Positions 1 to 59,542 of a DNA stretch of 59,542 nucleotides are shown piece by piece. The position numbers and the translations under genes are program-made. The notes under the pieces are model-generated. The model was given only the letters and a program-made list of their open reading frames with translations, was not told the DNA's origin and did not search any database. How positions within the stretch are numbered: position 1 is the stretch's first letter; each line of letters starts with the position of its first letter. Source of the DNA: an uncultured Schlesneria sp. (lineage in GTDB: Bacteria > Planctomycetota > Planctomycetia > Planctomycetales > Planctomycetaceae). The DNA is taken from NCBI GenBank assembly GCA_903899985.1, contig CAIULL010000118.1, forward strand, positions 1-59,542, in the 5' to 3' direction.

Positions 1-69
1 ACTGCTTGACGATGACGATCCGCAGCAGGGGCAGCCTTTAATGACGACGATGTCACCAGGATTTGGCAT
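1..69 (-). CDS. Ser/Cys-rich phage tail-tip protein, N-terminal fragment
   Basis: Reading leftward from an ATG at base 69 gives 23 residues without a stop before the window ends. They include a CPCCG motif followed by an unbroken serine run. The ATG overlaps the stop of the upstream gene in an ATGA junction, the same coupling used between other genes of this module, which supports a real start. The Cys-rich motif plus serine tract resembles the C-terminal part of the neighbouring gene, so the two may be related tail-tip proteins. The function is unknown and the remainder lies outside the window. Confidence 0.55.
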   Translation of the reverse strand, partial: MPNPGDIVVIKGCPCCGSSSSSS

Positions 70-686
70 CAGCAGCATCCTCTTGCCTGGCCGTACGTGA
101 CGGTCAGTGAGCCACCGGAACAACTGACCCCCGTTACAACAGTGATACATCCACAGGGAGCAGTACTACTGGATGATCCCGAGACTGACTGAGACGACGA
201 CGTATTTGAACCGGAACTACTGCTGCTCGACGTCGAACTGGATGATGAACTGCAGATTGACATCGGGGCACGCTCGAACGTACGCAGGAACATCGATCGT
301 TTTGGAACCCCTCCATTTTGGCTGTGTCCTTGAGCGAAAAACCCGACGGTGTTGCTGTTTCGAGTCAGGACCCACGAGCCATCTGATGGTCCCCATTCTT
401 CCCCGGGAGCCGGATCGCTGATCGCTGGATCGACCGACACATAAATGAACTGGTCGAAATAGGCCAATCCTTTGGCGCCAGAGGCGATCGAAATATTTCC
501 CGTGACCATGATATTGCCCGGTTTGCCGCAGCCGTACTGGTCAACATGTGTAAATGAAGTTGCCTCGTTGTTTGCTGTCGCCTGAATCGTTTCCACCGAA
601 ACGGCCACCACGATTGATCTTGGCGGGATGGTCAGGCCCGAATCGTTCTGGATGACGACACTGATTTTGGGGGCGAGTGCAGTCAT
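69..686 (-). CDS. Putative phage tail-tip protein with serine tract and Cys-rich tail
   Basis: This is a 205-residue protein of the phage module. Residues about 1-140 look like a compact beta-rich domain. Residues about 144-176 are almost pure serine with some Thr, Gly and Gln, forming a flexible linker. The last 30 residues form a small Cys-rich module containing CGCITVV and ending in CC. Its start codon overlaps the stop of the hub gene by 4 bases (ATGA), and the next gene overlaps it in the same way, so the three are probably translationally coupled. Position after the hub gene suggests a tail-tip or accessory fibre protein. No family was recognised; the structural role is inferred from gene order. 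Confidence 0.6.
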   Translation of the reverse strand: MTALAPKISVVIQNDSGLTIPPRSIVVAVSVETIQATANNEATSFTHVDQYGCGKPGNIMVTGNISIASGAKGLAYFDQFIYVSVDPAISDPAPGEEWGPSDGSWVLTRNSNTVGFFAQGHSQNGGVPKRSMFLRTFERAPMSICSSSSSSTSSSSSSGSNTSSSQSVSGSSSSTAPCGCITVVTGVSCSGGSLTVTYGQARGCC

Positions 687-2551
687 GTATTCACGTTCCC
701 CAGGTAAGCGTTACGTCTGGCTGTCTCGTATTTGACGTATTGGATTTTCTCCGCAATTCCCTGGCGTGCCGTCATCTGTCGGCGTTCTTCGTAGTCTGGC
801 GTGATATAGCTGTGTTCTGTCCCCTGGCTGGCGATTGTCGAGGCGCCGCTTTTGTTGATGGAGTATGTCACCTGACAGATGGCGCCATCCATATCGATCG
901 GAAAGAGGCCGATGAACGTGGCCCGCTCACTCGTCACTGTCTGAAACTTCCGCGCCAGCGATTGCGCGTAGTATTGGCACTGATCGACCACTTCCGCGTA
1001 ATTTGTGGTGTAGTTCGAGGGGAGCCCATTCAAATCGCTTTGAACGATGACGGTGGGCCGGATGTCGTCTCGAATGACCGTATAGGCAAAGTTTTTATCG
1101 CTACCGCTGCCGATCTGCATCAGGAATTCGTAACGAATCGGCTGCCATGTCTCCGGGTCGCGCACTTGAAATGCGTTCGCAAATGAAAGACTCGCCTCCA
1201 CCCATTCAATTGATCTCGTATTTCTGACGACTTTACCTTTCACGACGGAGGTGTATGAAACAAGCGTCGGATTGATTTGTTGCAGCAGTTTTGGTGAGAC
1301 GGAAATGATCGATCTGTCGGTATCAATCGGATCGAGGCTCAAGGAAAACGAAGCTCGTTCGTCTTCGCCGGTTGCGGAGTCGGCCGCCTGCTTATCAATT
1401 CGTGTTCCGTTCGGGTAATTCGCATACAGTCCTTCGCACAGTTTTCCGTAAAACAAACCCGTGATATAGGCGGGTCGCTGGTGCAGTGCCCCGAGGTTAT
1501 CGGTCCACATCTGGGCGAGTTCGTTCGACAGAATGATTTGTTTTCGCGTGACGGGTTTATCGATCGTGGGGACGGGATATCCCCAGTTTCCATCGCTGTC
1601 TTGTTTCGCGCCCGGCGCGTTTTCAAAATCAATCCGATACGAGTTGAAGATCGTGTCTCTTGCAAGCTCCTGGATGCTGACTTTGGTTCCATCTGGAAGA
1701 ACAGACCGCATGGAATCGAGCCAGCGAAATTCAGCCCAGTCGGTCTGGCCAAATCCTCCCGATGTCACCGTTTGTGGAGTGTCGCTGGTTGCCTGGATGA
1801 GAATCTCGTACGAAAGTGGTGCGTATGACAACTGCCGAAGCGGCTTCCAGCTGAGATCCGTATCCTTTCCAACGGCTCTCAGCGGCAGTTGCATTTGATA
1901 TCGAACGGGGGCGGTCACGATTTTGATGAAGTCAGGAACCTCTTGCGGGTCAATTCCCTGTCCGACATCTTGTGAGGGAAACGCAGGTAGATCGGCACCC
2001 TCTCCAGTCACCACGATTTTCCAGCTTTGAGTCGAACGAACGGGAACGACTCGACAACCAAGATCGTTGCAAAGTTTGTCGAGTTCCTGCGCCGCGCTCG
2101 TATGGTCCCAGTCACAATCGGGCCGCGAGTCGTTTGGTAAGGCGGTGACGTCAAACATCGATTCGCCGAGGGCCTGAAACAACAGAGTGGCAAGCTGTTG
2201 CGGAGTCTTCTCATGAATCGGGTCGATCCAGTTATTCGGCAGCCGAAAATTGTATCGGCCTGTGATATATCGATGCACCCATTTCCAGCGGGAATCCATG
2301 AAACGGATGTCGACAATCTGACCGCCGCCGCCAACTTCGTATTGTACGGCATCAATATGCGCATTCTGGATCGTAATCGTCTGATCGTTGTAGGTCATGA
2401 CGATATCGCCATCCTCCTGGGGCAATCCGTATTGCGGGAAGACCTTCATTGTTCCAATCGACGGCTGGACACCGGAAATATCGGTGAACTCAAACGACTC
2501 GACGGCGTTGATGCCGGGGTATGTCACGTTTCCGTGGTTATCAAGGGACAT
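683..2551 (-). CDS. Phage tail hub-like minor tail protein
   Basis: A large protein of about 622 residues lying after the tape measure and distal tail genes, where siphophages encode the tail hub or tip protein. The sequence is rich in Trp, Tyr, Asp and beta-forming residues and has no membrane segment or enzymatic motif that I recognise. The open frame extends to a TTG at 2599. I chose the ATG at 2551 because GAGGAG lies directly before it (2555-2560, minus strand). The stop overlaps the next start in ATGA. The hub assignment rests on gene order and size and not on a recognised domain. Confidence 0.55.
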   Translation of the reverse strand: MSLDNHGNVTYPGINAVESFEFTDISGVQPSIGTMKVFPQYGLPQEDGDIVMTYNDQTITIQNAHIDAVQYEVGGGGQIVDIRFMDSRWKWVHRYITGRYNFRLPNNWIDPIHEKTPQQLATLLFQALGESMFDVTALPNDSRPDCDWDHTSAAQELDKLCNDLGCRVVPVRSTQSWKIVVTGEGADLPAFPSQDVGQGIDPQEVPDFIKIVTAPVRYQMQLPLRAVGKDTDLSWKPLRQLSYAPLSYEILIQATSDTPQTVTSGGFGQTDWAEFRWLDSMRSVLPDGTKVSIQELARDTIFNSYRIDFENAPGAKQDSDGNWGYPVPTIDKPVTRKQIILSNELAQMWTDNLGALHQRPAYITGLFYGKLCEGLYANYPNGTRIDKQAADSATGEDERASFSLSLDPIDTDRSIISVSPKLLQQINPTLVSYTSVVKGKVVRNTRSIEWVEASLSFANAFQVRDPETWQPIRYEFLMQIGSGSDKNFAYTVIRDDIRPTVIVQSDLNGLPSNYTTNYAEVVDQCQYYAQSLARKFQTVTSERATFIGLFPIDMDGAICQVTYSINKSGASTIASQGTEHSYITPDYEERRQMTARQGIAEKIQYVKYETARRNAYLGNVNT

Positions 2552-2653
2552 TTGCTCCTCACGATCGTAATCGTTTACGTGGCTTGTTCCGTCGTCCAAT
2601 GCCGTGAAGGATTTTGAGGCGAAATTCGAGGTGAATCACGCGATTCGACGAAA

Positions 2654-2780
2654 CCCCACCGCCCCTGCGGCGGTGGTCACCGGGCCTTTGCCCTAGGCAT
2701 TGACATAATGCTGTCTGTTGGTGAAGCACGGTTCGGGGTAGGGCAAAGGCCCGTTAACCACCGCCGCGGGGGCGGTGGGG
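2654..2780. repeat. Dispersed inverted repeat family R1, complete copy
   Basis: Two arms of 42 bases (2654-2695 and 2739-2780) are near-perfect inverted copies. The outer part is CCCCACCGCCCC...GGCGGTGG and the inner part is GGGCCTTTGCCCTA, so each arm also has internal hairpin potential. The 43-base spacer is not conserved with other copies. Related copies lie at 14906-15027 (complete) and 59377-59418 (one arm). This copy begins 57 bases after the stop of the distal-tail gene and could act as a terminator or mRNA-stabilising hairpin. Confidence 0.9.
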
Positions 2781-2837
2781 TGAAAATCCATGGCGGCCTC
2801 GCCTTTTGTTTCAGCTGCATGTTTTAAAAATCACGGG

Positions 2838-3578
2838 TTATCCTCGTTCGTGAGGGAACCCGACGAGCGGAACGATCGACCGGAATTTGTACGACCAGTT
2901 AACCGTGTATTCGAGAGGAACACCGCGTTCCATTTTCGGGCTGGAATAGGTCACCTGATGACAGTCGGCGCTGCCGGAAAATGCCGTTGGAAAGATCGGT
3001 GACTCAGGGTTCGGGTTCGGTGTTCGCATTGTCAGCGAACCTGTTTGCGTCGCGTAAAAAAACGAGTTGGTTGAGACCGCCTGCTGAATGGGAGTTCCGC
3101 TTAATGGCAATCGTTCGATCATGATTGGCCCTCCGAAGTTATCGCTGAATGAAAGTTGTTCGGAATAGGCCAGGATCGTATCTGGCGACGTGATGAATGA
3201 ATCCATCTGCAGGCCAAACGTGTAATTCAGATAGGTCACCGTTTCGGCGCCACTCATTTCCCCATGTGAGACGGGGTTCGTGACGACGACTCCGCCGATC
3301 GCATTGGCATTGTTCAGCCAGAATGGAGTTTGGGATCCATTATTGTCGAGAAACCCGGCCGAATAACCGTTCACCGAGTAGGCGTTTCGGATGTCTGTTA
3401 ATGATGCGAGCACCAGGGCCTGGCTGTTCGGCCCCTGCTGGACGATTCTACCTTTCATGGACCATGATTCACGGAAGATATTGGCGCGTTGCGTCGACGA
3501 ATATTGAATCGTTCGCTGGATTCCCGCGAAGTTCACTTCCCCGCTCGAGTGGATATAACCGCCGTAATAGAATTTCAT
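2838..3578 (-). CDS. Putative phage distal tail protein
   Basis: A 246-residue protein starting at an ATG preceded by AGTAGG. It is beta-rich, has no signal peptide or membrane segment, and lies 7 bases after the tape measure stop. In siphophage modules this slot normally encodes the distal tail protein linking the tail tube to the hub. I recognise no specific domain, so the assignment rests on position. It is followed by an R1 repeat, which separates it from the hub gene. Confidence 0.5.
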   Translation of the reverse strand: MKFYYGGYIHSSGEVNFAGIQRTIQYSSTQRANIFRESWSMKGRIVQQGPNSQALVLASLTDIRNAYSVNGYSAGFLDNNGSQTPFWLNNANAIGGVVVTNPVSHGEMSGAETVTYLNYTFGLQMDSFITSPDTILAYSEQLSFSDNFGGPIMIERLPLSGTPIQQAVSTNSFFYATQTGSLTMRTPNPNPESPIFPTAFSGSADCHQVTYSSPKMERGVPLEYTVNWSYKFRSIVPLVGFPHERG

Positions 3579-3585
3579 CTTGTGC

Positions 3586-5334
3586 CTACTTAAACCAGAA
3601 TGACATTGTCTTAATGTTCTTCTCGAAGGCTTCCTGCTGAGACTTCAGCGTCGCCTCCAGTTGAGCAAAGAACTCGTCTGCGGCAAACGCTTTTTCCATG
3701 GCTTCGACAAGCTTCTTCCCCGCCTCTTCGTTCTTTTGACCGAGGTCCTTGATATGGCTGACAAGTTCTGGCTCTTCCTTATCCTGTTTCGCTTGCGCCT
3801 GTTCGGCTTTGTTCTTAAGACCTTCGTGGTCACCCGCATCTTCCAGGATGTCGTTACCCCGATCGTCACGACCGCGACTCTCTTCTTCCTTTCGGATGGC
3901 AGCGGCCAACTTTGTGCCGTCACCGGCATGGGCTTTTCCAAACTCCATGTCAAACTGATTGAATTTCTCGCCGGTGCCTGCTTCAATCCGCTTCCGTTTG
4001 GCTTCGAGGGCTATCAGTCGTGTCCGTTCGCCCGGCGTCATCGCGCCGACGTGGCGGCGATTTGAGGAGATGCGTTCCTTATCGATCTCGTAGTTTTTAC
4101 GAGCCGCTTGAGTCTGTTCTCGAAGCGTATTCAGCAGTTGAGCGGCTGATTGTGCTCGCTCGTTACCGATTGCCAATTGTTCCTTGTCGAGTCTTACTTG
4201 ATCTTCGGCTTCTTTCGTCAGTTGTCCGGCCCGCGACGTTCCTGCTTCGGCAATCTGGCTCTTAATCTTCTCATTGTGGGCTGAGCGCATGGCGGACGTT
4301 TCATTGCCTGTCATGGCATAGTCGGCCGCTTCTGACAATTGTCGTGAGGTTTGTTTGTCGCCGAAAATATGGTTTGACGCCCAGCCGACGGGAGCAACGA
4401 CTCCTTTCGTAATCCCACTCAGGATTCTCGTTCCGAGCGGCTTCGGTACGGGCGGAGGCTGATAACGAGGATCGCCAGATTCGTATTTTCTCTCGTTGTT
4501 CAATGCGGCGATCGTTCGTTGATGGGCTTCGGCGGACTTCTTGCGATCTTCATCTAATCTCGGTTGTGCCTTATCGAGTTCTTTCTTGCGAGCTGACAGG
4601 TGGCTCATCTTGTTACGGGCTTCGTCTTCCTGTTCCTTCAGACCCAGTTCCTGTTCCGACCGTGACCGGATTGCCTGCCGCCCCTCAAATCCCAAGCTGC
4701 TATTATCCTGTTCTTTTCGGATCGCGGCTTCTGTTGTTGATCGCCGCACTTGATTCGTCGATACCTGTCGCGTCTCGGCGAAATCCGGCAGTTCCTTGGA
4801 CATGCGAATCGTCTGGTTCAAATGACGCCCGACGGCGACGTTGGCTGCACCTTCCTGATGTTGTCGATGCTGCGTATTTCCCTTTCTCTGTTCCGCTTCG
4901 AACTGCTGTTCCCAGACATTCAGTTTTCGCAATGCAACTCCAGTCCCGATCACTGCTGTGGTAACGAGTGAGAATGATCCCGCCAGAGATTTCAGAACTC
5001 CCGCATTCGTCGATGCGGCTTCGCCAAGCCGCCAGATCCCATCTTCGCCTCTCACCAGCAGCGTGGTATCGAACTCAGGTGCTGATTTGGGCGCGGCAGG
5101 AGGCTTGGCGTTGCCTCCAAGCATCGAGCCCAGCAACGAATGGATGTTTGTTGCCGTCATCGTCGCTTGTGCAACCTGTGGTCCCAGACTGTTGGCCAGC
5201 AGTGAATGAACCGGAGTCCCTCGACCGGCATGAAGAGTGTTCAGCGAGTTTTTCAATTGATCAACGCCGGTCATCGCTGCGGACAGACCGTTCAGCGCGA
5301 TATTGATGACGACATCCCTGACTGTGGCTGACAT
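3586..5334 (-). CDS. Phage tail tape measure protein (short)
   Basis: A protein of 582 residues, very rich in Lys, Glu, Gln, Arg and Ala with long predicted coiled-coil stretches (about residues 135-285 and 330-575). There is one hydrophobic segment near residues 110-130 (containing VTTAVIGTGVAL). This composition, and the position directly after two overlapping small tail genes, is typical of tape measure proteins, which set tail length and are ejected with the DNA. It is short for the family. At the usual rule of about 1.5 angstrom per residue it would specify a tail of roughly 90 nm. No lytic domain is visible. Its start lies 43 bases inside the preceding gpGT-like frame. Confidence 0.75.
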   Translation of the reverse strand: MSATVRDVVINIALNGLSAAMTGVDQLKNSLNTLHAGRGTPVHSLLANSLGPQVAQATMTATNIHSLLGSMLGGNAKPPAAPKSAPEFDTTLLVRGEDGIWRLGEAASTNAGVLKSLAGSFSLVTTAVIGTGVALRKLNVWEQQFEAEQRKGNTQHRQHQEGAANVAVGRHLNQTIRMSKELPDFAETRQVSTNQVRRSTTEAAIRKEQDNSSLGFEGRQAIRSRSEQELGLKEQEDEARNKMSHLSARKKELDKAQPRLDEDRKKSAEAHQRTIAALNNERKYESGDPRYQPPPVPKPLGTRILSGITKGVVAPVGWASNHIFGDKQTSRQLSEAADYAMTGNETSAMRSAHNEKIKSQIAEAGTSRAGQLTKEAEDQVRLDKEQLAIGNERAQSAAQLLNTLREQTQAARKNYEIDKERISSNRRHVGAMTPGERTRLIALEAKRKRIEAGTGEKFNQFDMEFGKAHAGDGTKLAAAIRKEEESRGRDDRGNDILEDAGDHEGLKNKAEQAQAKQDKEEPELVSHIKDLGQKNEEAGKKLVEAMEKAFAADEFFAQLEATLKSQQEAFEKNIKTMSFWFK

Positions 5335-5723
5335 TGGTTCTCAATCATCCTCAACAATGTACTTTGAAACTCGACTTCCCTGGCTCGGTTCACTGATTCC
5401 ATCACTCCCTGGATGACGGCCGCGTTGCGTCTTACCACCGAGTCGTCGGGAAACTGTCCGACCGCTTTACATTCTTGATAGTGCTCGTAGCAGAGCACAT
5501 TCTCGGGGCTCAGCGATTTCGGGTTTTCTGGTGATCCCTTCGGGCAGCCCCGGTCAGGGTCTCGACATGGCGCGAGAAATGACGGTCCGCAATTGAGCAA
5601 TCGCAATTCCAGTCTTCCATCGCGGCCTCGTTCAAACGTCCATGTGTCGTGATTGACCACGTACTTTTGGCAAAGGTCGCAGTCCATCTCGACGATCCTG
5701 GGGTGCCTCAATAACAGACGCAC
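5292..5723 (-). CDS. Tail assembly chaperone, downstream (gpGT-like) frame, Cys-rich
   Basis: A 143-codon frame that could start at GTG 5723 but is more plausibly translated as an extension of the preceding gene by -1 frameshifting at the A AAA AAC heptamer (5735-5741). After the slip the reading continues Leu-Ala-Asp-Gly-Val and stays open to 5292, giving a fusion of about 285 residues. The frame has about seven cysteines, including CDLC and CRDPDRGC, suggesting a metal-binding fold. Its end overlaps the tape measure start by 43 bases. Two overlapping frames joined by a slip just before the tape measure is the classical lambda gpG/gpGT arrangement. Confidence 0.7.
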   Translation of the reverse strand: MRLLLRHPRIVEMDCDLCQKYVVNHDTWTFERGRDGRLELRLLNCGPSFLAPCRDPDRGCPKGSPENPKSLSPENVLCYEHYQECKAVGQFPDDSVVRRNAAVIQGVMESVNRAREVEFQSTLLRMIENQCQPQSGMSSSISR

Positions 5724-5731
5724 CCCATCGG

Positions 5732-6148
5732 CTAGTTTTTTACCTGTTCCGCATCGCTTGGTTTTGCTTCTTCATTCGGTTTGACGTCACTTGCCAGCGT
5801 GCCGCGAAGAATTCCGTACAGCCGGGTAAACAGGTACGGGTGAATCCGTTCGCATGCGGCGGCGGTCACCGGAACATCGTGAATACCGACATCTTTCAGG
5901 GTCCACGAGTCGATACGGGATGCCACGAACTTACAAGCGATCTGTTCGGCTCGCTCGGCACATTTCGGATCGAACTCTTTGTTTCGAACGGCGACCACAA
6001 TTTCTGCATCCAGTCGGGTGACATCCATGCGGGTGGCTGGTCGGTAGGTAAATTCCAGCTCGTCATACAATCGCTCGCCCGACTCTTCCGGCACAGCGGC
6101 TGCAATGTAGCCCGTTCTGGTGTATCCGTCGGAAATATACGATCCCAT
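5732..6148 (-). CDS. Tail assembly chaperone, upstream (gpG-like) frame
   Basis: A protein of 138 residues between the tail tube and tape measure genes. In siphophages this product binds the tape measure during tail assembly. I chose ATG 6148 because AAGGA ends 9 bases before it; the in-frame ATG at 6157 has that motif directly adjacent, which is too close. The last sense codons are GTA AAA AAC followed by TAG, placing a canonical -1 slippery heptamer right at the stop. No catalytic motifs were seen. The family assignment comes from gene order and the frameshift architecture. Confidence 0.65.
   Translation of the reverse strand: MGSYISDGYTRTGYIAAAVPEESGERLYDELEFTYRPATRMDVTRLDAEIVVAVRNKEFDPKCAERAEQIACKFVASRIDSWTLKDVGIHDVPVTAAACERIHPYLFTRLYGILRGTLASDVKPNEEAKPSDAEQVKN
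5735..5741 (-). promoter_or_regulatory. Programmed -1 ribosomal frameshift site A AAA AAC
   Basis: On the minus strand the zero frame reads GTA AAA AAC TAG. The heptamer A AAA AAC is in the correct phase (X XXY YYZ) for tandem tRNA slippage. A -1 slip avoids the TAG at 5732-5734 and enters the open frame ending at 5292. Both frames and the phase were checked base by base. Whether a stimulatory structure lies downstream was not assessed. Confidence 0.8.
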
Positions 6149-6191
6149 TACGACCATTCCTTTTTCGAGAAGTGTTAAAACATGACGTCAA

Positions 6192-7097
6192 TCAAGCTGG
6201 TAACGTGATGACCAGTTCTTTGGTCGAACCGCTGGCATAGGCCTGGTACTCAACCGGCCATCGCAGATGTTGTCGACCTGGAACGACAACTGATTCAGAC
6301 GGTGCGAGCAGTTTTGCGAAGGTCATCGAGAATGTATTCGTCCCGTTTGTAAACGACAGTGATCCCGTTGCCGGATTTCCCGCGCGAGTCGCGTTGAACA
6401 GTGTTTGCTCTGTTGCCGTGTATTTCGTCTGTAGACTGAGCTTGATCACTCGGTCTGTTGGTTCCAGATCGGTCGCGGTCTGCCCCTGCATGTAGGTTGG
6501 CTGGATCATGTGGTCGATCGAGACTTCAAACTTGTCAATCGAATAGGGAGTTCCGGAAAGTGTGATGCCGCTCGCGAGGTCATAAAACATGTACGGCCTG
6601 ATGGACGTATCGATCGCAGGGACTGTATTCGGGAACGAGCCAGCGACACCTTGTGACATTGTTTTTCCAACACACGACAATGTCATCTTCAGTTTTTCGC
6701 CCGGCGCCGACTCGAACTTGGCCTGGTTGATTCGAAGCAGGTACGTGTTGACCTCCGTTACGTTGTCGAGCATCACGTACATGTCCGTAAGCGCGTCGGC
6801 TTGCGCATACGATCCGCCACTGGATGCCGTGCCAAGAATGAACGGCATAAAGACCGCGAGTTCTGTGGGGGTGGGAGTCAGCACCAGATCACCAGCAACC
6901 TTGATATTGCCTTGTGCGACGCGACTGATGTCACGCGAACGACTTCCTCGCAAGCCATCATCCGCCACGATTTCGATTGATTCCTTGATCGAGTGCGACA
7001 GGAGTTCAAACCGTACAGAGGAACTGTTGAACGTGGTTGTTCCGCCGCCAAACGGATTGACTGCCGCCTGGCTCTTAAAGCCCATTGATTCTGTCAT
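6192..7097 (-). CDS. Phage major tail tube protein
   Basis: A 301-residue protein starting at an ATG preceded by AAAGG. It lies 43 bases upstream of the tail chaperone genes and after the gp10-type gene, the usual tail tube slot. It is rich in Thr, Ser, Val and Ile with alternating polar and hydrophobic residues, as expected for the beta-barrel tube fold. It has no signal sequence or membrane segment. About 300 residues is slightly longer than common tube proteins; the C-terminal part (about 235-301) could be an added surface domain. No single diagnostic motif exists for this family. Confidence 0.65.
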   Translation of the reverse strand: MTESMGFKSQAAVNPFGGGTTTFNSSSVRFELLSHSIKESIEIVADDGLRGSRSRDISRVAQGNIKVAGDLVLTPTPTELAVFMPFILGTASSGGSYAQADALTDMYVMLDNVTEVNTYLLRINQAKFESAPGEKLKMTLSCVGKTMSQGVAGSFPNTVPAIDTSIRPYMFYDLASGITLSGTPYSIDKFEVSIDHMIQPTYMQGQTATDLEPTDRVIKLSLQTKYTATEQTLFNATRAGNPATGSLSFTNGTNTFSMTFAKLLAPSESVVVPGRQHLRWPVEYQAYASGSTKELVITLPA

Positions 7098-7212
7098 GTG
7101 ACGGACCTTTCTTTTCCTGACCGATGAGAAATCGGCGAATGTGACGCTTCGCGCTTGTTTGACTGTGTCGGACCTTCGTTTTGTTTCGTCCGACGTACCG
7201 AACGCATTTCAT

Positions 7213-7291
7213 TGGGAGGGTGAGGCTCCTGCTGAACCGCGAAGCAGGTACACACAGCAACTCAGCGGCTCGGCAGGAGCCTCGCCCTCCC
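7213..7291. repeat. Dispersed inverted repeat family R2
   Basis: An imperfect palindrome with outer arms GGGAGGGTGAGGCTCCTGC and GGCAGGAGCCTCGCCCTCCC around a centre of about 40 bases. Related elements lie at 13175-13254 and, more diverged, at 9954-10073. Translation of such elements yields GEAPAEP or GRGSCRAAE strings, which explains the short spurious frames here. This copy occupies the 269-base gap before the tail tube gene; I see nothing else in the gap. Confidence 0.85.
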
Positions 7292-7366
7292 GTCGGATAG
7301 CGAGCCATGTTTGTGCTGGATTATTTCGTGAAGTCGACTCGTCGAGGCGTCTCAACCGTTGACCGC

Positions 7367-7648
7367 TTATTGTTCGATGACCGGCGGATTTTCGGCCGGC
7401 TTTTCGAGCTGAACAACGACCGATTCAGAGATCGTTTTCACAACCACGGGTGCCTCGTTGTCGGACTGCTGAACGACCTGTCGGACCACAACGTCGAGTT
7501 CCTTGTTCCATGCATGAGCTGCCGCGATCGCTTCCTGGATTGTGTTGAAGGGACCGCGAATCACTCCGTTTCGTTGAACCGTTGTTAAAAAACCTTCGTT
7601 GGTTGTTTGTGACGGTTCTGGCACCACATGACAGCCGTTGATATCCAT
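7367..7648 (-). CDS. Small phage-module protein of unknown function
   Basis: A 93-residue protein starting at ATG 7648 in line with the flanking phage genes, 64 bases after the gp10-type gene. The middle (about residues 25-55) contains VIRGPFNTIQEAIAAAHAWN, which looks like a small alpha/beta domain. The C-terminus is rich in Val, Glu and Pro. No family was recognised. Position between the gp10-type and tail tube genes suggests a minor head-tail junction factor, but nothing in the sequence demonstrates that. Confidence 0.5.
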   Translation of the reverse strand: MDINGCHVVPEPSQTTNEGFLTTVQRNGVIRGPFNTIQEAIAAAHAWNKELDVVVRQVVQQSDNEAPVVVKTISESVVVQLEKPAENPPVIEQ

Positions 7649-7712
7649 GACGAGAATCCTAAATCAAAAAAAGTGTGGCATGACGGGACGACCTGGTTCG
7701 ATTCAAAAAACC

Positions 7713-8219
7713 TCATTGTGAAGTCATGTCTGTTTGGACGACCAGATCGCCAATGTCGTCGGCGATTTTGGGTGCGGTGTCTGCGGCTGTTGCGTCTGCG
7801 ATCTGTGATGCAAGTTGATTGGCCGTGTCGGCGCTCATCCCGATTACTGGACGGGCTGGCATGAGCTGGGTACCCGTCTCGTGAAAAGTGGCGTAATCGA
7901 TCTCCGTGCCATAGACCAGTTCATGAGATGTGATGACGTCGATATTGCCGGCGCCATCAACGTCAACGAGTGATGCTCGTAACGCCCCCGTGTTGACAAG
8001 AATCGAATTGCGTCCTTTTCGTTGTTGAGTGGCCTTCGCGAGTGGAGCCCAGGCCTGGCCATCAGGGGTCGATTGATTTGCGAAAGCCGCAGACTCGTCT
8101 TTGGCAAGTTCGTAGCGAAAATCGTGTAACACCTGAGAGAAGTTGATCCCTTCGATCAACGAAGCGGCTTCGCCGCTACCCAGGATTTTAATCGAGTCTG
8201 TGACCGGTGCTTGTTTCAT
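7713..8219 (-). CDS. HK97 gp10/gpG-type phage morphogenesis protein
   Basis: A protein of 168 residues. The central part carries DGQAWAPLAKATQQRKG followed by ILVNTGALRASL. This combination (a Trp-containing basic stretch, then N-T-G-x-L-R-x-S) is characteristic of phage virion morphogenesis and HK97 gp10-like proteins acting at the head-tail junction. A HETG motif follows at about residue 112. The start codon overlaps the preceding stop (ATGA, 8216-8219), indicating coupling with the tail-terminator-like gene. The length is normal for the family. Confidence 0.75.
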   Translation of the reverse strand: MKQAPVTDSIKILGSGEAASLIEGINFSQVLHDFRYELAKDESAAFANQSTPDGQAWAPLAKATQQRKGRNSILVNTGALRASLVDVDGAGNIDVITSHELVYGTEIDYATFHETGTQLMPARPVIGMSADTANQLASQIADATAADTAPKIADDIGDLVVQTDMTSQ

Positions 8220-8659
8220 GTCCGCGGCTCCTGAAAAAAGGCCCGGACGACAAGTCCGCTGACGAATGCATTGCGATCAAACCACGCGCGAGGCTCAACG
8301 ACGTTGCCTGGTTCGACCGTTAGTTGATAATTCTGGCCGAGTCCCGTGATCGAATGATTATTCAGCGTTCGTCGTAACGTCTGCCGCCATCCGAGGCGTG
8401 TTTCGAGTGAATTGACGTCTGGTCTGGCAATGATCGCGACAAGGACTCCGTAATAGGCACCGTCACGATCGTTCAATTCATCCCCCAGTTTTTCAGGTCC
8501 ATAGGGAGAGATCGAAACAAACGGTAATGTCGTTGTTCCGTCCAGGTATGTGGAGACTTCCTGGATCAGTGTTCCGCCTGTCAGTCCCGGCAGGGAAAGT
8601 CCATCGATCACGGTTTGGATCGCGGTCAGCGTGTCGAAATGATTGGAGATTCCCGGCAT
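8216..8659 (-). CDS. Tail terminator/completion-like phage protein
   Basis: The start at 8659 overlaps the previous stop in ATGA; the frame itself extends nine codons further upstream. The resulting 147-residue protein is a small alpha/beta protein with no signal peptide or membrane segment. The gene order connector, closure, this gene, gp10-type, tube matches siphophage head-tail junction modules in which one gene encodes the tail terminator. Weak features such as the central ISPYGPEKLGDE stretch do not identify a family, so the call rests on order and size. Confidence 0.5.
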   Translation of the reverse strand: MPGISNHFDTLTAIQTVIDGLSLPGLTGGTLIQEVSTYLDGTTTLPFVSISPYGPEKLGDELNDRDGAYYGVLVAIIARPDVNSLETRLGWRQTLRRTLNNHSITGLGQNYQLTVEPGNVVEPRAWFDRNAFVSGLVVRAFFQEPRT

Positions 8660-9006
8660 CAGGCGATCTCCTTTCTGACAACGCATTGCCAGACAGTCCT
8701 GAGCAACGCGAGGCGAGCGGACACAACCCGGTAATTGGCTTCTGCAATTGTGATCTGGTCGCGGGACCGGATTTCGCGTCTTTCGCTGGTGGGATTCAAT
8801 TCAAAATCAGGAATCATGACGACGGTCTCATCCCCCTGCAGGTTCAGATTACCGTACGTTGAAAGATAGATGTCGATTGGTTTGATCCAGGCGTTGAACA
8901 CGTTGACCGTGATTGACGCGGGACTGTCAGGCAGCAGCGTCAATGCGGCGGGAAGTTTTCCGGGAACGAGGCCGATCAGGGATTGCGCGATGGATTGGTT
9001 AAGCAT
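8659..9006 (-). CDS. Putative head closure (stopper) protein
   Basis: A 115-residue protein starting at an ATG with AGGA upstream, 8 bases after the connector gene. It is predicted mostly beta and has no membrane segment. The size and the slot immediately after the head-tail connector fit head closure proteins that seal the connector after packaging. The stop overlaps the start of the next gene (ATGA). I recognise no diagnostic residues; the name is from position. Confidence 0.45.
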   Translation of the reverse strand: MLNQSIAQSLIGLVPGKLPAALTLLPDSPASITVNVFNAWIKPIDIYLSTYGNLNLQGDETVVMIPDFELNPTSERREIRSRDQITIAEANYRVVSARLALLRTVWQCVVRKEIA

Positions 9007-9014
9007 TTTGGTTC

Positions 9015-9674
9015 CTAAACGGGAATGGATCGATAATTTGCTAAGATGGATTCGACGCTCCCTAACAGAGCGGATGCGTCACGCGGGCTGAAAAGACTGA
9101 TGTGTGCGTCTTCGTAACCCATTTGTGATGCGGCACCTCCAAACGACGCCTGTGAGGCTTGTTTGAGAATCAAGGCATTGACGGCCATGGTGATTGCCGG
9201 TGGTATGACCACGAATCCGGCTGTGTACTCAACTTGAATGTTGCCATTGGGAATTCCGGGAAGGTTGCTCAGTACGCCCAAGGCTCGGGCCGGAGGGCGA
9301 CGCCATGTGGAGCCGATCCGCCGAAGAAATCCTGACGAACCGTGTCCATTCGTGCCTGACATCAAGGCAAAATCAACACCCTCGACGAGATTCAACGAGG
9401 GTGCAAATCCCCCGGGGACACTACCGAAGTATCCCAGGTCGTCGAGACAGACACGTGAGACGGCGGTGACAGGATACTGGTTCAATAAAAGCAGGGGTGT
9501 ACCATTTCCTGAGTAGTATTCGATGTAATTTGTCGATTCGAGATCGCGATTCAAGTGTTGCTTGACCAGCGATGTCATTGCATCAATCAATGACCTCAGC
9601 TGGGCATCTCGACTCGTGTCGCCAAACGCGATACCACCTTGAGTCTTCACGGATGTCAGTGTTGTCAAAGCCAT
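9015..9674 (-). CDS. Phage head-tail connector (gp6-like)
   Basis: A 219-residue protein. The N-terminal half contains helices of the type RDAQLRSLIDAMTSLVKQHL followed by a YYSGNGTPLLLLNQYPV stretch. This pairing is characteristic of gp6-like adaptor proteins, which form the ring beneath the portal: a DNA-binding helical core, then a tyrosine-rich strand and N-x-x-P-V turn. A Trp/Pro-rich loop and a C-terminal helix follow. It is somewhat longer than the minimal connector of about 100 residues. No convincing Shine-Dalgarno (ribosome-binding) motif precedes ATG 9674. It heads the cluster of four head-tail junction genes. Confidence 0.75.
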   Translation of the reverse strand: MALTTLTSVKTQGGIAFGDTSRDAQLRSLIDAMTSLVKQHLNRDLESTNYIEYYSGNGTPLLLLNQYPVTAVSRVCLDDLGYFGSVPGGFAPSLNLVEGVDFALMSGTNGHGSSGFLRRIGSTWRRPPARALGVLSNLPGIPNGNIQVEYTAGFVVIPPAITMAVNALILKQASQASFGGAASQMGYEDAHISLFSPRDASALLGSVESILANYRSIPV

Positions 9675-9779
9675 GATGAAACCGAAAATAAGGTATTAAA
9701 TGGCCGTCGTGGGCAATCGGCATGCGACAACGGAGTGCCGCGATCGGCCAGAAGTTCAAGTGAAAAATCGATCGCCATT

Positions 9780-10073
9780 CAGCGTGGATATCGATTTGTC
9801 GACTGCAGAAAATCGGGCATTTGTCTGCGTTTGTGATGTCCTGAAGGACTAAAGCCATTTCCGATGGTGTCGCTTCGCTCAACCCTGGCTGATGGCTCTA
9901 TTCCCTCGTGCACAAAGACAACTGTCGGACCGATCTTGCCATAGAAAATCATTCGGGAGGGCGAAGCTCCGACCAAGCCGCGATGTTGATGGGCTCACCA
10001 ATTCTTCGCTCCTTGTTCAAAACATTTCCCATTTTGGGAATCAGGCGGCTCAGCAGGAGCATCGCCCTCCCGA
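9780..10073. repeat. Composite repeat region with diverged R2 arms
   Basis: The 442-base gap before the connector gene contains no convincing gene. Its right part is an R2-like palindrome: CGGGAGGGCGAAGCTCC at 9954-9970 and GGAGCATCGCCCTCCCG at 10057-10073, with an AT-richer centre of about 85 bases. The part from 9780 to 9950 encodes short serine/arginine-rich frames in several phases (for example containing RVERSDTIGN), which looks like another low-grade dispersed element. I see no promoter I would defend. Confidence 0.6.
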
Positions 10074-10116
10074 GATATGGCGTTAAAAACGCATCACAAA
10101 AACTCGGCCAATGACG

Positions 10117-10428
10117 TCAAGTCGTTTGGTCGATGGGAGGTAACTCAGCAGACATTGAAGTTTCTGAGTCATCGATTGCGGCATCAAGTTGGCTGTTGCC
10201 GACGACGGGATCGTGTGCAAACTCGTCACGGTCCGGTTCATCATCGAGATCATCGACTGGATCAGGATTCAGGTATGCTGGCAGAACGGCAAGGGCCACG
10301 GCCTGAGCAGCGGCTTCCCAGGCCATCCGTCCAACACGGGGCAGGGCGGTCCATCGAGGAAATGCAGGTCCACCCGATTCGGCGTGAATGCGCACATAGG
10401 ATTCATAGGCGGTAAAACCGTAGCTCAT
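10117..10428 (-). CDS. Small phage-module protein of unknown function
   Basis: A 103-residue protein starting at an ATG preceded by GAGGG, 7 bases after the stop of the upstream gene. The N-terminal half is aromatic and Ala-rich (about residues 1-50). From about residue 55 the chain is strongly acidic with many Asp and Glu (for example DDLDDEPDRDEF), probably disordered. Position between the capsid and connector genes and tight coupling support a real gene. The function is unrecognised. Confidence 0.5.
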   Translation of the reverse strand: MSYGFTAYESYVRIHAESGGPAFPRWTALPRVGRMAWEAAAQAVALAVLPAYLNPDPVDDLDDEPDRDEFAHDPVVGNSQLDAAIDDSETSMSAELPPIDQTT

Positions 10429-10435
10429 TGGACCC

Positions 10436-10864
10436 TCACTTTGTCGATGTCAATTGTTTAGCCCGACTGACGACCGCGGGAAACAAGGCCCGCGCCTGAT
10501 TAATTTCCGGCTTGCCCCAGCCGTAAGGCTCGTAGAACTCGGCGTTTGGATGAGCGTCGAGATCGGCGAGTGCAGCCTGGACCTTCTGCAGGTTTCCCCA
10601 CGCCCTGGACATCAAGTTGATGGGGTGGGTCCGTTTGAGATTTGGTGCGCAGGCCAGGTCCAGCGGGTTCGTCTGTTCTGCGAAGAGTTCTTTCTTTCCC
10701 GATTGAAAATCTTGTGCAGCGGCGATGAATACCGTCGCGTCTTGGAAGCAGCTCATCGCCAGTTGGCGTGGATTGACTCCCGACTGCAGCGAACGTCCCT
10801 TGAAGAGCTCTAGTGCGATGAAGGGAAGACTGAGTGTCTCGGTCGATTTTTCAGAAGTTGTCAT
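10436..10864 (-). CDS. Phage-module protein of unknown function
   Basis: A 142-residue protein with a good AAAGG ribosome-binding motif 8 bases before its ATG. It is a mixed helical protein with two cysteines and no signal peptide or membrane segment. It lies between the decoration-like gene and the 103-residue acidic protein and is nearly contiguous with the latter (7 bases). No family was recognised; a head-associated role is inferred only from position. Confidence 0.5.
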   Translation of the reverse strand: MTTSEKSTETLSLPFIALELFKGRSLQSGVNPRQLAMSCFQDATVFIAAAQDFQSGKKELFAEQTNPLDLACAPNLKRTHPINLMSRAWGNLQKVQAALADLDAHPNAEFYEPYGWGKPEINQARALFPAVVSRAKQLTSTK

Positions 10865-10945
10865 CAGTTAGCCTTTTTGAATTACTGGAAGAGGGGTGTG
10901 AACGATGGGTTTTCATCGTCCAACAAATGAATTGTCGATGGTGGT

Positions 10946-11449
10946 TCAGATTAACTCGTTGGGCGTTGTGCTCTGTGCGTACTTGATCCCATAAGCGAGA
11001 TAAAATGCCGCTCCAAGTTGAGGATTGGTCCCCGTAATCGGGATCGACATCTGGACAAAGTTGAACCCGTTATTGAGATCAAGGTCGGTCGGCTGCACTT
11101 CAACAGCGATAAGGCCGGGTGACGCTGCGCTGGTGGGAGTGAACGTATTCGCGGCCGCCTGGGTTGCAATCGTCCATTGAGGCGTTGATCCGATTACGCC
11201 GATTTTGGTGCGAGCGCGAGTAAACGTCAGCGATTTAGCACCTGCGCCGGCATTGTTTGTCGCCTGTTTCAAAGTGATAACGGGGTCATCACCAGCGGTC
11301 CCCGCCGCTTTGAATAACACGCACAGCAAGCGACCGATGTACTTCATGTCGATCCATTGTCCGCTGTTGGCGGAGGTGTGCAGGTCAGCGGGAACAAACG
11401 CAGGAACGATATCGGCAATTTCGAGAAATTCGTGATTAAAGTCAGTCAT
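10946..11449 (-). CDS. Putative capsid decoration/head structural protein
   Basis: A 167-residue beta-rich protein directly after the major capsid gene. ATG 11449 is favoured over the longer frame (11467) because AGGAGA lies at 11455-11460 with a 6-base spacer. A central stretch reads LFKAAGTAGDDPVITLKQAT followed by GAGAKSL. I associate this pattern with a family of small phage structural proteins usually encoded next to the capsid gene, but I cannot confirm it here. The length and lack of signal peptide fit a head surface protein. The call combines position with family recollection and is moderate. Confidence 0.5.
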   Translation of the reverse strand: MTDFNHEFLEIADIVPAFVPADLHTSANSGQWIDMKYIGRLLCVLFKAAGTAGDDPVITLKQATNNAGAGAKSLTFTRARTKIGVIGSTPQWTIATQAAANTFTPTSAASPGLIAVEVQPTDLDLNNGFNFVQMSIPITGTNPQLGAAFYLAYGIKYAQSTTPNELI

Positions 11450-11454
11450 TGTGA

Positions 11455-11460
11455 TCTCCT
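11455..11460 (-). promoter_or_regulatory. Ribosome binding site AGGAGA deciding the decoration-like start
   Basis: AGGAGA on the minus strand, 6 bases before ATG 11449. It identifies that ATG rather than the upstream in-frame start at 11467. Confidence 0.7.
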
Positions 11461-11569
11461 GTATCAAAAACTTTCGTAAAGGATGCGTGTCGTGGATGTC
11501 GCGTTAAAAATCTTCGAGTTTCATTCGGCGAGAAACGAAACGGGTCGCCAAAACATGAAGTTCAATTTG

Positions 11570-11667
11570 TGTGCCACTGCATCTCAGTCTTCCTAGACGC
11601 GGTGTCTTCTCTTTATTCGACGCAGTCGAAGAGCACTGAGTGAACGAAGACGGTCATCACGTGGCAC
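11570..11667. repeat. MITE-like element R6, copy 1
   Basis: An element of about 98 bases bounded by TGTGCCACTGC and CACGTGGCAC as terminal inverted repeats. Internal blocks (GCAGTCGAAGAGCACTGAG, then GAAGACGGTCAT) match the copy at 55120-55215. The same element thus occurs in two unrelated gaps 43 kb apart, once inside the phage module. No coding capacity. It fills the 330-base gap between the capsid and decoration-like genes; the rest of the gap shows nothing recognisable. Confidence 0.8.
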
Positions 11668-11779
11668 CCCTGATCTTTTGTTTGGACAACGTCAGAGGCG
11701 CGGACGTATCGCGTGCCAAGAGTGTTCGCTATCGATCACTGATGTTGGCCAAACCAAGCGAGGGCTGAAGTCAAGCGGA

Positions 11780-13069
11780 CTATCGAGGCGCGATGCAGAC
11801 AAAGCTCGATTGAGTATTTGTCCCTTTGAATGGTGTGATGGGACTGTTTTCCCAGGGAGCGGCGTTCATTCGCATGGTGAATCGCAGAGCGAGTTGATCG
11901 GTCAGGAACTCGACATGCATTGAAATCGCCTGTGCGATACCACCTTTGCTGATCGACAGGATTTGACTCAAATCGGCCAGCACAATGTCACCCTGGGAGC
12001 CGAGTGTACCGGCGAATTCGATTGGTTTCAGAGGTCGTCCCCCGAGCGTCCCATAGGGCGAAGCGGACAGACCCGTTGGTGGCATGTAGACGAGTTGCCC
12101 CGAATAAGTTCCTGTGGCCAGGGTCAGCTGCATCAATTGCTGCAGGCAATCCTGGTTGAGATACCAGTTGGCATTGCCGAAATAGGGAGCGAAAAACCGA
12201 GTCTGGGCTTTAATGATATTCGCAGCGACGATGGTCGCTGGTGACTGACCGGTTTCTGCGGCGATGGCCAGCAAGCTGGGTGCGTTCAGAATCCCGAGCG
12301 GTTTTCCGACCCCATCCCCGTTGAAGAGCGCATCACCGATCATAAAGTTGAATTCTTCAGAGGCCTTGCGCGTCACGTATTGCTCAAGGGCTTGACCACT
12401 GTCCGAGATCAACTCATCGGTGAGATAGACGACGACGGCCAGTTTCTGAAGCTTCATCTGGATTTCGCGGACGGTCGGCTTACTGGCGGTAATCGTCTGG
12501 CCTTCACCCGTCCAATATCCCCGCAGCCCACCGTGTCGACTGCCGTTGGCCCGTGATGTTTCTGCATTTGCCAGAAACGTCATGTTGTTTCCGCCGACCG
12601 TATAGTTGTCGGTTGAAGCGACCAGATCATTCGAATAGACATGTTCGAAGATCTTATGGTTGAACTCGGGCATGACGGTAAAGCCGCCATCCGAACCGAT
12701 TGTCTCGGACATTCCCTGAATTGCTTTAAAGTGTGATTTACAGCGATCGTGGAATGCCGCTCCCTGATGTCCGTCGAATCCGCTGCGAACAAAGTCGCTG
12801 AGCGATTTGAATTCGCCCCAGGGTCTGTACCCCTGTCGAATCAGCGACGTCATGGCTGATTGCGACTTCAGCCGCCGGCCGGCTTGAGGACCGGCAAGGT
12901 CATCGCGACCGGTGACGATGGTCACCGACTCATCGGTTTCGGACCATTGTCCGGTGACCCTCCCTTCCGTATCACGGTGGATACCACTGAAATCGGGTTT
13001 ATCGGACAGGCTTTTGACCGTCCCCGTCAATTCGGAGACTTGTTTCGTCAATTCTTCAATCGTCGGCAT
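11780..13069 (-). CDS. HK97-family phage major capsid protein
   Basis: This protein forms the icosahedral head. I set the start at ATG 13069 (429 residues), where homologous proteins begin with a coiled-coil delta domain; here PTIEELTKQVSELTGTVKSL occupies residues 2-21. The longer frame to 13156 runs into the repeat region. The body shows typical HK97-fold stretches: GGFTVMPEF before the N-arm, then a T-G-E-G-Q loop, and LTDELISDSGQALEQYV preceding the spine helix. The motif NGDGVGKPLGIL follows, and a C-terminal domain ends near residue 429. The preceding protease gene supports a self-cleaving delta domain. Confidence 0.9.
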   Translation of the reverse strand: MPTIEELTKQVSELTGTVKSLSDKPDFSGIHRDTEGRVTGQWSETDESVTIVTGRDDLAGPQAGRRLKSQSAMTSLIRQGYRPWGEFKSLSDFVRSGFDGHQGAAFHDRCKSHFKAIQGMSETIGSDGGFTVMPEFNHKIFEHVYSNDLVASTDNYTVGGNNMTFLANAETSRANGSRHGGLRGYWTGEGQTITASKPTVREIQMKLQKLAVVVYLTDELISDSGQALEQYVTRKASEEFNFMIGDALFNGDGVGKPLGILNAPSLLAIAAETGQSPATIVAANIIKAQTRFFAPYFGNANWYLNQDCLQQLMQLTLATGTYSGQLVYMPPTGLSASPYGTLGGRPLKPIEFAGTLGSQGDIVLADLSQILSISKGGIAQAISMHVEFLTDQLALRFTMRMNAAPWENSPITPFKGTNTQSSFVCIAPR

Positions 13070-13174
13070 GGGAAAATCTTTCTGAATTGAGAGATGCTGT
13101 TCTTCAAAGAAAAGGTAAGGCACATTGTTCGAAGTACTAACGTTTGATCTTTGCACGGCGCGAAGATTGTCCTC

Positions 13175-13254
13175 GGGGTGGCGAGGCTCCCGCCGAGATG
13201 CGAAGTCGTTACGCGCAGCGACTCAGCGGCTCGGCAGGAGCCTCGCCGTCCCAC
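13175..13254. repeat. Dispersed inverted repeat family R2, second copy
   Basis: A palindromic element of about 80 bases with GGGGTGGCGAGGCTCCCGC on the left and GGCAGGAGCCTCGCC on the right. It matches the copy at 7213-7291 best in the right arm and the central GCGACTCAGCGGCTCGG. It sits in the 270-base gap between the protease and capsid genes. Nothing else is visible in that gap. Confidence 0.85.
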
Positions 13255-13339
13255 GGGGTTGCGGGCAATGTCTGCTCAAGGCTATTAGCGCGTCAGAAAC
13301 AGGGTAAAACCTGGATTGAAAGCCGTGGGCTGTGGTTCG

Positions 13340-14626
13340 TCATTTTTTGATGCTACCGACCAGTCCAGCCAGTTCGTGGATCGACTTTTCCAGCATTGCG
13401 AGCTTGGTTTTGTCGATATCGGCCTGATGTGATTTTGATTGCGTCACCAAACGAGCCATCTGTTGCGCGACTCCCTTCAGCGTGCGCCGCTGATCGGTCG
13501 TCAGGTTTCTTGCACCGACCATCCCTTTCAGTCGTGACCCCAGCCCAAGGACTTGCAGTGAGGGGATTCGACCAGAGGCGAGAAACGCCTTCATGGCGTC
13601 GTCATCCTGACCACCCGCGTCGTCATCCGCTTTGAGGGCAGGCTGATCCGGATAATTCGACGCGTGGATCCCCTCGAGTGCCGCCAGTTGTTCCTGAAGC
13701 GAGGCGAGTATATCGCTTAACCCCTCTTTGACCGCAGGATTTTCGAGTGGTCCCATGGCGTCTTCGATGTTGTGGCATGCGGAAATCAGCGATGCGTGGA
13801 CCGACGACACAACCGTCGACCCATAAGGTTGGTTTCCCGACCCGTCATCGTTTTCATCCGATGCGGCCGGGTTATCATCGTATTCGCCATCTTTATCATC
13901 GTCGTCGACTGTCTGAGTTGAGTCTGTCATTCGTTTCTCCGTTGAAATTCCAATACCAAGGCGTTTAAAAGGGGGGGCCACAGCGGTAAGAGACTTCAAG
14001 ATTGAAGGGATAATTGGTTGTCCGCCGAGGCGATTTCGATGAAGTGTCTTTGCCACGGCATCAGGATTTACTCCGATTGCGCACCACGACCATTCCTCAA
14101 GATCCCACTCCTCGACAATCAAGACATCACCCTCGATCGGGTCATGTTTGAGTCGCGACTTGATCGGCGTCTCACGAACCGATGTCGCCCTGACGATTCC
14201 CTCGTCGATCAACTCGAAGATCTGAGCCGCTTCGAGTGATGTCTGCGAGAACCACGACGTTGCCTGAACGTCGTCATCGGAAACGGTCACAGCGACCTGG
14301 CCATTCGCATCTCGCGAAGTCCCGATGGGCTGGCCGATTCCTTCCAACCCGTGCGCCCACATGACGACGGGGTTTTTCGAGTAGTTTTCCAAATGGCAAC
14401 CACGAGGGATGAGCAAGTCACCGACTCGGTCGATCGTGGCTGTCGAGATCACCGCCCGCGCGGACATCGCCTGACGGTCGATGTCGGGTTGTCCGGAAAA
14501 CTCAATCGCCAGTGATCGGCCGGCTGGTACCAGCTTATAGTGGCTGCCAGGTCGACGCGGGGAATTGACAAGTCTGTCAATCCCCTTCGCGTCGCTGCGT
14601 CTGTTGTTCGTGTGTCGTGTTCTCAT
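13340..14626 (-). CDS. Phage prohead protease with scaffold-like C-terminal extension
   Basis: Residues about 25-225 resemble the HK97 prohead protease: A-x-x-R-A-V-I-S-T-A-x-x-D-R-x-G-D near the start, then NPVVMWAHG with the expected His (about residue 89), and ATSVRETP containing the expected Ser (about residue 147). An acidic linker follows (DDDDKDGEYDD near residue 238). The C-terminal 180 residues are helical and Lys/Gln-rich, like a scaffold protein. At 428 residues it is about twice the usual protease length. I chose ATG 14626; the frame to 14659 would need a TTG. No terminase or portal gene lies upstream. The catalytic residues are assigned from motif memory, not alignment. Confidence 0.75.
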   Translation of the reverse strand: MRTRHTNNRRSDAKGIDRLVNSPRRPGSHYKLVPAGRSLAIEFSGQPDIDRQAMSARAVISTATIDRVGDLLIPRGCHLENYSKNPVVMWAHGLEGIGQPIGTSRDANGQVAVTVSDDDVQATSWFSQTSLEAAQIFELIDEGIVRATSVRETPIKSRLKHDPIEGDVLIVEEWDLEEWSWCAIGVNPDAVAKTLHRNRLGGQPIIPSILKSLTAVAPPFKRLGIGISTEKRMTDSTQTVDDDDKDGEYDDNPAASDENDDGSGNQPYGSTVVSSVHASLISACHNIEDAMGPLENPAVKEGLSDILASLQEQLAALEGIHASNYPDQPALKADDDAGGQDDDAMKAFLASGRIPSLQVLGLGSRLKGMVGARNLTTDQRRTLKGVAQQMARLVTQSKSHQADIDKTKLAMLEKSIHELAGLVGSIKK

Positions 14627-14905
14627 GCGGCGTATTAAACACAAGAAACGACAAAACAAAAACAGGAAAACGCATGTTGTTTCTTAATGTTTGGAAGATG
14701 CTCATGAGAAATGGGGGAAAATGGGTTTGGTGAAGACGTCAAAAAGCGTCAAAATGCTGATGTGGGCGAGAGTTAGGGTGAAATGCCTGCTTCGGAGGGG
14801 TTTCCCGATTGGGCAACGCCAAGACGATTTTTGTCGATACCGAGCTTGGGTGCCACGGTTTCGCCTGGCTTAAATTACGAAGGCGTCGACGATGATCGGA
14901 CGAAG

Positions 14906-15027
14906 CCCCACCCGCCGCAGGGGTGGTGGTCAACGGGCTTTTGCACCAGCCAGCATTCATGAAGACGCAATGGAATGTAAAGGCCTAGGGCAAAGGCCCG
15001 TTAACCACCGCCGCAGGGGCGGTGGGG
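14906..15027. repeat. Dispersed inverted repeat family R1, second complete copy
   Basis: The right arm (14986-15027) reads TAGGGCAAAGGCCCGTTAAC and on through GGCGGTGGGG, almost identical to the arm at 2739-2780. The left arm (14906-14944) is more diverged. The spacer differs from copy 1. It begins 33 bases after the stop of the PHP metallohydrolase, and the 433-base gap to the protease gene shows no other feature, so it may terminate transcription between host and phage-like genes. Confidence 0.85.
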
Positions 15028-15059
15028 TGGGTCCCTCTTAGAAATCTTCGCGACTTGGT

Positions 15060-17564
15060 TTAGGGGGCGGTGGATTCGGTAGCGACTTTGTTGTAGATCT
15101 CGCGGGCTTTGTCGTAGGCTGCGCGTGCTGCAGGACGTTCGGTTTCGCGGATGGCCCGTTGTTTGGAGTTCCAGCAAACATCAACCGCTTTTGCACACCA
15201 TTCGGCGCTTTGTCGACTTGCTCGAATCGGTTTTCCAGCCACTTCAATAAAGATCGGATTCGTATGGCAGGAGGGGAGGATTCGCAGGGCAACCCAACTG
15301 GACTGGTTGATGTCGATTTCAAAATCCAGGTGTTGCACCGAGCCATCGGCAGCAATTGATCTGGTCGCTGCGACCTGGCCATTAACGATCAATTCGACTG
15401 GGACCGTTCGCGTATCATCGATCCGACATCGTTCCAGGTGCCAGTAAGGTTTATCGTCCAGTCGTTTTGACCGGATTGCCTCAGTCGCGGGTGTCGGTTT
15501 CTCGGCGAGTAATGCCGCGGCATCACAAGTGAAACGAACCTTCCCCGGCTTCGAAAGATCAAGCTGACTAGCCTTTCCATTCGCGCCGATTCCGCCCAAC
15601 TCACAATGCGAAGACGATTCACCTATTCGAGACCCATCTTGCGACGCGCGTGAACCGGCTGTGCCGGCGGCGAATGAGAGAATATGGCTCAGGCCGTCTC
15701 CACAGTAGCTGCGGCCGTCTTTGAGGCCCTGGACCCAGTCGTCGTAATTGAGCGGCTTGTCGGTGGGGAGCTTGACATAGATTCGACCGAGTCCGACTTT
15801 GTCGCCGTAAATACAGGGGAAATCGGTTTCTCCACTGATCCGGGTTCTCATGCCGCAGTTGAGCGTGTGATACCAGATGTTAAGTTCCCAGATGGCGGGA
15901 GTATCGACTGCGGAAATAAAGTCGCAGGCACCATGGGCGGTGGTGACGATGAACTCGTTTGCTCCGATCCCATCGAAGCGTGGCATGGCGAGATCGGGCA
16001 ATTTGTCGGCGGCACGGCCCTGCCAGCCTGTTGCCGCACCACCCCAGGGTCGATCGGCAAATTTGCGAGAACCATCGGGCATTACGTCGGGCAGGGCGAG
16101 TCCCCAGCCACTGTGGCTGTATCCGACGACGCCCCCTTGTTTCTGGCCCCATTCGAGGACGGGCTGCGTCCACGTCGGCCATTCCTCAAGCAGGGTTGTT
16201 CCCGGATAGTCATCTTCAATCAGTTTGAGCAGGCAGAGATGCCCGGCGTGTGACGAGGGGAATCCGGAGACTTCCACGTCGTAACGCATCAGGTAATTCG
16301 GTCGCGATAATGCGGACGTTTTTCCTTCAAAATATCGCTTCTGTGTGTACCAGCAGGGACCCCAGGATAGGACACAACCAACATTCAGATCTTCGCCCAG
16401 GATGTGCCGCATCATATCACCGGGAGTGACACCTTCGGTCGGGCTGTCATAATGAGCGCAGCCGGCGGCATGGACATGATGATCACCGGAGAACCAGCCG
16501 AGTTTGGCGGCATGAATCCATCGACGAAGCTGAAAATCGAGACGCTGGCTGACTCCGTCGATCGCCACATTGAACTTGTGGGTATCAACATGAAATTCGG
16601 GTCCGCGCTGAACGATGGCGGTATATTGACCTGGTGGAAGCATGACCGATTCGCCGTCCGCTCGATAGATTTGTTCGTGAAAAAAGAAATCAGGAGCCAG
16701 ACGACGAGCGGGATTGGGGTAGACTCGGCCGTACGCGTCACGAATCGTCAGTGCGGCAAATGTCGGTGTTCCATCGAAATCTTTAATGCCGAGAACGACT
16801 TCGATCGCGGGAACACAATCGAACAGGACGGGAACCGAGTTTCGAAAGCCGAGATCTTGCGTCCCCTGGCCGACGTGAAATCCAATCTGTGCTTCCCGTT
16901 TTCCGATGTCGCGGCTGAAAAGTTGGATCACCCGGTATTCAAGTTCCAATCCCGAGAGGCCTGGTTTTAATGGCTGTTTGTCGAACATCTGAGCGTCGAG
17001 GAACCGGTTCGGAACATCCGAAGGCTGGACCAGTTTTTCGTCGGTCATCGGCTTTTCACGGGCGTTTTTTGTTCCTCTCTGGAAAACGGGGAGGAGATTT
17101 GCACTTTCAGGGACGAGTGGCGCGGTAACCCCTGCTTCGTTGTGAACTTTGACGAGAAACGTTCGCCAACCCTGCTGTACCAGCTGTTTCTGAGCAGTCC
17201 CTTCAATCACTGAAACGCGGCTTTCGGCGTTGATGCTGACGGCAACCAGACATCGCGGATCAAGGAGACGTTGGATGGCCGTTGTGGCATCAGCCTCATC
17301 CGTCAACTTCAATGCTTCATCCAGTTTTTTCCGAGTATCGGCATCCAGGGGAGAGCCAACGAAGTCGAGCGCCTGTACGAGACGTTCCGTCGCGGCGGTT
17401 AATGGCTGGCGTTCCACTCGGCCAACCATCGGCCACTTGCCATCAGCCGCCAGTACTTGAGCGGTGTAATTGGCACAAAACGCGAGGCCCAGTAACAAGA
17501 AAAAACGTGCCAGCATTCTGATTCGTGCTGAAACGTTCGCCAGTCTCCAGGTTGCGTCGCACAT
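15060..17564 (-). CDS. Secreted CehA/McbA-type PHP-fold metallohydrolase
   Basis: An 834-residue exported protein. ATG 17564 is supported by AGGAGA at 17571-17576. A basic N-terminus precedes a signal sequence ending near residue 40 (QVLAA). Residues about 350-700 form a PHP-type domain: GWFSGDHHVHAAGC near residue 358 supplies the metal-binding HxH, and further His and Asp residues follow in GYSHSGWG and SGETDFP. The domain ends with a GRSYCGDGLSH motif. CehA-type proteins are predicted phosphoesterases or hydrolases, common and multiplied in planctomycetes; the substrate is unknown. A short insertion near residue 640 coincides with repeat R3. Beta-rich regions flank the enzyme domain. Confidence 0.8.
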   Translation of the reverse strand: MCDATWRLANVSARIRMLARFFLLLGLAFCANYTAQVLAADGKWPMVGRVERQPLTAATERLVQALDFVGSPLDADTRKKLDEALKLTDEADATTAIQRLLDPRCLVAVSINAESRVSVIEGTAQKQLVQQGWRTFLVKVHNEAGVTAPLVPESANLLPVFQRGTKNAREKPMTDEKLVQPSDVPNRFLDAQMFDKQPLKPGLSGLELEYRVIQLFSRDIGKREAQIGFHVGQGTQDLGFRNSVPVLFDCVPAIEVVLGIKDFDGTPTFAALTIRDAYGRVYPNPARRLAPDFFFHEQIYRADGESVMLPPGQYTAIVQRGPEFHVDTHKFNVAIDGVSQRLDFQLRRWIHAAKLGWFSGDHHVHAAGCAHYDSPTEGVTPGDMMRHILGEDLNVGCVLSWGPCWYTQKRYFEGKTSALSRPNYLMRYDVEVSGFPSSHAGHLCLLKLIEDDYPGTTLLEEWPTWTQPVLEWGQKQGGVVGYSHSGWGLALPDVMPDGSRKFADRPWGGAATGWQGRAADKLPDLAMPRFDGIGANEFIVTTAHGACDFISAVDTPAIWELNIWYHTLNCGMRTRISGETDFPCIYGDKVGLGRIYVKLPTDKPLNYDDWVQGLKDGRSYCGDGLSHILSFAAGTAGSRASQDGSRIGESSSHCELGGIGANGKASQLDLSKPGKVRFTCDAAALLAEKPTPATEAIRSKRLDDKPYWHLERCRIDDTRTVPVELIVNGQVAATRSIAADGSVQHLDFEIDINQSSWVALRILPSCHTNPIFIEVAGKPIRASRQSAEWCAKAVDVCWNSKQRAIRETERPAARAAYDKAREIYNKVATESTAP
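15620..15682. repeat. Dispersed repeat R3 inside the PHP gene
   Basis: About 63 bases align with 39229-39292 inside lpxK; the core TGCGACGCGC..TG.ACCGGCTGTGCCGG differs at only two positions over 28. Here the element lies antisense to the gene and encodes part of the Ser/Gly-rich segment after LSHILSF. It contains an ACCGGCTGTGCCGG palindrome. Confidence 0.75.
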
Positions 17565-18160
17565 GGAAGCTCTCCTAATCGATAGTCAATCGCAGCAATC
17601 AATGAAAGATCATGGAATTCACATCGATAAGAGTCAATCGGCGAGGAAAGAAAAGTACCGGCAACGTACGTCGCATCATGAACTTAAGAAGAGCTCATCG
17701 CGATTCATAAAGTGATGCCTCACGGATGACTTCGATCCTGGTTGAGATGAGCTCAAAAGCGGATCTCTTGAGTACCTTCCAAACATTAAGAAGCAACTCG
17801 CATTGTAATATTGACATTGTATGATGTTTGTTGTAAAAAATATGTCGCTTTTGTCGGGTGGAAACGCTGCACGTCATCAGGGCGCTTCGGAGGGTTTAGA
17901 GACCCCGGCTTGCCTGGTTGAATTTGCGGGTAACAAGGAAGGATCTGTGGAGTCACTTTCCGGGCTCGCATGGACGTCCATGAAACTACGACCTGACGAC
18001 AGCAAATGGTCTTTGACATTTCAGAAATCAATGTGATACGGATCGCCCCCACGGTCAGCAATTGGTACGGGTGTGGGGTGGTTCGTGGCTTGCCCGGATA
18101 GGTGCGATCGAGTCTGTGTTTTAAGGTGAGAACACATTTGCGCGGCAGGAGCGGAGAAAT

Positions 18161-18220
18161 TCGAACTGCGTCGAACTCGATCGAACCGCGTCGAACCGCG
18201 TCGAACCGCGTCGAACTCGA
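18161..18220. repeat. Tandem 10-bp repeat array A (6 units)
   Basis: Six contiguous 10-base units of the form TCGAACNNNN: TCGAACTGCG, TCGAACTCGA, TCGAACCGCG three times, TCGAACTCGA. There are no insertions between units. Confidence 0.95.
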
Positions 18221-18438
18221 ACACCCCGAAAAAAATCGACAAAACCCTATGAAATACGAGGAATGGTCGAAGTCGATCGAACTTGATCGAACTTTGACAC
18301 CAAATCTCGCGGTGGGATTACGGTGGAACCCAAGGGAAGATTGTTGAACAGAAGGGACGACGAGAAGAAGATCGCAACAGGACTTCGGTCGGTATTGCTG
18401 CGGGGGGCGGAACCCTCTCGTACGACGCGATAGTCAGA

Positions 18439-18498
18439 TCGAACTCGGGTGAAGTCGGGTGAAGTCGGGTGAAGTCGGGTGAAGTCGGGTGAACTTTT
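18439..18498. repeat. Tandem 10-bp repeat array B (6 units)
   Basis: TCGAACTCGG followed by four identical GTGAAGTCGG units and a terminal GTGAACTTTT. The period is exactly 10 bases. The conserved GAGGAATGGTCGAAGTCG block follows at about 18545. Confidence 0.95.
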
Positions 18499-18778
18499 TA
18501 AAAGAGAGACGCGGGGAAAAGGATCGCCAAAAGCCTATGAATGATGAGGAATGGTCGAAGTCGCGCGAAGTCGCGCGAACTTTTCGATCAGATTTGGCGG
18601 CGATTGAGTTTCAGCGGAATGCGGCAAAATGTTTTTGATCATCAGTCAACGAAGTGAAGAAATTATTTGAGACCTTAGGTCGGTTGTTTGTGCGGGGGGG
18701 GCGGGAGACCCACTCGCCACAACACTGGCGGGGTCTGGAGAACACTTGCACGACAGGTGGAGTCGGATTGAACACTGT

Positions 18779-18888
18779 CGAACTCAGGTGAACTCAGGTG
18801 AAGTCGGGTGAACTCAGGTGAAGTCGGGTGAACTCAGGTGAAGTCGGGTGAACTCAGGTGAAGTCGGGTGAAGTCGGGTGAACTTTTT
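18779..18888. repeat. Tandem 10-bp repeat array C (11 units)
   Basis: After TCGAACTCAG, the units alternate between GTGAACTCAG and GTGAAGTCGG in the order a, b, a, b, a, b, a, b, b, and end in GTGAACTTTT. The period is exactly 10 bases. The conserved block follows at about 18930. Confidence 0.95.
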
Positions 18889-19432
18889 CACGACAGAAAC
18901 AGGGAAGATGATCGCAAAAAGCCTATGAATTATGAGGAATGGTCGAAGTCGCGCGAAGTCGCGCGAACTTTTCGATCAGATTTCACGGCGCATTATTCCA
19001 GTAGAACTCCAGAGCGCGAAAAGTCCGAGAGCTCCCGCTACCCGGCTGGCTCACCGGTGAGCAGATGGGATTTGAAGTCGATCAAAATTTGACACCAAAT
19101 TTCTCGGCGGGATAGCAGCTGAACGTAAGAGAAGATTTTTGAACAGAAGGACGCGAAGGTCACGAAGTGAAGAAAATTAGATAAGACCATCGGTCGCTTG
19201 TGCGGGGGCGGGAAACCGCTCGCACAACAGGACATGAAAGACGGCTCGGGATGGAACCTCGCCCTCCCGGAGATAAAGTCGCCAAGCGGTAAGCCTCGAA
19301 GACTCGCCCGCACCCTGCAGTTCACTCGACTTTCCTATGAGGTTTGTCCATAGTTGCCCAAACGGTCCCATCGTTGCGCAAGTTCGGCGATCGTCTCGTA
19401 TCACCACAAAAACTGCCAGGAATTCAGTTTCT

Positions 19433-21271
19433 ATGACCAATTCAGTTTTTCCGCAAACTTGGGATCTTGCTTCACTGGCACCGGCACCGTTAACGACCTC
19501 GTTTCGTGAGCAGCTTGATCAATTCAAACAACGGTTGAAGAATCTGGCTGCTGCCACGAACGCGCTGCCATCCGTCGATGCCAAGGCTGAAAACGTTTCG
19601 CGTTGGGTGACATTGATTACCGAGTACGAACACGTGGACGCAACCGGGGCGGACTATCGAGCATTAGCCGACTGTTATGCGGCCGCGGACGCCGAAAACA
19701 AATCGTACCGGCAGTTGCAGGCGGAACTCGCAGCGATCACTCCGGATCGGGAGCAGATAGCAACGAATGTTGAGTTTGCTTTACGCGATGCGGCGGAGTC
19801 GGATTTTCAGGCGTTTGTGGAAGCTGATCCGGTCTTGAAACGGAATCGCTATTTTCTGTTGACGCGGCGACGGAATGCAGAATTGAGATTGCCGAAATCT
19901 CAGGAACTTTTGGCTTCGGACCTGGCGGTCGACGGGTTGTTTGGTTGGGGACGGCTGTACGATCGGATTTCGTCATCGCTCAAAGTTCAGGTTCAAGAAA
20001 AAGGGACTCTGGTCACGCGATCGCCAGGCCAGGTCCAGTTCGATTCGCCTCAGCGGATCGTTCGCGAGAATAACTTTTATGCTCTTGATGGAGCGTGGGC
20101 GACCATCGCCGACACGTGTGCTGACGCCATCAATCATATTGCCGGAACTCGGTTGACGACCTATCGGCATGTCGGCTTAAGAGACCATTTAGAAGCTCCA
20201 TTACGAGCCAACCGGATGACTCGTGAAACACTCGACACAATGTGGTCGACGATTTCGGCGAATAAGAGCGTGTTGAATGAATACCTGACCAAGAAAGCTC
20301 AACTGATTGGTGTTGATCGGCTGGCCTGGTTTGATCAGTGGGCACCGCTTCCTCAGTTGCCGGGCGTCGGGAATGTCGATGACATTTCGTACGATCAGGC
20401 CTGTGAGTGGATCATTGACGCGTTTCAGACGTTTAGTCCTGAACTGGGTGACTTTGCTCGAATGTCACTCGCCGACCGTTGGGTAGAAGCAGAAAACCGA
20501 TCGGGCAAGCAACAGGGGGGATTCTGTACGGGATTTCCGTCCGCTCGACAGTCTCGTATCTTTATGACATACACGAACAGCGCGGACAGCATGAGTACTT
20601 TGGCTCATGAGTTAGGGCACGCGTATCATTCGTGGGTCTTGAGGAATGAACCGGTATTCCTGCAGGACTATCCGATGAATCTGGCTGAAACGGCTTCAAC
20701 ATTTGCTGAGGCAGTGCTTGGCGAACAACGACTGAAACGCGTGACTTCGGATTACGAGCGTCTGCAGATTCTCGATGGAATGCTTGGTGATGCCGTCGCG
20801 TTCTTGATGAATATCCACGCTCGGTTTCTGTTCGAGGATGAATTTCATCAACAAAGAAGCTCGGGCGAACTCACCGCAGATCAGTTAAACAAGATCATGG
20901 AGGAGGCTCAGCGAAAGGCCTATTTGAACGCATTGGCCGAGGATGGATGGAACCCGCGATTCTGGGTATCGAAGCTCCATTTCTACATAACGTCGGTACC
21001 ATTTTATAACTTTCCATACACATTTGGCTATTTGCTTTCGCTGGGCGTGTATGCGATCGGGAAAGAGTCTGGCAAGGATTTTCCAGAATCTTACCGAAAA
21101 CTGTTGTTGGCGACCGGTTGTCAGGATGCGGAGGACGCAGTCGAGTCGACGATGGGCTTTGATTTGAGAAAGCCTGACTTCTGGCAGAAGAGCCTGACAA
21201 TCGTGGCTGATCGCGTGAAGCAGTTCGTTGAGTTGGCGGATCAGATCCTGTCGAAGACAAAAACGGTGTAA
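19433..21271 (+). CDS. pepF: M3 family oligoendopeptidase (PepF-like)
   Basis: A zinc metallopeptidase cutting short peptides, probably cytoplasmic (no signal peptide). The active-site motif HELGH is at residues 392-396, inside STLAHELGHAYHSWVL. About 25 residues later NLAETASTFAEAVL supplies the third zinc ligand (Glu) typical of family M3B. The large helical N-terminal region and the C-terminal YNFPYTFGYLLSLGVY stretch also fit. At about 612 residues it has normal family length. The frame extends upstream to 19337, but ATG 19433 begins the conserved region. It stands alone, with the repeat region upstream. Confidence 0.9.
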   Translation: MTNSVFPQTWDLASLAPAPLTTSFREQLDQFKQRLKNLAAATNALPSVDAKAENVSRWVTLITEYEHVDATGADYRALADCYAAADAENKSYRQLQAELAAITPDREQIATNVEFALRDAAESDFQAFVEADPVLKRNRYFLLTRRRNAELRLPKSQELLASDLAVDGLFGWGRLYDRISSSLKVQVQEKGTLVTRSPGQVQFDSPQRIVRENNFYALDGAWATIADTCADAINHIAGTRLTTYRHVGLRDHLEAPLRANRMTRETLDTMWSTISANKSVLNEYLTKKAQLIGVDRLAWFDQWAPLPQLPGVGNVDDISYDQACEWIIDAFQTFSPELGDFARMSLADRWVEAENRSGKQQGGFCTGFPSARQSRIFMTYTNSADSMSTLAHELGHAYHSWVLRNEPVFLQDYPMNLAETASTFAEAVLGEQRLKRVTSDYERLQILDGMLGDAVAFLMNIHARFLFEDEFHQQRSSGELTADQLNKIMEEAQRKAYLNALAEDGWNPRFWVSKLHFYITSVPFYNFPYTFGYLLSLGVYAIGKESGKDFPESYRKLLLATGCQDAEDAVESTMGFDLRKPDFWQKSLTIVADRVKQFVELADQILSKTKTV

Positions 21272-21332
21272 CGGCTGGTTGTTGACTGGTGATTAGAAAA
21301 CCTGGGACATGTTGATACCCACTACGCACGGG

Positions 21333-23810
21333 TTATTTGAGTGCCTGCCATTTGATCCAGCCTTCGTCGAGGAATTTGGCGAAATCACCGTCTTGTTTTT
21401 CGAGACCAAAGAAGCTTGAAAGTACCGTTTTTCCGTCGGGTGTTACGACGGCGTAGGCCGGAAGTGTGACGTCGCCAAACCAGTTTTCCTGCAGCGAGAC
21501 GTTACGAGCCAGCAATCGAGCTGCTTCTGCTTTGTCGTCGATATTCGGGACTCGGTCTGTGTAGATCTGCGCCTGGACGAACTTTTCAAGACGACTGTGG
21601 TTCTTGGGCCTCGCCATGCGGATTTCCATCAATCGACAGTTCGTGCAAAAGACGCCGGTAAAGTCGATAAACAGTGGTCGATTCTGAGATGTTGCCGTGA
21701 TGACGGCCTTGTCGAAATCCTTCTCGAATTCAATGTGATCGACTCGCGCAGGTGCGAAGGCAATCAGCTGATTGACGAACCAGGTTTCTCGATCCGGCTG
21801 AGTCAGGCCAATTCCGAATAATCCGCTAAGCATGAGGAAGCCAATCGCCAACAAAACTCGAATCGGTGACAACCCTTGTACAGGACTGTCGTGTGACAGT
21901 CGAAATTGCCCAAGCAAATACAATCCCGTACAGAATGCGATCACGGCCCAGAGAGTCATGACGTTTGTGAAGTCGAATAGCCACGGCACGGAGTTCCATT
22001 GCTGGTCGACGATACTGATATACTTGACTGCGACTCCCAGTTCGACAAACCCCATGACGACCTTGACAGCGTTCAGCCAACCGCCGCTTTTCGGTAGCGA
22101 TTTCAAAGTGCCAGGCATTAACGCCAGTGCGAAGAACGGAGCAGCGAATGTGGTTCCAAAGGCGAGCATCCCGAGCACTGGCCAGTAGTATTCTCCCTGG
22201 GCTGCTGCCGCGAGCAGTGACCCGACAAACGCGAAGGTACAGCTGAATGAGGTCAGCACGAATGTCAGTGCCATGAAGATCACACCGACGTAACCGCCGG
22301 TCTGTTCGCCCGTGGCAGTGAAACTTACCAGCCACGACGGGACTTGAATTTCGAACAGTCCCAGCATGTTGAGGGCAAACGTAAAGAAGATCGAAGCGAG
22401 GAAGAGATTCAGTATCCAGTTATTCGCAAGTTCATTTGGTTTGGTTGCGCCGAAGATTGCCGCGATACCGACTCCGATCAGGACGAATGAAATGACAATG
22501 GCGGCAGAGAAAACAGTAGCCAGGACGATGGGGCGTCCGCCCTGGCGCTCGTTTTGTTTCAGGAAAAAGCTGACGGTAACTGGCACCATGGGAAAGACGC
22601 AGGGTGTGAGCAACGCCACGAGGGCGGCTCCGACTGCAGTGATCAAGAAGAAAAACAACCCCTTATCCTGCGGTCGCGAACTATGCTTTGGTTCAACGTC
22701 AACAGCCGCTGGTTCCTGAAAGAAGTCGATGTGCGCTGGAGGTTCAATGTCGTCACTGGTGACGCCCAGAATAAACGATTCCTTGCGCGGCGGCAGGCAA
22801 CTGTCTCTACAGGTCTGGTAAGTAATCGAACCTTCGACGCCGAACGCACGTGGGCGGGTGTCCGGCAAGACTTCGAATTCCTGAACCCAGCTCACTTCCT
22901 TATGATAGACTTCTTGTCGAAGCTTCAGTTCTCCTTCGTCGACTTCTTTGATTTCAGGCGGCCGATCAGGGACAAAAGCTTTTCCAATTGCTTTCAACCC
23001 ATAAATCTTGTCTAAAACAATTTCTGTGGCCGTTCCTCCTTCGCCTTTGAAGGAGGTCGAAAAAGTATGCCACTCGGGATCAAGAGCCAAGGTGATTCTG
23101 AGCTTCACCGTTTTGCCACCTGAAGACTTTGTAGGGGCTAATTGAAATCGCAATTCGACCGGGTTCGTTTTTCCCTTTTTTGGACGTTTCGTGAACTTGT
23201 ACGGGACCGTTGGCTCTTCCGCTTCGTTCGATACGGCACCGTTCGAAACAAGGGCTGCGTGGAGTTTCGTTGCGGGCTTGATCAAGTGGCATTCACCACC
23301 TGGTCCTTCGGAGCAATACTGCCCTTCAAGCTCAAGATCGATGGCCACCTTTTCGATCTCGGCCGTGGGTTCAATTCGAAACTTCTTGGACCATGATACG
23401 TCTCCGTGGAACTTAGAAACTTTTTGATTGAAAGAAGAGTCATGTTTGGTTTCGGGCGGTCGATCGGACTGAAATTCAGAATCAACAGGTTCAAGTCCTA
23501 CCGATTTCACTGTTGTGATTTGAGTTCGCCCGCCAAAGTCACCCGTGGTTGCGTAGATATAGGTTTCAGGCGGCAGCTTGGCAGTGATTGTCAGGACGAC
23601 CTGGTCCCCTGGCTTTGCGTCAGATGGAGTTAGCGTTGCGTTGAAGACCGGCTTCTCAGATGACTTCGGGGCAAGTGAGCCGCCCAAAAGATCTTCGAAC
23701 TTCGACTGCCCATCGACGGAGGCAATCAGTCCACACGTGACGATCAACAGTGACGTCAGACAACTTACGGAAATGTACCGAAAGCGGAAATCCTTCGACG
23801 AACAGACCAT
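21333..23810 (-). CDS. DsbD-like thiol:disulfide interchange protein with two N-terminal domains
   Basis: A protein of 825 residues with a signal peptide (to about residue 36). Two Ig-like alpha domains follow, each with a Cys pair: QYCSEGPGGECHL near 167 and YQTCRDSCLPP near 332. A membrane region of about eight helices carries Cys in LLTPCVFPM and FSCTFAFVG, the redox pair of the DsbD/CcdA core. The C-terminal thioredoxin-like domain has CTNC near residue 719. It would pass electrons from cytoplasmic thioredoxin across the membrane to envelope proteins. E. coli DsbD has only one alpha domain, so the tandem pair is unusual. It lies in the same direction as the giant-protein operon, 232 bases downstream. 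Confidence 0.88.
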   Translation of the reverse strand: MVCSSKDFRFRYISVSCLTSLLIVTCGLIASVDGQSKFEDLLGGSLAPKSSEKPVFNATLTPSDAKPGDQVVLTITAKLPPETYIYATTGDFGGRTQITTVKSVGLEPVDSEFQSDRPPETKHDSSFNQKVSKFHGDVSWSKKFRIEPTAEIEKVAIDLELEGQYCSEGPGGECHLIKPATKLHAALVSNGAVSNEAEEPTVPYKFTKRPKKGKTNPVELRFQLAPTKSSGGKTVKLRITLALDPEWHTFSTSFKGEGGTATEIVLDKIYGLKAIGKAFVPDRPPEIKEVDEGELKLRQEVYHKEVSWVQEFEVLPDTRPRAFGVEGSITYQTCRDSCLPPRKESFILGVTSDDIEPPAHIDFFQEPAAVDVEPKHSSRPQDKGLFFFLITAVGAALVALLTPCVFPMVPVTVSFFLKQNERQGGRPIVLATVFSAAIVISFVLIGVGIAAIFGATKPNELANNWILNLFLASIFFTFALNMLGLFEIQVPSWLVSFTATGEQTGGYVGVIFMALTFVLTSFSCTFAFVGSLLAAAAQGEYYWPVLGMLAFGTTFAAPFFALALMPGTLKSLPKSGGWLNAVKVVMGFVELGVAVKYISIVDQQWNSVPWLFDFTNVMTLWAVIAFCTGLYLLGQFRLSHDSPVQGLSPIRVLLAIGFLMLSGLFGIGLTQPDRETWFVNQLIAFAPARVDHIEFEKDFDKAVITATSQNRPLFIDFTGVFCTNCRLMEIRMARPKNHSRLEKFVQAQIYTDRVPNIDDKAEAARLLARNVSLQENWFGDVTLPAYAVVTPDGKTVLSSFFGLEKQDGDFAKFLDEGWIKWQALK

Positions 23811-24041
23811 CGTTTTGCATCCTGCCTAACTTCGTAAGCAGCCACTGTTGGCCGCGATCTCGGTAGAGACATTACGACTAAATGCCTGCAACCGTTGGTT
23901 TGCATCTTAACGGCAGGTCGATCTTTGCCCAACGCGAGTTTGGTCGTTGGCGGACAAAATTCAAAATTAGCGAAAAATCCAACATAAGGTACGCGGCTTG
24001 CATGAGTTAGTGATTGTCGAGAGCGTCATCGCGTTCGAAAC

Positions 24042-27000
24042 TCAAGTCCACACTGCAGGCTTATTCCACTTCCACGCCATAAACACCGCGCTCACAAGAA
24101 ATAGAACAAAGCTGGCGGCATTCAGCGGAACGGGCAGTATGCAAAACCCGAGAACGCCAAGCACGGCGGTGGTAAACGGTAAAAGGTGAAGCAGCCGACG
24201 AATTCCTGACGTCTGACGAAGTGAGAACAGAATCGTCGTCCCGACCAACAGCCACGCCGCTGTCCAAACAAGGCCGATCGCCCAACGGATCGACTGACGT
24301 GGTCGAATGTTGAGAGCGAGTTTCGGATCGCCGCCGGCCTTTGTGAAGACCAGCTTACGACCGGAAACCGGTAGGTTGATACCAAGAGATAAGCCACCAG
24401 GCTGTTTCAATGCCGGTGAAGCGTTGGCGCCAAGCTGGTTGTTCTGGATTTGTCCACCCTGAGCGACACCTTGTTCAGCCATCTGCCGATTGTCTTGAGC
24501 AAGTTGTCCGACTGGCATTCCAGGGGCCGCGAAAGGAGGGGGCTGAACATTAAAACTCGAGGAAGAGTTAATCAGAGCCGGTAATGAGTCGGTTGGTTGT
24601 TGATTCATACTTCGTACGCCATCTCCACGGGTATTGCGATGCCCAATTCCTGACCCCGATCCAGGCATGGGTGCGCCGCCCGTAACGCCACCGAAACCAC
24701 CGCCCCCACCCATCGCTCCTATTCGTCCAAAGCCACTGCCGACAGTGTCCGATTCAAAGCCCAGTACGGGATTCGACGACTGTGGGGCTGCCAATGGGCC
24801 ATCGCGATTCCAAAGCATTAAGTTCCCGTCGTTCCCGTTAATCGTCAGCGAGTTTGAATTAAACGTTTTGGCAGCACTGGAATTGTGAAATTGAAATCCC
24901 GACTGTTCAGGCTGAACACCCTGTTGGGGCACTGTTCGACTCAGTCGGAAAGCGTTGTTGTTTGTGACGGAGGTATTCAGTTCATCGATATTGATCCCGT
25001 TTGACATCCGAAGTTGGGCACGGTTTCCTCTATTGTTACCGGCTTCATTCGACGATTTTGAGTCATAGAATTTCACGGCGTCCTTTTTGCGATCCGCCTG
25101 TGAATTATCCGGTTCACTATCCTGAATACCCAAACCGAAATTGAAATTTCCGTCCGACCGGGCATCGCCGGCGATGGAAATACCACTCGCACTATTGGAA
25201 TCTAAAACCGCCTTCTGTTGATCATTTGCGATTGCGGCACCCTCCTCCAAGCTGTCCGTCTGAATGTAGTTCAAACTTTGCGCGGCTGCCGGATTGTTTG
25301 ATTTCGCTAGAAATTCGTTCGTTTTCTGGCTTTCGTCTCGGGCAAGCTTTTCCACATCTGACAGCCGCTTGATGATTTCCGCTTTGTTCTTTGCAAATTC
25401 GGCACCGCCTGAACCGTCACTATAATTTTGAAGAGCCTTGCTCAACTGATTCAAGTTGTCTGCCGCAACTCCAATTTGTTTTAAGTTATTCCGCGATTGA
25501 ACTCGGCGATTGCTTTCGCGGATTTGCTCGAAGAATCCCAATAGCTCACCCGCCTCTTGAAGTACGGCATTCCCATACAGGCTGTCCGAACCATCCGATA
25601 GCGATAAATTATGTTTGGCGGTCGAACGGCTCGCCTGTGCATCAAGATCCTCGGGGAGGTAAACCGTCCAACGCGTCCGGGCGACTGGGATGCCATAGTC
25701 TGCATCCTCCTGTTGACTGATAATCTGAGGTGCTGGAACAGAAAATTCCTCGCGGGTCAGGTTTGTTGATTTGGGTAATGGACCGGAAAGTCGGCCGCGC
25801 CAAACAACTTTGACGGGAAAAGAAAGGCTAGCCGCACTGGTCTTGGGGAGAGCGATCAATTGCGCCAAAGCCCCATTCAGCGAGGGGAGCTTAGTTGTGA
25901 CGGCTCGGGATGGCTGACCGCCAACAAACACTGACAGCAACTCCGTCCCTTCCGGCATCTTGAGCGCTAAGAACTGTCGAGATCGATTCTTGATCGTGTA
26001 AAGCGCCTGAGCACGGTATGTCCCATCCCGACAGAGGACCGTCGTCAGATCGGCGATGTTGACCGAAGCGGGGGCCGCCGCCTGCTCAGCAAAAGTATGC
26101 AGCGACCATCTGGGGGCTGTCAGTAGCGATTTGATTCGAACGAGTTCTGTGGCCTGGTTAACGAACTCTTTCCCGATAATCACAGGAAGGTCTTCACGCT
26201 GGACTGATTCAACCAGCGAGGGATCGACTGACGAAAGCTGGCCGAGCGACGAATTGATCAACAGCGCGTATTGGCTCTGTGATTCCACTGCCTTCTGATC
26301 GTGCTCAAATACGATCGTCGGGGCGAGGACTTCGGTTGTGGCGGGAGGAATTGTTGCCGTCGCCGTTGCAAAGTACTTGCCGCTGACGGGTGACCGCAGA
26401 TGGATCGTCCAGCGGGTTCTGTTGTTTCCCGCATCAACATGCGTTGCTTCCCGGATCCCTGTCCCCTGAAAGTCGAGCTTTCCGGCGAGCCAATCGGGGG
26501 TCGTCAACGTTAACGTGTCGGTCTTTGCCACATTGATCTGCCATTGAAGTGCCAGCATATAAATGACGGCAACATCCGTCACAGTGACCATCGACAAGCT
26601 GTTTGCTGATACCTTAACGCTCGCTTGTGTCAGATTCAGCGCGATCGCTGCCGGAGTCGTGCTATTGGACGTGAATGCGAACGGTACGGCTTGAGAAGAG
26701 CGAATCGCACGAAGTTCACCATTGACTTGCGTCCCATCCACGTGGCGCCATCCCTCAAAGGAATCAACAGTTCCTGTAAAGCCTTCGTCTAACCAGACCG
26801 CCGCCTCGGAATCGAGCCGGGTTGCATCCAGTGGTTGTGGAAACTCGATCGATACTTTCGCGTTGTTGCGCTGAGTAAACCCGCCCAACACGACCTCCAT
26901 CATTCCCAGTCGTGGCCCCTTCAGTTCAATTGTCAAGATCGTGCCATCGTCTGTTTTGGCAACGTAATAATCACGAAATCCCGTTGCCTGGACATCCAGC

Positions 27001-30000
27001 AACACAAAGTTTTCTGGCAAAGCAACGGACAGCGATGAGCGAGGTGCTCCGGTCAGGTTGTAACGAAAACGAGTCGTCGATTGTTGTTTGCGAGGCGAGA
27101 CAAATGCCGCCTGTTGTGACGAAATGTGAGCCTGAGATTCCAGTCGAGTCGCTCGCAAGTTCAATTTGAATGGCCGCTTCGAAAAGCGATAGGCCAACTG
27201 AGGTGACACATTCGGGCGGCTGATTGGAATCTGCGTAGCAAATTTATCGCTATCGACTTGTGACAGTGATTCGACATGTTCCGCCTGGATCGAGAATTGA
27301 TTCCCGGCGAAGACAGCAACCTGGCCAATTTCATTCGTGATTTCCAGCGGTGCGATCTGCGGGACAGCGATCATCTGGGGATCGGTGCCAACTTTGACAC
27401 CAAGAAATGTTTCAATTATCAGTCGAGTCTGATCGGTGACATTACGTCGGAAGATAACGCGTAACTTGCGTTCCGCTCCTTCCCCCTGCAATTCCCAGCC
27501 ACCGACATCCGGCCCATTCACCGCCTGTAATCCTAACGTGTCTGGCAGAGTGAATGATGTATCCGCGATCCCGCCCTGGCGGACACGGTACGAGAATCCG
27601 TGACTGACTGCTGTTCCTGCATCAGTCAACGTAATTGCTTCAACCGAATCGACATGCACGACGACAGTGGCCGCTCCCTGAGATTGTTGTGGTTGCCAGG
27701 CGACGGCAACGTCACCCCCTTTATCGATTGGGAATTCCAGCGATTGCAGGTCGTTTTGACTCACTCTACGGAAAATCGTCGATGAACCATTTACCCGCAC
27801 CGACAAATCCTTGCCCGGAAGTTCGAACGCCAGCTTACCTGCGGGGACTGGCAACAACGGTAGCGAGAACGAACCTGTTGTCCCGGACAGCTTGGCGGGA
27901 ATGCCAAAAGTAAAATCGATGACGTGCAAGCCTGGCTTGGAAATCGCGACCTTGAAACAACCCGCGCTGGTGAACAGTGCCGCCGTCTGGCCGTTCAGCT
28001 TGGCTTCGCGTGCGGCAACCTCGCCGACGGGCAGGTCGACCAGCAATTGACCGTCGATAAAACTTTTGACGGCGTAACGAGCGGTGAGTTCGATCATCGC
28101 TTCGTCAGGATGTGCGTCGTTCGCAACAAGCTTCGCTGCATACAAGGCTTCAAAAATCCCTCCCGCTTGTGGTGCAGGTTGTTTTGAAACCTTTTCGGGG
28201 TTGGCGAGCCGATAAAGTTGCAGAAATTGCTCATGCGAGAGGAACACCCGCTCTGACGCGAGTGGTTCGGTGCCTGCATCAAACGGGACGATCAGTGTCG
28301 TCGTCGGCTTGAGATCAGCAACCGCCTGTCCGTTCGCATTTGGTTTTTCTCCCTGGGTGTATGCCGTCTGCGAGAAGAGAATCATCATCGCCAACGCTGC
28401 AGTTGTTTTTGTCGGGAGCTTCAATCCAACAAGACGCGGACAGCAGCATGCACAACACTTGCAAAAGCTGCAAATGACCCAAACGCCGATTGAAATCAGA
28501 GTTCCAATAAACCCGCCATCCAGGATCGGCTGCCAAATCATGGGAGCCAATGGTAACAGCGCGAGTGGAATGACAAGCCCGAGTGTGGCGAATCCCACCT
28601 TGGTTGCTGTTGCAGCAGGTCGCAGCAACCAGCCGATCATTGCCATCAGTGCGACGACAAAGATTCGCAGTGCTCCCCCGGAATTGCGGTCGATGTAGTC
28701 GACTTCCAAGGGAATGCCGTTCGTCGATGTATCGGCTCCTACATAATGAAAATTCTTCACTCGGTATCCCGCCGGAGGCACGAAATCGATCGCCAGCGAG
28801 AGAAGTCCGAGATCACGAGCGTAATTCGTTTCCCCCATTTTCTGGTTCTGCTGAAGCTCGAGACTGAGCTCCCGTTGAGACGGTCCAGCTTCAACTTCGG
28901 CTGCTACAGGTTGTTGAGCAACATCCATCTGATCCATTAACCCGTCCACTCCTCTATTGACGTCTCTGCCTGCTGCGTTTCCATTCAAAAGCATATTCGT
29001 CACACCAGGTCCTGGACCGTCAACCATCGGTCCTGACTCAGCCGCGATTCCTACGGGAGGAGGCATCACCGATCCAAACCGCTCATTTGGGGGGGGCGAT
29101 CCTGAAGCCATGGGACGATTCCCAACGGTATGCGATTTCAGTGCGGCATTCTCCTTCAGTTCTTCCAGCTTCCTCGATTCGTCTGAAGCCATGGGTGCAG
29201 GAGTTTTTGCAGGCGTTTGCTGCTGGGACATCCGATATCGGATATTCGCTTTATCATCGTCGTCCAAGACCGGGGTTTTGTCGTATTGCGCCGCTTCGTC
29301 TGAATAATAGTGAGATGGAAGAGCGGAAGTCGTTAGCTGATCGTTGTTTTGAACGGACAAACCGAATTGTTTTAGATCGTTTTTGAGCTGAGTCCGACGC
29401 GACGCTTCTCGTGCTTGTTTTACGGCTGGAAGCATTAGCGGAACGATCGCGGCGAAGATCACGAACAAGACGAACAGCGTTAGCAGCACTTGTTTTCTTC
29501 GATAACTGTAAGTCAACAGCGCGATCACTCCGATCGTCACGATCACGGCAAATAACTGCCATCCAAGGTCCAACAGCGTCGGAACGCGCAGTTCCGAATT
29601 CCACGTTGCCAAGAAGCTTGTGCGATCGAGTAGTTGTCGCGGTTCCAATGGGCTGTGACTGTCAATCAGTCGTGTCTCTTCCGGGTAATGAAGATCCCAT
29701 TTTTGTTCCACGACTTCGACGGGCAATGCCGTTCGCTGACCCGTTTCTACTGTCAATGAGGGCGGAGTCTGCTTCACCGAACCAAGCTTGGAATTGGTCG
29801 CGACTGCGGATCGATAGTACAACTGCAAGGTTCGCAAGCCACCGTCACAATGTGGTGAAGACATATTTGTTGCCGTCAATGGGACAAGGTAGACATCACC
29901 ACTTCGCCGAATTTCCACCGGATGACCATCAACCAGCGTGGCCCATACGGTTGAGCCATTGGGTAACGTGACGTGAAGTCCTTGAACGCCGACGACATTC

Positions 30001-32420
30001 AGTTGAAACGTGGCGCGGTGCTGAAGTTCGCCCGTTCCACCAAGGATCGTCGAAATTTCCAGTAGCGGACAGATGGCCGTTGGAACGGGAAGCTTTTCGA
30101 ATTTCTGTTCGCTGATCGTCAGCATGGCTCCGGGTGCCGGAGCACGATGTACGGCGACGATTCTCTCTTTCGGTTGGTAAAAAACGTTTGGCAGGTCGAG
30201 CGGATCGACTTCAGCAAGCGCCGAGCCTTCCGCAGACGTCGCGGCAATCGTTAATCGTTGCTCGCCCCCCGCTTCGACCGCGAGATACCCATTCTGGCGT
30301 TCCGCATCAACAAATCGACATTGAGGTACAATGTAATTCTTCGCCTCGCCGCGTGGTAATTCAAAATCGCAGACAACTAATGCCTGACCTCGCAGTCGCT
30401 GTTCGAAATGCAATGTCCAGACCCGTTCACCATTCTGTGGGGCGGCCGCTTTCTGTTCGATGATCCGTGGTACGAGGGATTCGAAACGGACTGCCGACCC
30501 GGCTGATTCGGGCAACGCAAGTTTGATTGTGCGGATTCCGCCACCTTGGACTTCGATGACGCTCTGAATGAATGTATGAAGCGTCTGCGGGTCGATCCTG
30601 CCAAACGTCACCGTTTGTACGGCAATTCTTGATGGCTTGCGAGCAATCTTCAACTTGCCCGAAAATCGAGTCTCTTGTGATTGAAACCGTAATCGTTCAA
30701 ATGCGGCTTTCAGTGGCTGTGGGTCGAGACCCGTCAGATCAATCGCTTCGAGGTCAAGATCGTCGTCGCCACGAATGACAAACGCTCCTTCTGACAGACT
30801 CGACTGCGGCAGGAACAATTCAGGGACGTTAACGGTGATTGGCTCTGCTTCCACCGGCCAGCCTTCGACGTCACGACGCAAGCTCAGGCGGATCTGGCCG
30901 CTGGTTTCTGCTGTCAGTGGTGGGTCCAGCAGAATTCGTAACTGATTGGTGCCCGGCTGATCCAGGCTGACCATCTGCCATTTCAATGGTTGATTGTCCC
31001 GCTGAATTGTCAGCACCTGCCACTCAGCAGGTAGATGGATGTCGAGTTCAAACAGCGATGCGAAATGTGTTTCAACCGTAAGAGCGACCTGTAGCTCCAG
31101 TCCGGTCGTGTTGACGTCCAGCACCGCTGCGATCGCCGACTGAACTTCGCGTTCTTTAGGTTGTGTCGTCAATCGCAAGTAGAAGTCAGGCTGCCAGATA
31201 TCAAACCGAAGTGATTCAGAAGCATTAATCTGGGACAGGTCATCAGGCATATCGGCAGCAGGTTTTTGTTCATGAGTCGCCCGGCGTACCCCGGCTGATT
31301 CGTCGACCCGAACGCGAACTCCCGCCGGATACTGAATAACAAGCTGACCAATGTGTGAAGTCACACCCACGATCTGCAGTGGAGGGACAGTCCAGGCCGT
31401 TCCGCTTTCGACAGCCATGACCCCTTTGAACGAGATTTTCCGTGCCCCGTCGAATGCCTGTCCGAACGTCAGCGAGATATTCGTTCTTTGAGTATCATTC
31501 GGATCATCCGTCAATTCCCAGCTTTCCAGTCCTGTCGACTCGACGCCCGCAATTTCCAGGAATCTGGGGACCGAAAACGATAGACGATCTAACGGTTTGC
31601 CAAAGATTTGTAAAGTTGTCAGTGCGTGCCACGTCACTTCGCCGGGAGCAACGTTTAAGCCGTATCCAGTCGAAGCGAACGTTAGCGAATCGGCCGCATT
31701 TTCGGCAGCTCGATCTGTGATTCGTAATTGAATTCCGCCACTCCCTCCCACGGCAATTTTGTAATCGGCGGCTTGATCGAGTGGAGCGGGGCGTTCCAGT
31801 TGTAAATTGCCGATTAACAGGCGTTTGCCGGCAGGCAACGTTAACGTCAGTGTGCCGCTTGGTGCTCGTAGCAACGAGAACGCGGCAATCTGATCGCTTC
31901 CCAGGACATTTAGTTCGGTCGAGAGTTGCAGTTTAAGCGAATGCTTACCCCGAGTGTCTGTGAACAGAGAGACTGATCCATCTGTATGACGCCCGACCAG
32001 CGCCGGTGCCTCGTCAACCAGAACCTGTTCCAGTGATAGCCGCTGCAAGGCAAATCGCGACTCATGCCATTCGTCGTCGAACTGAGTCAACTCGGCAGTC
32101 ACTGAAAGGAGCAACTGATCGCCGACGATTTGCGCAGCGTAATCGGCGCTCGTTAAAACGACGGCAATACCGGCAGGAACAGCATTCTTTTCGGCATTCG
32201 CCTTGGCTTGTGTCAGCAGAACATCAAACTTGGCGCGGGGCAGCAAGACCCCTTGCTTGTCCCGTTCGATGATCACATCAAGATCTTCGACCGGAACAAA
32301 GACCCGCCGTGCTTCGGTCAGGTCTGTTACCGGATCACGTAATTGAGCCTGTGCGAACATCGGTGATGCGGCTGCTGCAAGCAGCATCGCAATCAGCCAT
32401 CGGGAAAATCGTGTGTTCAT
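24042..32420 (-). CDS. Giant exported membrane-anchored protein (2792 residues), two fused halves
   Basis: The signal peptide ends near residue 25. Half 1 has an N-terminal domain (VFVPVEDLDVIIERD near 40), long beta-rich regions, then two helices near 943-1000 leading into LPAVKQAREASRRTQLKNDL, which resembles the region after the prepilin helix in DUF1559 proteins. A proline/glycine linker, more membrane helices (about 1250-1330) and a Cys cluster (CSFCKCCACCC, about 1316-1326) follow. At about 1333-1351 a second signal-like segment precedes a second N-terminal-type domain (VFLSHEQFLQLY). Half 2 carries RRVQSRNNLKQIG near 2295, a glycine-rich stretch and three C-terminal helices. The function is unknown. 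It lies 47 bases after its 1114-residue relative. Confidence 0.85.
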   Translation of the reverse strand: MNTRFSRWLIAMLLAAAASPMFAQAQLRDPVTDLTEARRVFVPVEDLDVIIERDKQGVLLPRAKFDVLLTQAKANAEKNAVPAGIAVVLTSADYAAQIVGDQLLLSVTAELTQFDDEWHESRFALQRLSLEQVLVDEAPALVGRHTDGSVSLFTDTRGKHSLKLQLSTELNVLGSDQIAAFSLLRAPSGTLTLTLPAGKRLLIGNLQLERPAPLDQAADYKIAVGGSGGIQLRITDRAAENAADSLTFASTGYGLNVAPGEVTWHALTTLQIFGKPLDRLSFSVPRFLEIAGVESTGLESWELTDDPNDTQRTNISLTFGQAFDGARKISFKGVMAVESGTAWTVPPLQIVGVTSHIGQLVIQYPAGVRVRVDESAGVRRATHEQKPAADMPDDLSQINASESLRFDIWQPDFYLRLTTQPKEREVQSAIAAVLDVNTTGLELQVALTVETHFASLFELDIHLPAEWQVLTIQRDNQPLKWQMVSLDQPGTNQLRILLDPPLTAETSGQIRLSLRRDVEGWPVEAEPITVNVPELFLPQSSLSEGAFVIRGDDDLDLEAIDLTGLDPQPLKAAFERLRFQSQETRFSGKLKIARKPSRIAVQTVTFGRIDPQTLHTFIQSVIEVQGGGIRTIKLALPESAGSAVRFESLVPRIIEQKAAAPQNGERVWTLHFEQRLRGQALVVCDFELPRGEAKNYIVPQCRFVDAERQNGYLAVEAGGEQRLTIAATSAEGSALAEVDPLDLPNVFYQPKERIVAVHRAPAPGAMLTISEQKFEKLPVPTAICPLLEISTILGGTGELQHRATFQLNVVGVQGLHVTLPNGSTVWATLVDGHPVEIRRSGDVYLVPLTATNMSSPHCDGGLRTLQLYYRSAVATNSKLGSVKQTPPSLTVETGQRTALPVEVVEQKWDLHYPEETRLIDSHSPLEPRQLLDRTSFLATWNSELRVPTLLDLGWQLFAVIVTIGVIALLTYSYRRKQVLLTLFVLFVIFAAIVPLMLPAVKQAREASRRTQLKNDLKQFGLSVQNNDQLTTSALPSHYYSDEAAQYDKTPVLDDDDKANIRYRMSQQQTPAKTPAPMASDESRKLEELKENAALKSHTVGNRPMASGSPPPNERFGSVMPPPVGIAAESGPMVDGPGPGVTNMLLNGNAAGRDVNRGVDGLMDQMDVAQQPVAAEVEAGPSQRELSLELQQNQKMGETNYARDLGLLSLAIDFVPPAGYRVKNFHYVGADTSTNGIPLEVDYIDRNSGGALRIFVVALMAMIGWLLRPAATATKVGFATLGLVIPLALLPLAPMIWQPILDGGFIGTLISIGVWVICSFCKCCACCCPRLVGLKLPTKTTAALAMMILFSQTAYTQGEKPNANGQAVADLKPTTTLIVPFDAGTEPLASERVFLSHEQFLQLYRLANPEKVSKQPAPQAGGIFEALYAAKLVANDAHPDEAMIELTARYAVKSFIDGQLLVDLPVGEVAAREAKLNGQTAALFTSAGCFKVAISKPGLHVIDFTFGIPAKLSGTTGSFSLPLLPVPAGKLAFELPGKDLSVRVNGSSTIFRRVSQNDLQSLEFPIDKGGDVAVAWQPQQSQGAATVVVHVDSVEAITLTDAGTAVSHGFSYRVRQGGIADTSFTLPDTLGLQAVNGPDVGGWELQGEGAERKLRVIFRRNVTDQTRLIIETFLGVKVGTDPQMIAVPQIAPLEITNEIGQVAVFAGNQFSIQAEHVESLSQVDSDKFATQIPISRPNVSPQLAYRFSKRPFKLNLRATRLESQAHISSQQAAFVSPRKQQSTTRFRYNLTGAPRSSLSVALPENFVLLDVQATGFRDYYVAKTDDGTILTIELKGPRLGMMEVVLGGFTQRNNAKVSIEFPQPLDATRLDSEAAVWLDEGFTGTVDSFEGWRHVDGTQVNGELRAIRSSQAVPFAFTSNSTTPAAIALNLTQASVKVSANSLSMVTVTDVAVIYMLALQWQINVAKTDTLTLTTPDWLAGKLDFQGTGIREATHVDAGNNRTRWTIHLRSPVSGKYFATATATIPPATTEVLAPTIVFEHDQKAVESQSQYALLINSSLGQLSSVDPSLVESVQREDLPVIIGKEFVNQATELVRIKSLLTAPRWSLHTFAEQAAAPASVNIADLTTVLCRDGTYRAQALYTIKNRSRQFLALKMPEGTELLSVFVGGQPSRAVTTKLPSLNGALAQLIALPKTSAASLSFPVKVVWRGRLSGPLPKSTNLTREEFSVPAPQIISQQEDADYGIPVARTRWTVYLPEDLDAQASRSTAKHNLSLSDGSDSLYGNAVLQEAGELLGFFEQIRESNRRVQSRNNLKQIGVAADNLNQLSKALQNYSDGSGGAEFAKNKAEIIKRLSDVEKLARDESQKTNEFLAKSNNPAAAQSLNYIQTDSLEEGAAIANDQQKAVLDSNSASGISIAGDARSDGNFNFGLGIQDSEPDNSQADRKKDAVKFYDSKSSNEAGNNRGNRAQLRMSNGINIDELNTSVTNNNAFRLSRTVPQQGVQPEQSGFQFHNSSAAKTFNSNSLTINGNDGNLMLWNRDGPLAAPQSSNPVLGFESDTVGSGFGRIGAMGGGGGFGGVTGGAPMPGSGSGIGHRNTRGDGVRSMNQQPTDSLPALINSSSSFNVQPPPFAAPGMPVGQLAQDNRQMAEQGVAQGGQIQNNQLGANASPALKQPGGLSLGINLPVSGRKLVFTKAGGDPKLALNIRPRQSIRWAIGLVWTAAWLLVGTTILFSLRQTSGIRRLLHLLPFTTAVLGVLGFCILPVPLNAASFVLFLVSAVFMAWKWNKPAVWT

Positions 32421-32467
32421 AAGAAACCTCGCAGCCGAGGAATGGTGTTCGTTGAGTGAGTCAATAT

Positions 32468-35400
32468 TTACGAGGGCGTGGCGACTGCCGGTGGAGGTTC
32501 CGCTGGCGGCGGCGTTGTCGGCGGGGGTACATCTGCTGAAGCGACCGAGGGCTTCAAACTCAGCAAGCCATGAATTAACCAGATCGCAACGAGTGCCCCC
32601 AGCCCGTACGAGGCGACTTGAACTCCGCTAAGAATCAAGTCGTGATCTTTCAATGCATACGCACACGCCGCGAATAACCCCAGGACGACCAGCGTCAACT
32701 TGTTATCCCAGGATGTGTTTCGCAAGAGCAGGGCGATGAAAACCAGGGCACCACTGACGACCCATGTATAAAACGGTAGATGCCACCATCCAACCTCGAT
32801 TTGTTTACTACCACCAAGGTTCATGTACTGAAACCATTTTCCTTCCGTCGGAAAATCAAAGATTCCTCCGGTGTCATGTCCGATCCAGGTGTCGAGATTC
32901 TGTTCCCCAAATGTTGGACTGGTTAGACCCAGAATTGATTCCCTGAGCCTTGTTCTTGTCTGGACACTGAAATTCTGTTGAACCCGGTTTCCCTCCTTAA
33001 TCGTCGGAGTGCCGATGAGAGAATATTCAGGTGGGACCCAGATTTTGGTATACAGCTGTTGAACCGCGACACCGATGTTTCCCTCACCACCAATGACCGG
33101 CAGCCGGGCGAGAAGTTTTCCGCCAGCGTTGGCGAAGGGAGGGGGGTTAAATGAATGACGGAAGACGAGAGACAGCGTGAATGGCTCGTCTGATGGCTTC
33201 GTCCGAGCCACGCTGATGAAATACGAGGTCCAGCCCTTATCCCCTTTCAAGTCCGCTTTTTCGAGTGCCGTTTGTTTACGGTCCACAAACACCCCCAGTA
33301 CATCGACGTTCTCGGGAAGGTCGATCCGAAGCCGCTGTCGTTCGCTCGATTTCAACACGTAACGGCAGCGGTAAATTCCGACACCCGCACGATCCAGGAC
33401 CATCTCGACCAGCGCCTTGCTGACGACAGTCTCGATCACGCCCTGGATATCGTATTTGCTCGATGCGAGATCAATTTTTACCGGTTGCTTGAAGTACCGG
33501 AATGCGACGAATCCATCCTGTGCGATGTTCTGTAATTCCCGAACATCAATCGGTTCGACATCGCCACCGCTCGCCGTCGCTGAAACAGATAACGCTCGAT
33601 CCTTCAAAACCGTGATCTCGCCGGTGGTCCGCGATAACCTGATGTCCCGTTTTCCCTGAGGACCATCGGTATGATCAAACGGGTCCATGGCTTGGATTGG
33701 TTCAATCGCGGCTGACTCTTTATTGGAGCCGCCTGCAGCAGGCACAAAATCATAGTTGATTTCAAATGACTGCGTTCCCAGGACCTCGCGGGGCATCGTC
33801 ACGGTGCAGATCACCCAGCCCTCAACTGCCGGACTCTTTTTGATCGGAGGTGACGATCCGTCGGTGGTCGATTTGATTTGAAGTCGATCAGCGACGGATT
33901 CATGGGCCGAGAATCGAAATGTATCGATTCCCGCGTGTTCAATAATGTAAGTCAAATGAGTTGTGACCTGAACCTGCCCCTGTTTCACCGTCGCTCGGGT
34001 TCCCACAATAGCGGTCAGTCGAGTCGACTTGCGAACCGTTCTTACGGGGATTTCAACCGGCCGTCGATTAAACAACCATGATGAAACTAGCCGGGCATTA
34101 GGGACGACTTCGCGATGAGCTGAAGAATCACGCTGGACAGAGACAAGCTTCTCGTCATCAGTGTTGACTTCAATTGCTTCCGGGGCGTAGATCTGAACTT
34201 TGCCATTTTCAAGCTCGGTCCCGACCGGTTCCAGTAATGGTAATAGCTGGTCTGTTTTTTCGGCAGCGGGGTCCAGCGCGCGAATCGAAGTGATCATGAT
34301 CGCCAGCGTTCCGAGTGTCTTTTCACGCAGGTTGACGGTCAGCCACGTCTTGTCGGGCGAGACATAATATTGCTTCATCTTGTCGCAAATGACATTTTCG
34401 ACTGTCAGTGCATCCGGCAATTTGAACTTCAGTTCGAACACGCCAGCCCTCTCGATCGTATAATTCAAAGTCGACCTGAGTCGAAGTTGATCGTCGCGAA
34501 AAACCAGCTGAGAAGCATGGTCGACAATCAACCGTGGCTCGACGGGCTTCGAAAGCAGTTTCAACCGAAGTGACGGATTGTAATAGTTGTAATACACGGC
34601 TTCAGGGCGTCTGATTTTTTGATCGACATCACCTTCCGCCACGCGGAGAAGTCCACGTTGTTCCTCGACCGTCAAAGTCAGCTCGCTTCCCGACTTCACC
34701 GCGATCTGGCCGCTTTCGCGTATGACATCCATCGCATGGATGCCATATGCAGTTATCCCATCCTGGCCGGCCACGTCAAACGCTTCAACAGGTGCTGCTC
34801 GTTCTGTATGCACTCCCAGTTGAACTTTGCCATCGGCGCGACCGAGTAACTCGACGGTGACAACTTGCCGATTTTCTTCGTCAACAGCTTTCCATTCTTT
34901 GACTTTCGCATCCGAACTGATGTCCAGAACTCGATGCCCTTTTGGAACGGCCAGTTTGAATTTCTCCAACTGTCCGCGAAGAACTTCGTAAGTCAACCAG
35001 GCGTCTGTGTGAATCAGGCCATCTTCGACAGTCACCAGAGTGTGATTTGTAACGCTGGCAAGCAATTCCATATCGGGCTTCGTTCCGATCCGAGGATGCC
35101 AGTGAACTGAGATCTTTTCCGCCGAACCAATTTTTGCCTTGATCTTTGATTCTTTTGCCGCGACTTCGACAGCCTGAGTTGCCAGCTTCGGTTTCAGCTC
35201 CATCGTCTGGTCGGCTTCTGGGACCAGCAGTTCAAAATCGGTGATTCCGACCGCAGGAACATCCAGTTCAACACTTTTCCCCTCTGGAGTGCTTCGGACG
35301 CGCGCGGTCAATTCGAGCGAAATTTTGTGCTCACCCGCAGTTGGCAAAAGTAACGAATAGGTTCCGTTTCCCGTACCTCGGAGCAGGACTTTCCCCGTAT

Positions 35401-35812
35401 CAGATGTCAGCTTGCCGACTGCGGCTTCGCCGAACTTGACCGGAATCTCGGCCCATCCCTTTTCAAGAACCTGAACCACAAGAGTTGCCGAGATCTGAGC
35501 GACATCTTTTTCCACCTTTGCCGAGTAACTGGCCGAAGAAATCACCCCGGAAACCGGGGGCTGATTCGGTTTCCGTAGTCCGTCTCCGAATGCCTTTTCC
35601 CATAATTTCAGATAGTCAGCATAAGGAACAAGAACAGAACCGTCCGGCTTCTCGAAAACAGCCTTTAAGTTCTTGAACGGCATATAGATCAACCGTTCCG
35701 GTGGCTTTTCTTTTTCCGCGTTTCCCCCATTTTGAGACCACGCGGGACTGATCAGGAGACAGAATGTGACACACAGTTTCGCCGCAAGTCCGAAATAGCG
35801 CATTGTTTGCAT
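32468..35812 (-). CDS. Large exported membrane-anchored protein (1114 residues), relative of the giant protein
   Basis: The signal peptide ends near residue 28 (ISPAWSQ). The first domain, IYMPFKNLKAVFEKPDGSVL followed by VPYADYLKLW, parallels the N-terminal domain of the downstream giant protein: the pattern of a F/Y-x-P segment, then G-V/S-x-L-x-P, is shared. About 900 residues of beta-rich sequence follow without recognised enzymatic motifs. Helices near 1000-1085 (including VVSGALVFIALLL and GALVAIWLIHGLL) anchor the C-terminus, which ends in a proline-rich tail. It is probably co-transcribed with the giant gene. It lacks the pseudopilin-like motif and the Cys cluster. The function is unknown; an envelope structural or surface role is inferred. 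Confidence 0.8.
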   Translation of the reverse strand: MQTMRYFGLAAKLCVTFCLLISPAWSQNGGNAEKEKPPERLIYMPFKNLKAVFEKPDGSVLVPYADYLKLWEKAFGDGLRKPNQPPVSGVISSASYSAKVEKDVAQISATLVVQVLEKGWAEIPVKFGEAAVGKLTSDTGKVLLRGTGNGTYSLLLPTAGEHKISLELTARVRSTPEGKSVELDVPAVGITDFELLVPEADQTMELKPKLATQAVEVAAKESKIKAKIGSAEKISVHWHPRIGTKPDMELLASVTNHTLVTVEDGLIHTDAWLTYEVLRGQLEKFKLAVPKGHRVLDISSDAKVKEWKAVDEENRQVVTVELLGRADGKVQLGVHTERAAPVEAFDVAGQDGITAYGIHAMDVIRESGQIAVKSGSELTLTVEEQRGLLRVAEGDVDQKIRRPEAVYYNYYNPSLRLKLLSKPVEPRLIVDHASQLVFRDDQLRLRSTLNYTIERAGVFELKFKLPDALTVENVICDKMKQYYVSPDKTWLTVNLREKTLGTLAIMITSIRALDPAAEKTDQLLPLLEPVGTELENGKVQIYAPEAIEVNTDDEKLVSVQRDSSAHREVVPNARLVSSWLFNRRPVEIPVRTVRKSTRLTAIVGTRATVKQGQVQVTTHLTYIIEHAGIDTFRFSAHESVADRLQIKSTTDGSSPPIKKSPAVEGWVICTVTMPREVLGTQSFEINYDFVPAAGGSNKESAAIEPIQAMDPFDHTDGPQGKRDIRLSRTTGEITVLKDRALSVSATASGGDVEPIDVRELQNIAQDGFVAFRYFKQPVKIDLASSKYDIQGVIETVVSKALVEMVLDRAGVGIYRCRYVLKSSERQRLRIDLPENVDVLGVFVDRKQTALEKADLKGDKGWTSYFISVARTKPSDEPFTLSLVFRHSFNPPPFANAGGKLLARLPVIGGEGNIGVAVQQLYTKIWVPPEYSLIGTPTIKEGNRVQQNFSVQTRTRLRESILGLTSPTFGEQNLDTWIGHDTGGIFDFPTEGKWFQYMNLGGSKQIEVGWWHLPFYTWVVSGALVFIALLLRNTSWDNKLTLVVLGLFAACAYALKDHDLILSGVQVASYGLGALVAIWLIHGLLSLKPSVASADVPPPTTPPPAEPPPAVATPS

Positions 35813-36266
35813 AGGCCAGTCCTACTTTTCCTGATGCTGCGAGTCGCTACGCAGCGCCATAATTCGGGAGGTTCCCGTTAACAGGGTAACTTCAGCAGAT
35901 AGGGAAGTTGATGTCGAGTCTGACGATTCGGAAAACCGGTCAAAATCGGCGAGAGAACGGGATCGCACGCATCAATCAATTTGAGTATACGATTTGACGC
36001 AAGAAATGGCGGGAAAACTCCCGATTTTGCCTGAATCGTAAGAAAAATTCAGCTCAACGTTGTCTCAAAGTCAAAAAGTACAAACGTTCCTGAGGTTCGG
36101 TCAGTGTGTCGCGTCTCGATTGATACTCCTGTCGGTTGTTTCGCCTCCGGAAACCGAGCGCATCTGATGTGGTGGCCGTTGCAAAGCCATACACCGCCTA
36201 AATCTGAAGGAAGCGAGCCCGTAACTCCGTCATCTGGTTCAGTCAAAAATCCTTCCAGTCTGTAAC
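35813..36266. other. Intergenic region upstream of the giant-protein operon
   Basis: A gap of 454 bases between the trypsin-like gene and the operon, both on the minus strand. A small palindrome CGGGAAAACTCCCG lies near 36012-36025. A 65-codon minus-strand frame (36049-36246) begins with TTG and shows no recognisable features, so I do not call it. The region probably holds the operon promoter, but no sequence box stands out. Confidence 0.4.
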
Positions 36267-37067
36267 TTATCTACTCATCATCAACTCGATCGTTTCCCGT
36301 AAAAAAGCCGCCTGACCAACGATCGAAAGGCTCAGCGGCGTATGCATGGTTTTTTCTTCAAACGGCAGCGACGATCGGTCCGTCTGTCGATGCATTCCTA
36401 AAACAACCCCGACGACAAATGGTTGCTCGTTGACGATCATCGCGACAGGGGCACCGCTGTCTCCACCGAAGGCCCGATAGTCGATCAGCATTGTTTTCGT
36501 CGATTTTAGTGGAGTTAACGGGTGCGAAGCGATGGAGCCTTTCCTCAGGACCGGCCATCCTGCCTCGTTGGCTTCAAGCTTTGCGGGGTAACACGGGATC
36601 CACGTCTCACGACCCACTCGCACTGTTTTGTCGATGACATGAGCTTCATCAGCCAGTTGATCCAGCAAAAGTGGTTTGACAGAAATGTTTTCTGGTAAAT
36701 CGACAAAAATTGTCGCGATATCAATTTCAGGATGACGGGTCCACAACTGTTTCCCTTCGTTTCGAACCAAGATTGTCAGGGGTTGACGGGAAAAAACCTG
36801 GTCTTCGTTCACAGACCGTAAAAACAATTCACATTCATTTCCCGCCATTTGTTCCATCACGTGCGCAGCGGTGGCAAGGATCACACGACGAGGTTTTAAA
36901 GCGTCGACTTCTTTTGTCGCGATTAAAAAACAGGTGCCCGAATGCTCTCGATCAGCGATGCGAAATGTCGCCTGAAGCAATTCTTCGACAGGACTGTCTG
37001 CAATCGATTCCCGGGTCACGAGAATCAAAACGAGTAGAATCAGCTTCTGAGTGATTCGTACAGCCAT
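36267..37067 (-). CDS. Exported trypsin-like serine protease
   Basis: A protein of 266 residues from ATG 37067, giving a clean signal peptide (residues 1-24, LILLVLILV core, SIADS). The catalytic triad of the chymotrypsin fold is visible: His69 in ATAAHV, Asp116 in EIDIATI, Ser204 in GGDSGAP. It has only the protease domain, without PDZ domains, so it is not a standard DegP/HtrA. The open frame extends to 37112, but that adds a polar stretch before the signal peptide. The gene overlaps the C-terminal end of a small upstream frame by 28 bases. The substrate is unknown; it acts in the periplasm or outside the cell. Confidence 0.8.
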   Translation of the reverse strand: MAVRITQKLILLVLILVTRESIADSPVEELLQATFRIADREHSGTCFLIATKEVDALKPRRVILATAAHVMEQMAGNECELFLRSVNEDQVFSRQPLTILVRNEGKQLWTRHPEIDIATIFVDLPENISVKPLLLDQLADEAHVIDKTVRVGRETWIPCYPAKLEANEAGWPVLRKGSIASHPLTPLKSTKTMLIDYRAFGGDSGAPVAMIVNEQPFVVGVVLGMHRQTDRSSLPFEEKTMHTPLSLSIVGQAAFLRETIELMMSR

Positions 37068-37327
37068 GAGACAAGCCTCTGTGCGTTGAAGGAGTAATTG
37101 CCGTTGCTGCATAACATTACGTTCTCATTCCCAAAACAGACAAGAGGGATTTCCTCCAGGAACTGCTTCCTTGAGCCGGTCATTTCGATGTTTTTGATGC
37201 GCAGGGATTCAATCTCTGTCAGCTCAACGGCTGCGCCTATAGGAAATGTCAGATTTGCTTCGGATGGTATCCCTTGCAACGTTGCAGCGGGTTGTGTTAG
37301 GGTCAAAGTTTGTGCATCGTGTGCCAA
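37040..37327 (-). CDS. Small hypothetical protein overlapping the protease start
   Basis: A 95-codon frame whose end overlaps the trypsin-like gene start by 28 bases. It contains a plausible alpha/beta sequence with two cysteines (residues about 68-76) and no signal peptide. No family was recognised. Overlap in the same direction could mean coupling to the protease. However, the frame covers only part of the 418-base gap before the divergent isocitrate dehydrogenase gene and may be fortuitous. Confidence 0.3.
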   Translation of the reverse strand: MAHDAQTLTLTQPAATLQGIPSEANLTFPIGAAVELTEIESLRIKNIEMTGSRKQFLEEIPLVCFGNENVMLCSNGNYSFNAQRLVSWLYESLRS

Positions 37328-37485
37328 TCCTGATGCCGTCGAGTCGGTCGGTGTCAGCCCCTCGATTCTTCTTCCATGTTCAGAGTGCGTCTGGCGAATG
37401 GTCGTAAAAGAATCTCAGGGCTAACGCCGAAGTGCTCGCGTGCTTCGGTACGTTTGTTCTTCTGATGAAAGAGTCACCAGTCAAT

Positions 37486-38658
37486 ATGCATAATGTTACT
37501 CTTATTCCAGGCGATGGTGTTGGTCCTGAAATTGCCGAAGCAACCCGACGGTGCGTGGAAGCGACCGGCGTGAAAATCAGTTGGGATGTCCAGGAGTGTG
37601 GGATCGAAGTGATCGAGAAAGTCGGCAAAGTGCCTGATTCCGTTCTCGCCTCGATTCGTAAAAATAAGGTGGCTTTGAAGGCTCCGATCACCACCCCGAT
37701 CGGGAAAGGTTTTCGTTCAGTCAACGTTTTCCTCCGTCAAGAACTCGGTTTGTACGCATGCCTTCGTCCGTGCAAAAGTTTCCCTGGCGTCCGTACCTAT
37801 TTCAGTGAATCGAACGTCAACCTTGTCGTCGTTCGTGAAAATACCGAAGACCTGTACGCGGGGGTCGAGTTCCAGGCTGGTCTTCCCGCCACCGCAGAAT
37901 TGATTCAGGCAATCAACAAGGCTGCAACGGGCAAGAAAATCACGACGGGCCTGGAGACGACCGGGATCAGTATCAAGCCAATTTCGACGGAAGGGACTCG
38001 AAATATCGCGAATTTCGCGTTTGATTATGCCGTTAAACATGGTCGAAAGTCGGTAACCTCCGTCTGTAAGGCCAATATCATGAAGTTCACCGACGGCCTG
38101 TGGTACGATGAATCGCGTGCTGTGGCGGCGTCCTATAAAGCGAAATTCGAACAGCCAGAATTGAAATCGAAATCAGATCCAACTCTCGATGGCAAGGTGC
38201 CGGATGGTAGTCACGTCACGTACATGGAACGTCTGATTGACAACATGTGCATGCAACTCGTTCAGAAGCCGGAATTGTATGATGTCATCCTGCTTCCAAA
38301 CCTTTACGGCGACATTCTCAGCGACCTTTGTGCCGGTCTGGTCGGTGGACTCGGGGTCGCACCAGGCGCCAATTACGGCGCCGATTCTGCAATCTTTGAA
38401 GCGACTCACGGAAGTGCTCCCAAATACAAAGGCCAGAATAAGGTCAACCCGACCGCTCTGATCCTCTCCGCAAAATTGATGCTCGAACATCTCGGCGAAC
38501 AAAAAGCCGCCGATCGACTCGAAGCTGCGGTCGCGAGTGTTATCTCGGAAGGCAAAGACGTCACCTACGATCTCAAGCCGCACCGCACCGATCCGACTGC
38601 AGTTGGTACCAGCCAGATGGCTGATGCGATCTGCAAGAAGGTTGCCGAACTCGCATGA
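37486..38658 (+). CDS. Isocitrate/isopropylmalate family dehydrogenase, probably NAD-isocitrate dehydrogenase
   Basis: Catalyses oxidative decarboxylation of a 2-hydroxy acid, most likely isocitrate to 2-oxoglutarate in the TCA cycle. From ATG 37486 it gives 390 residues starting with the family motif [22 protein letters not shown] and [20 protein letters not shown] follow. The metal-binding block [19 protein letters not shown] and the nucleotide-binding loop [20 protein letters not shown] follow in turn. [10 protein letters not shown] favours isocitrate dehydrogenase over LeuB. An in-frame start at 37432 would add a poorly conserved 18 residues. It is monocistronic, with an R5 repeat downstream. 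Confidence 0.85.
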
Positions 38659-38714
38659 TTTCACTGGAAGTTTTGATGAGCCGGATGGCGTAAGCCTCTG
38701 GACTCGCCGGTCTT

Positions 38715-38816
38715 GAAGAGGGGTCGGGCGTTCAAGTTTCAAATTTGGCTGCCCGGCCCCTGGTTTTATTTCAGGTCGATGGATGAACCAATGTTGAAAT
38801 TGGAGCACCCGACCCC
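38715..38816. repeat. Dispersed inverted repeat family R5, complete copy
   Basis: The left arm GAAGAGGGGTCGGGCGTTCA continues as AGTTTCAAATTTGGC (to 38749). The right arm CCAATGTTGAAATTGGAGCA continues to CCCGACCCC (38788-38816). The arms pair imperfectly. The element ends 18 bases before the lpxK start codon and so takes the place of its ribosome-binding region. The left arm matches 59452-59496. A remnant (GGATGGCGTAAGCCTC) near 38685 may be a further element. Confidence 0.8.
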
Positions 38817-38834
38817 GAAAGCCAAAGTCGCTGA

Positions 38835-40022
38835 ATGGACGAAGCCGCTCTGCACGAACTGCTCTCGGGAAGCCGTCGCGATGTCGCTGCGAAGCTGCTT
38901 CGTGGCGGGCTGCAAGTTGCCTCATGGGGTTACGCCTCGGTAATGAGCTTGCGGAATCTGGCCTATGCCAGAGAATGGTTTCGGGTTCATCAAGTCTCTG
39001 TTCCTGTCATCAGCTTCGGTAACATCACCACGGGCGGGACCGGCAAAACCCCGATGGCGGCATGGTTAGCGAATTGGCTGGTCGCTCAAGGCCATAAGCC
39101 TGGACTACTGAGCCGAGGCTATCGAACTCTCGATCGGGGATCTCATTCTCAGTCCATAGGTAAGCTCAATCAAAGTAAATCCCTCGACAAACCCCTACCC
39201 GATAACATCTCAAAACGCGAGAACGACACTCCTATTTTAAACCCGTCATGCGACGCGCATGGACCGGCTGTGCCGGGGGGAAATGATGAGAAGCTGGTTT
39301 TGGATCGACTTTGTCCGGGAGTTCCGCATCTTCAGCAACGGGACCGAGTGAACTCCGCTCGCCGGGTCATTGCTGAGTGTGGTTGTGATGTTTTGTTGCT
39401 GGACGATGGGTTTCAACATCGCCGATTGCATCGGGATCTCGATCTCGTTCTCGTTGATGCATTGAAGCCCTGGGGTTATGGACATGTGTTGCCTCGCGGT
39501 CTGCTGCGGGAGCCGATGAGTGGTTTACGTCGAGCGGATGTGATTGTCATTACGCGAGCCGATCAGTGTTCATCGGACCAACTTCAGAACTTGCGGGCAG
39601 AGTTACGTCGAATTCGAGGTCGCGATGATTGTGTTGAAGTTGCGTTCAAGCCGACTCGTCTGGTCGATGTGAACTGGCACCCGTACCCTTTAAGTTCTGT
39701 CGTTGGAATGAAAGCATTGGCGTTTTGCGGGATCGGCAATCCCGACGGCTTTCGTAAAACGGTAAGTTCACTCGGGGTGACCTGCAATCTGGTTCAAGGA
39801 TTTCCCGATCACCATCACTACCAATTCAATGACCTTGAAAAACTGGCCAAGACGGCTCAAATGCATTCGGTGGATGTCGTATTCGTCACGCAGAAGGACA
39901 TCGTAAAAATTTCGGCGGATGCCTGGCACGGACCGCCACTTTTCGCGGTCGAGATTGGCGTCGAATTTCTCCGTGGCCGCGAGTTCCTGGAAACTCGCTT
40001 ACGGCAAACCCTGGGTTCGTAG
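38835..40022 (+). CDS. lpxK: Tetraacyldisaccharide 4'-kinase
   Basis: Phosphorylates the lipid A precursor disaccharide at the 4' position on the inner membrane. The family hallmarks are present: an N-terminal membrane-associated helix (residues about 15-45), the Walker A loop FGNITTGGTGKTP (61-73), LLSRGY (91-96), and DDGFQHRRLHRDLDLVLVDA (190-209). RGLLREP follows. At 395 residues it is longer than the usual 320-350 because residues about 100-148 (39132-39278) form an insertion between LLSRGY and the GNDE motif. That insertion contains dispersed repeat R3. An R5 repeat lies directly before the start, and no Shine-Dalgarno motif is visible. Confidence 0.88.
   Translation: MDEAALHELLSGSRRDVAAKLLRGGLQVASWGYASVMSLRNLAYAREWFRVHQVSVPVISFGNITTGGTGKTPMAAWLANWLVAQGHKPGLLSRGYRTLDRGSHSQSIGKLNQSKSLDKPLPDNISKRENDTPILNPSCDAHGPAVPGGNDEKLVLDRLCPGVPHLQQRDRVNSARRVIAECGCDVLLLDDGFQHRRLHRDLDLVLVDALKPWGYGHVLPRGLLREPMSGLRRADVIVITRADQCSSDQLQNLRAELRRIRGRDDCVEVAFKPTRLVDVNWHPYPLSSVVGMKALAFCGIGNPDGFRKTVSSLGVTCNLVQGFPDHHHYQFNDLEKLAKTAQMHSVDVVFVTQKDIVKISADAWHGPPLFAVEIGVEFLRGREFLETRLRQTLGS
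39229..39292. repeat. Dispersed repeat R3 inside lpxK
   Basis: Sixty-four bases align with 15620-15682 in the PHP gene. The core TGCGACGCGC.TG.ACCGGCTGTGCCGG is nearly identical. It lies in the 49-residue insertion of LpxK and contributes the residues CDAHGPAVPGG without breaking the frame. Confidence 0.75.
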
Positions 40023-40193
40023 GCCTTTGAGGGCATACCATTTTTCAAATTGGTTGAAAAAGCTCTGGATCACGATCGACAGCATGGCGGCAGGGATCGC
40101 TCGTTGCAGGATCATGCTGTGGTGATTAAGTCTGACCCCATTTTGGACGCAAGACGACCCTGGTTCCGCATGGCCTGGCAATCTCAACCCGTC

Positions 40194-41396
40194 TCAACAT
40201 CCCGCTTCCTTCTGTAATTCGTTAATGGCATCAAGACCTGCCTGAACCTCATTTTCAATTCGTCGCGTCCACTCGGCGATGGCTCCTCGTCCTCCCCGTT
40301 CTTTCGGGATTTCCAGCGGTGTTCCGAACCGTACGACAACGCGTCTTGGTCCGCGAACGCCCGGGTAATCGGCTTTGAGGACATCTTCTTCAAACTTATC
40401 GAGTGTTTCTGCGACACGTTCGATCACCGGCTTTTCCGAGACATAGTCACCTGGATAACTGTAAAGTTGAATCACGAAGAACAGATCTTCCATGTCGGCA
40501 TTCAGGGACTCCCTTTGTTCGGCCGTGACACTGGTTTGATCGAATCGCTGAATGATGTCACGTCGGGCATCGCGCACGCGCTCGGGAATCGAATCCGTAC
40601 CGTGCGGCCGACCTTGTTTGTCTTCCAGGCGTTCAAGCACGTGGTTGGCGAGTCCCCCAATTCGTTCAACCAGTGCGCCACGTTGCGGTTGTCCCATGTA
40701 TTCCATTTCCTTCAGAGTCAGCAGCCCCTCTGCGATTCGGTAAACGCGGACATCCAAGGGCAAGTTCGGTTGCGGACGCCAGTGAAGCGAATGCTCCAGC
40801 CGATTCAGAGTTTCGTTGAGTGACGGCGTCGGGTCGTTGAGATAAAAGCATTTCAGTGAGCATGGGATGATCACGACTTTGCGCGACGCCCGTTTCGATG
40901 CAGACAGGGCGATCGCCGCGGCACCATCGCGGAAGGGGCTGACACGATCACTATGATGATAAATGTCCCCTTCAGGAAAGATCACCAGCGGATGGCGGCT
41001 TTCGCTCAAGATTTCGATCGAACGCTTCAACGCCCGTGTGTCGCTTGATTCGCGATCCACGCTGAAACATCCATGACGCTGAAGCATCCAGCGCTGAAAC
41101 GGAGTGCTCAGCTGAAACACCTGCCACGCCGTCATGAAATGAAACGGCAATCGAACGCGATGTGAAGTCTCGATCAGCACGTACGAGTCGTAATGGAACG
41201 AATGATTCGGAGTAATCAAGATCCCCGCGCCGTCGTCGATGGCCGCGCGCAAGTGATCGAGTCCCTGGATGTCGAGTTGCTCGATCCGCTGTTTTTTCAA
41301 ATCCCGCTGGATCAATGGCCGCATCCAGCGAACCAGCCAAGGAGTCATCCGGGGTTCCCAGGTTCGTGGCGGAATCTGATATGGCTGACGATTCAT
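40194..41396 (-). CDS. PlsC-type acyltransferase (1-acylglycerol-3-phosphate acyltransferase family)
   Basis: Transfers an acyl chain to a glycerophosphate-type acceptor at the membrane. It carries the HX4D catalytic motif (NHSFHYDS; His and Asp near residues 65 and 70) and the acceptor-binding FPEGD motif near residue 140. The first 190 residues form the acyltransferase domain; the C-terminal 200 residues are an extra helical region. At 400 residues it is longer than minimal PlsC. I chose ATG 41396, since the longer frame begins with TTG. It converges on lpxK, with 171 bases between stops. The exact substrate cannot be read from sequence. Confidence 0.8.
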   Translation of the reverse strand: MNRQPYQIPPRTWEPRMTPWLVRWMRPLIQRDLKKQRIEQLDIQGLDHLRAAIDDGAGILITPNHSFHYDSYVLIETSHRVRLPFHFMTAWQVFQLSTPFQRWMLQRHGCFSVDRESSDTRALKRSIEILSESRHPLVIFPEGDIYHHSDRVSPFRDGAAAIALSASKRASRKVVIIPCSLKCFYLNDPTPSLNETLNRLEHSLHWRPQPNLPLDVRVYRIAEGLLTLKEMEYMGQPQRGALVERIGGLANHVLERLEDKQGRPHGTDSIPERVRDARRDIIQRFDQTSVTAEQRESLNADMEDLFFVIQLYSYPGDYVSEKPVIERVAETLDKFEEDVLKADYPGVRGPRRVVVRFGTPLEIPKERGGRGAIAEWTRRIENEVQAGLDAINELQKEAGC

Positions 41397-41577
41397 TTCA
41401 AACAACCAATAGCTGTGACAGAACGGAAAGTAATTTCCGTTAACTTATGACCTGACATACCCAACACCGATCGTCCTGAAGATCCGATTGACACCGGATG
41501 ATCTTATCGAAACAGAACAGAACCCATGCATCCGGAGTTCTTTGAGCTTTTAGAAGCCCAACGCTACCATTCGCACC

Positions 41578-43128
41578 ATGAACATATTCCTGAAAATCAC
41601 CACCGTGTGCGTGCTGGCAAACGCGATTCAATTGGAATCGCCTGCAGTCGCCAAATCGTCCCAGCCCAATATTGTTTACATCCTGGCCGATGATCTCGGC
41701 TACGGAGACGTCCAGGCGTTCAACCCGAAAAACGGGAAAATCAAAACGCCGAACCTTGATCGTTTGGCGGCCCGGGGAATGATGTTCCGCGATGCTCATA
41801 GTGGCTCATCCGTCTGTTCACCAACTCGGTATGGCCTGTTGACCGGCCGGTACTCCTGGCGAACCAGAATGCAGTCCGGGGTACTTAACGGATTCTCGCC
41901 TCCTTTGATTCCTCGCGATCGTCTGACTGTGCCCGCACTGTTGAAACAACACGGTTACGCCACCGCCTGTGTCGGTAAATGGCATCTTGGAATGGACTGG
42001 CCGAAATCCCCCGGAACATCATTCGACCCTGCTGGCAAAGTTGTTCCTGCTCTTTCAGAGATCGACTGGTCCCGCACGATTTCTAACGGCCCGACATCGC
42101 TCGGTTTCGACTATTATTTCGGGATCAGCGCGTCGCTCGACATGCCCCCCTACGTTTTCATTCAAAATGATCAGGTCACGTCCGTTCCGACGACCGAAAA
42201 GAAATGGATTCGCTCCGGCCCCGCTGCGGCAGACTTTGAAGCAATCGATGTCCTGCCCACCTTGACGAGCAAGTCGATCGAACTGATCGACGGCTACGCC
42301 ACTGATGCCCATTCCGGTAAACCCTTCTTTCTGTATCTCGCCCTCGCCTCGCCACATACTCCTGTCTTGCCCACGCCAGAATGGCAAGGGAAAAGTGGTC
42401 TGGGTGATTATGCCGATTTCGTGATGCAGACGGACGCCGCGATTGGTGACGTGTTGGCTCAACTGGATAAAAATCGATTGACGGCAAATACGCTTGTGAT
42501 CGTGACCAGCGATAATGGCTTCGCACCGCCGGGCGATCCGCAAAGCGTGCTGCGGAAATCGGGTCATTTGCCGAGCGGACCATTTCGCGGCAGTAAGGCT
42601 GATATCTTCGAAGGAGGTCACCGAGTCCCTTTCATCGCATGCTGGCCCGCAAAAATTCCCGCAGGAACAATCAGCGATCGAACGATCTGTCATACGGATT
42701 TGATGGCGACTTGCGCGGAATTGCTGAAAACACCCCTTCCGGATAACGCCGGCGAAGACAGCTTCAGTTTTCTGCCAGCGCTGCTGGGTCAGCTCGACAC
42801 CACGAACCGTCCGACCATCGTCAACCACAGCTCCACGGGACGCTTTGCGATCCGCGTTGGAAACTGGAAACTGTCTCTTTGTCCCGGCTCCGGAGGTTGG
42901 GCCCTGCCAAAAGATGAAGAAGCACTTCAGCAAGGGCTTCCTCCGCTGCAACTGTATGATCTCGCGAAAGATCCCGGTGAAGTCACGAACTTACAGGCAA
43001 CACACCCCGAGATCGTCGGCCAACTGAAAGTCCGTCTGCGCACAGAAATCGCCAACGGTCGATCCTCCCCAGGCACGAAACAGCCCAACGACGTCCCGAT
43101 TGAAATATCGGCAATCGCTTCCGAGTAA
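41578..43128 (+). CDS. Secreted sulfatase (arylsulfatase family)
   Basis: Hydrolyses sulfate esters, probably from sulfated polysaccharides. An N-terminal signal peptide (about 1-25, ending AVA) precedes NIVYILADDLGYGDV, the metal-binding start of the sulfatase fold. The formylglycine motif is CSPTR with Cys80, followed by LLTGRY; activity therefore requires a formylglycine-generating enzyme, not in this window. GKWHLG (about residues 133-138) and TSDNGF (active-site Asp-Asn, about 309-311) are also present. At 516 residues it is typical. It is divergent from the acyltransferase gene with a 181-base intergenic space. Sulfatases are strongly expanded in planctomycetes. Confidence 0.92.
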   Translation: MNIFLKITTVCVLANAIQLESPAVAKSSQPNIVYILADDLGYGDVQAFNPKNGKIKTPNLDRLAARGMMFRDAHSGSSVCSPTRYGLLTGRYSWRTRMQSGVLNGFSPPLIPRDRLTVPALLKQHGYATACVGKWHLGMDWPKSPGTSFDPAGKVVPALSEIDWSRTISNGPTSLGFDYYFGISASLDMPPYVFIQNDQVTSVPTTEKKWIRSGPAAADFEAIDVLPTLTSKSIELIDGYATDAHSGKPFFLYLALASPHTPVLPTPEWQGKSGLGDYADFVMQTDAAIGDVLAQLDKNRLTANTLVIVTSDNGFAPPGDPQSVLRKSGHLPSGPFRGSKADIFEGGHRVPFIACWPAKIPAGTISDRTICHTDLMATCAELLKTPLPDNAGEDSFSFLPALLGQLDTTNRPTIVNHSSTGRFAIRVGNWKLSLCPGSGGWALPKDEEALQQGLPPLQLYDLAKDPGEVTNLQATHPEIVGQLKVRLRTEIANGRSSPGTKQPNDVPIEISAIASE

Positions 43129-43184
43129 TCACGCTTCGATCTGGCTTGAATGCTCATAACTCCAGTATTGTATCTTCTCGCTTC

Positions 43185-43370
43185 TTAATCGGGTTTATGT
43201 GAATTGCCGTGATCGATGACGGTCGACCGACGTCGATCGACTTCGATCAAAACCCCTGGAGGAGCAATCACTCGACATCGCTTCCCCTTACCAAAAACGT
43301 GCTTGACGACAATCCGCTTGTCATCAACAACGATGGTAAAGATGGCTCCCTTCACCGTGTGTAAGCTCAT
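43185..43370 (-). CDS. Small basic protein, possibly CsrA-like
   Basis: A 61-residue frame from ATG 43370. Its order of strands (TIVVDDKRIVVKHVFGKGKR, then CRVIAPPGVLIEVDRR) resembles the second half of CsrA proteins, where I-x-V/I-x-V, G-x-x-R-x-x-I-x-A-P and I-x-V-x-R occur in that order. The N-terminal L-x-R-x-x-G-E part of CsrA is not visible. It is 90 bases downstream of a small coiled-coil gene in the same direction. The relation is tentative, and the frame may also be an unrelated small protein. Confidence 0.35.
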   Translation of the reverse strand: MSLHTVKGAIFTIVVDDKRIVVKHVFGKGKRCRVIAPPGVLIEVDRRRSTVIDHGNSHKPD

Positions 43371-43460
43371 GGCTTCGTCTCTTTGATTTTGCTGTTTTTA
43401 AAAAGTCCGTCATTCAGCGACGATGAATGTCCGTCGACAGAACCTTGGTCGAACTTGCAA

Positions 43461-43796
43461 TCAGATCTCTTCCACGTCGTAACAGGTGGAAACAAGTGTC
43501 AGTCGGTATTGTTGCCCATTGACAATCGTTGTGATGGTACATGGTACGAATGACTCGCCACCCAGGGCTGCGTCGATTCGCGGCTTGACGATCGTTCCAT
43601 TTTCGTTCGTCGCTTCATCCACGAGCCATTCGGTCAGATCACGTTTGTGGCGTTGTAGTCGCTGCCATTCGTTCGCGTCTCTTTCCCAGGCTTCTGTTTG
43701 CCCGGCGATCAGTCGCGACAGCTGTTGAACGCGCTCGCTGATTTCCCCCAGTTTCTGGTGCAGTTGATCTCGCTCATTCGACGTCGAAAAGTTCAT
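43461..43796 (-). CDS. Small hypothetical protein with coiled-coil N-terminus
   Basis: A 111-residue protein from ATG 43796. Residues about 8-60 form a predicted coiled coil rich in Glu, Gln and Arg; residues 70-111 form a small beta-rich end (CTITTIVNGQQYRLTLVSTC). No signal peptide or membrane segment. It is divergently oriented from the AT-hook gene, 225 bases away. No family was recognised. Confidence 0.45.
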   Translation of the reverse strand: MNFSTSNERDQLHQKLGEISERVQQLSRLIAGQTEAWERDANEWQRLQRHKRDLTEWLVDEATNENGTIVKPRIDAALGGESFVPCTITTIVNGQQYRLTLVSTCYDVEEI

Positions 43797-44021
43797 AAGT
43801 ATTTCAAGCGGAAAAGCAGGTTTCGCGGGAGATCAGATTCACAGCGTCGCGATTTAAATAATATAAACGATACACCATAGTATGTTGAAAAATATATGTC
43901 GTCAATGCCGTTTCGAAAAAATATTTTGCCGGAAGAGAGAAAATCGACTGTACGGATGACAAAACGTGAGAACGTCACTAGCTTTAAGCGGGTGGTTCAA
44001 CTTTTTTGAGGAGGAATTTGC

Positions 44022-44384
44022 GTGCCAGTAAAATATGAAGTGAAGGGTGTTGACGTCGTAACCAGTACGGCCGAGTCGCTGAAGAAGGCGACGGAACAGT
44101 TGACTCAGGTGGCCTATGAAATGCAGCAGCACGATCTGAAGCAGGCTCTTTTCCCTTGGACGCAGCGTCAATGGGATTGCCTCGACGTGATCATTACTCT
44201 GGCAAACCAGTGCGTGGCGGTGCTGCCTGCCCAGATCATCGCGAAGTCGCAGAATCGTCCTTCGCAATACGAAATCATGCAAAAGCGTTCGAAACGAGAC
44301 GTCGCTGCACGAAAAGCACGAAATGCGGGAATCGCCGATGGACCTCCGAAAAAACGAGGACGTCCCCGAAAAAAATCTGACTGA
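44022..44384 (+). CDS. Small protein with AT-hook-like C-terminus
   Basis: A 120-residue protein starting at GTG 44022, preceded by a strong GAGGAGG at 44008-44014 (7-base spacer). Residues 1-95 are predicted helical, with several Gln and Trp residues. The C-terminal 14 residues contain PPKKRGRPRKK, the GRP core flanked by basic residues that defines an AT-hook for minor-groove DNA binding. A strong terminator lies 85 bases downstream, so it is probably a monocistronic unit. A chromatin-associated or regulatory role is an inference; helical small proteins with such tails are not rare in planctomycetes. Confidence 0.6.
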   Translation: MPVKYEVKGVDVVTSTAESLKKATEQLTQVAYEMQQHDLKQALFPWTQRQWDCLDVIITLANQCVAVLPAQIIAKSQNRPSQYEIMQKRSKRDVAARKARNAGIADGPPKKRGRPRKKSD

Positions 44385-44468
44385 CAATCCACGAACGCGA
44401 ATCAAGCCCTTCGCATTGTGATCCACTCAACCAGGACGACGCGGGCCGAACATCTGCAAGGAGACCGT

Positions 44469-44498
44469 GGGACACGACTTCGTGTCCCCGCTCTTTTT
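44469..44498 (+). terminator. Rho-independent terminator
   Basis: Perfect stem GGGACACG/CGTGTCCC (44469-44476 and 44481-44488) with loop ACTT, followed by CGCTCTTTTT. It lies 85 bases after the AT-hook gene and 112 bases before the DCC-family gene. Confidence 0.85.
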
Positions 44499-44561
44499 CC
44501 TTAACGTGTTCTTAACTCGATGTTTCCATATTCGCTATGCAGATTTGGAGACAATTTCGTT

Positions 44562-44578
44562 ACCATTCTGAGAATGGT
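44562..44578. promoter_or_regulatory. Perfect 17-bp palindrome, candidate operator
   Basis: ACCATTCTGAGAATGGT is a perfect inverted repeat with one central base, 32 bases before the ATG of the DCC-family gene. Its position is where a promoter or operator would be expected. It is followed by no U-tract, so it is not a terminator. The binding protein is unknown. Confidence 0.5.
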
Positions 44579-44610
44579 CGCGGATCAAACGTTCAAATTG
44601 CGAGGGTATC

Positions 44611-45078
44611 ATGAGCACAGTGCCAGCCGCGCTTAGCACGCCGATCGATGGCGAGATCGTCACCGACCAGCGAGAGACAGAAGCAGCACGCATTGTCCTT
44701 TTCTTTGATGGAGTCTGTGGACTGTGCAGTCGGTCGATTGATTTTGTTCTGAAACACGATTCTGACCAAAAGTTTCAGTTTGCACCGCTGCAAGGGACTA
44801 CCGCTCAGACCCTGCTGACGACAGCGGATACCCAAGACTTGAACACAATGGTGCTGTGGATTGCAGGCCGCACCTACCGTAAGTCGGCGGCGGTCGTGCG
44901 CATCCTTTGGCAACTCGGACCCGGGTGGCAATTGCTGGGGACACTGTTCTGGTTCATCCCGCTCCCGCTGCGAAACCTGGGATATTCTCTGGTTGCCAAA
45001 AACCGCTATCGGCTTTTTGGCAAAAGTGAAACATGCCGTCTGCCTACCCCTCACGAACGACTTCGATTTCTTCCATGA
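44611..45078 (+). CDS. DCC-family (DUF393) thiol-disulfide oxidoreductase-like protein
   Basis: A 155-residue protein. The defining motif D-x-x-C-x-x-C appears as DGVCGLC (Asp33, Cys36, Cys39) right after a beta strand (IVLFF), giving a thioredoxin-like start. The C-terminal half includes a hydrophobic LLGTLFWFIPLPLRNLGY segment and YRLFGKSETCRLP, typical of the family. These proteins are thought to act in thiol redox reactions; substrates are unknown. Its stop overlaps the start of the PHP gene (ATGA, 45075-45078), indicating an operon. The palindrome at 44562-44578 lies directly upstream. Confidence 0.85.
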   Translation: MSTVPAALSTPIDGEIVTDQRETEAARIVLFFDGVCGLCSRSIDFVLKHDSDQKFQFAPLQGTTAQTLLTTADTQDLNTMVLWIAGRTYRKSAAVVRILWQLGPGWQLLGTLFWFIPLPLRNLGYSLVAKNRYRLFGKSETCRLPTPHERLRFLP

Positions 45079-46385
45079 AAAATTCACTTTTCGTCGTCGC
45101 GATCATCGCGCTGAACTGCTGCGGACCGATTCTTGCCGCCGATGCCATTGATCGACTCACCGCTGAACGGCTGGAAGCAGTCCACCAGGCGGTCATTAAT
45201 CTTAAAGGTGATCGCCGAACTCTTTCCCGACCTGACAATTTGATTGACGTCCGCGCCAACTTGCACGTCCATTCAGCCTTCTCTCACGATAGTCGAGGCA
45301 AAATTCCCGATATTGTCACAGCAGCCAAAGCCGCAGGGACTCAAGTCCTGTTGTTCACGGAACATCCCGCCGACCATTACGATATCTTCCGTGACGGACA
45401 TCAGGGGATGCGCGATGGCATCCTGCTGATTCCCGGAGCTGAAACGAGTGGAATGCTGATCTATCCTCGACAGAGCATCAAAGAATTTCTGAAGGCCACC
45501 CCTCAGGAACTGTCTGAAATCGTACGGGGACGCGACGGACTGACTTTCCTTTCGCACCTCGAAGAACGAATGGACTGGGAACTTCGCGGAATCACGGGGG
45601 TGGAAATCTATAACACGCACGCTGACGCCAAGGATGAAAAACGCCTCCTCTCATCAGTCAAAAATCCTCTCTGGCTGTTACAGGCCGCTGATCTTTACCA
45701 GCGCTATCCGCAAGAAGCCTTCTCGTCATTACAGGACTATCCAAAAGACTATCTCAAACGCTGGGATGAATTGTGCCAGTCGGCTCCGCACACGGGTATC
45801 TCGGCGAACGATGCTCATCAGAATATCGGCATTTCCGTCATCATGGCCGACGAAGGGAAGGTTCGTGTCGAAGATCCTCTCGGCGAACTGCTGCTGATGC
45901 TCGATGCTGCTGTCTTTAACGCCATTAAACCAATCCCCAAAGACGCAAAAGTCGGTGATTCATTGTTCCAGCTTCGACTTGATCCGTATGAAAACAGCCT
46001 TCGTCATGTCGGGACTCACTTACTGCTGACCGAACTGTCACAACCCGCTGTCTGGCAGGCGCTGAACCATGGCCGAGCCTTCGTCGCTTTCGACTGGATG
46101 GCCGACGCCACAGGATTTGATTTTGCCGCCCAGTCCGGGGAAGTTCGGCATGAGGTCGGAAGTCAAATTAAGTACTCGCAAGACCTGAAATTGACCGGTC
46201 AGTCGCCTCTTCCTGCAAAATGGAAACTCATTCGAAACGGTGAACTTGTTAGTCAATCCGACGGAAGGACGTTCGAGGCTCTCGTCAAATCGGCCGGAAA
46301 TTATCGAGTCGAACTCTGGTTGAACCTCGCTGGCGAAGATCGCATCTGGATTTTGTCCAATCCGATCTACATCAGCGAAAAATAA
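45075..46385 (+). CDS. Exported PHP-domain metallophosphoesterase-like protein
   Basis: A 436-residue protein. ATG 45075 gives a signal sequence (residues 1-22, MKNSLFVVAIIALNCCGPIL core), while the frame start at 45033 lies inside the previous gene. PHP metal-binding motifs are visible: NLHVHSAFSHDSRG (H63, H65), LFTEHP (about residues 93-98), IPGAE near 119-123, and SANDAHQNIG near residue 252. PHP proteins hydrolyse phosphoesters or related bonds in a three-metal site; the substrate is unknown. It is coupled to the DCC gene by an ATGA overlap. It is shorter than, and only distantly related to, the CehA-type protein at 15060-17564. Confidence 0.8.
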   Translation: MKNSLFVVAIIALNCCGPILAADAIDRLTAERLEAVHQAVINLKGDRRTLSRPDNLIDVRANLHVHSAFSHDSRGKIPDIVTAAKAAGTQVLLFTEHPADHYDIFRDGHQGMRDGILLIPGAETSGMLIYPRQSIKEFLKATPQELSEIVRGRDGLTFLSHLEERMDWELRGITGVEIYNTHADAKDEKRLLSSVKNPLWLLQAADLYQRYPQEAFSSLQDYPKDYLKRWDELCQSAPHTGISANDAHQNIGISVIMADEGKVRVEDPLGELLLMLDAAVFNAIKPIPKDAKVGDSLFQLRLDPYENSLRHVGTHLLLTELSQPAVWQALNHGRAFVAFDWMADATGFDFAAQSGEVRHEVGSQIKYSQDLKLTGQSPLPAKWKLIRNGELVSQSDGRTFEALVKSAGNYRVELWLNLAGEDRIWILSNPIYISEK

Positions 46386-46533
46386 ACTCTCACAACGAGA
46401 CTCGTTTGATTCCACAATTAATGAGCCCTGCATCATCTTTTTCTGGCCGATGTCGATAGTACGTCAGATGACCGCATGGGAAATCCCGCGACGCACGACA
46501 CGTTCCGCAGTTGTGCCCGTCTGTCAGGCGGTT

Positions 46534-49320
46534 TCAGATCAAACGTCCTCGCCACGGCCACCAGAGACTGAAATCAATTCTTCGCAGAGCCACGTCGAGT
46601 ACGAATAACAGGCAAGCGGCCGTGAGAAGATAGGGCCAAAGGGGAGTCGTCCGTTGGGCTGTCCGCGGTGCGGCGGCCTGCTGTCCCAGACTTTTTTGGT
46701 CATTTGGGGCTGAGTCAGTGCCAAAGATCTCTTCAGGGGTCGGGTCGAACCGGCCTCCCGTGGCGGTTGCCAGCGTCTTCAGCAGTTCAACGTTGGTGGG
46801 AAACAGACGCAGTTCATCCGGGTAGCCGACGATGAGTCCTCGGGTCTGCTGGTGAAGCAGGGTTCCGCCGGATGTTTTCTGCGTCATGTTCAAGTGGTAG
46901 GGCCCGGAAAGTGGCGTCTCGAATTCTGCCACGTAGCGACCGGGGCTGGTTTGTTTCATCTCCAGTTTCCGTTGACCGAGTTGAGGGTCGATAACTGTCA
47001 ATTCTGTCTCGGCACGATTCAGGAATTTTCCTGAGGGATCAATGGCGTCCAGCGTCACGGTCGCTTTGCGGCGTTCTTGTTTTGCGTCGACAATCACACC
47101 TTTCACATCGTTCTTACGCATCGACTGCCTCACGACTTGTGCCCAGAACTTGCTGAAGCCGGGCCACGTCAACCATTCAGCCCCCCAGCGACTTTTGGCG
47201 TCTGACGTGAAGGCGACCGTTGTACCCAGCCCGTAACGCCACCAGGCCAGCAGAGGATCACCCGATTCTGTCGCGAGGATAAATTCGCAGGTTGCTTTCG
47301 GGCGAGTCACCACATAACCCAGTAGAAACGGCGCAGTCTCGAAATCGATATCGGCGAGGACTTGTGTGGGGCGTACCACTTGCGGAACAAACGGTTGTTC
47401 GTTGATTGCCGATTTGCTCGCGGTCATCGTTTCTTTGGCGAAAATTTGCGGCAATGTACTGGGTTCCATCGCTTCAAAATATCGACCCTGTCCGATCCGG
47501 GCGATCTCTTCCAGCAACTTCCCATCACACCCTTCACCCACAGCCACCGTCGAACAGGTGATTCGAGAAGACGCCATGCTTTGAGCGATCCCTTCGAAGT
47601 CGCCGGGCGAGGAAATGCCGTCTGTTAACACGATCACATGTTTCAGTTTCGCTGTGGCCCCAAGCAGCGAGTTATAAGCCTCTTCCATCGCGGGATACAT
47701 CACCGTTCCCCCACCCGCTTCAATGCGGCTGATGTCGTCGATAATACGGGCTTTATTACTCGCGGATTGCAGATCGCTTACCCAGTAGAAGTTCCCTTCG
47801 AAGGCGATGACACCCAATTGGTCTCGAGGCCCCAGAAGTTCCGCAGCGCTTTTTGCAGCCTCTTTGGCCATTTCAATTTTCTCGCCCCCCATCGAGCCTG
47901 ATTTGTCGATGACGAGAACCATCCCGAGCGACGGCTTTTCTTTCTCTTTTTCGAAATCGGAACGAACAGGCAGGATCTCTTCTAAAACGGTCTTGTAGTA
48001 GCCCCCCAGTCCGAACGACTGGTCACCACCCAGCATCATAAACCCACCTCCAAGATCCTGAACGTAGGTGCGTGCCAGTTCCATCTGCCGTTGAGAAAGA
48101 CTTGTGGCGGGGACGTTCGAAAGGACCAGCAATTCATAATTCTGCAGGTCTGACAACGATTCGGGCATTCCTTCGACCGGACGAACGTCGCACTCGATCT
48201 CTTCCTGCTGCAATGCCCAGACCAGTTGTTGTGCCAGCTTGGGTTCACTTTCAATCAGCAGAACACGCGGTTTTCCCGTGGTGAAGACCAGGCCCGATTC
48301 GGAATTGTTGTCGAGCAACGTATCCTGCTTCAGCCCGCTGACTTTGACGGTATATTGAGCCAGTCGCTCGCCGGTGATCGATTGTTGGAAACGAAATCGA
48401 TTCTCGCCCGACTTAAGTTTGCGTAGTTCGCTGAGCACTTTATGGGCCCCTCGAAAAACCTCGACCTGTCCTTCGTCCTCGTGGTTCGAGTTAATCACGA
48501 CTTCGACGTAAAAGGGCTCCCCCTCGCGCACTTGCGCCGGGACTTCGACGGCGGCGACCTGGACTTCATTGTCGTCTCGAACCTTAAGCGGCACGGTGTC
48601 AATCGGGATCAGATTTGAAACCGTGGTTTTGGATCGATCGGTTGATCGTTGTTTTCGACCGATTTCGGCCGAAACCAGGGACGCTGTTCCGAGCGCTGCT
48701 TGAAGAGCATCACCCGAAGTTTGATTTCCGTCCGTCAGCAGGATGATTCTTGGCACGTAGTCTGGAGGCATCGCACCGGCTGCCGAACGAATCGCGGCGG
48801 CAATGTCCGTTGAATTTCGGTCGATGGAATCAGGCGCGACGGCTGAAGCGTTCGTCGTCGAGCTGTTGATTTCGCGAAGAGGTCGAGGTCGATCTTTGGT
48901 CAACGAACCTGCCTGCAGGGCAAACGGCAGGAACATCGCTTTGTGTTCGTGCACTCCTTCGACGGCAAGTGCTCGATCAAGAAATTCATCGACTTGAGAT
49001 GGCTTTGGCGAGTTTCGCGTTTCCCCGGCTGCCGGTTGAGAATCGGCTTCGCCGGAATCGACGCTTAAGCTTTCGTCCATTGCAAAAATCACGAACTGCT
49101 GCGGTGTGGTGCTGAGCAGTGCCAAACCGGCAAGTGAAAGTGCAATCAGTGCGACGACAGCAGTTCGAATCAGAAGTGACAAAAACAATTGTTGCTTCGG
49201 AAAATCGGAAAGTGATTTCCAGAAGAAGTACGCAAGCAGGGGAATGACAAACGCCAGCGTGATCAACCACGAAGGGTGAGTCAGCTCTAATGAGTAGGGG
49301 TCAAACATCAGGGGTCTCAT
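46534..49320 (-). CDS. VWA-domain membrane protein with GATase-like domain
   Basis: About 928 residues from ATG 49320 (in-frame ATG 49308 is also possible; the frame reaches 49365 but overlaps the previous gene). Two N-terminal membrane helices (about residues 5-65) and one C-terminal helix (about 890-915, LWPYLLTAACLLFVLDVAL) anchor a large domain. VLVIDKSGSMGG near residue 465 is the metal-ion-dependent adhesion site (MIDAS) of a von Willebrand A domain. The part before it (RVLLIESEPKLAQQL...GGGFMMLGGD, about 355-440) resembles a glutamine-amidotransferase-like domain. The gene starts 11 bases after the BatA/VWA gene, so the pair is an operon. Similar pairs are common in planctomycetes; the function is unknown. 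Confidence 0.8.
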   Translation of the reverse strand: MRPLMFDPYSLELTHPSWLITLAFVIPLLAYFFWKSLSDFPKQQLFLSLLIRTAVVALIALSLAGLALLSTTPQQFVIFAMDESLSVDSGEADSQPAAGETRNSPKPSQVDEFLDRALAVEGVHEHKAMFLPFALQAGSLTKDRPRPLREINSSTTNASAVAPDSIDRNSTDIAAAIRSAAGAMPPDYVPRIILLTDGNQTSGDALQAALGTASLVSAEIGRKQRSTDRSKTTVSNLIPIDTVPLKVRDDNEVQVAAVEVPAQVREGEPFYVEVVINSNHEDEGQVEVFRGAHKVLSELRKLKSGENRFRFQQSITGERLAQYTVKVSGLKQDTLLDNNSESGLVFTTGKPRVLLIESEPKLAQQLVWALQQEEIECDVRPVEGMPESLSDLQNYELLVLSNVPATSLSQRQMELARTYVQDLGGGFMMLGGDQSFGLGGYYKTVLEEILPVRSDFEKEKEKPSLGMVLVIDKSGSMGGEKIEMAKEAAKSAAELLGPRDQLGVIAFEGNFYWVSDLQSASNKARIIDDISRIEAGGGTVMYPAMEEAYNSLLGATAKLKHVIVLTDGISSPGDFEGIAQSMASSRITCSTVAVGEGCDGKLLEEIARIGQGRYFEAMEPSTLPQIFAKETMTASKSAINEQPFVPQVVRPTQVLADIDFETAPFLLGYVVTRPKATCEFILATESGDPLLAWWRYGLGTTVAFTSDAKSRWGAEWLTWPGFSKFWAQVVRQSMRKNDVKGVIVDAKQERRKATVTLDAIDPSGKFLNRAETELTVIDPQLGQRKLEMKQTSPGRYVAEFETPLSGPYHLNMTQKTSGGTLLHQQTRGLIVGYPDELRLFPTNVELLKTLATATGGRFDPTPEEIFGTDSAPNDQKSLGQQAAAPRTAQRTTPLWPYLLTAACLLFVLDVALRRIDFSLWWPWRGRLI

Positions 49321-49331
49321 TAAAAGATCAT

Positions 49332-51413
49332 TCAGCTGATCACACGGCGCTGATACAGCCACCATTCGATTGATGTCAGGGCAAGGGCCAGTAATGAAAG
49401 CCAGAACCAGATCGGACGAGAGCCGAAACCTGATAACATGGGAGACGGCGTTGTTTTTTCGGAAAGCAGTTCAGTCGGCGGGCGAATATCCGATTCCGTC
49501 GAATTCGACAGGTTGCAGGCGATCTCCATCAGCGGACCGGACATGGAACGGCTTTCTGTTGCCATCGGGCTTGCGATTGAACTGGTTTGTTCTTCTTCGA
49601 CTTTCCAGATTCCACATTGGTCAAGCGGACCAAATGTTGTCTTGTCCACGATCATCGGCAATGACTTTCTCAATCCCGAGGGATCCGTCAGGACGATTTG
49701 ATTCCCTCGCATCGGCGAGGCAAAGTCGCTTGACGTCACCGTCGTGACCGAACCGGTGGCGAGTGATTCTCGAAGATCACTCTTGTTTCCTGCGAACCAG
49801 TGAAGTGCATTGCCAACAAAAATTGGAAACGCGGTGCGAAGCGGCAAGTCTCCCTTATCGAGATTCACGGTCATGACCAGGACTTTCCCTTCCGGGCGGT
49901 TCACGGCGAAAAACAGCGGATCGGTGGAGACCGCCGCTGCTAAGACCTGCGTCAGTTCAGGCTGAGCCGGCGTGATCTTACGCGCTTCGGGCATCACGAC
50001 ATTATCCAGGCGAACGTGTGACATCAGGGGCGAGTCCTTATCCTGTTTCGTCACGATCGCGCTTTCGAGCGGCTCTCCGACTGAATAAAGGTCACTGGAA
50101 TTTGCCGGGTCGATCACGAACACGCTTCCCTTTGGAAGTGCGGCCGGCGCGGTTCGGTGGTAGACAACGACGGTTCCCACAGGAATCGTTTCAGGGAGCT
50201 GATCGACGACGGTCAGCTTCACAAGCGGATTCACTTCAAACACTTTTTGCAGGAACAGGTTTCCCGATGTGACAAGGATCACAGGCTGGATTTCACGGCG
50301 AGGCAATACCGCCCAGGCACGATTGTCCGCTTCAAGCGAGTCCTGGTGAGCTCGATCATTTGGCACATTCTTCGGTGTCTGGCCGATCTGATGGTTCGTC
50401 GACTGGAAATTCAGATGCGCCAGAAGGTGGCCCCCTTCGGCAGATGTCTTCTCGAACACGTGACTCCATTTGCCATTGGCCTCAAGCTTCAGAGGTACGA
50501 CGTCGATCGGTTCCACGGCGTCTCGTCCAGCGGATTTGAAATCAACCTCAAATCGGCAATCCACGGGCAGATCAGATAAATTTGTGACTTCGGCAAGGAT
50601 CTCGTACCCGAGCGGATCGACAAGGCTGCGTCTCACCTGGAATTGTGTAATTCCCACATTCGAAGACCGTTCGCCAATGACATGGATTGAGACGGTTGCG
50701 TTCGCCTGACTCGAGACCCCCGCGGCCGGCTCGGTCTTTGTCGCGGATGAAGAATCCGGCGGGGCTTCGGATTTGTGATCGGGTGATTCCTTTTTCGCCA
50801 GAAAACGTTCAATTCCGGGAAAGCATCCATCGGTCAAAACATACACTTCCGACTGCTTTCCATCGTTCCGCTCGCCAAGCAATCGCTGTCCAAGACCGAT
50901 GGCTTCGGTCACGTTCGACGGACCATCGGTGGATGTCACCGCTTTCAATGCGCTGCTCAAGGTGCGCTGTCGCGAAGTGAATCCGACAACGACCTGCGGC
51001 TCGGTCGACGCAGTGACGAGGGCAATCTCGTCGCGGGGCTTCATGCTCGCAATCAGTTGGCCCGCCTGAAGCCTCGCTTCAGCCAGTCGTGTCGGCTTCA
51101 CATCGGTGGCATTCATGCTCGCGGACGTGTCAACAACAAGTACGATTCGTCGAGCAGACCGGATTTCCCAGAAAAAGTAGGGGTCGGCGAGAGAGAACAC
51201 CAACAGCGATAACATCGCCAGTTGCAGTACCAGTGAAACGAAGTGTCGCAAACGCTGCCAGATCGAACGAGGGTTTTTCTCGTCGAGGACCTGCTTCCAG
51301 AAGATCACCGTCGACACAGGTTTCCGTCGCAATCGGATCTTCAAGATGTAGAAGACAACGATCGGGACAGCCAGTCCAAACCAATATAACGAGCTTGGCG
51401 AATCAAACGTCAT
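49332..51413 (-). CDS. BatA-type membrane protein with VWA domain
   Basis: A protein of 693 residues from ATG 51413. The frame runs upstream to 51497, but homologous proteins begin at the BatA domain. Two N-terminal helices (about residues 8-25 and 50-75, with a KIRLRRKPV loop) define the BatA domain. IVLVVDTSASMNATD (about 87-101) is the von Willebrand A metal-binding motif. The rest is beta-rich, with a C-terminal helix near 665-690 (PIWFWLSLLALALTSIEWWL). BatA/BatB-type proteins act in envelope processes in Bacteroides and spirochetes; the role here is unknown. It precedes the VWA/GATase-like gene by 11 bases. Confidence 0.82.
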   Translation of the reverse strand: MTFDSPSSLYWFGLAVPIVVFYILKIRLRRKPVSTVIFWKQVLDEKNPRSIWQRLRHFVSLVLQLAMLSLLVFSLADPYFFWEIRSARRIVLVVDTSASMNATDVKPTRLAEARLQAGQLIASMKPRDEIALVTASTEPQVVVGFTSRQRTLSSALKAVTSTDGPSNVTEAIGLGQRLLGERNDGKQSEVYVLTDGCFPGIERFLAKKESPDHKSEAPPDSSSATKTEPAAGVSSQANATVSIHVIGERSSNVGITQFQVRRSLVDPLGYEILAEVTNLSDLPVDCRFEVDFKSAGRDAVEPIDVVPLKLEANGKWSHVFEKTSAEGGHLLAHLNFQSTNHQIGQTPKNVPNDRAHQDSLEADNRAWAVLPRREIQPVILVTSGNLFLQKVFEVNPLVKLTVVDQLPETIPVGTVVVYHRTAPAALPKGSVFVIDPANSSDLYSVGEPLESAIVTKQDKDSPLMSHVRLDNVVMPEARKITPAQPELTQVLAAAVSTDPLFFAVNRPEGKVLVMTVNLDKGDLPLRTAFPIFVGNALHWFAGNKSDLRESLATGSVTTVTSSDFASPMRGNQIVLTDPSGLRKSLPMIVDKTTFGPLDQCGIWKVEEEQTSSIASPMATESRSMSGPLMEIACNLSNSTESDIRPPTELLSEKTTPSPMLSGFGSRPIWFWLSLLALALTSIEWWLYQRRVIS

Positions 51414-51688
51414 TGTAATGTGACACCTGGTACGAAGAGCGATCGAATTCGGTCGATAGTCGTTGGTCGATTTGGGAACCGGACCAATCCTAACCATCCG
51501 CGTCTGACAAAACCAGACAGCATGTCATTGTTCTGGTGGCCATGGAGTTCACGTGGGAACTCAACAAAATCGGTCGGCCGTCCAAATCTGTTTCATTTGT
51601 CCGCCGGACGATGAAACTTGGGGAAAACGGAACGTTCATCCCGAGCAATCTGTTCTGGCCGGACGCCTCGAACAGCTGCGGGCAAACC

Positions 51689-52714
51689 TCACTTTGTGAA
51701 AGTGGCAGACGGCTGGCCCGAATCAACGACGCGGACAATGAGCACCCGTTGTTTTTTCATTCCATCGTCGTCGTCGTGGCAGAAAAACTTGTCTCCGAGC
51801 GTTTCTTCTGAATTGGGGGTGCACGTAATCAGTGCTCGTTCCCCGACATTCATCGTCAAGCTGAAACGCTGGGCGACTCGGACGTCGACTTGCTGGCTCA
51901 TCCGCAGCGAAAAGTCCCCCGCAGCCGCGACGCGACGCATCCGCTTTTCTCCGTGATGAATCTCGGGTTGAAAGTCGACGCGAACCCATCCATCCTGCAG
52001 GCGGCTGGCCTTCATTCTCAGGACACAACCCGCTTGTTCGTAAGCGACCTTCTTGATCTGGTTCTTTTCGCGAAACTGAAACTCAACCTGGTCGTGGACA
52101 ATTCCGGAAGGAATCTCGGTTTCAATGCCTGGAGGGACATAGCGACGGAATCCCATCAGCGGTTTCGTGCTCTCGGCAGAATCCACAGGGATTTCGGATA
52201 CCATCCCCAGTAGCTTCTGCACCGTCGGAGGAGGATTTGAACTGACGTTACCAACGCGAAATCCATTGCTGCTCAGGATTTCTTGTGTTTCGGTCGGCAG
52301 CGAACCAAGCTGATCAACTTCTTTCCAGATCGCGGAATTCAACAAGTGATCTTCTGCAGGCCGTTCAAGAAAAAACACTTCAAGTTGAATCGAGTCGGGG
52401 GCCGCTTGAATCGGAGGCAACACCGGACGGCCCACGGTATTCATCGTCTGTTTCTCTGTGGCTGGAAACAGCGAGCATCCCAAAACGGCAAAGAGGCACC
52501 CGGCGACCGCTAGAGTTAGTGGCCGACCAGTCCGCACAAATTGACATGCGTGCGAGAACAAGTGCGTGTCCGCAAAGGGGAATTTCGAATGGGATTTTAA
52601 ATCAGCAGGGGGGAGAGACGGGGAATCTATCCTCGCCGGGTCATTTGTGTCAATTTGAGTTCTCCAGGAAACAAGTATTGATGCGTTGAAGCTTTCAATT
52701 TCCGCAAACTTCAT
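51689..52714 (-). CDS. Putative lipoprotein with N-terminal extension, unknown function
   Basis: A 341-residue protein from ATG 52714, with AGGGAAGA upstream. About 60 polar residues precede a hydrophobic stretch ending in a lipobox (LFAVLGC, Cys80), so either this is a lipoprotein with an unusual long cytoplasmic start or translation begins later. The mature part is a beta-rich domain without recognised family. The acidic HDDDDG near the end comes from a GTC repeat on the other strand. It is 275 bases upstream of the BatA/VWA gene in the same direction and may be part of the same transcription unit. It is divergent from ispF. Confidence 0.6.
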   Translation of the reverse strand: MKFAEIESFNASILVSWRTQIDTNDPARIDSPSLPPADLKSHSKFPFADTHLFSHACQFVRTGRPLTLAVAGCLFAVLGCSLFPATEKQTMNTVGRPVLPPIQAAPDSIQLEVFFLERPAEDHLLNSAIWKEVDQLGSLPTETQEILSSNGFRVGNVSSNPPPTVQKLLGMVSEIPVDSAESTKPLMGFRRYVPPGIETEIPSGIVHDQVEFQFREKNQIKKVAYEQAGCVLRMKASRLQDGWVRVDFQPEIHHGEKRMRRVAAAGDFSLRMSQQVDVRVAQRFSLTMNVGERALITCTPNSEETLGDKFFCHDDDDGMKKQRVLIVRVVDSGQPSATFTK

Positions 52715-52772
52715 TCATTCTTCCCTTTCATAACGTACTGTCAGGACATGGATTTGAAGTGGAAAGAGCACG

Positions 52773-53273
52773 ATGAGCGATTCGGGCATTCGAGTAGGAC
52801 TGGGGCACGACAGGCATCGACTGGTCCCGGGTCGTCCGTTGATCCTGGGGGGTGTGACGATCGAGTATGAATTCGGGCTTGACGGACACAGTGATGCTGA
52901 TGTCCTGCTGCATGCCGTCACGGATGCCATCCTCGGCGCTGCCGGACTGGGTGATATCGGTGAGTGGTTTCCGAATACCGATCCTCAATGGAGCAACGCC
53001 AACTCGGCTCATTTTCTGCTTGCCGCCGTCGATGAAGTGAGAAAGCGTGGCTGGGCGATCAGCAATCTCGATTGCACGATCCATGCCGAGCGACCCAAGC
53101 TGTCCCCTTACAAGCACTCGATTGCCGCGAGAATTGCAGACCTGTTGCGACTCGATGTCAGTCAAGTCAATGTCAAAGCCAAGACCGGCGAAAAAGTGGG
53201 ACCGATCGGACGACAGGAAGCGATCGATGCTGACGCCATCGTGTTGCTCGTTCGCAGCACGAATACCCCCTGA
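52773..53273 (+). CDS. ispF: 2-C-methyl-D-erythritol 2,4-cyclodiphosphate synthase
   Basis: Catalyses the fifth step of the MEP pathway to isoprenoid precursors. Zinc ligands are visible: Asp13 and His15 in GHDRHR and His47 in the GLDGHSDADVLLHA stretch. The family signature GAAGLGDIGEWFP also follows. C-terminal AKTGEKVG and DAIVLL stretches match the family. At 166 residues it is normal. It is divergent from the lipoprotein-like gene with 58 bases between. Only this MEP-pathway gene is in the window. Confidence 0.95.
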   Translation: MSDSGIRVGLGHDRHRLVPGRPLILGGVTIEYEFGLDGHSDADVLLHAVTDAILGAAGLGDIGEWFPNTDPQWSNANSAHFLLAAVDEVRKRGWAISNLDCTIHAERPKLSPYKHSIAARIADLLRLDVSQVNVKAKTGEKVGPIGRQEAIDADAIVLLVRSTNTP

Positions 53274-53450
53274 ACTTCGCTTTCCAACGTTCGTTGCGGC
53301 AAGCTGTCCAAATCCCTCTCGCAATACTCCTTTCCCCGCGCGGAAGGGTTCGATTCGATCGGATGGTTTGATACCATCACGCATGAGACTCAACATGGGA
53401 TAAACCCTTTCGATTGAGCGAGATATGTTTGAGTTGCGCGGCGGCGACGC

Positions 53451-53459
53451 AGGGAAGGG
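53451..53459 (+). promoter_or_regulatory. Ribosome binding site AGGGAAGGG deciding the permease start
   Basis: A purine-rich AGGGAAGGG lies 5 bases before GTG 53465, favouring it over the upstream TTG. Confidence 0.55.
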
Positions 53460-53464
53460 CATTT

Positions 53465-55081
53465 GTGGCAGTAACCTCGGCAAATACATTGAGTTCAACA
53501 TCCGATTCTCCGCGTGGCAAAAGTCAATGGGCACTCATCTGGACTGAGTTCTGTAAACGTCGGCTTGCTCTGGCCGCTGCCGCTTTGATTCTGGCATTGA
53601 TCACGACCAGCATTTTCGCTCCGGTCCTCGCAAACGCCCGGCCCATCTACTATTTCGGCTTTAACCGATTCGAGTACCAGGAAGCGGCCCGAACGTTGCG
53701 CGGGGCCTTGTCGCAGATGATCGAATCCCGTTCCGCCGACACCCCCACCGCCAATGTGGAGGCGTTTCTCAAAACCGTTCCTTTGCAAATCGATCTCATG
53801 GCACATGCGCTACCAGCAGAAAAAGGGGGACAGATTCGCGAACTGGGACAACAAATCCTTGCCGCCGTCAAATCGCCCGATCCACAACAAGGGACCGATG
53901 AACTGAAACGTCTGCAACAAGAAGTCCGGTCCAACTTCGATGCGAAGGACGTCTCGCTGGTCTCCCATGCCAACTGGCCAGTCCTGAACTCCCTCAGTGG
54001 TCTTGATATTGGTTTCCTCATCGCAAACGTGCTGTTCTTAACTCTCCCCATCTGGAACTGGCTCATTCGGCGTCTCGTGCCGTCGGATGGTGATCTTCGT
54101 CGTCGATGGTGCTTCATTGCAGTTCAGATTGGGTTGCCATTACTGGCTGGTGGTTTATGGTGGTGGTTCGTTCCGGCCCGAGTGGATCGGACGGACTATA
54201 AAAGCGGGGTCCTCGCTGCCGACCCGGAAGCGGCCAAGGCAACGGTTGTCTTCGATTCGGTCATCTGGCCCCCTATTGCTTATGGTTTGGATGAATATAA
54301 TCTCGCTGAAAAATCCGCTCCGCCTGTCTGGTATCCCGCTGCCTGGCGTCCCGTCGGAAAGGATGCCCCCGCCGCGCAGCAGGCGAATAATCGCTGGAGT
54401 GGTCCTCACTGGCTGGGGACTGACGAATCCGGACGTGACGTCCTTTGCCGCATGATCTGGGGTGGGCGAGTCAGTCTGTCCGTAGGACTTGTCGCCGTCG
54501 CCATCTATGTTTCAATCGGAATCTTTATCGGTTCGATTGCCGGTTATTTCCGTGGTATCTCTGATTTGATTATCTCGCGTCTGATCGAAGTCATGATCTG
54601 TTTTCCCACCTTCTTTCTGATCCTGACAATTGTGGCATTGGTCGGACAAAGCGTTCGTAACATCATGATCATCATTGGTCTCACAGGCTGGACCGGCATT
54701 GCCCGACTTGTCCGCGGTGAATTCTTGCGACTGGTCGATCAGGAATTCGTGATGGCTGGTAAAGCACTCGGTTATTCCCCCATGAGAATCATCTTTCGGC
54801 ATGTCCTTCCGAACGCGATGGCCCCCGTTCTCGTATCCGCCACATTTGGAATCGCCGGAGCCATCCTGACGGAAAGCGCCTTGTCCTTTCTTGGTCTGGG
54901 TATCTCGAAACCAACCCCGTCCTGGGGCGGTCTTCTGGCGGACGGGCGTGATGCGTTACAGCATGCCCCCTGGTTAATTCACTTTCCTGGTCTGGCAATT
55001 TTCCTCACCATTACCGCATACAATTTAATGGGCGAAGCACTACGAGATGCCTCTGATCCCCGTTTACGCGGATCGCGATAA
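53465..55081 (+). CDS. ABC transporter permease (DppC/OppC type) with extra N-terminal region
   Basis: An integral-membrane subunit that imports peptides or similar solutes. The C-terminal 220 residues show the DppC signature: LGTDESGRDVLCR, then helices, then the EAA loop around GKALGYSPMRIIFRHVLPNA, and LGLGISKPTPSWG near the end. A first helix (about residues 30-50) is followed by about 270 extra residues, with two further helices and a periplasmic-type stretch. I chose GTG 53465 because AGGGAAGGG (53451-53459) precedes it; an in-frame TTG at 53414 is less likely. No DppB, DppD or DppF gene is adjacent, so it is an orphan here. Confidence 0.85.
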   Translation: MAVTSANTLSSTSDSPRGKSQWALIWTEFCKRRLALAAAALILALITTSIFAPVLANARPIYYFGFNRFEYQEAARTLRGALSQMIESRSADTPTANVEAFLKTVPLQIDLMAHALPAEKGGQIRELGQQILAAVKSPDPQQGTDELKRLQQEVRSNFDAKDVSLVSHANWPVLNSLSGLDIGFLIANVLFLTLPIWNWLIRRLVPSDGDLRRRWCFIAVQIGLPLLAGGLWWWFVPARVDRTDYKSGVLAADPEAAKATVVFDSVIWPPIAYGLDEYNLAEKSAPPVWYPAAWRPVGKDAPAAQQANNRWSGPHWLGTDESGRDVLCRMIWGGRVSLSVGLVAVAIYVSIGIFIGSIAGYFRGISDLIISRLIEVMICFPTFFLILTIVALVGQSVRNIMIIIGLTGWTGIARLVRGEFLRLVDQEFVMAGKALGYSPMRIIFRHVLPNAMAPVLVSATFGIAGAILTESALSFLGLGISKPTPSWGGLLADGRDALQHAPWLIHFPGLAIFLTITAYNLMGEALRDASDPRLRGSR

Positions 55082-55119
55082 CGCAACTCGTGCGTTGTCA
55101 AACTTCTGAATTATGATCC

Positions 55120-55215
55120 TGTGCCACTGCTTCGGAGGTCTTCGCAGAAGCAGTGTCTTTTCGTTCTGCCGGTGAAAGAGCACTGCATGACCGAGGACGG
55201 TCATACAGTGGCACA
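55120..55215. repeat. MITE-like element R6, copy 2
   Basis: Same element as 11570-11667: termini TGTGCCACTGC and CAGTGGCACA, with matching internal blocks (AGTGTCTT, GAAAGAGCACTG, GGACGGTCAT). An additional outer pair CTTCTGAATTA/TAATTCAGAAG (55104-55114 and 55218-55228) extends the stem. It sits between the convergent permease and amidase genes and could terminate both. No coding capacity. Confidence 0.85.
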
Positions 55216-55248
55216 CTAATTCAGAAGATTGACGAAGCACGGATGTCT

Positions 55249-56640
55249 CTAAATCATCGGATGTTTCGTGTGCCAGTCTGTTTGTTGTTGATAGGCCATG
55301 GCGATGGCCAGAATGCGATTTTCGGCCATTGCACGGCCCGTGAATTCGATACCCGTTGGCAGTCCGCGTGCTCCAAATCCGTTCGGAATTGTTAACCCCG
55401 GCAGTCCCGCCACGTTTGCCGCTGCGGTTAATTCCGAAGAGACAAACCCGCGAGCCCATTCCGAAAACTTCTTGGTAATTGGTCCCGCTTCGGTGTTCAG
55501 AGTCGGAGTGACAACGGCGTCATAGTTTGCCATCAGACGGTCCATCGTCTGCTGAATCTTGACCCGAATTCTCATTGCATTGATGTAATCCTTTGCAGGG
55601 ATGACCAGATTTGAATAACCACCCCATCGGTCTTCAGGCGCGGCCAACTCCCACACATCACCGCTACTGATGAATTTCTCAAACGCAGCAGCCATTTCGC
55701 AGGAAATGATCGTTGACCCGACGATCGAATAGGGCATGTCCGGCAGCTCAATCGTCTCAACCGTCCCGATTTTTCGCAGGACCTCCAGAGTCTTCTCATA
55801 ATTATCGAAAACTTCTGCCTGGACTTCGTTCTTTTCCACTTTCAGCACGGCCATGCGGAATCCGCTTTGTGGGGCTGCCGCTTCAAACGACCAGGGAGAT
55901 GTAATGCTGGTCGCGTCATCGGGATCGGGGCCTGCGATCGCGTTTAAGACCAGGCCGCAGTCTTCTGCTGTTCGGCACATTGGCCCGATCTTATCCATGG
56001 TCCAACTGAGGGCCATCGCGCCATGCCGACTGACTCGACCGTAGGTCGGCCTGAGGCCCGCGATCCCGCAATAGCCGGAGGGGGTCACGATGGACCCCAT
56101 CGTCTCGGAACCGATCGCGAACGGGACCAGCCCCGCACCAACGGCCGACCCCGGTCCTGATGAGGAACCACCGGACCAGCAGGTTTTATCCCAGGGGTTC
56201 AGACCCGGTCCGGTAAAGCTGGCGTTTGCCTGCTTGTATCCAAACCCACCTGCCAGTTCGACCATCGCCAGCTTGGCACACAGCACCGCTCCTGCCTCTC
56301 TCAAGCGCACAATCACTGTCGCGTCATCGTCAATCATTCGCTCTTTCAGTGGAGCCGCGCCCCACGACGTTGCGATCCCTTTTGTGGCCAGCAGGTCTTT
56401 GACTCCGAATGGAATCCCGTGCAGTGCCCCGCGATCCTGACCACGACTCAGTTCCTCATCCGCTTTTTTGGCCTGTGCTAAGGCGACGTCCGTTGTGATC
56501 TGCACGACGGCATTGTATTCGGCACCGAATTGTTTGAGCCGGGCAAGAAACGACTCCGCCAGTTCGATGGCCGTAGTCTCACGTGAGCGGAGTCGACGAC
56601 CAAGTTCTTTGATTGAAACGAAAGCAACGGGTTCAGGCAT
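55249..56640 (-). CDS. Amidase-signature family hydrolase
   Basis: A 463-residue amide hydrolase. The Ser-cisSer-Lys triad is visible: Lys81 in PFGVKDL, the Ser run in SGGSSSGPGSAV (159-161), and nucleophile Ser183 in AIGSETMGSI. The fold continues with GLRPTYGRVSRHGAM. Length and motifs fit amidase-signature enzymes, which include GatA, indoleacetamide and nylon-type amidases. Lacking the GatB/GatC context, I do not call it GatA. No signal peptide. It converges on the permease gene across the R6 element, and its upstream side faces the R4 repeat pair. Confidence 0.88.
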   Translation of the reverse strand: MPEPVAFVSIKELGRRLRSRETTAIELAESFLARLKQFGAEYNAVVQITTDVALAQAKKADEELSRGQDRGALHGIPFGVKDLLATKGIATSWGAAPLKERMIDDDATVIVRLREAGAVLCAKLAMVELAGGFGYKQANASFTGPGLNPWDKTCWSGGSSSGPGSAVGAGLVPFAIGSETMGSIVTPSGYCGIAGLRPTYGRVSRHGAMALSWTMDKIGPMCRTAEDCGLVLNAIAGPDPDDATSITSPWSFEAAAPQSGFRMAVLKVEKNEVQAEVFDNYEKTLEVLRKIGTVETIELPDMPYSIVGSTIISCEMAAAFEKFISSGDVWELAAPEDRWGGYSNLVIPAKDYINAMRIRVKIQQTMDRLMANYDAVVTPTLNTEAGPITKKFSEWARGFVSSELTAAANVAGLPGLTIPNGFGARGLPTGIEFTGRAMAENRILAIAMAYQQQTDWHTKHPMI

Positions 56641-56792
56641 TGTGTTTTACCGTATGAGAAATTAATTGGTTCTATGTTGTGGTATCGGCATCGACCGCGC
56701 GGCTGGCCTGATAAAACAGTGTTCTTACTTGATGGCGTTTTGTTACACGAAAAAGAGACCATTTCAATCGGCGTCCAGGTACAAGGTCTTTT

Positions 56793-57048
56793 TGCCCAGA
56801 ATGGGCGATGGATACCAGCCCAGCGGCAAGCTCGTCTTCGAGCGCCGCCCTGGGATATCATCACAAAATCATCGGGTGCCCTGAAGGGGCACGGCAGTCC
56901 GTTCAAACTGACCGAAAAGGAATACATTTTAAGATCGACCGATTCCCATGCCCTTACAGGGCACTCTGTTTCATCGTACCGATACCCCAGGGCGGTGCTC
57001 GAAGACGTGCTTGCGCTGGGCTGATTTCCTCCGCCCTTAACAGGGCGT
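56793..57048. repeat. Large inverted repeat family R4 between divergent genes
   Basis: Two arms of about 105 bases (56793-56902 and 56944-57048) are imperfect inverted copies. Matching blocks include CAGCCCAGCG, GTCTTCGAGC, CCGCCCTGGG and the small hairpins GCCCTGAAGGGGC and GCCCTTACAGGGC. The unpaired centre is about 40 bases. The element fills most of the 535-base gap between the amidase and M50-HlyD genes (56641-57175); I see no other feature there. Short spurious frames in all six phases come from it. Confidence 0.8.
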
Positions 57049-57175
57049 AATTGCCATCGCGTTCTTTCTTCATTTCTCTTGATCTTCCGTATTCGTTGCG
57101 CGAAATCCAGTTGCGGCCAGCGACGAACGGACTCGATTTCGGTATTCTCCAGCATAACCTATTCGAACTCGAACC

Positions 57176-59356
57176 TTGGATTGTCCGGTGTCCATTCCGT
57201 GGCGAAAACGACCTGACTTGCAAATCACGCCTCCTCAACAGGGCCGTCGAAGTTGGGGCGTAAAAGATCCGGTGACTCTCAGTTATTACGAACTGCGAGA
57301 CGAAGAGTATTTCGTAATGAGTCAACTGGAACGCTCCGTCGACGCAGGCGAACTCTGTGCCGCGTTTGGAGAACGTTTCCGGCCACAAACTTTGGCTCCT
57401 GAAGAATTGAGTCGGTTTGTGGGGCAGTTGATCCAACAAGGATTGCTCGTTTCTCAGCAACTTGGCTATGGACGGGTGCTTGCGGCCAAGGTCGCGAATG
57501 CGACCAAAGCCAAACGCTGGTCGAAAATCTCGAATCTGCTGGCAATCCGTTTTCGTGGCTTTGATCCAGATAAGTTTCTCGGTTGGCTGGCGGCTCGGTG
57601 TGGCTGGTTGTTCTCGCCGTGGTTCTTGACCGCCGCCGGAATGTTGATCGTGTCGGCATTGGTGCTGGTCATCGTTCAGTTCGACCAATTGATCGCCAGG
57701 CTTCCCGAAGCCCGCAGTTGGCTGAGTGCACAGAACGTGGTGCTGATGGTCTGCATCCTGGCCTGCGTAAAGGTCCTGCACGAGATTGGTCACGGCCTCG
57801 CCTGCAAACGGTTCGGCGGCGAGTGCCACGAAATGGGACTGATGCTGCTGGTCTTCACTCCCTGCCTTTATTGCAACGTCAGCGATGTCTGGATGCTCAG
57901 CAGCAAATGGAAACGGATGGCGGTCAGCGCGGCAGGGATCGCCATCGAAGCCACGATTGCGGCCAGTTGCACATTCTTGTGGTGGTTCAGCGAACCAGGT
58001 TTGTTTCATTCGATCTGCTTGAATCTGATGATCGTCTGCAGCGTCAGCACGGTCCTCTTTAATGGCAATCCCCTGCTGAGGTACGATGGCTATTTTATAC
58101 TTTCTGACTGGCTGGAAATTCCCAATCTGTATCCGCAATCGGTTGCGGCGGTTCAAAGACGCCTGGCCAACTGGTACTTCGGCCTGAATCTCCCGATGTC
58201 GCGCCCCTTGTCGGCGCATCAGGAATGGGGACTGATCTCGTACGGAGTCATCTCGGCGACATATCGAACCTTTCTGACGCTGTCGATCCTGGGAGGGCTT
58301 TATTATTGGCTCAAACCTCATGGACTGGTCCCGTTCGTGCAAATGTTTGGAGCGATCACAATCATGCTGATGTTTGGCCTGCCCATCGTGAATTTGTTCC
58401 GCTGGGTGAAGGCTCCCGAGCAGCAAGCCAGCATTCAATGGTCCCAATTTCGTTTCAAAGCCGGCCTGACACTGCTGGCGCTGACGGTGATCATGTTTGT
58501 ACCACTCCCCACACGAGTCTCGACCACCGCAATCCTGGAACCAGAGAATGCGGCTCGGGTCTATGTTACCGCCGAAGGGACTCTGGTCGACAGCGTCAAA
58601 CCCGGCTCGAGGGTCGAGTCGAAGCAACAGCTTGCCAAGCTGGTTGACCCACGCCTCGAACGTGAACTGGCACGACTGGAAGGTGAAGTCGCCGAATACC
58701 GTGTCCGATTGGATCAGCTTGAACGACGTCGAATTAACGAGCCCGGCGTGGCAGTTCAGATTCCGATTGTTCGCGAATCGCTGCACGAAATGGAACAGCA
58801 ACTTCAGCGACGCAGTCAAGATGCCGAACGACTTGTCTTGCGAGCACCCCGTGCGGGGACCGTGATGCCCGTGCAACATCAGAGCCGATCGCCATCTGGA
58901 TCGTTGCCATACTGGTCGGTAACGCCACTGGACGAACGCAACCGAGGTTGTTTCCTGCGAGCCGGTACCACCGTCTGCCTTGTCGGTGATCCGTCTCAAT
59001 TGGAAGCCACGCTGGTGATTAATCAAGGTGATGTTCCTCTCGTTCGCGTCGGTCAGTCTGTTCGCCTCAGCCTGATCGAAGCTCCCGGCCAAACATTGAC
59101 AGGCGAAGTTGTCGAGCTCGCCGGACTCGATATCGATCTCATGTCAAACAGCCTGATTCGTCGCGCCAATCTCCCCACACGAATGACATCCTCTGGCATC
59201 ATCAAACCTGTCGGGACCTGGTATCAGGCACGAGTTCGCCTTTCGACACCACCTGATTCCCTCTTACCAGGAACCGTAGGTCACGCAAAAATCATCGTCG
59301 ATCCTCAGTCCCTGTTCTCGGGATTTCGCCGCTGGTTCGGCCGCACCTTCGGCTAA
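57176..59356 (+). CDS. M50-type site-2 protease fused to HlyD-like adaptor
   Basis: A 726-residue protein beginning at TTG 57176, with RKRPDLQI near the start. Residues about 35-105 form a small helical domain (YYELRDEEYFVMSQL) of the type linked to peptide-modification and export proteins. Six to seven membrane helices follow. HEIGH at 202-206 and NGNPLLRYDGYFILSDW (about 299-315) form the zinc site of an S2P-like M50 protease. From about residue 440 a HlyD-type segment follows: a coiled-coil hairpin (ELARLEGEVAEYRVRLDQLE), lipoyl-like strands, and a C-terminal beta domain. Such proteins are adaptors in type I-like or ABC export systems. Partner genes are probably outside the window. Confidence 0.85.
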   Translation: MDCPVSIPWRKRPDLQITPPQQGRRSWGVKDPVTLSYYELRDEEYFVMSQLERSVDAGELCAAFGERFRPQTLAPEELSRFVGQLIQQGLLVSQQLGYGRVLAAKVANATKAKRWSKISNLLAIRFRGFDPDKFLGWLAARCGWLFSPWFLTAAGMLIVSALVLVIVQFDQLIARLPEARSWLSAQNVVLMVCILACVKVLHEIGHGLACKRFGGECHEMGLMLLVFTPCLYCNVSDVWMLSSKWKRMAVSAAGIAIEATIAASCTFLWWFSEPGLFHSICLNLMIVCSVSTVLFNGNPLLRYDGYFILSDWLEIPNLYPQSVAAVQRRLANWYFGLNLPMSRPLSAHQEWGLISYGVISATYRTFLTLSILGGLYYWLKPHGLVPFVQMFGAITIMLMFGLPIVNLFRWVKAPEQQASIQWSQFRFKAGLTLLALTVIMFVPLPTRVSTTAILEPENAARVYVTAEGTLVDSVKPGSRVESKQQLAKLVDPRLERELARLEGEVAEYRVRLDQLERRRINEPGVAVQIPIVRESLHEMEQQLQRRSQDAERLVLRAPRAGTVMPVQHQSRSPSGSLPYWSVTPLDERNRGCFLRAGTTVCLVGDPSQLEATLVINQGDVPLVRVGQSVRLSLIEAPGQTLTGEVVELAGLDIDLMSNSLIRRANLPTRMTSSGIIKPVGTWYQARVRLSTPPDSLLPGTVGHAKIIVDPQSLFSGFRRWFGRTFG

Positions 59357-59376
59357 CCGTTCACATGGAAACGCAA

Positions 59377-59418
59377 CCCCACCGCCCCCGCGGCGGTGGT
59401 TAACGGGCCTTTGCCCTA
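59377..59418. repeat. Repeat family R1, single arm
   Basis: One 42-base arm (CCCCACCGCCCCCGCGGCGG... to TTTGCCCTA) matching 2654-2695. No partner arm follows within the next 120 bases. It begins 20 bases after the stop of the M50-HlyD gene. Confidence 0.85.
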
Positions 59419-59451
59419 GCGCCGAAAACTTCAAATTCAATCGGTCGCTTC

Positions 59452-59542
59452 GAAGAGGGGGTCGGGCGTTCAAATTTCAAAATTGGCCAACGAGCGTCCT
59501 GGCCATCAAAAGATCGCCTGATTGGCCAATTTTGAAATTTTA
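59452..59542. repeat. Repeat family R5, copy truncated by the window end
   Basis: GAAGAGGGGGTCGGGCGTTC continues to CAAAATTGGCCAA, matching the left arm at 38715-38749. AAATTTCAAAATTGGCCAA (59472-59490 region) recurs inverted as TTGGCCAATTTTGAAATTT at the very end. The outer GGGGTCGGG partner would lie just beyond the window. Confidence 0.8.

What the first reader, a model, noticed from the sequence alone, without database searches (positions are those of the whole stretch)
15620..39292. R3: a repeat shared inside two unrelated coding sequences
About 63 bases at 15620-15682 (antisense within the PHP gene) align with 39229-39292 (sense within lpxK). Neither frame is broken. In LpxK the repeat lies in an extra 49-residue segment between LLSRGY and the GNDE motif; in the PHP protein it lies in an extra Ser/Gly-rich loop. 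This recalls the Rickettsia palindromic elements, which insert in frame into genes, and I know of no description in planctomycetes.
Basis: partly seen in the sequence, partly recalled or inferred. Interest (0 to 1): 0.75.

Follow-up and report, generated by a model that had tools for sequence, protein, structure and literature searches.

The report
Dispersed DNA repeat inside genes
The two matching stretches are copies of a 64-base repeat found about 150 times, whole or in part, in a lake planctomycete genome, mostly between genes and often right after one, but sometimes inside a gene, where it adds about 21 amino acids without breaking the protein.

Summary
The match is real: two copies of a sharply bounded 64-nt repeat (here E64; window 15604-15667 and 39213-39276). 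A model of it gives 152 matches, whole or partial, in this genome and 124-140 in three other uncultured Schlesneria genomes, 0-6 in 11 further genus members, and none in 10 genomes of other genera. Most copies examined are intergenic (84 of 98). Where a gene lies within 400 nt, the hairpin end is within 15 nt of the stop end of a convergent gene in 39 of 90 cases, the other end in 0 of 57. A minority sit in frame inside genes: lpxK, the PHP gene, an SPFH gene, an Hsp70 relative (two sites), a WYL regulator, a Cas4-Cas1 fusion (five copies) and a gene with a weak DUF7133 match. Orthologous copies differ mainly at positions variable in the whole family, and are conserved at synonymous sites: DNA-level constraint or gene conversion. 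It works like REPs and Rickettsia palindromic elements, but lacks the GTAG/CGTC head and any long palindrome. No mobilising enzyme and no clean empty site were found. New variant of a known kind.

The parts
15604..15667 (+). E64 copy 1, antisense inside the PHP-gene ORF (about residues 633-654, GTAGSRASQDGSRIGESSSHC)
   Evidence: covariance model hit 74.6 bits; copy at the same site in G001, G004, G005; not seen in the other orthologues read
15655..15667 (+). terminal hairpin CCGGC-TGT-GCCGG of copy 1
   Evidence: sequence; compensated stem variants across the family
39213..39276 (+). E64 copy 2, sense, inside lpxK (KRENDTPILNPSCDAHGPAVPG)
   Evidence: covariance model hit 82.0 bits; copy in all four carriers, two in G005
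39264..39276 (+). terminal hairpin of copy 2
   Evidence: sequence
39126..39278 (+). 51-codon linker between SRGYR and GNDE of LpxK that holds copy 2
   Evidence: lies between the two blocks aligned to solved LpxK 4ehw, 46 query residues against 16 in the chain
38835..40022 (+). host ORF 2, lpxK
   Evidence: Pfam LpxK E 4.1e-76

Best explanation
E64 is a non-autonomous, REP-like dispersed repeat that is abundant in four Schlesneria genomes. Shown: a 64-nt unit with sharp ends and a 13-nt terminal hairpin; also a hairpin-less form of about 51 nt and tandem arrays; a frequent place directly behind stop codons, hairpin towards the gene; open-frame residence in seven gene families. Inferred: copies inside genes survive because one frame of the element strand is stop-free (QRaNDxPILNPSsDAHePAVP) and because they lie in linkers that vary in length anyway, so the protein gains a probably disordered loop. 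Also inferred: an unidentified cellular activity spread the element, largely before the four carriers separated. Since then the copies have been held close to the family consensus by selection on the DNA or RNA, or by gene conversion, and are not simply decaying.
For: Copy number and sharp boundaries. Restricted distribution. Stop-end adjacency 39 of 90 at the hairpin end against 0 of 57 at the 5' end (Fisher p 8e-11; G000 alone 17 of 41 against 0 of 27, p 4e-5). Open-frame copies in LpxK, PHP, SPFH, Hsp70-like (two sites), WYL, Cas4-Cas1 (five copies) and a DUF7133-like gene. Sense frame 0 stop-free in 194 of 227 copies, the most open of the six frames. Hairpin: leaving out the 38-nt array, 20 compensated cells against 1.75 in shuffles and 48 broken cells against 91, 229 copies. 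Third-codon-position identity inside the element against the rest of the gene: PHP 0.94/0.67, LpxK 0.81/0.68, SPFH 0.84/0.72, Hsp70 0.87/0.67 and 0.72/0.68. Between orthologous copies, difference rate 0.17-0.38 at family-variable positions and 0.01-0.13 at family-conserved ones, in six locus sets.
Against: No mobilising enzyme was identified: the 11 Y1_Tnp hits of G000 lie in 10 regions, of which 2 hold an E64 within about 1.2 kb of the hit; 0 of 10 regions from the other carriers do. No clean recent insertion with an exact empty site or target duplication was found; of eight G000 sites queried, the three where G005 lacks E64 show imprecise junctions or other sequence in its place, so transposition itself is inferred. 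64 is not a multiple of 3, so in-frame residence needs further small changes that were not reconstructed. Neither strand of the consensus folds unusually well (19 and 12 of 200 shuffles as good). The slow-evolution result is strong at one site (0 of 782 windows), weaker at three (16 of 323, 36 of 258, 30 of 981) and absent at one (306 of 981). Expression of the genes with inserts is not shown.
Confidence: 0.77

Rival explanations
1. E64 is primarily a functional 3'-UTR or chromosome-structuring element, kept by selection for a protein or RNA that recognises it; copies inside genes are functional too.
For: Fixed orientation at stop codons; conservation at fixed loci including synonymous sites; compensated hairpin changes.
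Against: In-gene copies occur in both orientations; close relatives live without the family; no recognising factor known; gene conversion could give the same pattern.
Confidence: 0.3
2. E64 belongs to the GTAG/CGTC REPs, or is moved by RAYT (Y1) transposases.
For: Y1_Tnp genes are common in the genus; 3'-end location as described for REPs (PMC3733652). [quoted passage not shown]
Against: The hairpin lacks a GTAG or CGTC head and the 8-9 bp stem described for CGTC repeats; no Y1 gene in the 20 regions examined is flanked by a pair of copies. The consensus sequences in the paper's figures were not available for comparison.
Confidence: 0.12
3. A shared peptide module (protein-level homology or domain shuffling) explains the match.
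For: The same peptide QRxxDxPILNPSxDAH occurs in several proteins.
Against: 84 of 98 own-genome copies examined are intergenic, and the PHP and DUF7133-like copies are read from the other strand.
Confidence: 0.02
4. A CRISPR repeat or degenerate CRISPR array.
For: Tandem arrays with periods of 64-88 nt; 12 matches, 3 of them partial, on the 17-kb G005 contig that carries cas4-cas1.
Against: Spacing varies and the units repeat as wholes; the CRISPR-like array on that contig has a different repeat (GCTTCAATGGGGCCATGCTTTAGG, 72-74 nt period).
Confidence: 0.02

Closest known systems
Rickettsia palindromic elements (RPE)
   Same: short repeats that lie in frame in unrelated protein genes and also outside genes
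   Different: RPEs are palindromic and about 150 bp as first reported (PMC10969869 passages); E64 is 64 nt with a small terminal hairpin only, and mostly intergenic
REP elements, GTAG and CGTC superfamilies (PMC3733652; also PMC2817692 passages)
   Same: often over 100 copies, hairpin, close to gene 3' ends, sometimes providing stop codons, sometimes in frame inside genes; reported in Planctomycetes
   Different: no GTAG/CGTC head at the hairpin; about 50 nt of conserved sequence beside it without a supported palindrome; a hairpin-less form exists; no RAYT link seen
MITEs in general (PMC10969869 passages)
   Same: small, non-autonomous, can make in-frame fusions
   Different: no terminal inverted repeats in the consensus and no target duplication seen

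Membership tests
Rickettsia palindromic element | long near-palindrome over most of the unit | tested here: not met
   RNAalifold keeps only the end hairpin and mutual information gives the left stem no support; single-sequence folding predicts a left stem, but not better than shuffles
Rickettsia palindromic element | in-frame copies in several unrelated genes | tested here: met
GTAG/CGTC REP | GTAG or CGTC tetranucleotide at the head of the hairpin | tested here: not met
   family consensus; definition. The consensus sequences in the paper's figures were not held
GTAG/CGTC REP | location close to gene 3' ends | tested here: met
RAYT-mobilised REP | Y1 transposase gene flanked by two inverted copies (PMC2817692 passage) | tested here: not met
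   0 of 20 regions with Y1_Tnp hits (10 regions with the 11 hits of G000; 10 regions for 10 of the 38 hits of the other carriers)
MITE | terminal inverted repeats and target-site duplication | tested here: inconclusive
   no inverted ends in the consensus; no precise empty site
any Rfam family | covariance model match at gathering score | tested here: not met
   0 matches in five loci, 13,813 bases

The most novel reading that the evidence does not exclude
E64 is a sequence-specific signal, read by an unknown cellular factor, that marks gene ends and is also maintained inside protein-coding genes, so that synonymous sites within those genes are under selection for a DNA or RNA element that invaded them.
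Probability: 0.22. Interest if true: 0.75.

Novelty: new variant of a known kind. Interest (0 to 1): 0.52.

Why it matters
It gives a bacterial genus, with carrier species and close relatives that lack the repeat, in which invasion of protein genes by a short repeat can be followed gene by gene. The signs that copies are conserved after insertion make it possible to test whether such repeats are debris or working elements.

Tried and rejected
A left stem-loop looked plausible by eye and in single-sequence folding but had no support from RNAalifold or mutual information. A case I recalled as LL-diaminopimelate aminotransferase (L053; no family call made) was dropped because the element lies before the likely start codon. 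Not counted as intragenic, because the element is near the ORF start or the ORF may be spurious: L001, L034, L091, L047, L104, L112, L201, L283, L287, L290 and the sense reading of L033, L198, L100 and L210. For the SPFH gene no match was found outside the four carriers (4 of 15 genomes), so its insertion is not shown by an empty site; orthologues of the WYL and DUF7133-like genes were not searched for. In the 40-row model alignment, 6 of the 45 divergent copies picked were left out and the consensus was added. Hairpin count: one search gave 38 compensated cells against 3.7, but 12 of its 25 sequences are not such hairpins (9 belong to the 38-nt array); one search repeats it without the array. 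Most loci were fetched with patterns that contain the hairpin, so the sample leans to intact hairpins. The pattern search also gave single matches with 2-3 mismatches in G007, G014 and G020 and one reversed-control match in G032; the flanks of the G007 and G020 ones (L032, L031) do not fit the element, that of G014 (L033) does. The all-against-all search for empty sites was swamped by repeats. The CRISPR idea was rejected; one viral-contig scan with a 28-letter pattern found nothing.
Full report
OBSERVATION. The window pair is an 81-nt, 78% direct repeat whose core matched twice in the window and in none of 100 shuffles. In the whole genome (8.0 Mb, 296 contigs) a 28-nt core gave 63 matches with up to 3 mismatches; the reversed control gave none. 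Aligning 69 isolated matches shows conservation that starts and stops abruptly, giving a 64-nt unit: CAACGCGCGAACGATnnCCCTATTCTgAACCCRTCnTnCGACGCGCATnAACCGGCTGTGCCGG. The window copies are 15604-15667 and 39213-39276. I call the unit E64; the name is mine.

DISTRIBUTION. A covariance model built from 40 sequences (39 copies plus the consensus) gave 152 matches at E 0.001 in this genome, whole copies and shorter forms together, and 140, 124 and 137 in G001, G004 and G005. Only 150 candidates per genome are scored, so these may be too low. The other 11 genus members gave 0-6 (G002 1, G003 1, G006 6, G007 3, G014 2, six with none), and 10 genomes of other genera none. By identity of the PHP and LpxK proteins the three other carriers are the nearest to G000 (90-92% and 79-87%; next best 84% and 68%); no species tree was made. 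A named-genome scan returned 73 stretches, 72 of them on three uncultured Schlesneria MAGs (Umea2_bin-1599, Umea3_bin-3867, AM-lipid-02-D2_bin-1310) and one on a contig binned as an actinobacterium. That the window is Schlesneria is inferred from its same-genus relation to genomes whose contig numbers match those MAGs. One viral-contig scan with an exact 28-letter pattern found nothing. No Rfam family matches five loci.

ANATOMY. The last 13 nt form a hairpin, CCGGC-TGT-GCCGG. Of 229 copies (38-nt array left out), 221 keep at least 4 of 5 pairs; 20 cells are compensated double changes against 1.75 in shuffles and 48 are broken against 91. The variants include CCGCC/GGCGG, CCCGC/GCGGG and CCCCC/GGGGG: 16 sequences in all, of which 3 are misfits. 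The sample leans to intact hairpins, because most loci were fetched with patterns that contain it. A second stem in the left part is not supported. In 13 of 16 further low-scoring G000 regions the first 51 nt or so are present without the hairpin and mostly run into AAA; at C40 the core recurs with a 38-nt period, because CAACGCGCGAAC and CGACGCGCATGAA act as an internal direct repeat. Many copies are in head-to-tail arrays, some at contig ends.

WHERE COPIES LIE. Of 98 own-genome copies in the loci examined, 84 are intergenic, 8 inside a predicted coding stretch and 6 overlap one (a codon-usage screen of my own, not a gene caller). Looking at ends with a predicted gene within 400 nt and no further copy within 150 nt, the hairpin end is within 15 nt of the stop end of a convergent gene in 17 of 41 G000 cases and 22 of 49 cases in the other carriers. 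At the opposite end this was 0 of 27 and 0 of 30. Fisher p is 8e-11 pooled, 4e-5 for G000 alone and 4e-6 for the others; copies shared by descent are not independent. This is where REPs are reported to lie (PMC3733652 section 15).

COPIES INSIDE GENES. LpxK: all four carriers have the element in the SRGYR-GNDE linker (50-83 residues), two copies in G005; 9 non-carrier genus members have 12-29 residues there. In solved LpxK 4ehw the corresponding gap between aligned blocks is 16 residues against 46 here. PHP gene: antisense, same site in all four carriers. SPFH/Band-7 protein: all four carriers. Hsp70-like protein with DUF3731: two sites in all four carriers, one of them degenerate in G001; G003, a non-carrier, shows a diverged similar stretch at the second site. 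WYL regulator: G001 and G005. Cas4-Cas1 fusion: five copies in three linkers in G005; the linkers of G002, G007 and G008 are shorter or unrelated. A gene with a DUF7133 match below the curated cut-off: antisense in G000, G005 and G014. All sense copies counted here use one frame, QRxxDxPILNPSxDAHxPAVP, which is stop-free in 194 of 227 copies against 32-113 for the other five frames. How 64 nt, not a multiple of 3, came to be in frame was not reconstructed.

CONSTRAINT. In four genes (five sites) shared by the four carriers, identity at third codon positions inside the element against the rest of the gene is 0.94/0.67 (PHP; 0 of 782 equal-length windows reach it), 0.81/0.68 (LpxK; 16 of 323), 0.84/0.72 (SPFH; 36 of 258), 0.87/0.67 (Hsp70 site 1; 30 of 981) and 0.72/0.68 (site 2; 306 of 981). 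In six sets of orthologous copies (three genic, three intergenic) differences fall at family-variable positions (rate 0.17-0.38) more than at family-conserved ones (0.01-0.13); mean identity of orthologues is 0.82-0.94, of random copies 0.78. The genic sets were found through the gene, not the repeat, so they were not selected for being intact; the intergenic sets were chosen among sites where a copy is still recognised. The pattern is expected if the DNA or RNA is under selection after insertion, or if copies are homogenised by gene conversion. I cannot separate the two.

HOW IT SPREAD. Not shown. Y1 transposases are common in the genus (11 hits in G000, 49 in the four carriers), but no gene in the 20 regions examined is flanked by a pair of copies, and E64 lies near the hit in only 2 of them. 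Of eight G000 intergenic sites queried in the other carriers, one is occupied in all four; one in G000, G001 and G004 with a probable but imprecise empty site in G005; one by spacing in G000, G001 and G004, with another repeat in G005; one in G000 and, by place, in G001, with other sequence in G005; one in G000 and G004; three could not be judged. In the 40-kb stretch compared, G001 has a copy that G000 and G004 lack. Together with the gene sites this suggests that much of the spread predates the separation of the carriers, with later gain or loss.

KNOWN OR NEW. REPs near gene ends and in-frame REPs in genes are known, including in the PVC superphylum (PMC3733652; abstract, passages and section 15 seen; its figures with the consensus sequences are not held, so E64 was compared with the described heads and stems only). 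RPEs are the classic case (PMC10969869 passages; the Ogata 2002 paper is not held). E64 fails a defining test of each (no GTAG/CGTC head, no long palindrome). Six searches for repeats in Planctomycetes or Schlesneria or for in-frame elements listed no paper that, from title and start of abstract, describes this family; most subscription papers are not in that library.

Noticed in passing
L327 (G005:C118) 1-17000: A CRISPR-like array (repeat GCTTCAATGGGGCCATGCTTTAGG, 72-74 nt period), then three tandem E64 copies that end one base before the cas4-cas1 ORF, five more copies in that gene (one of them a 51-nt partial match), one at 5479-5542 and one in the WYL regulator at 15.2 kb: a local excess of E64 at a cas locus.
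   Followed up: partly
window 2648-2782, 14901-15029, 59371-59419: A second repeat family (CTAGGGCAAAGGCCCGTTAACCACCGCCGC...) in direct and inverted copies.
   Followed up: no
L010, L019, L027, L029 and others, directly 5' of E64: Another hairpin repeat (GAGTCCGGGGGCTGACGCACCCCGGCTCGCC) often directly precedes E64 and is translated in frame with it (such as RGLTPPGSP) in cas4-cas1, the WYL gene and lpxK of G005.
   Followed up: partly
window 18208-18990: 10-nt tandem repeats GAAGTCGGGT in an intergenic region; G001 has an E64 copy in the corresponding region and the window does not.
   Followed up: no
L071 (CAINLV010000037.1): A contig binned as an uncultured actinobacterium carries E64 and resembles a Schlesneria locus (L248) at about 84%: probably mis-binned.
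   Followed up: no
L229 (G000:C40:7498-7904): About ten copies of a 38-nt unit derived from the E64 core; the likely orthologous G005 site (L090) has a single E64.
   Followed up: partly
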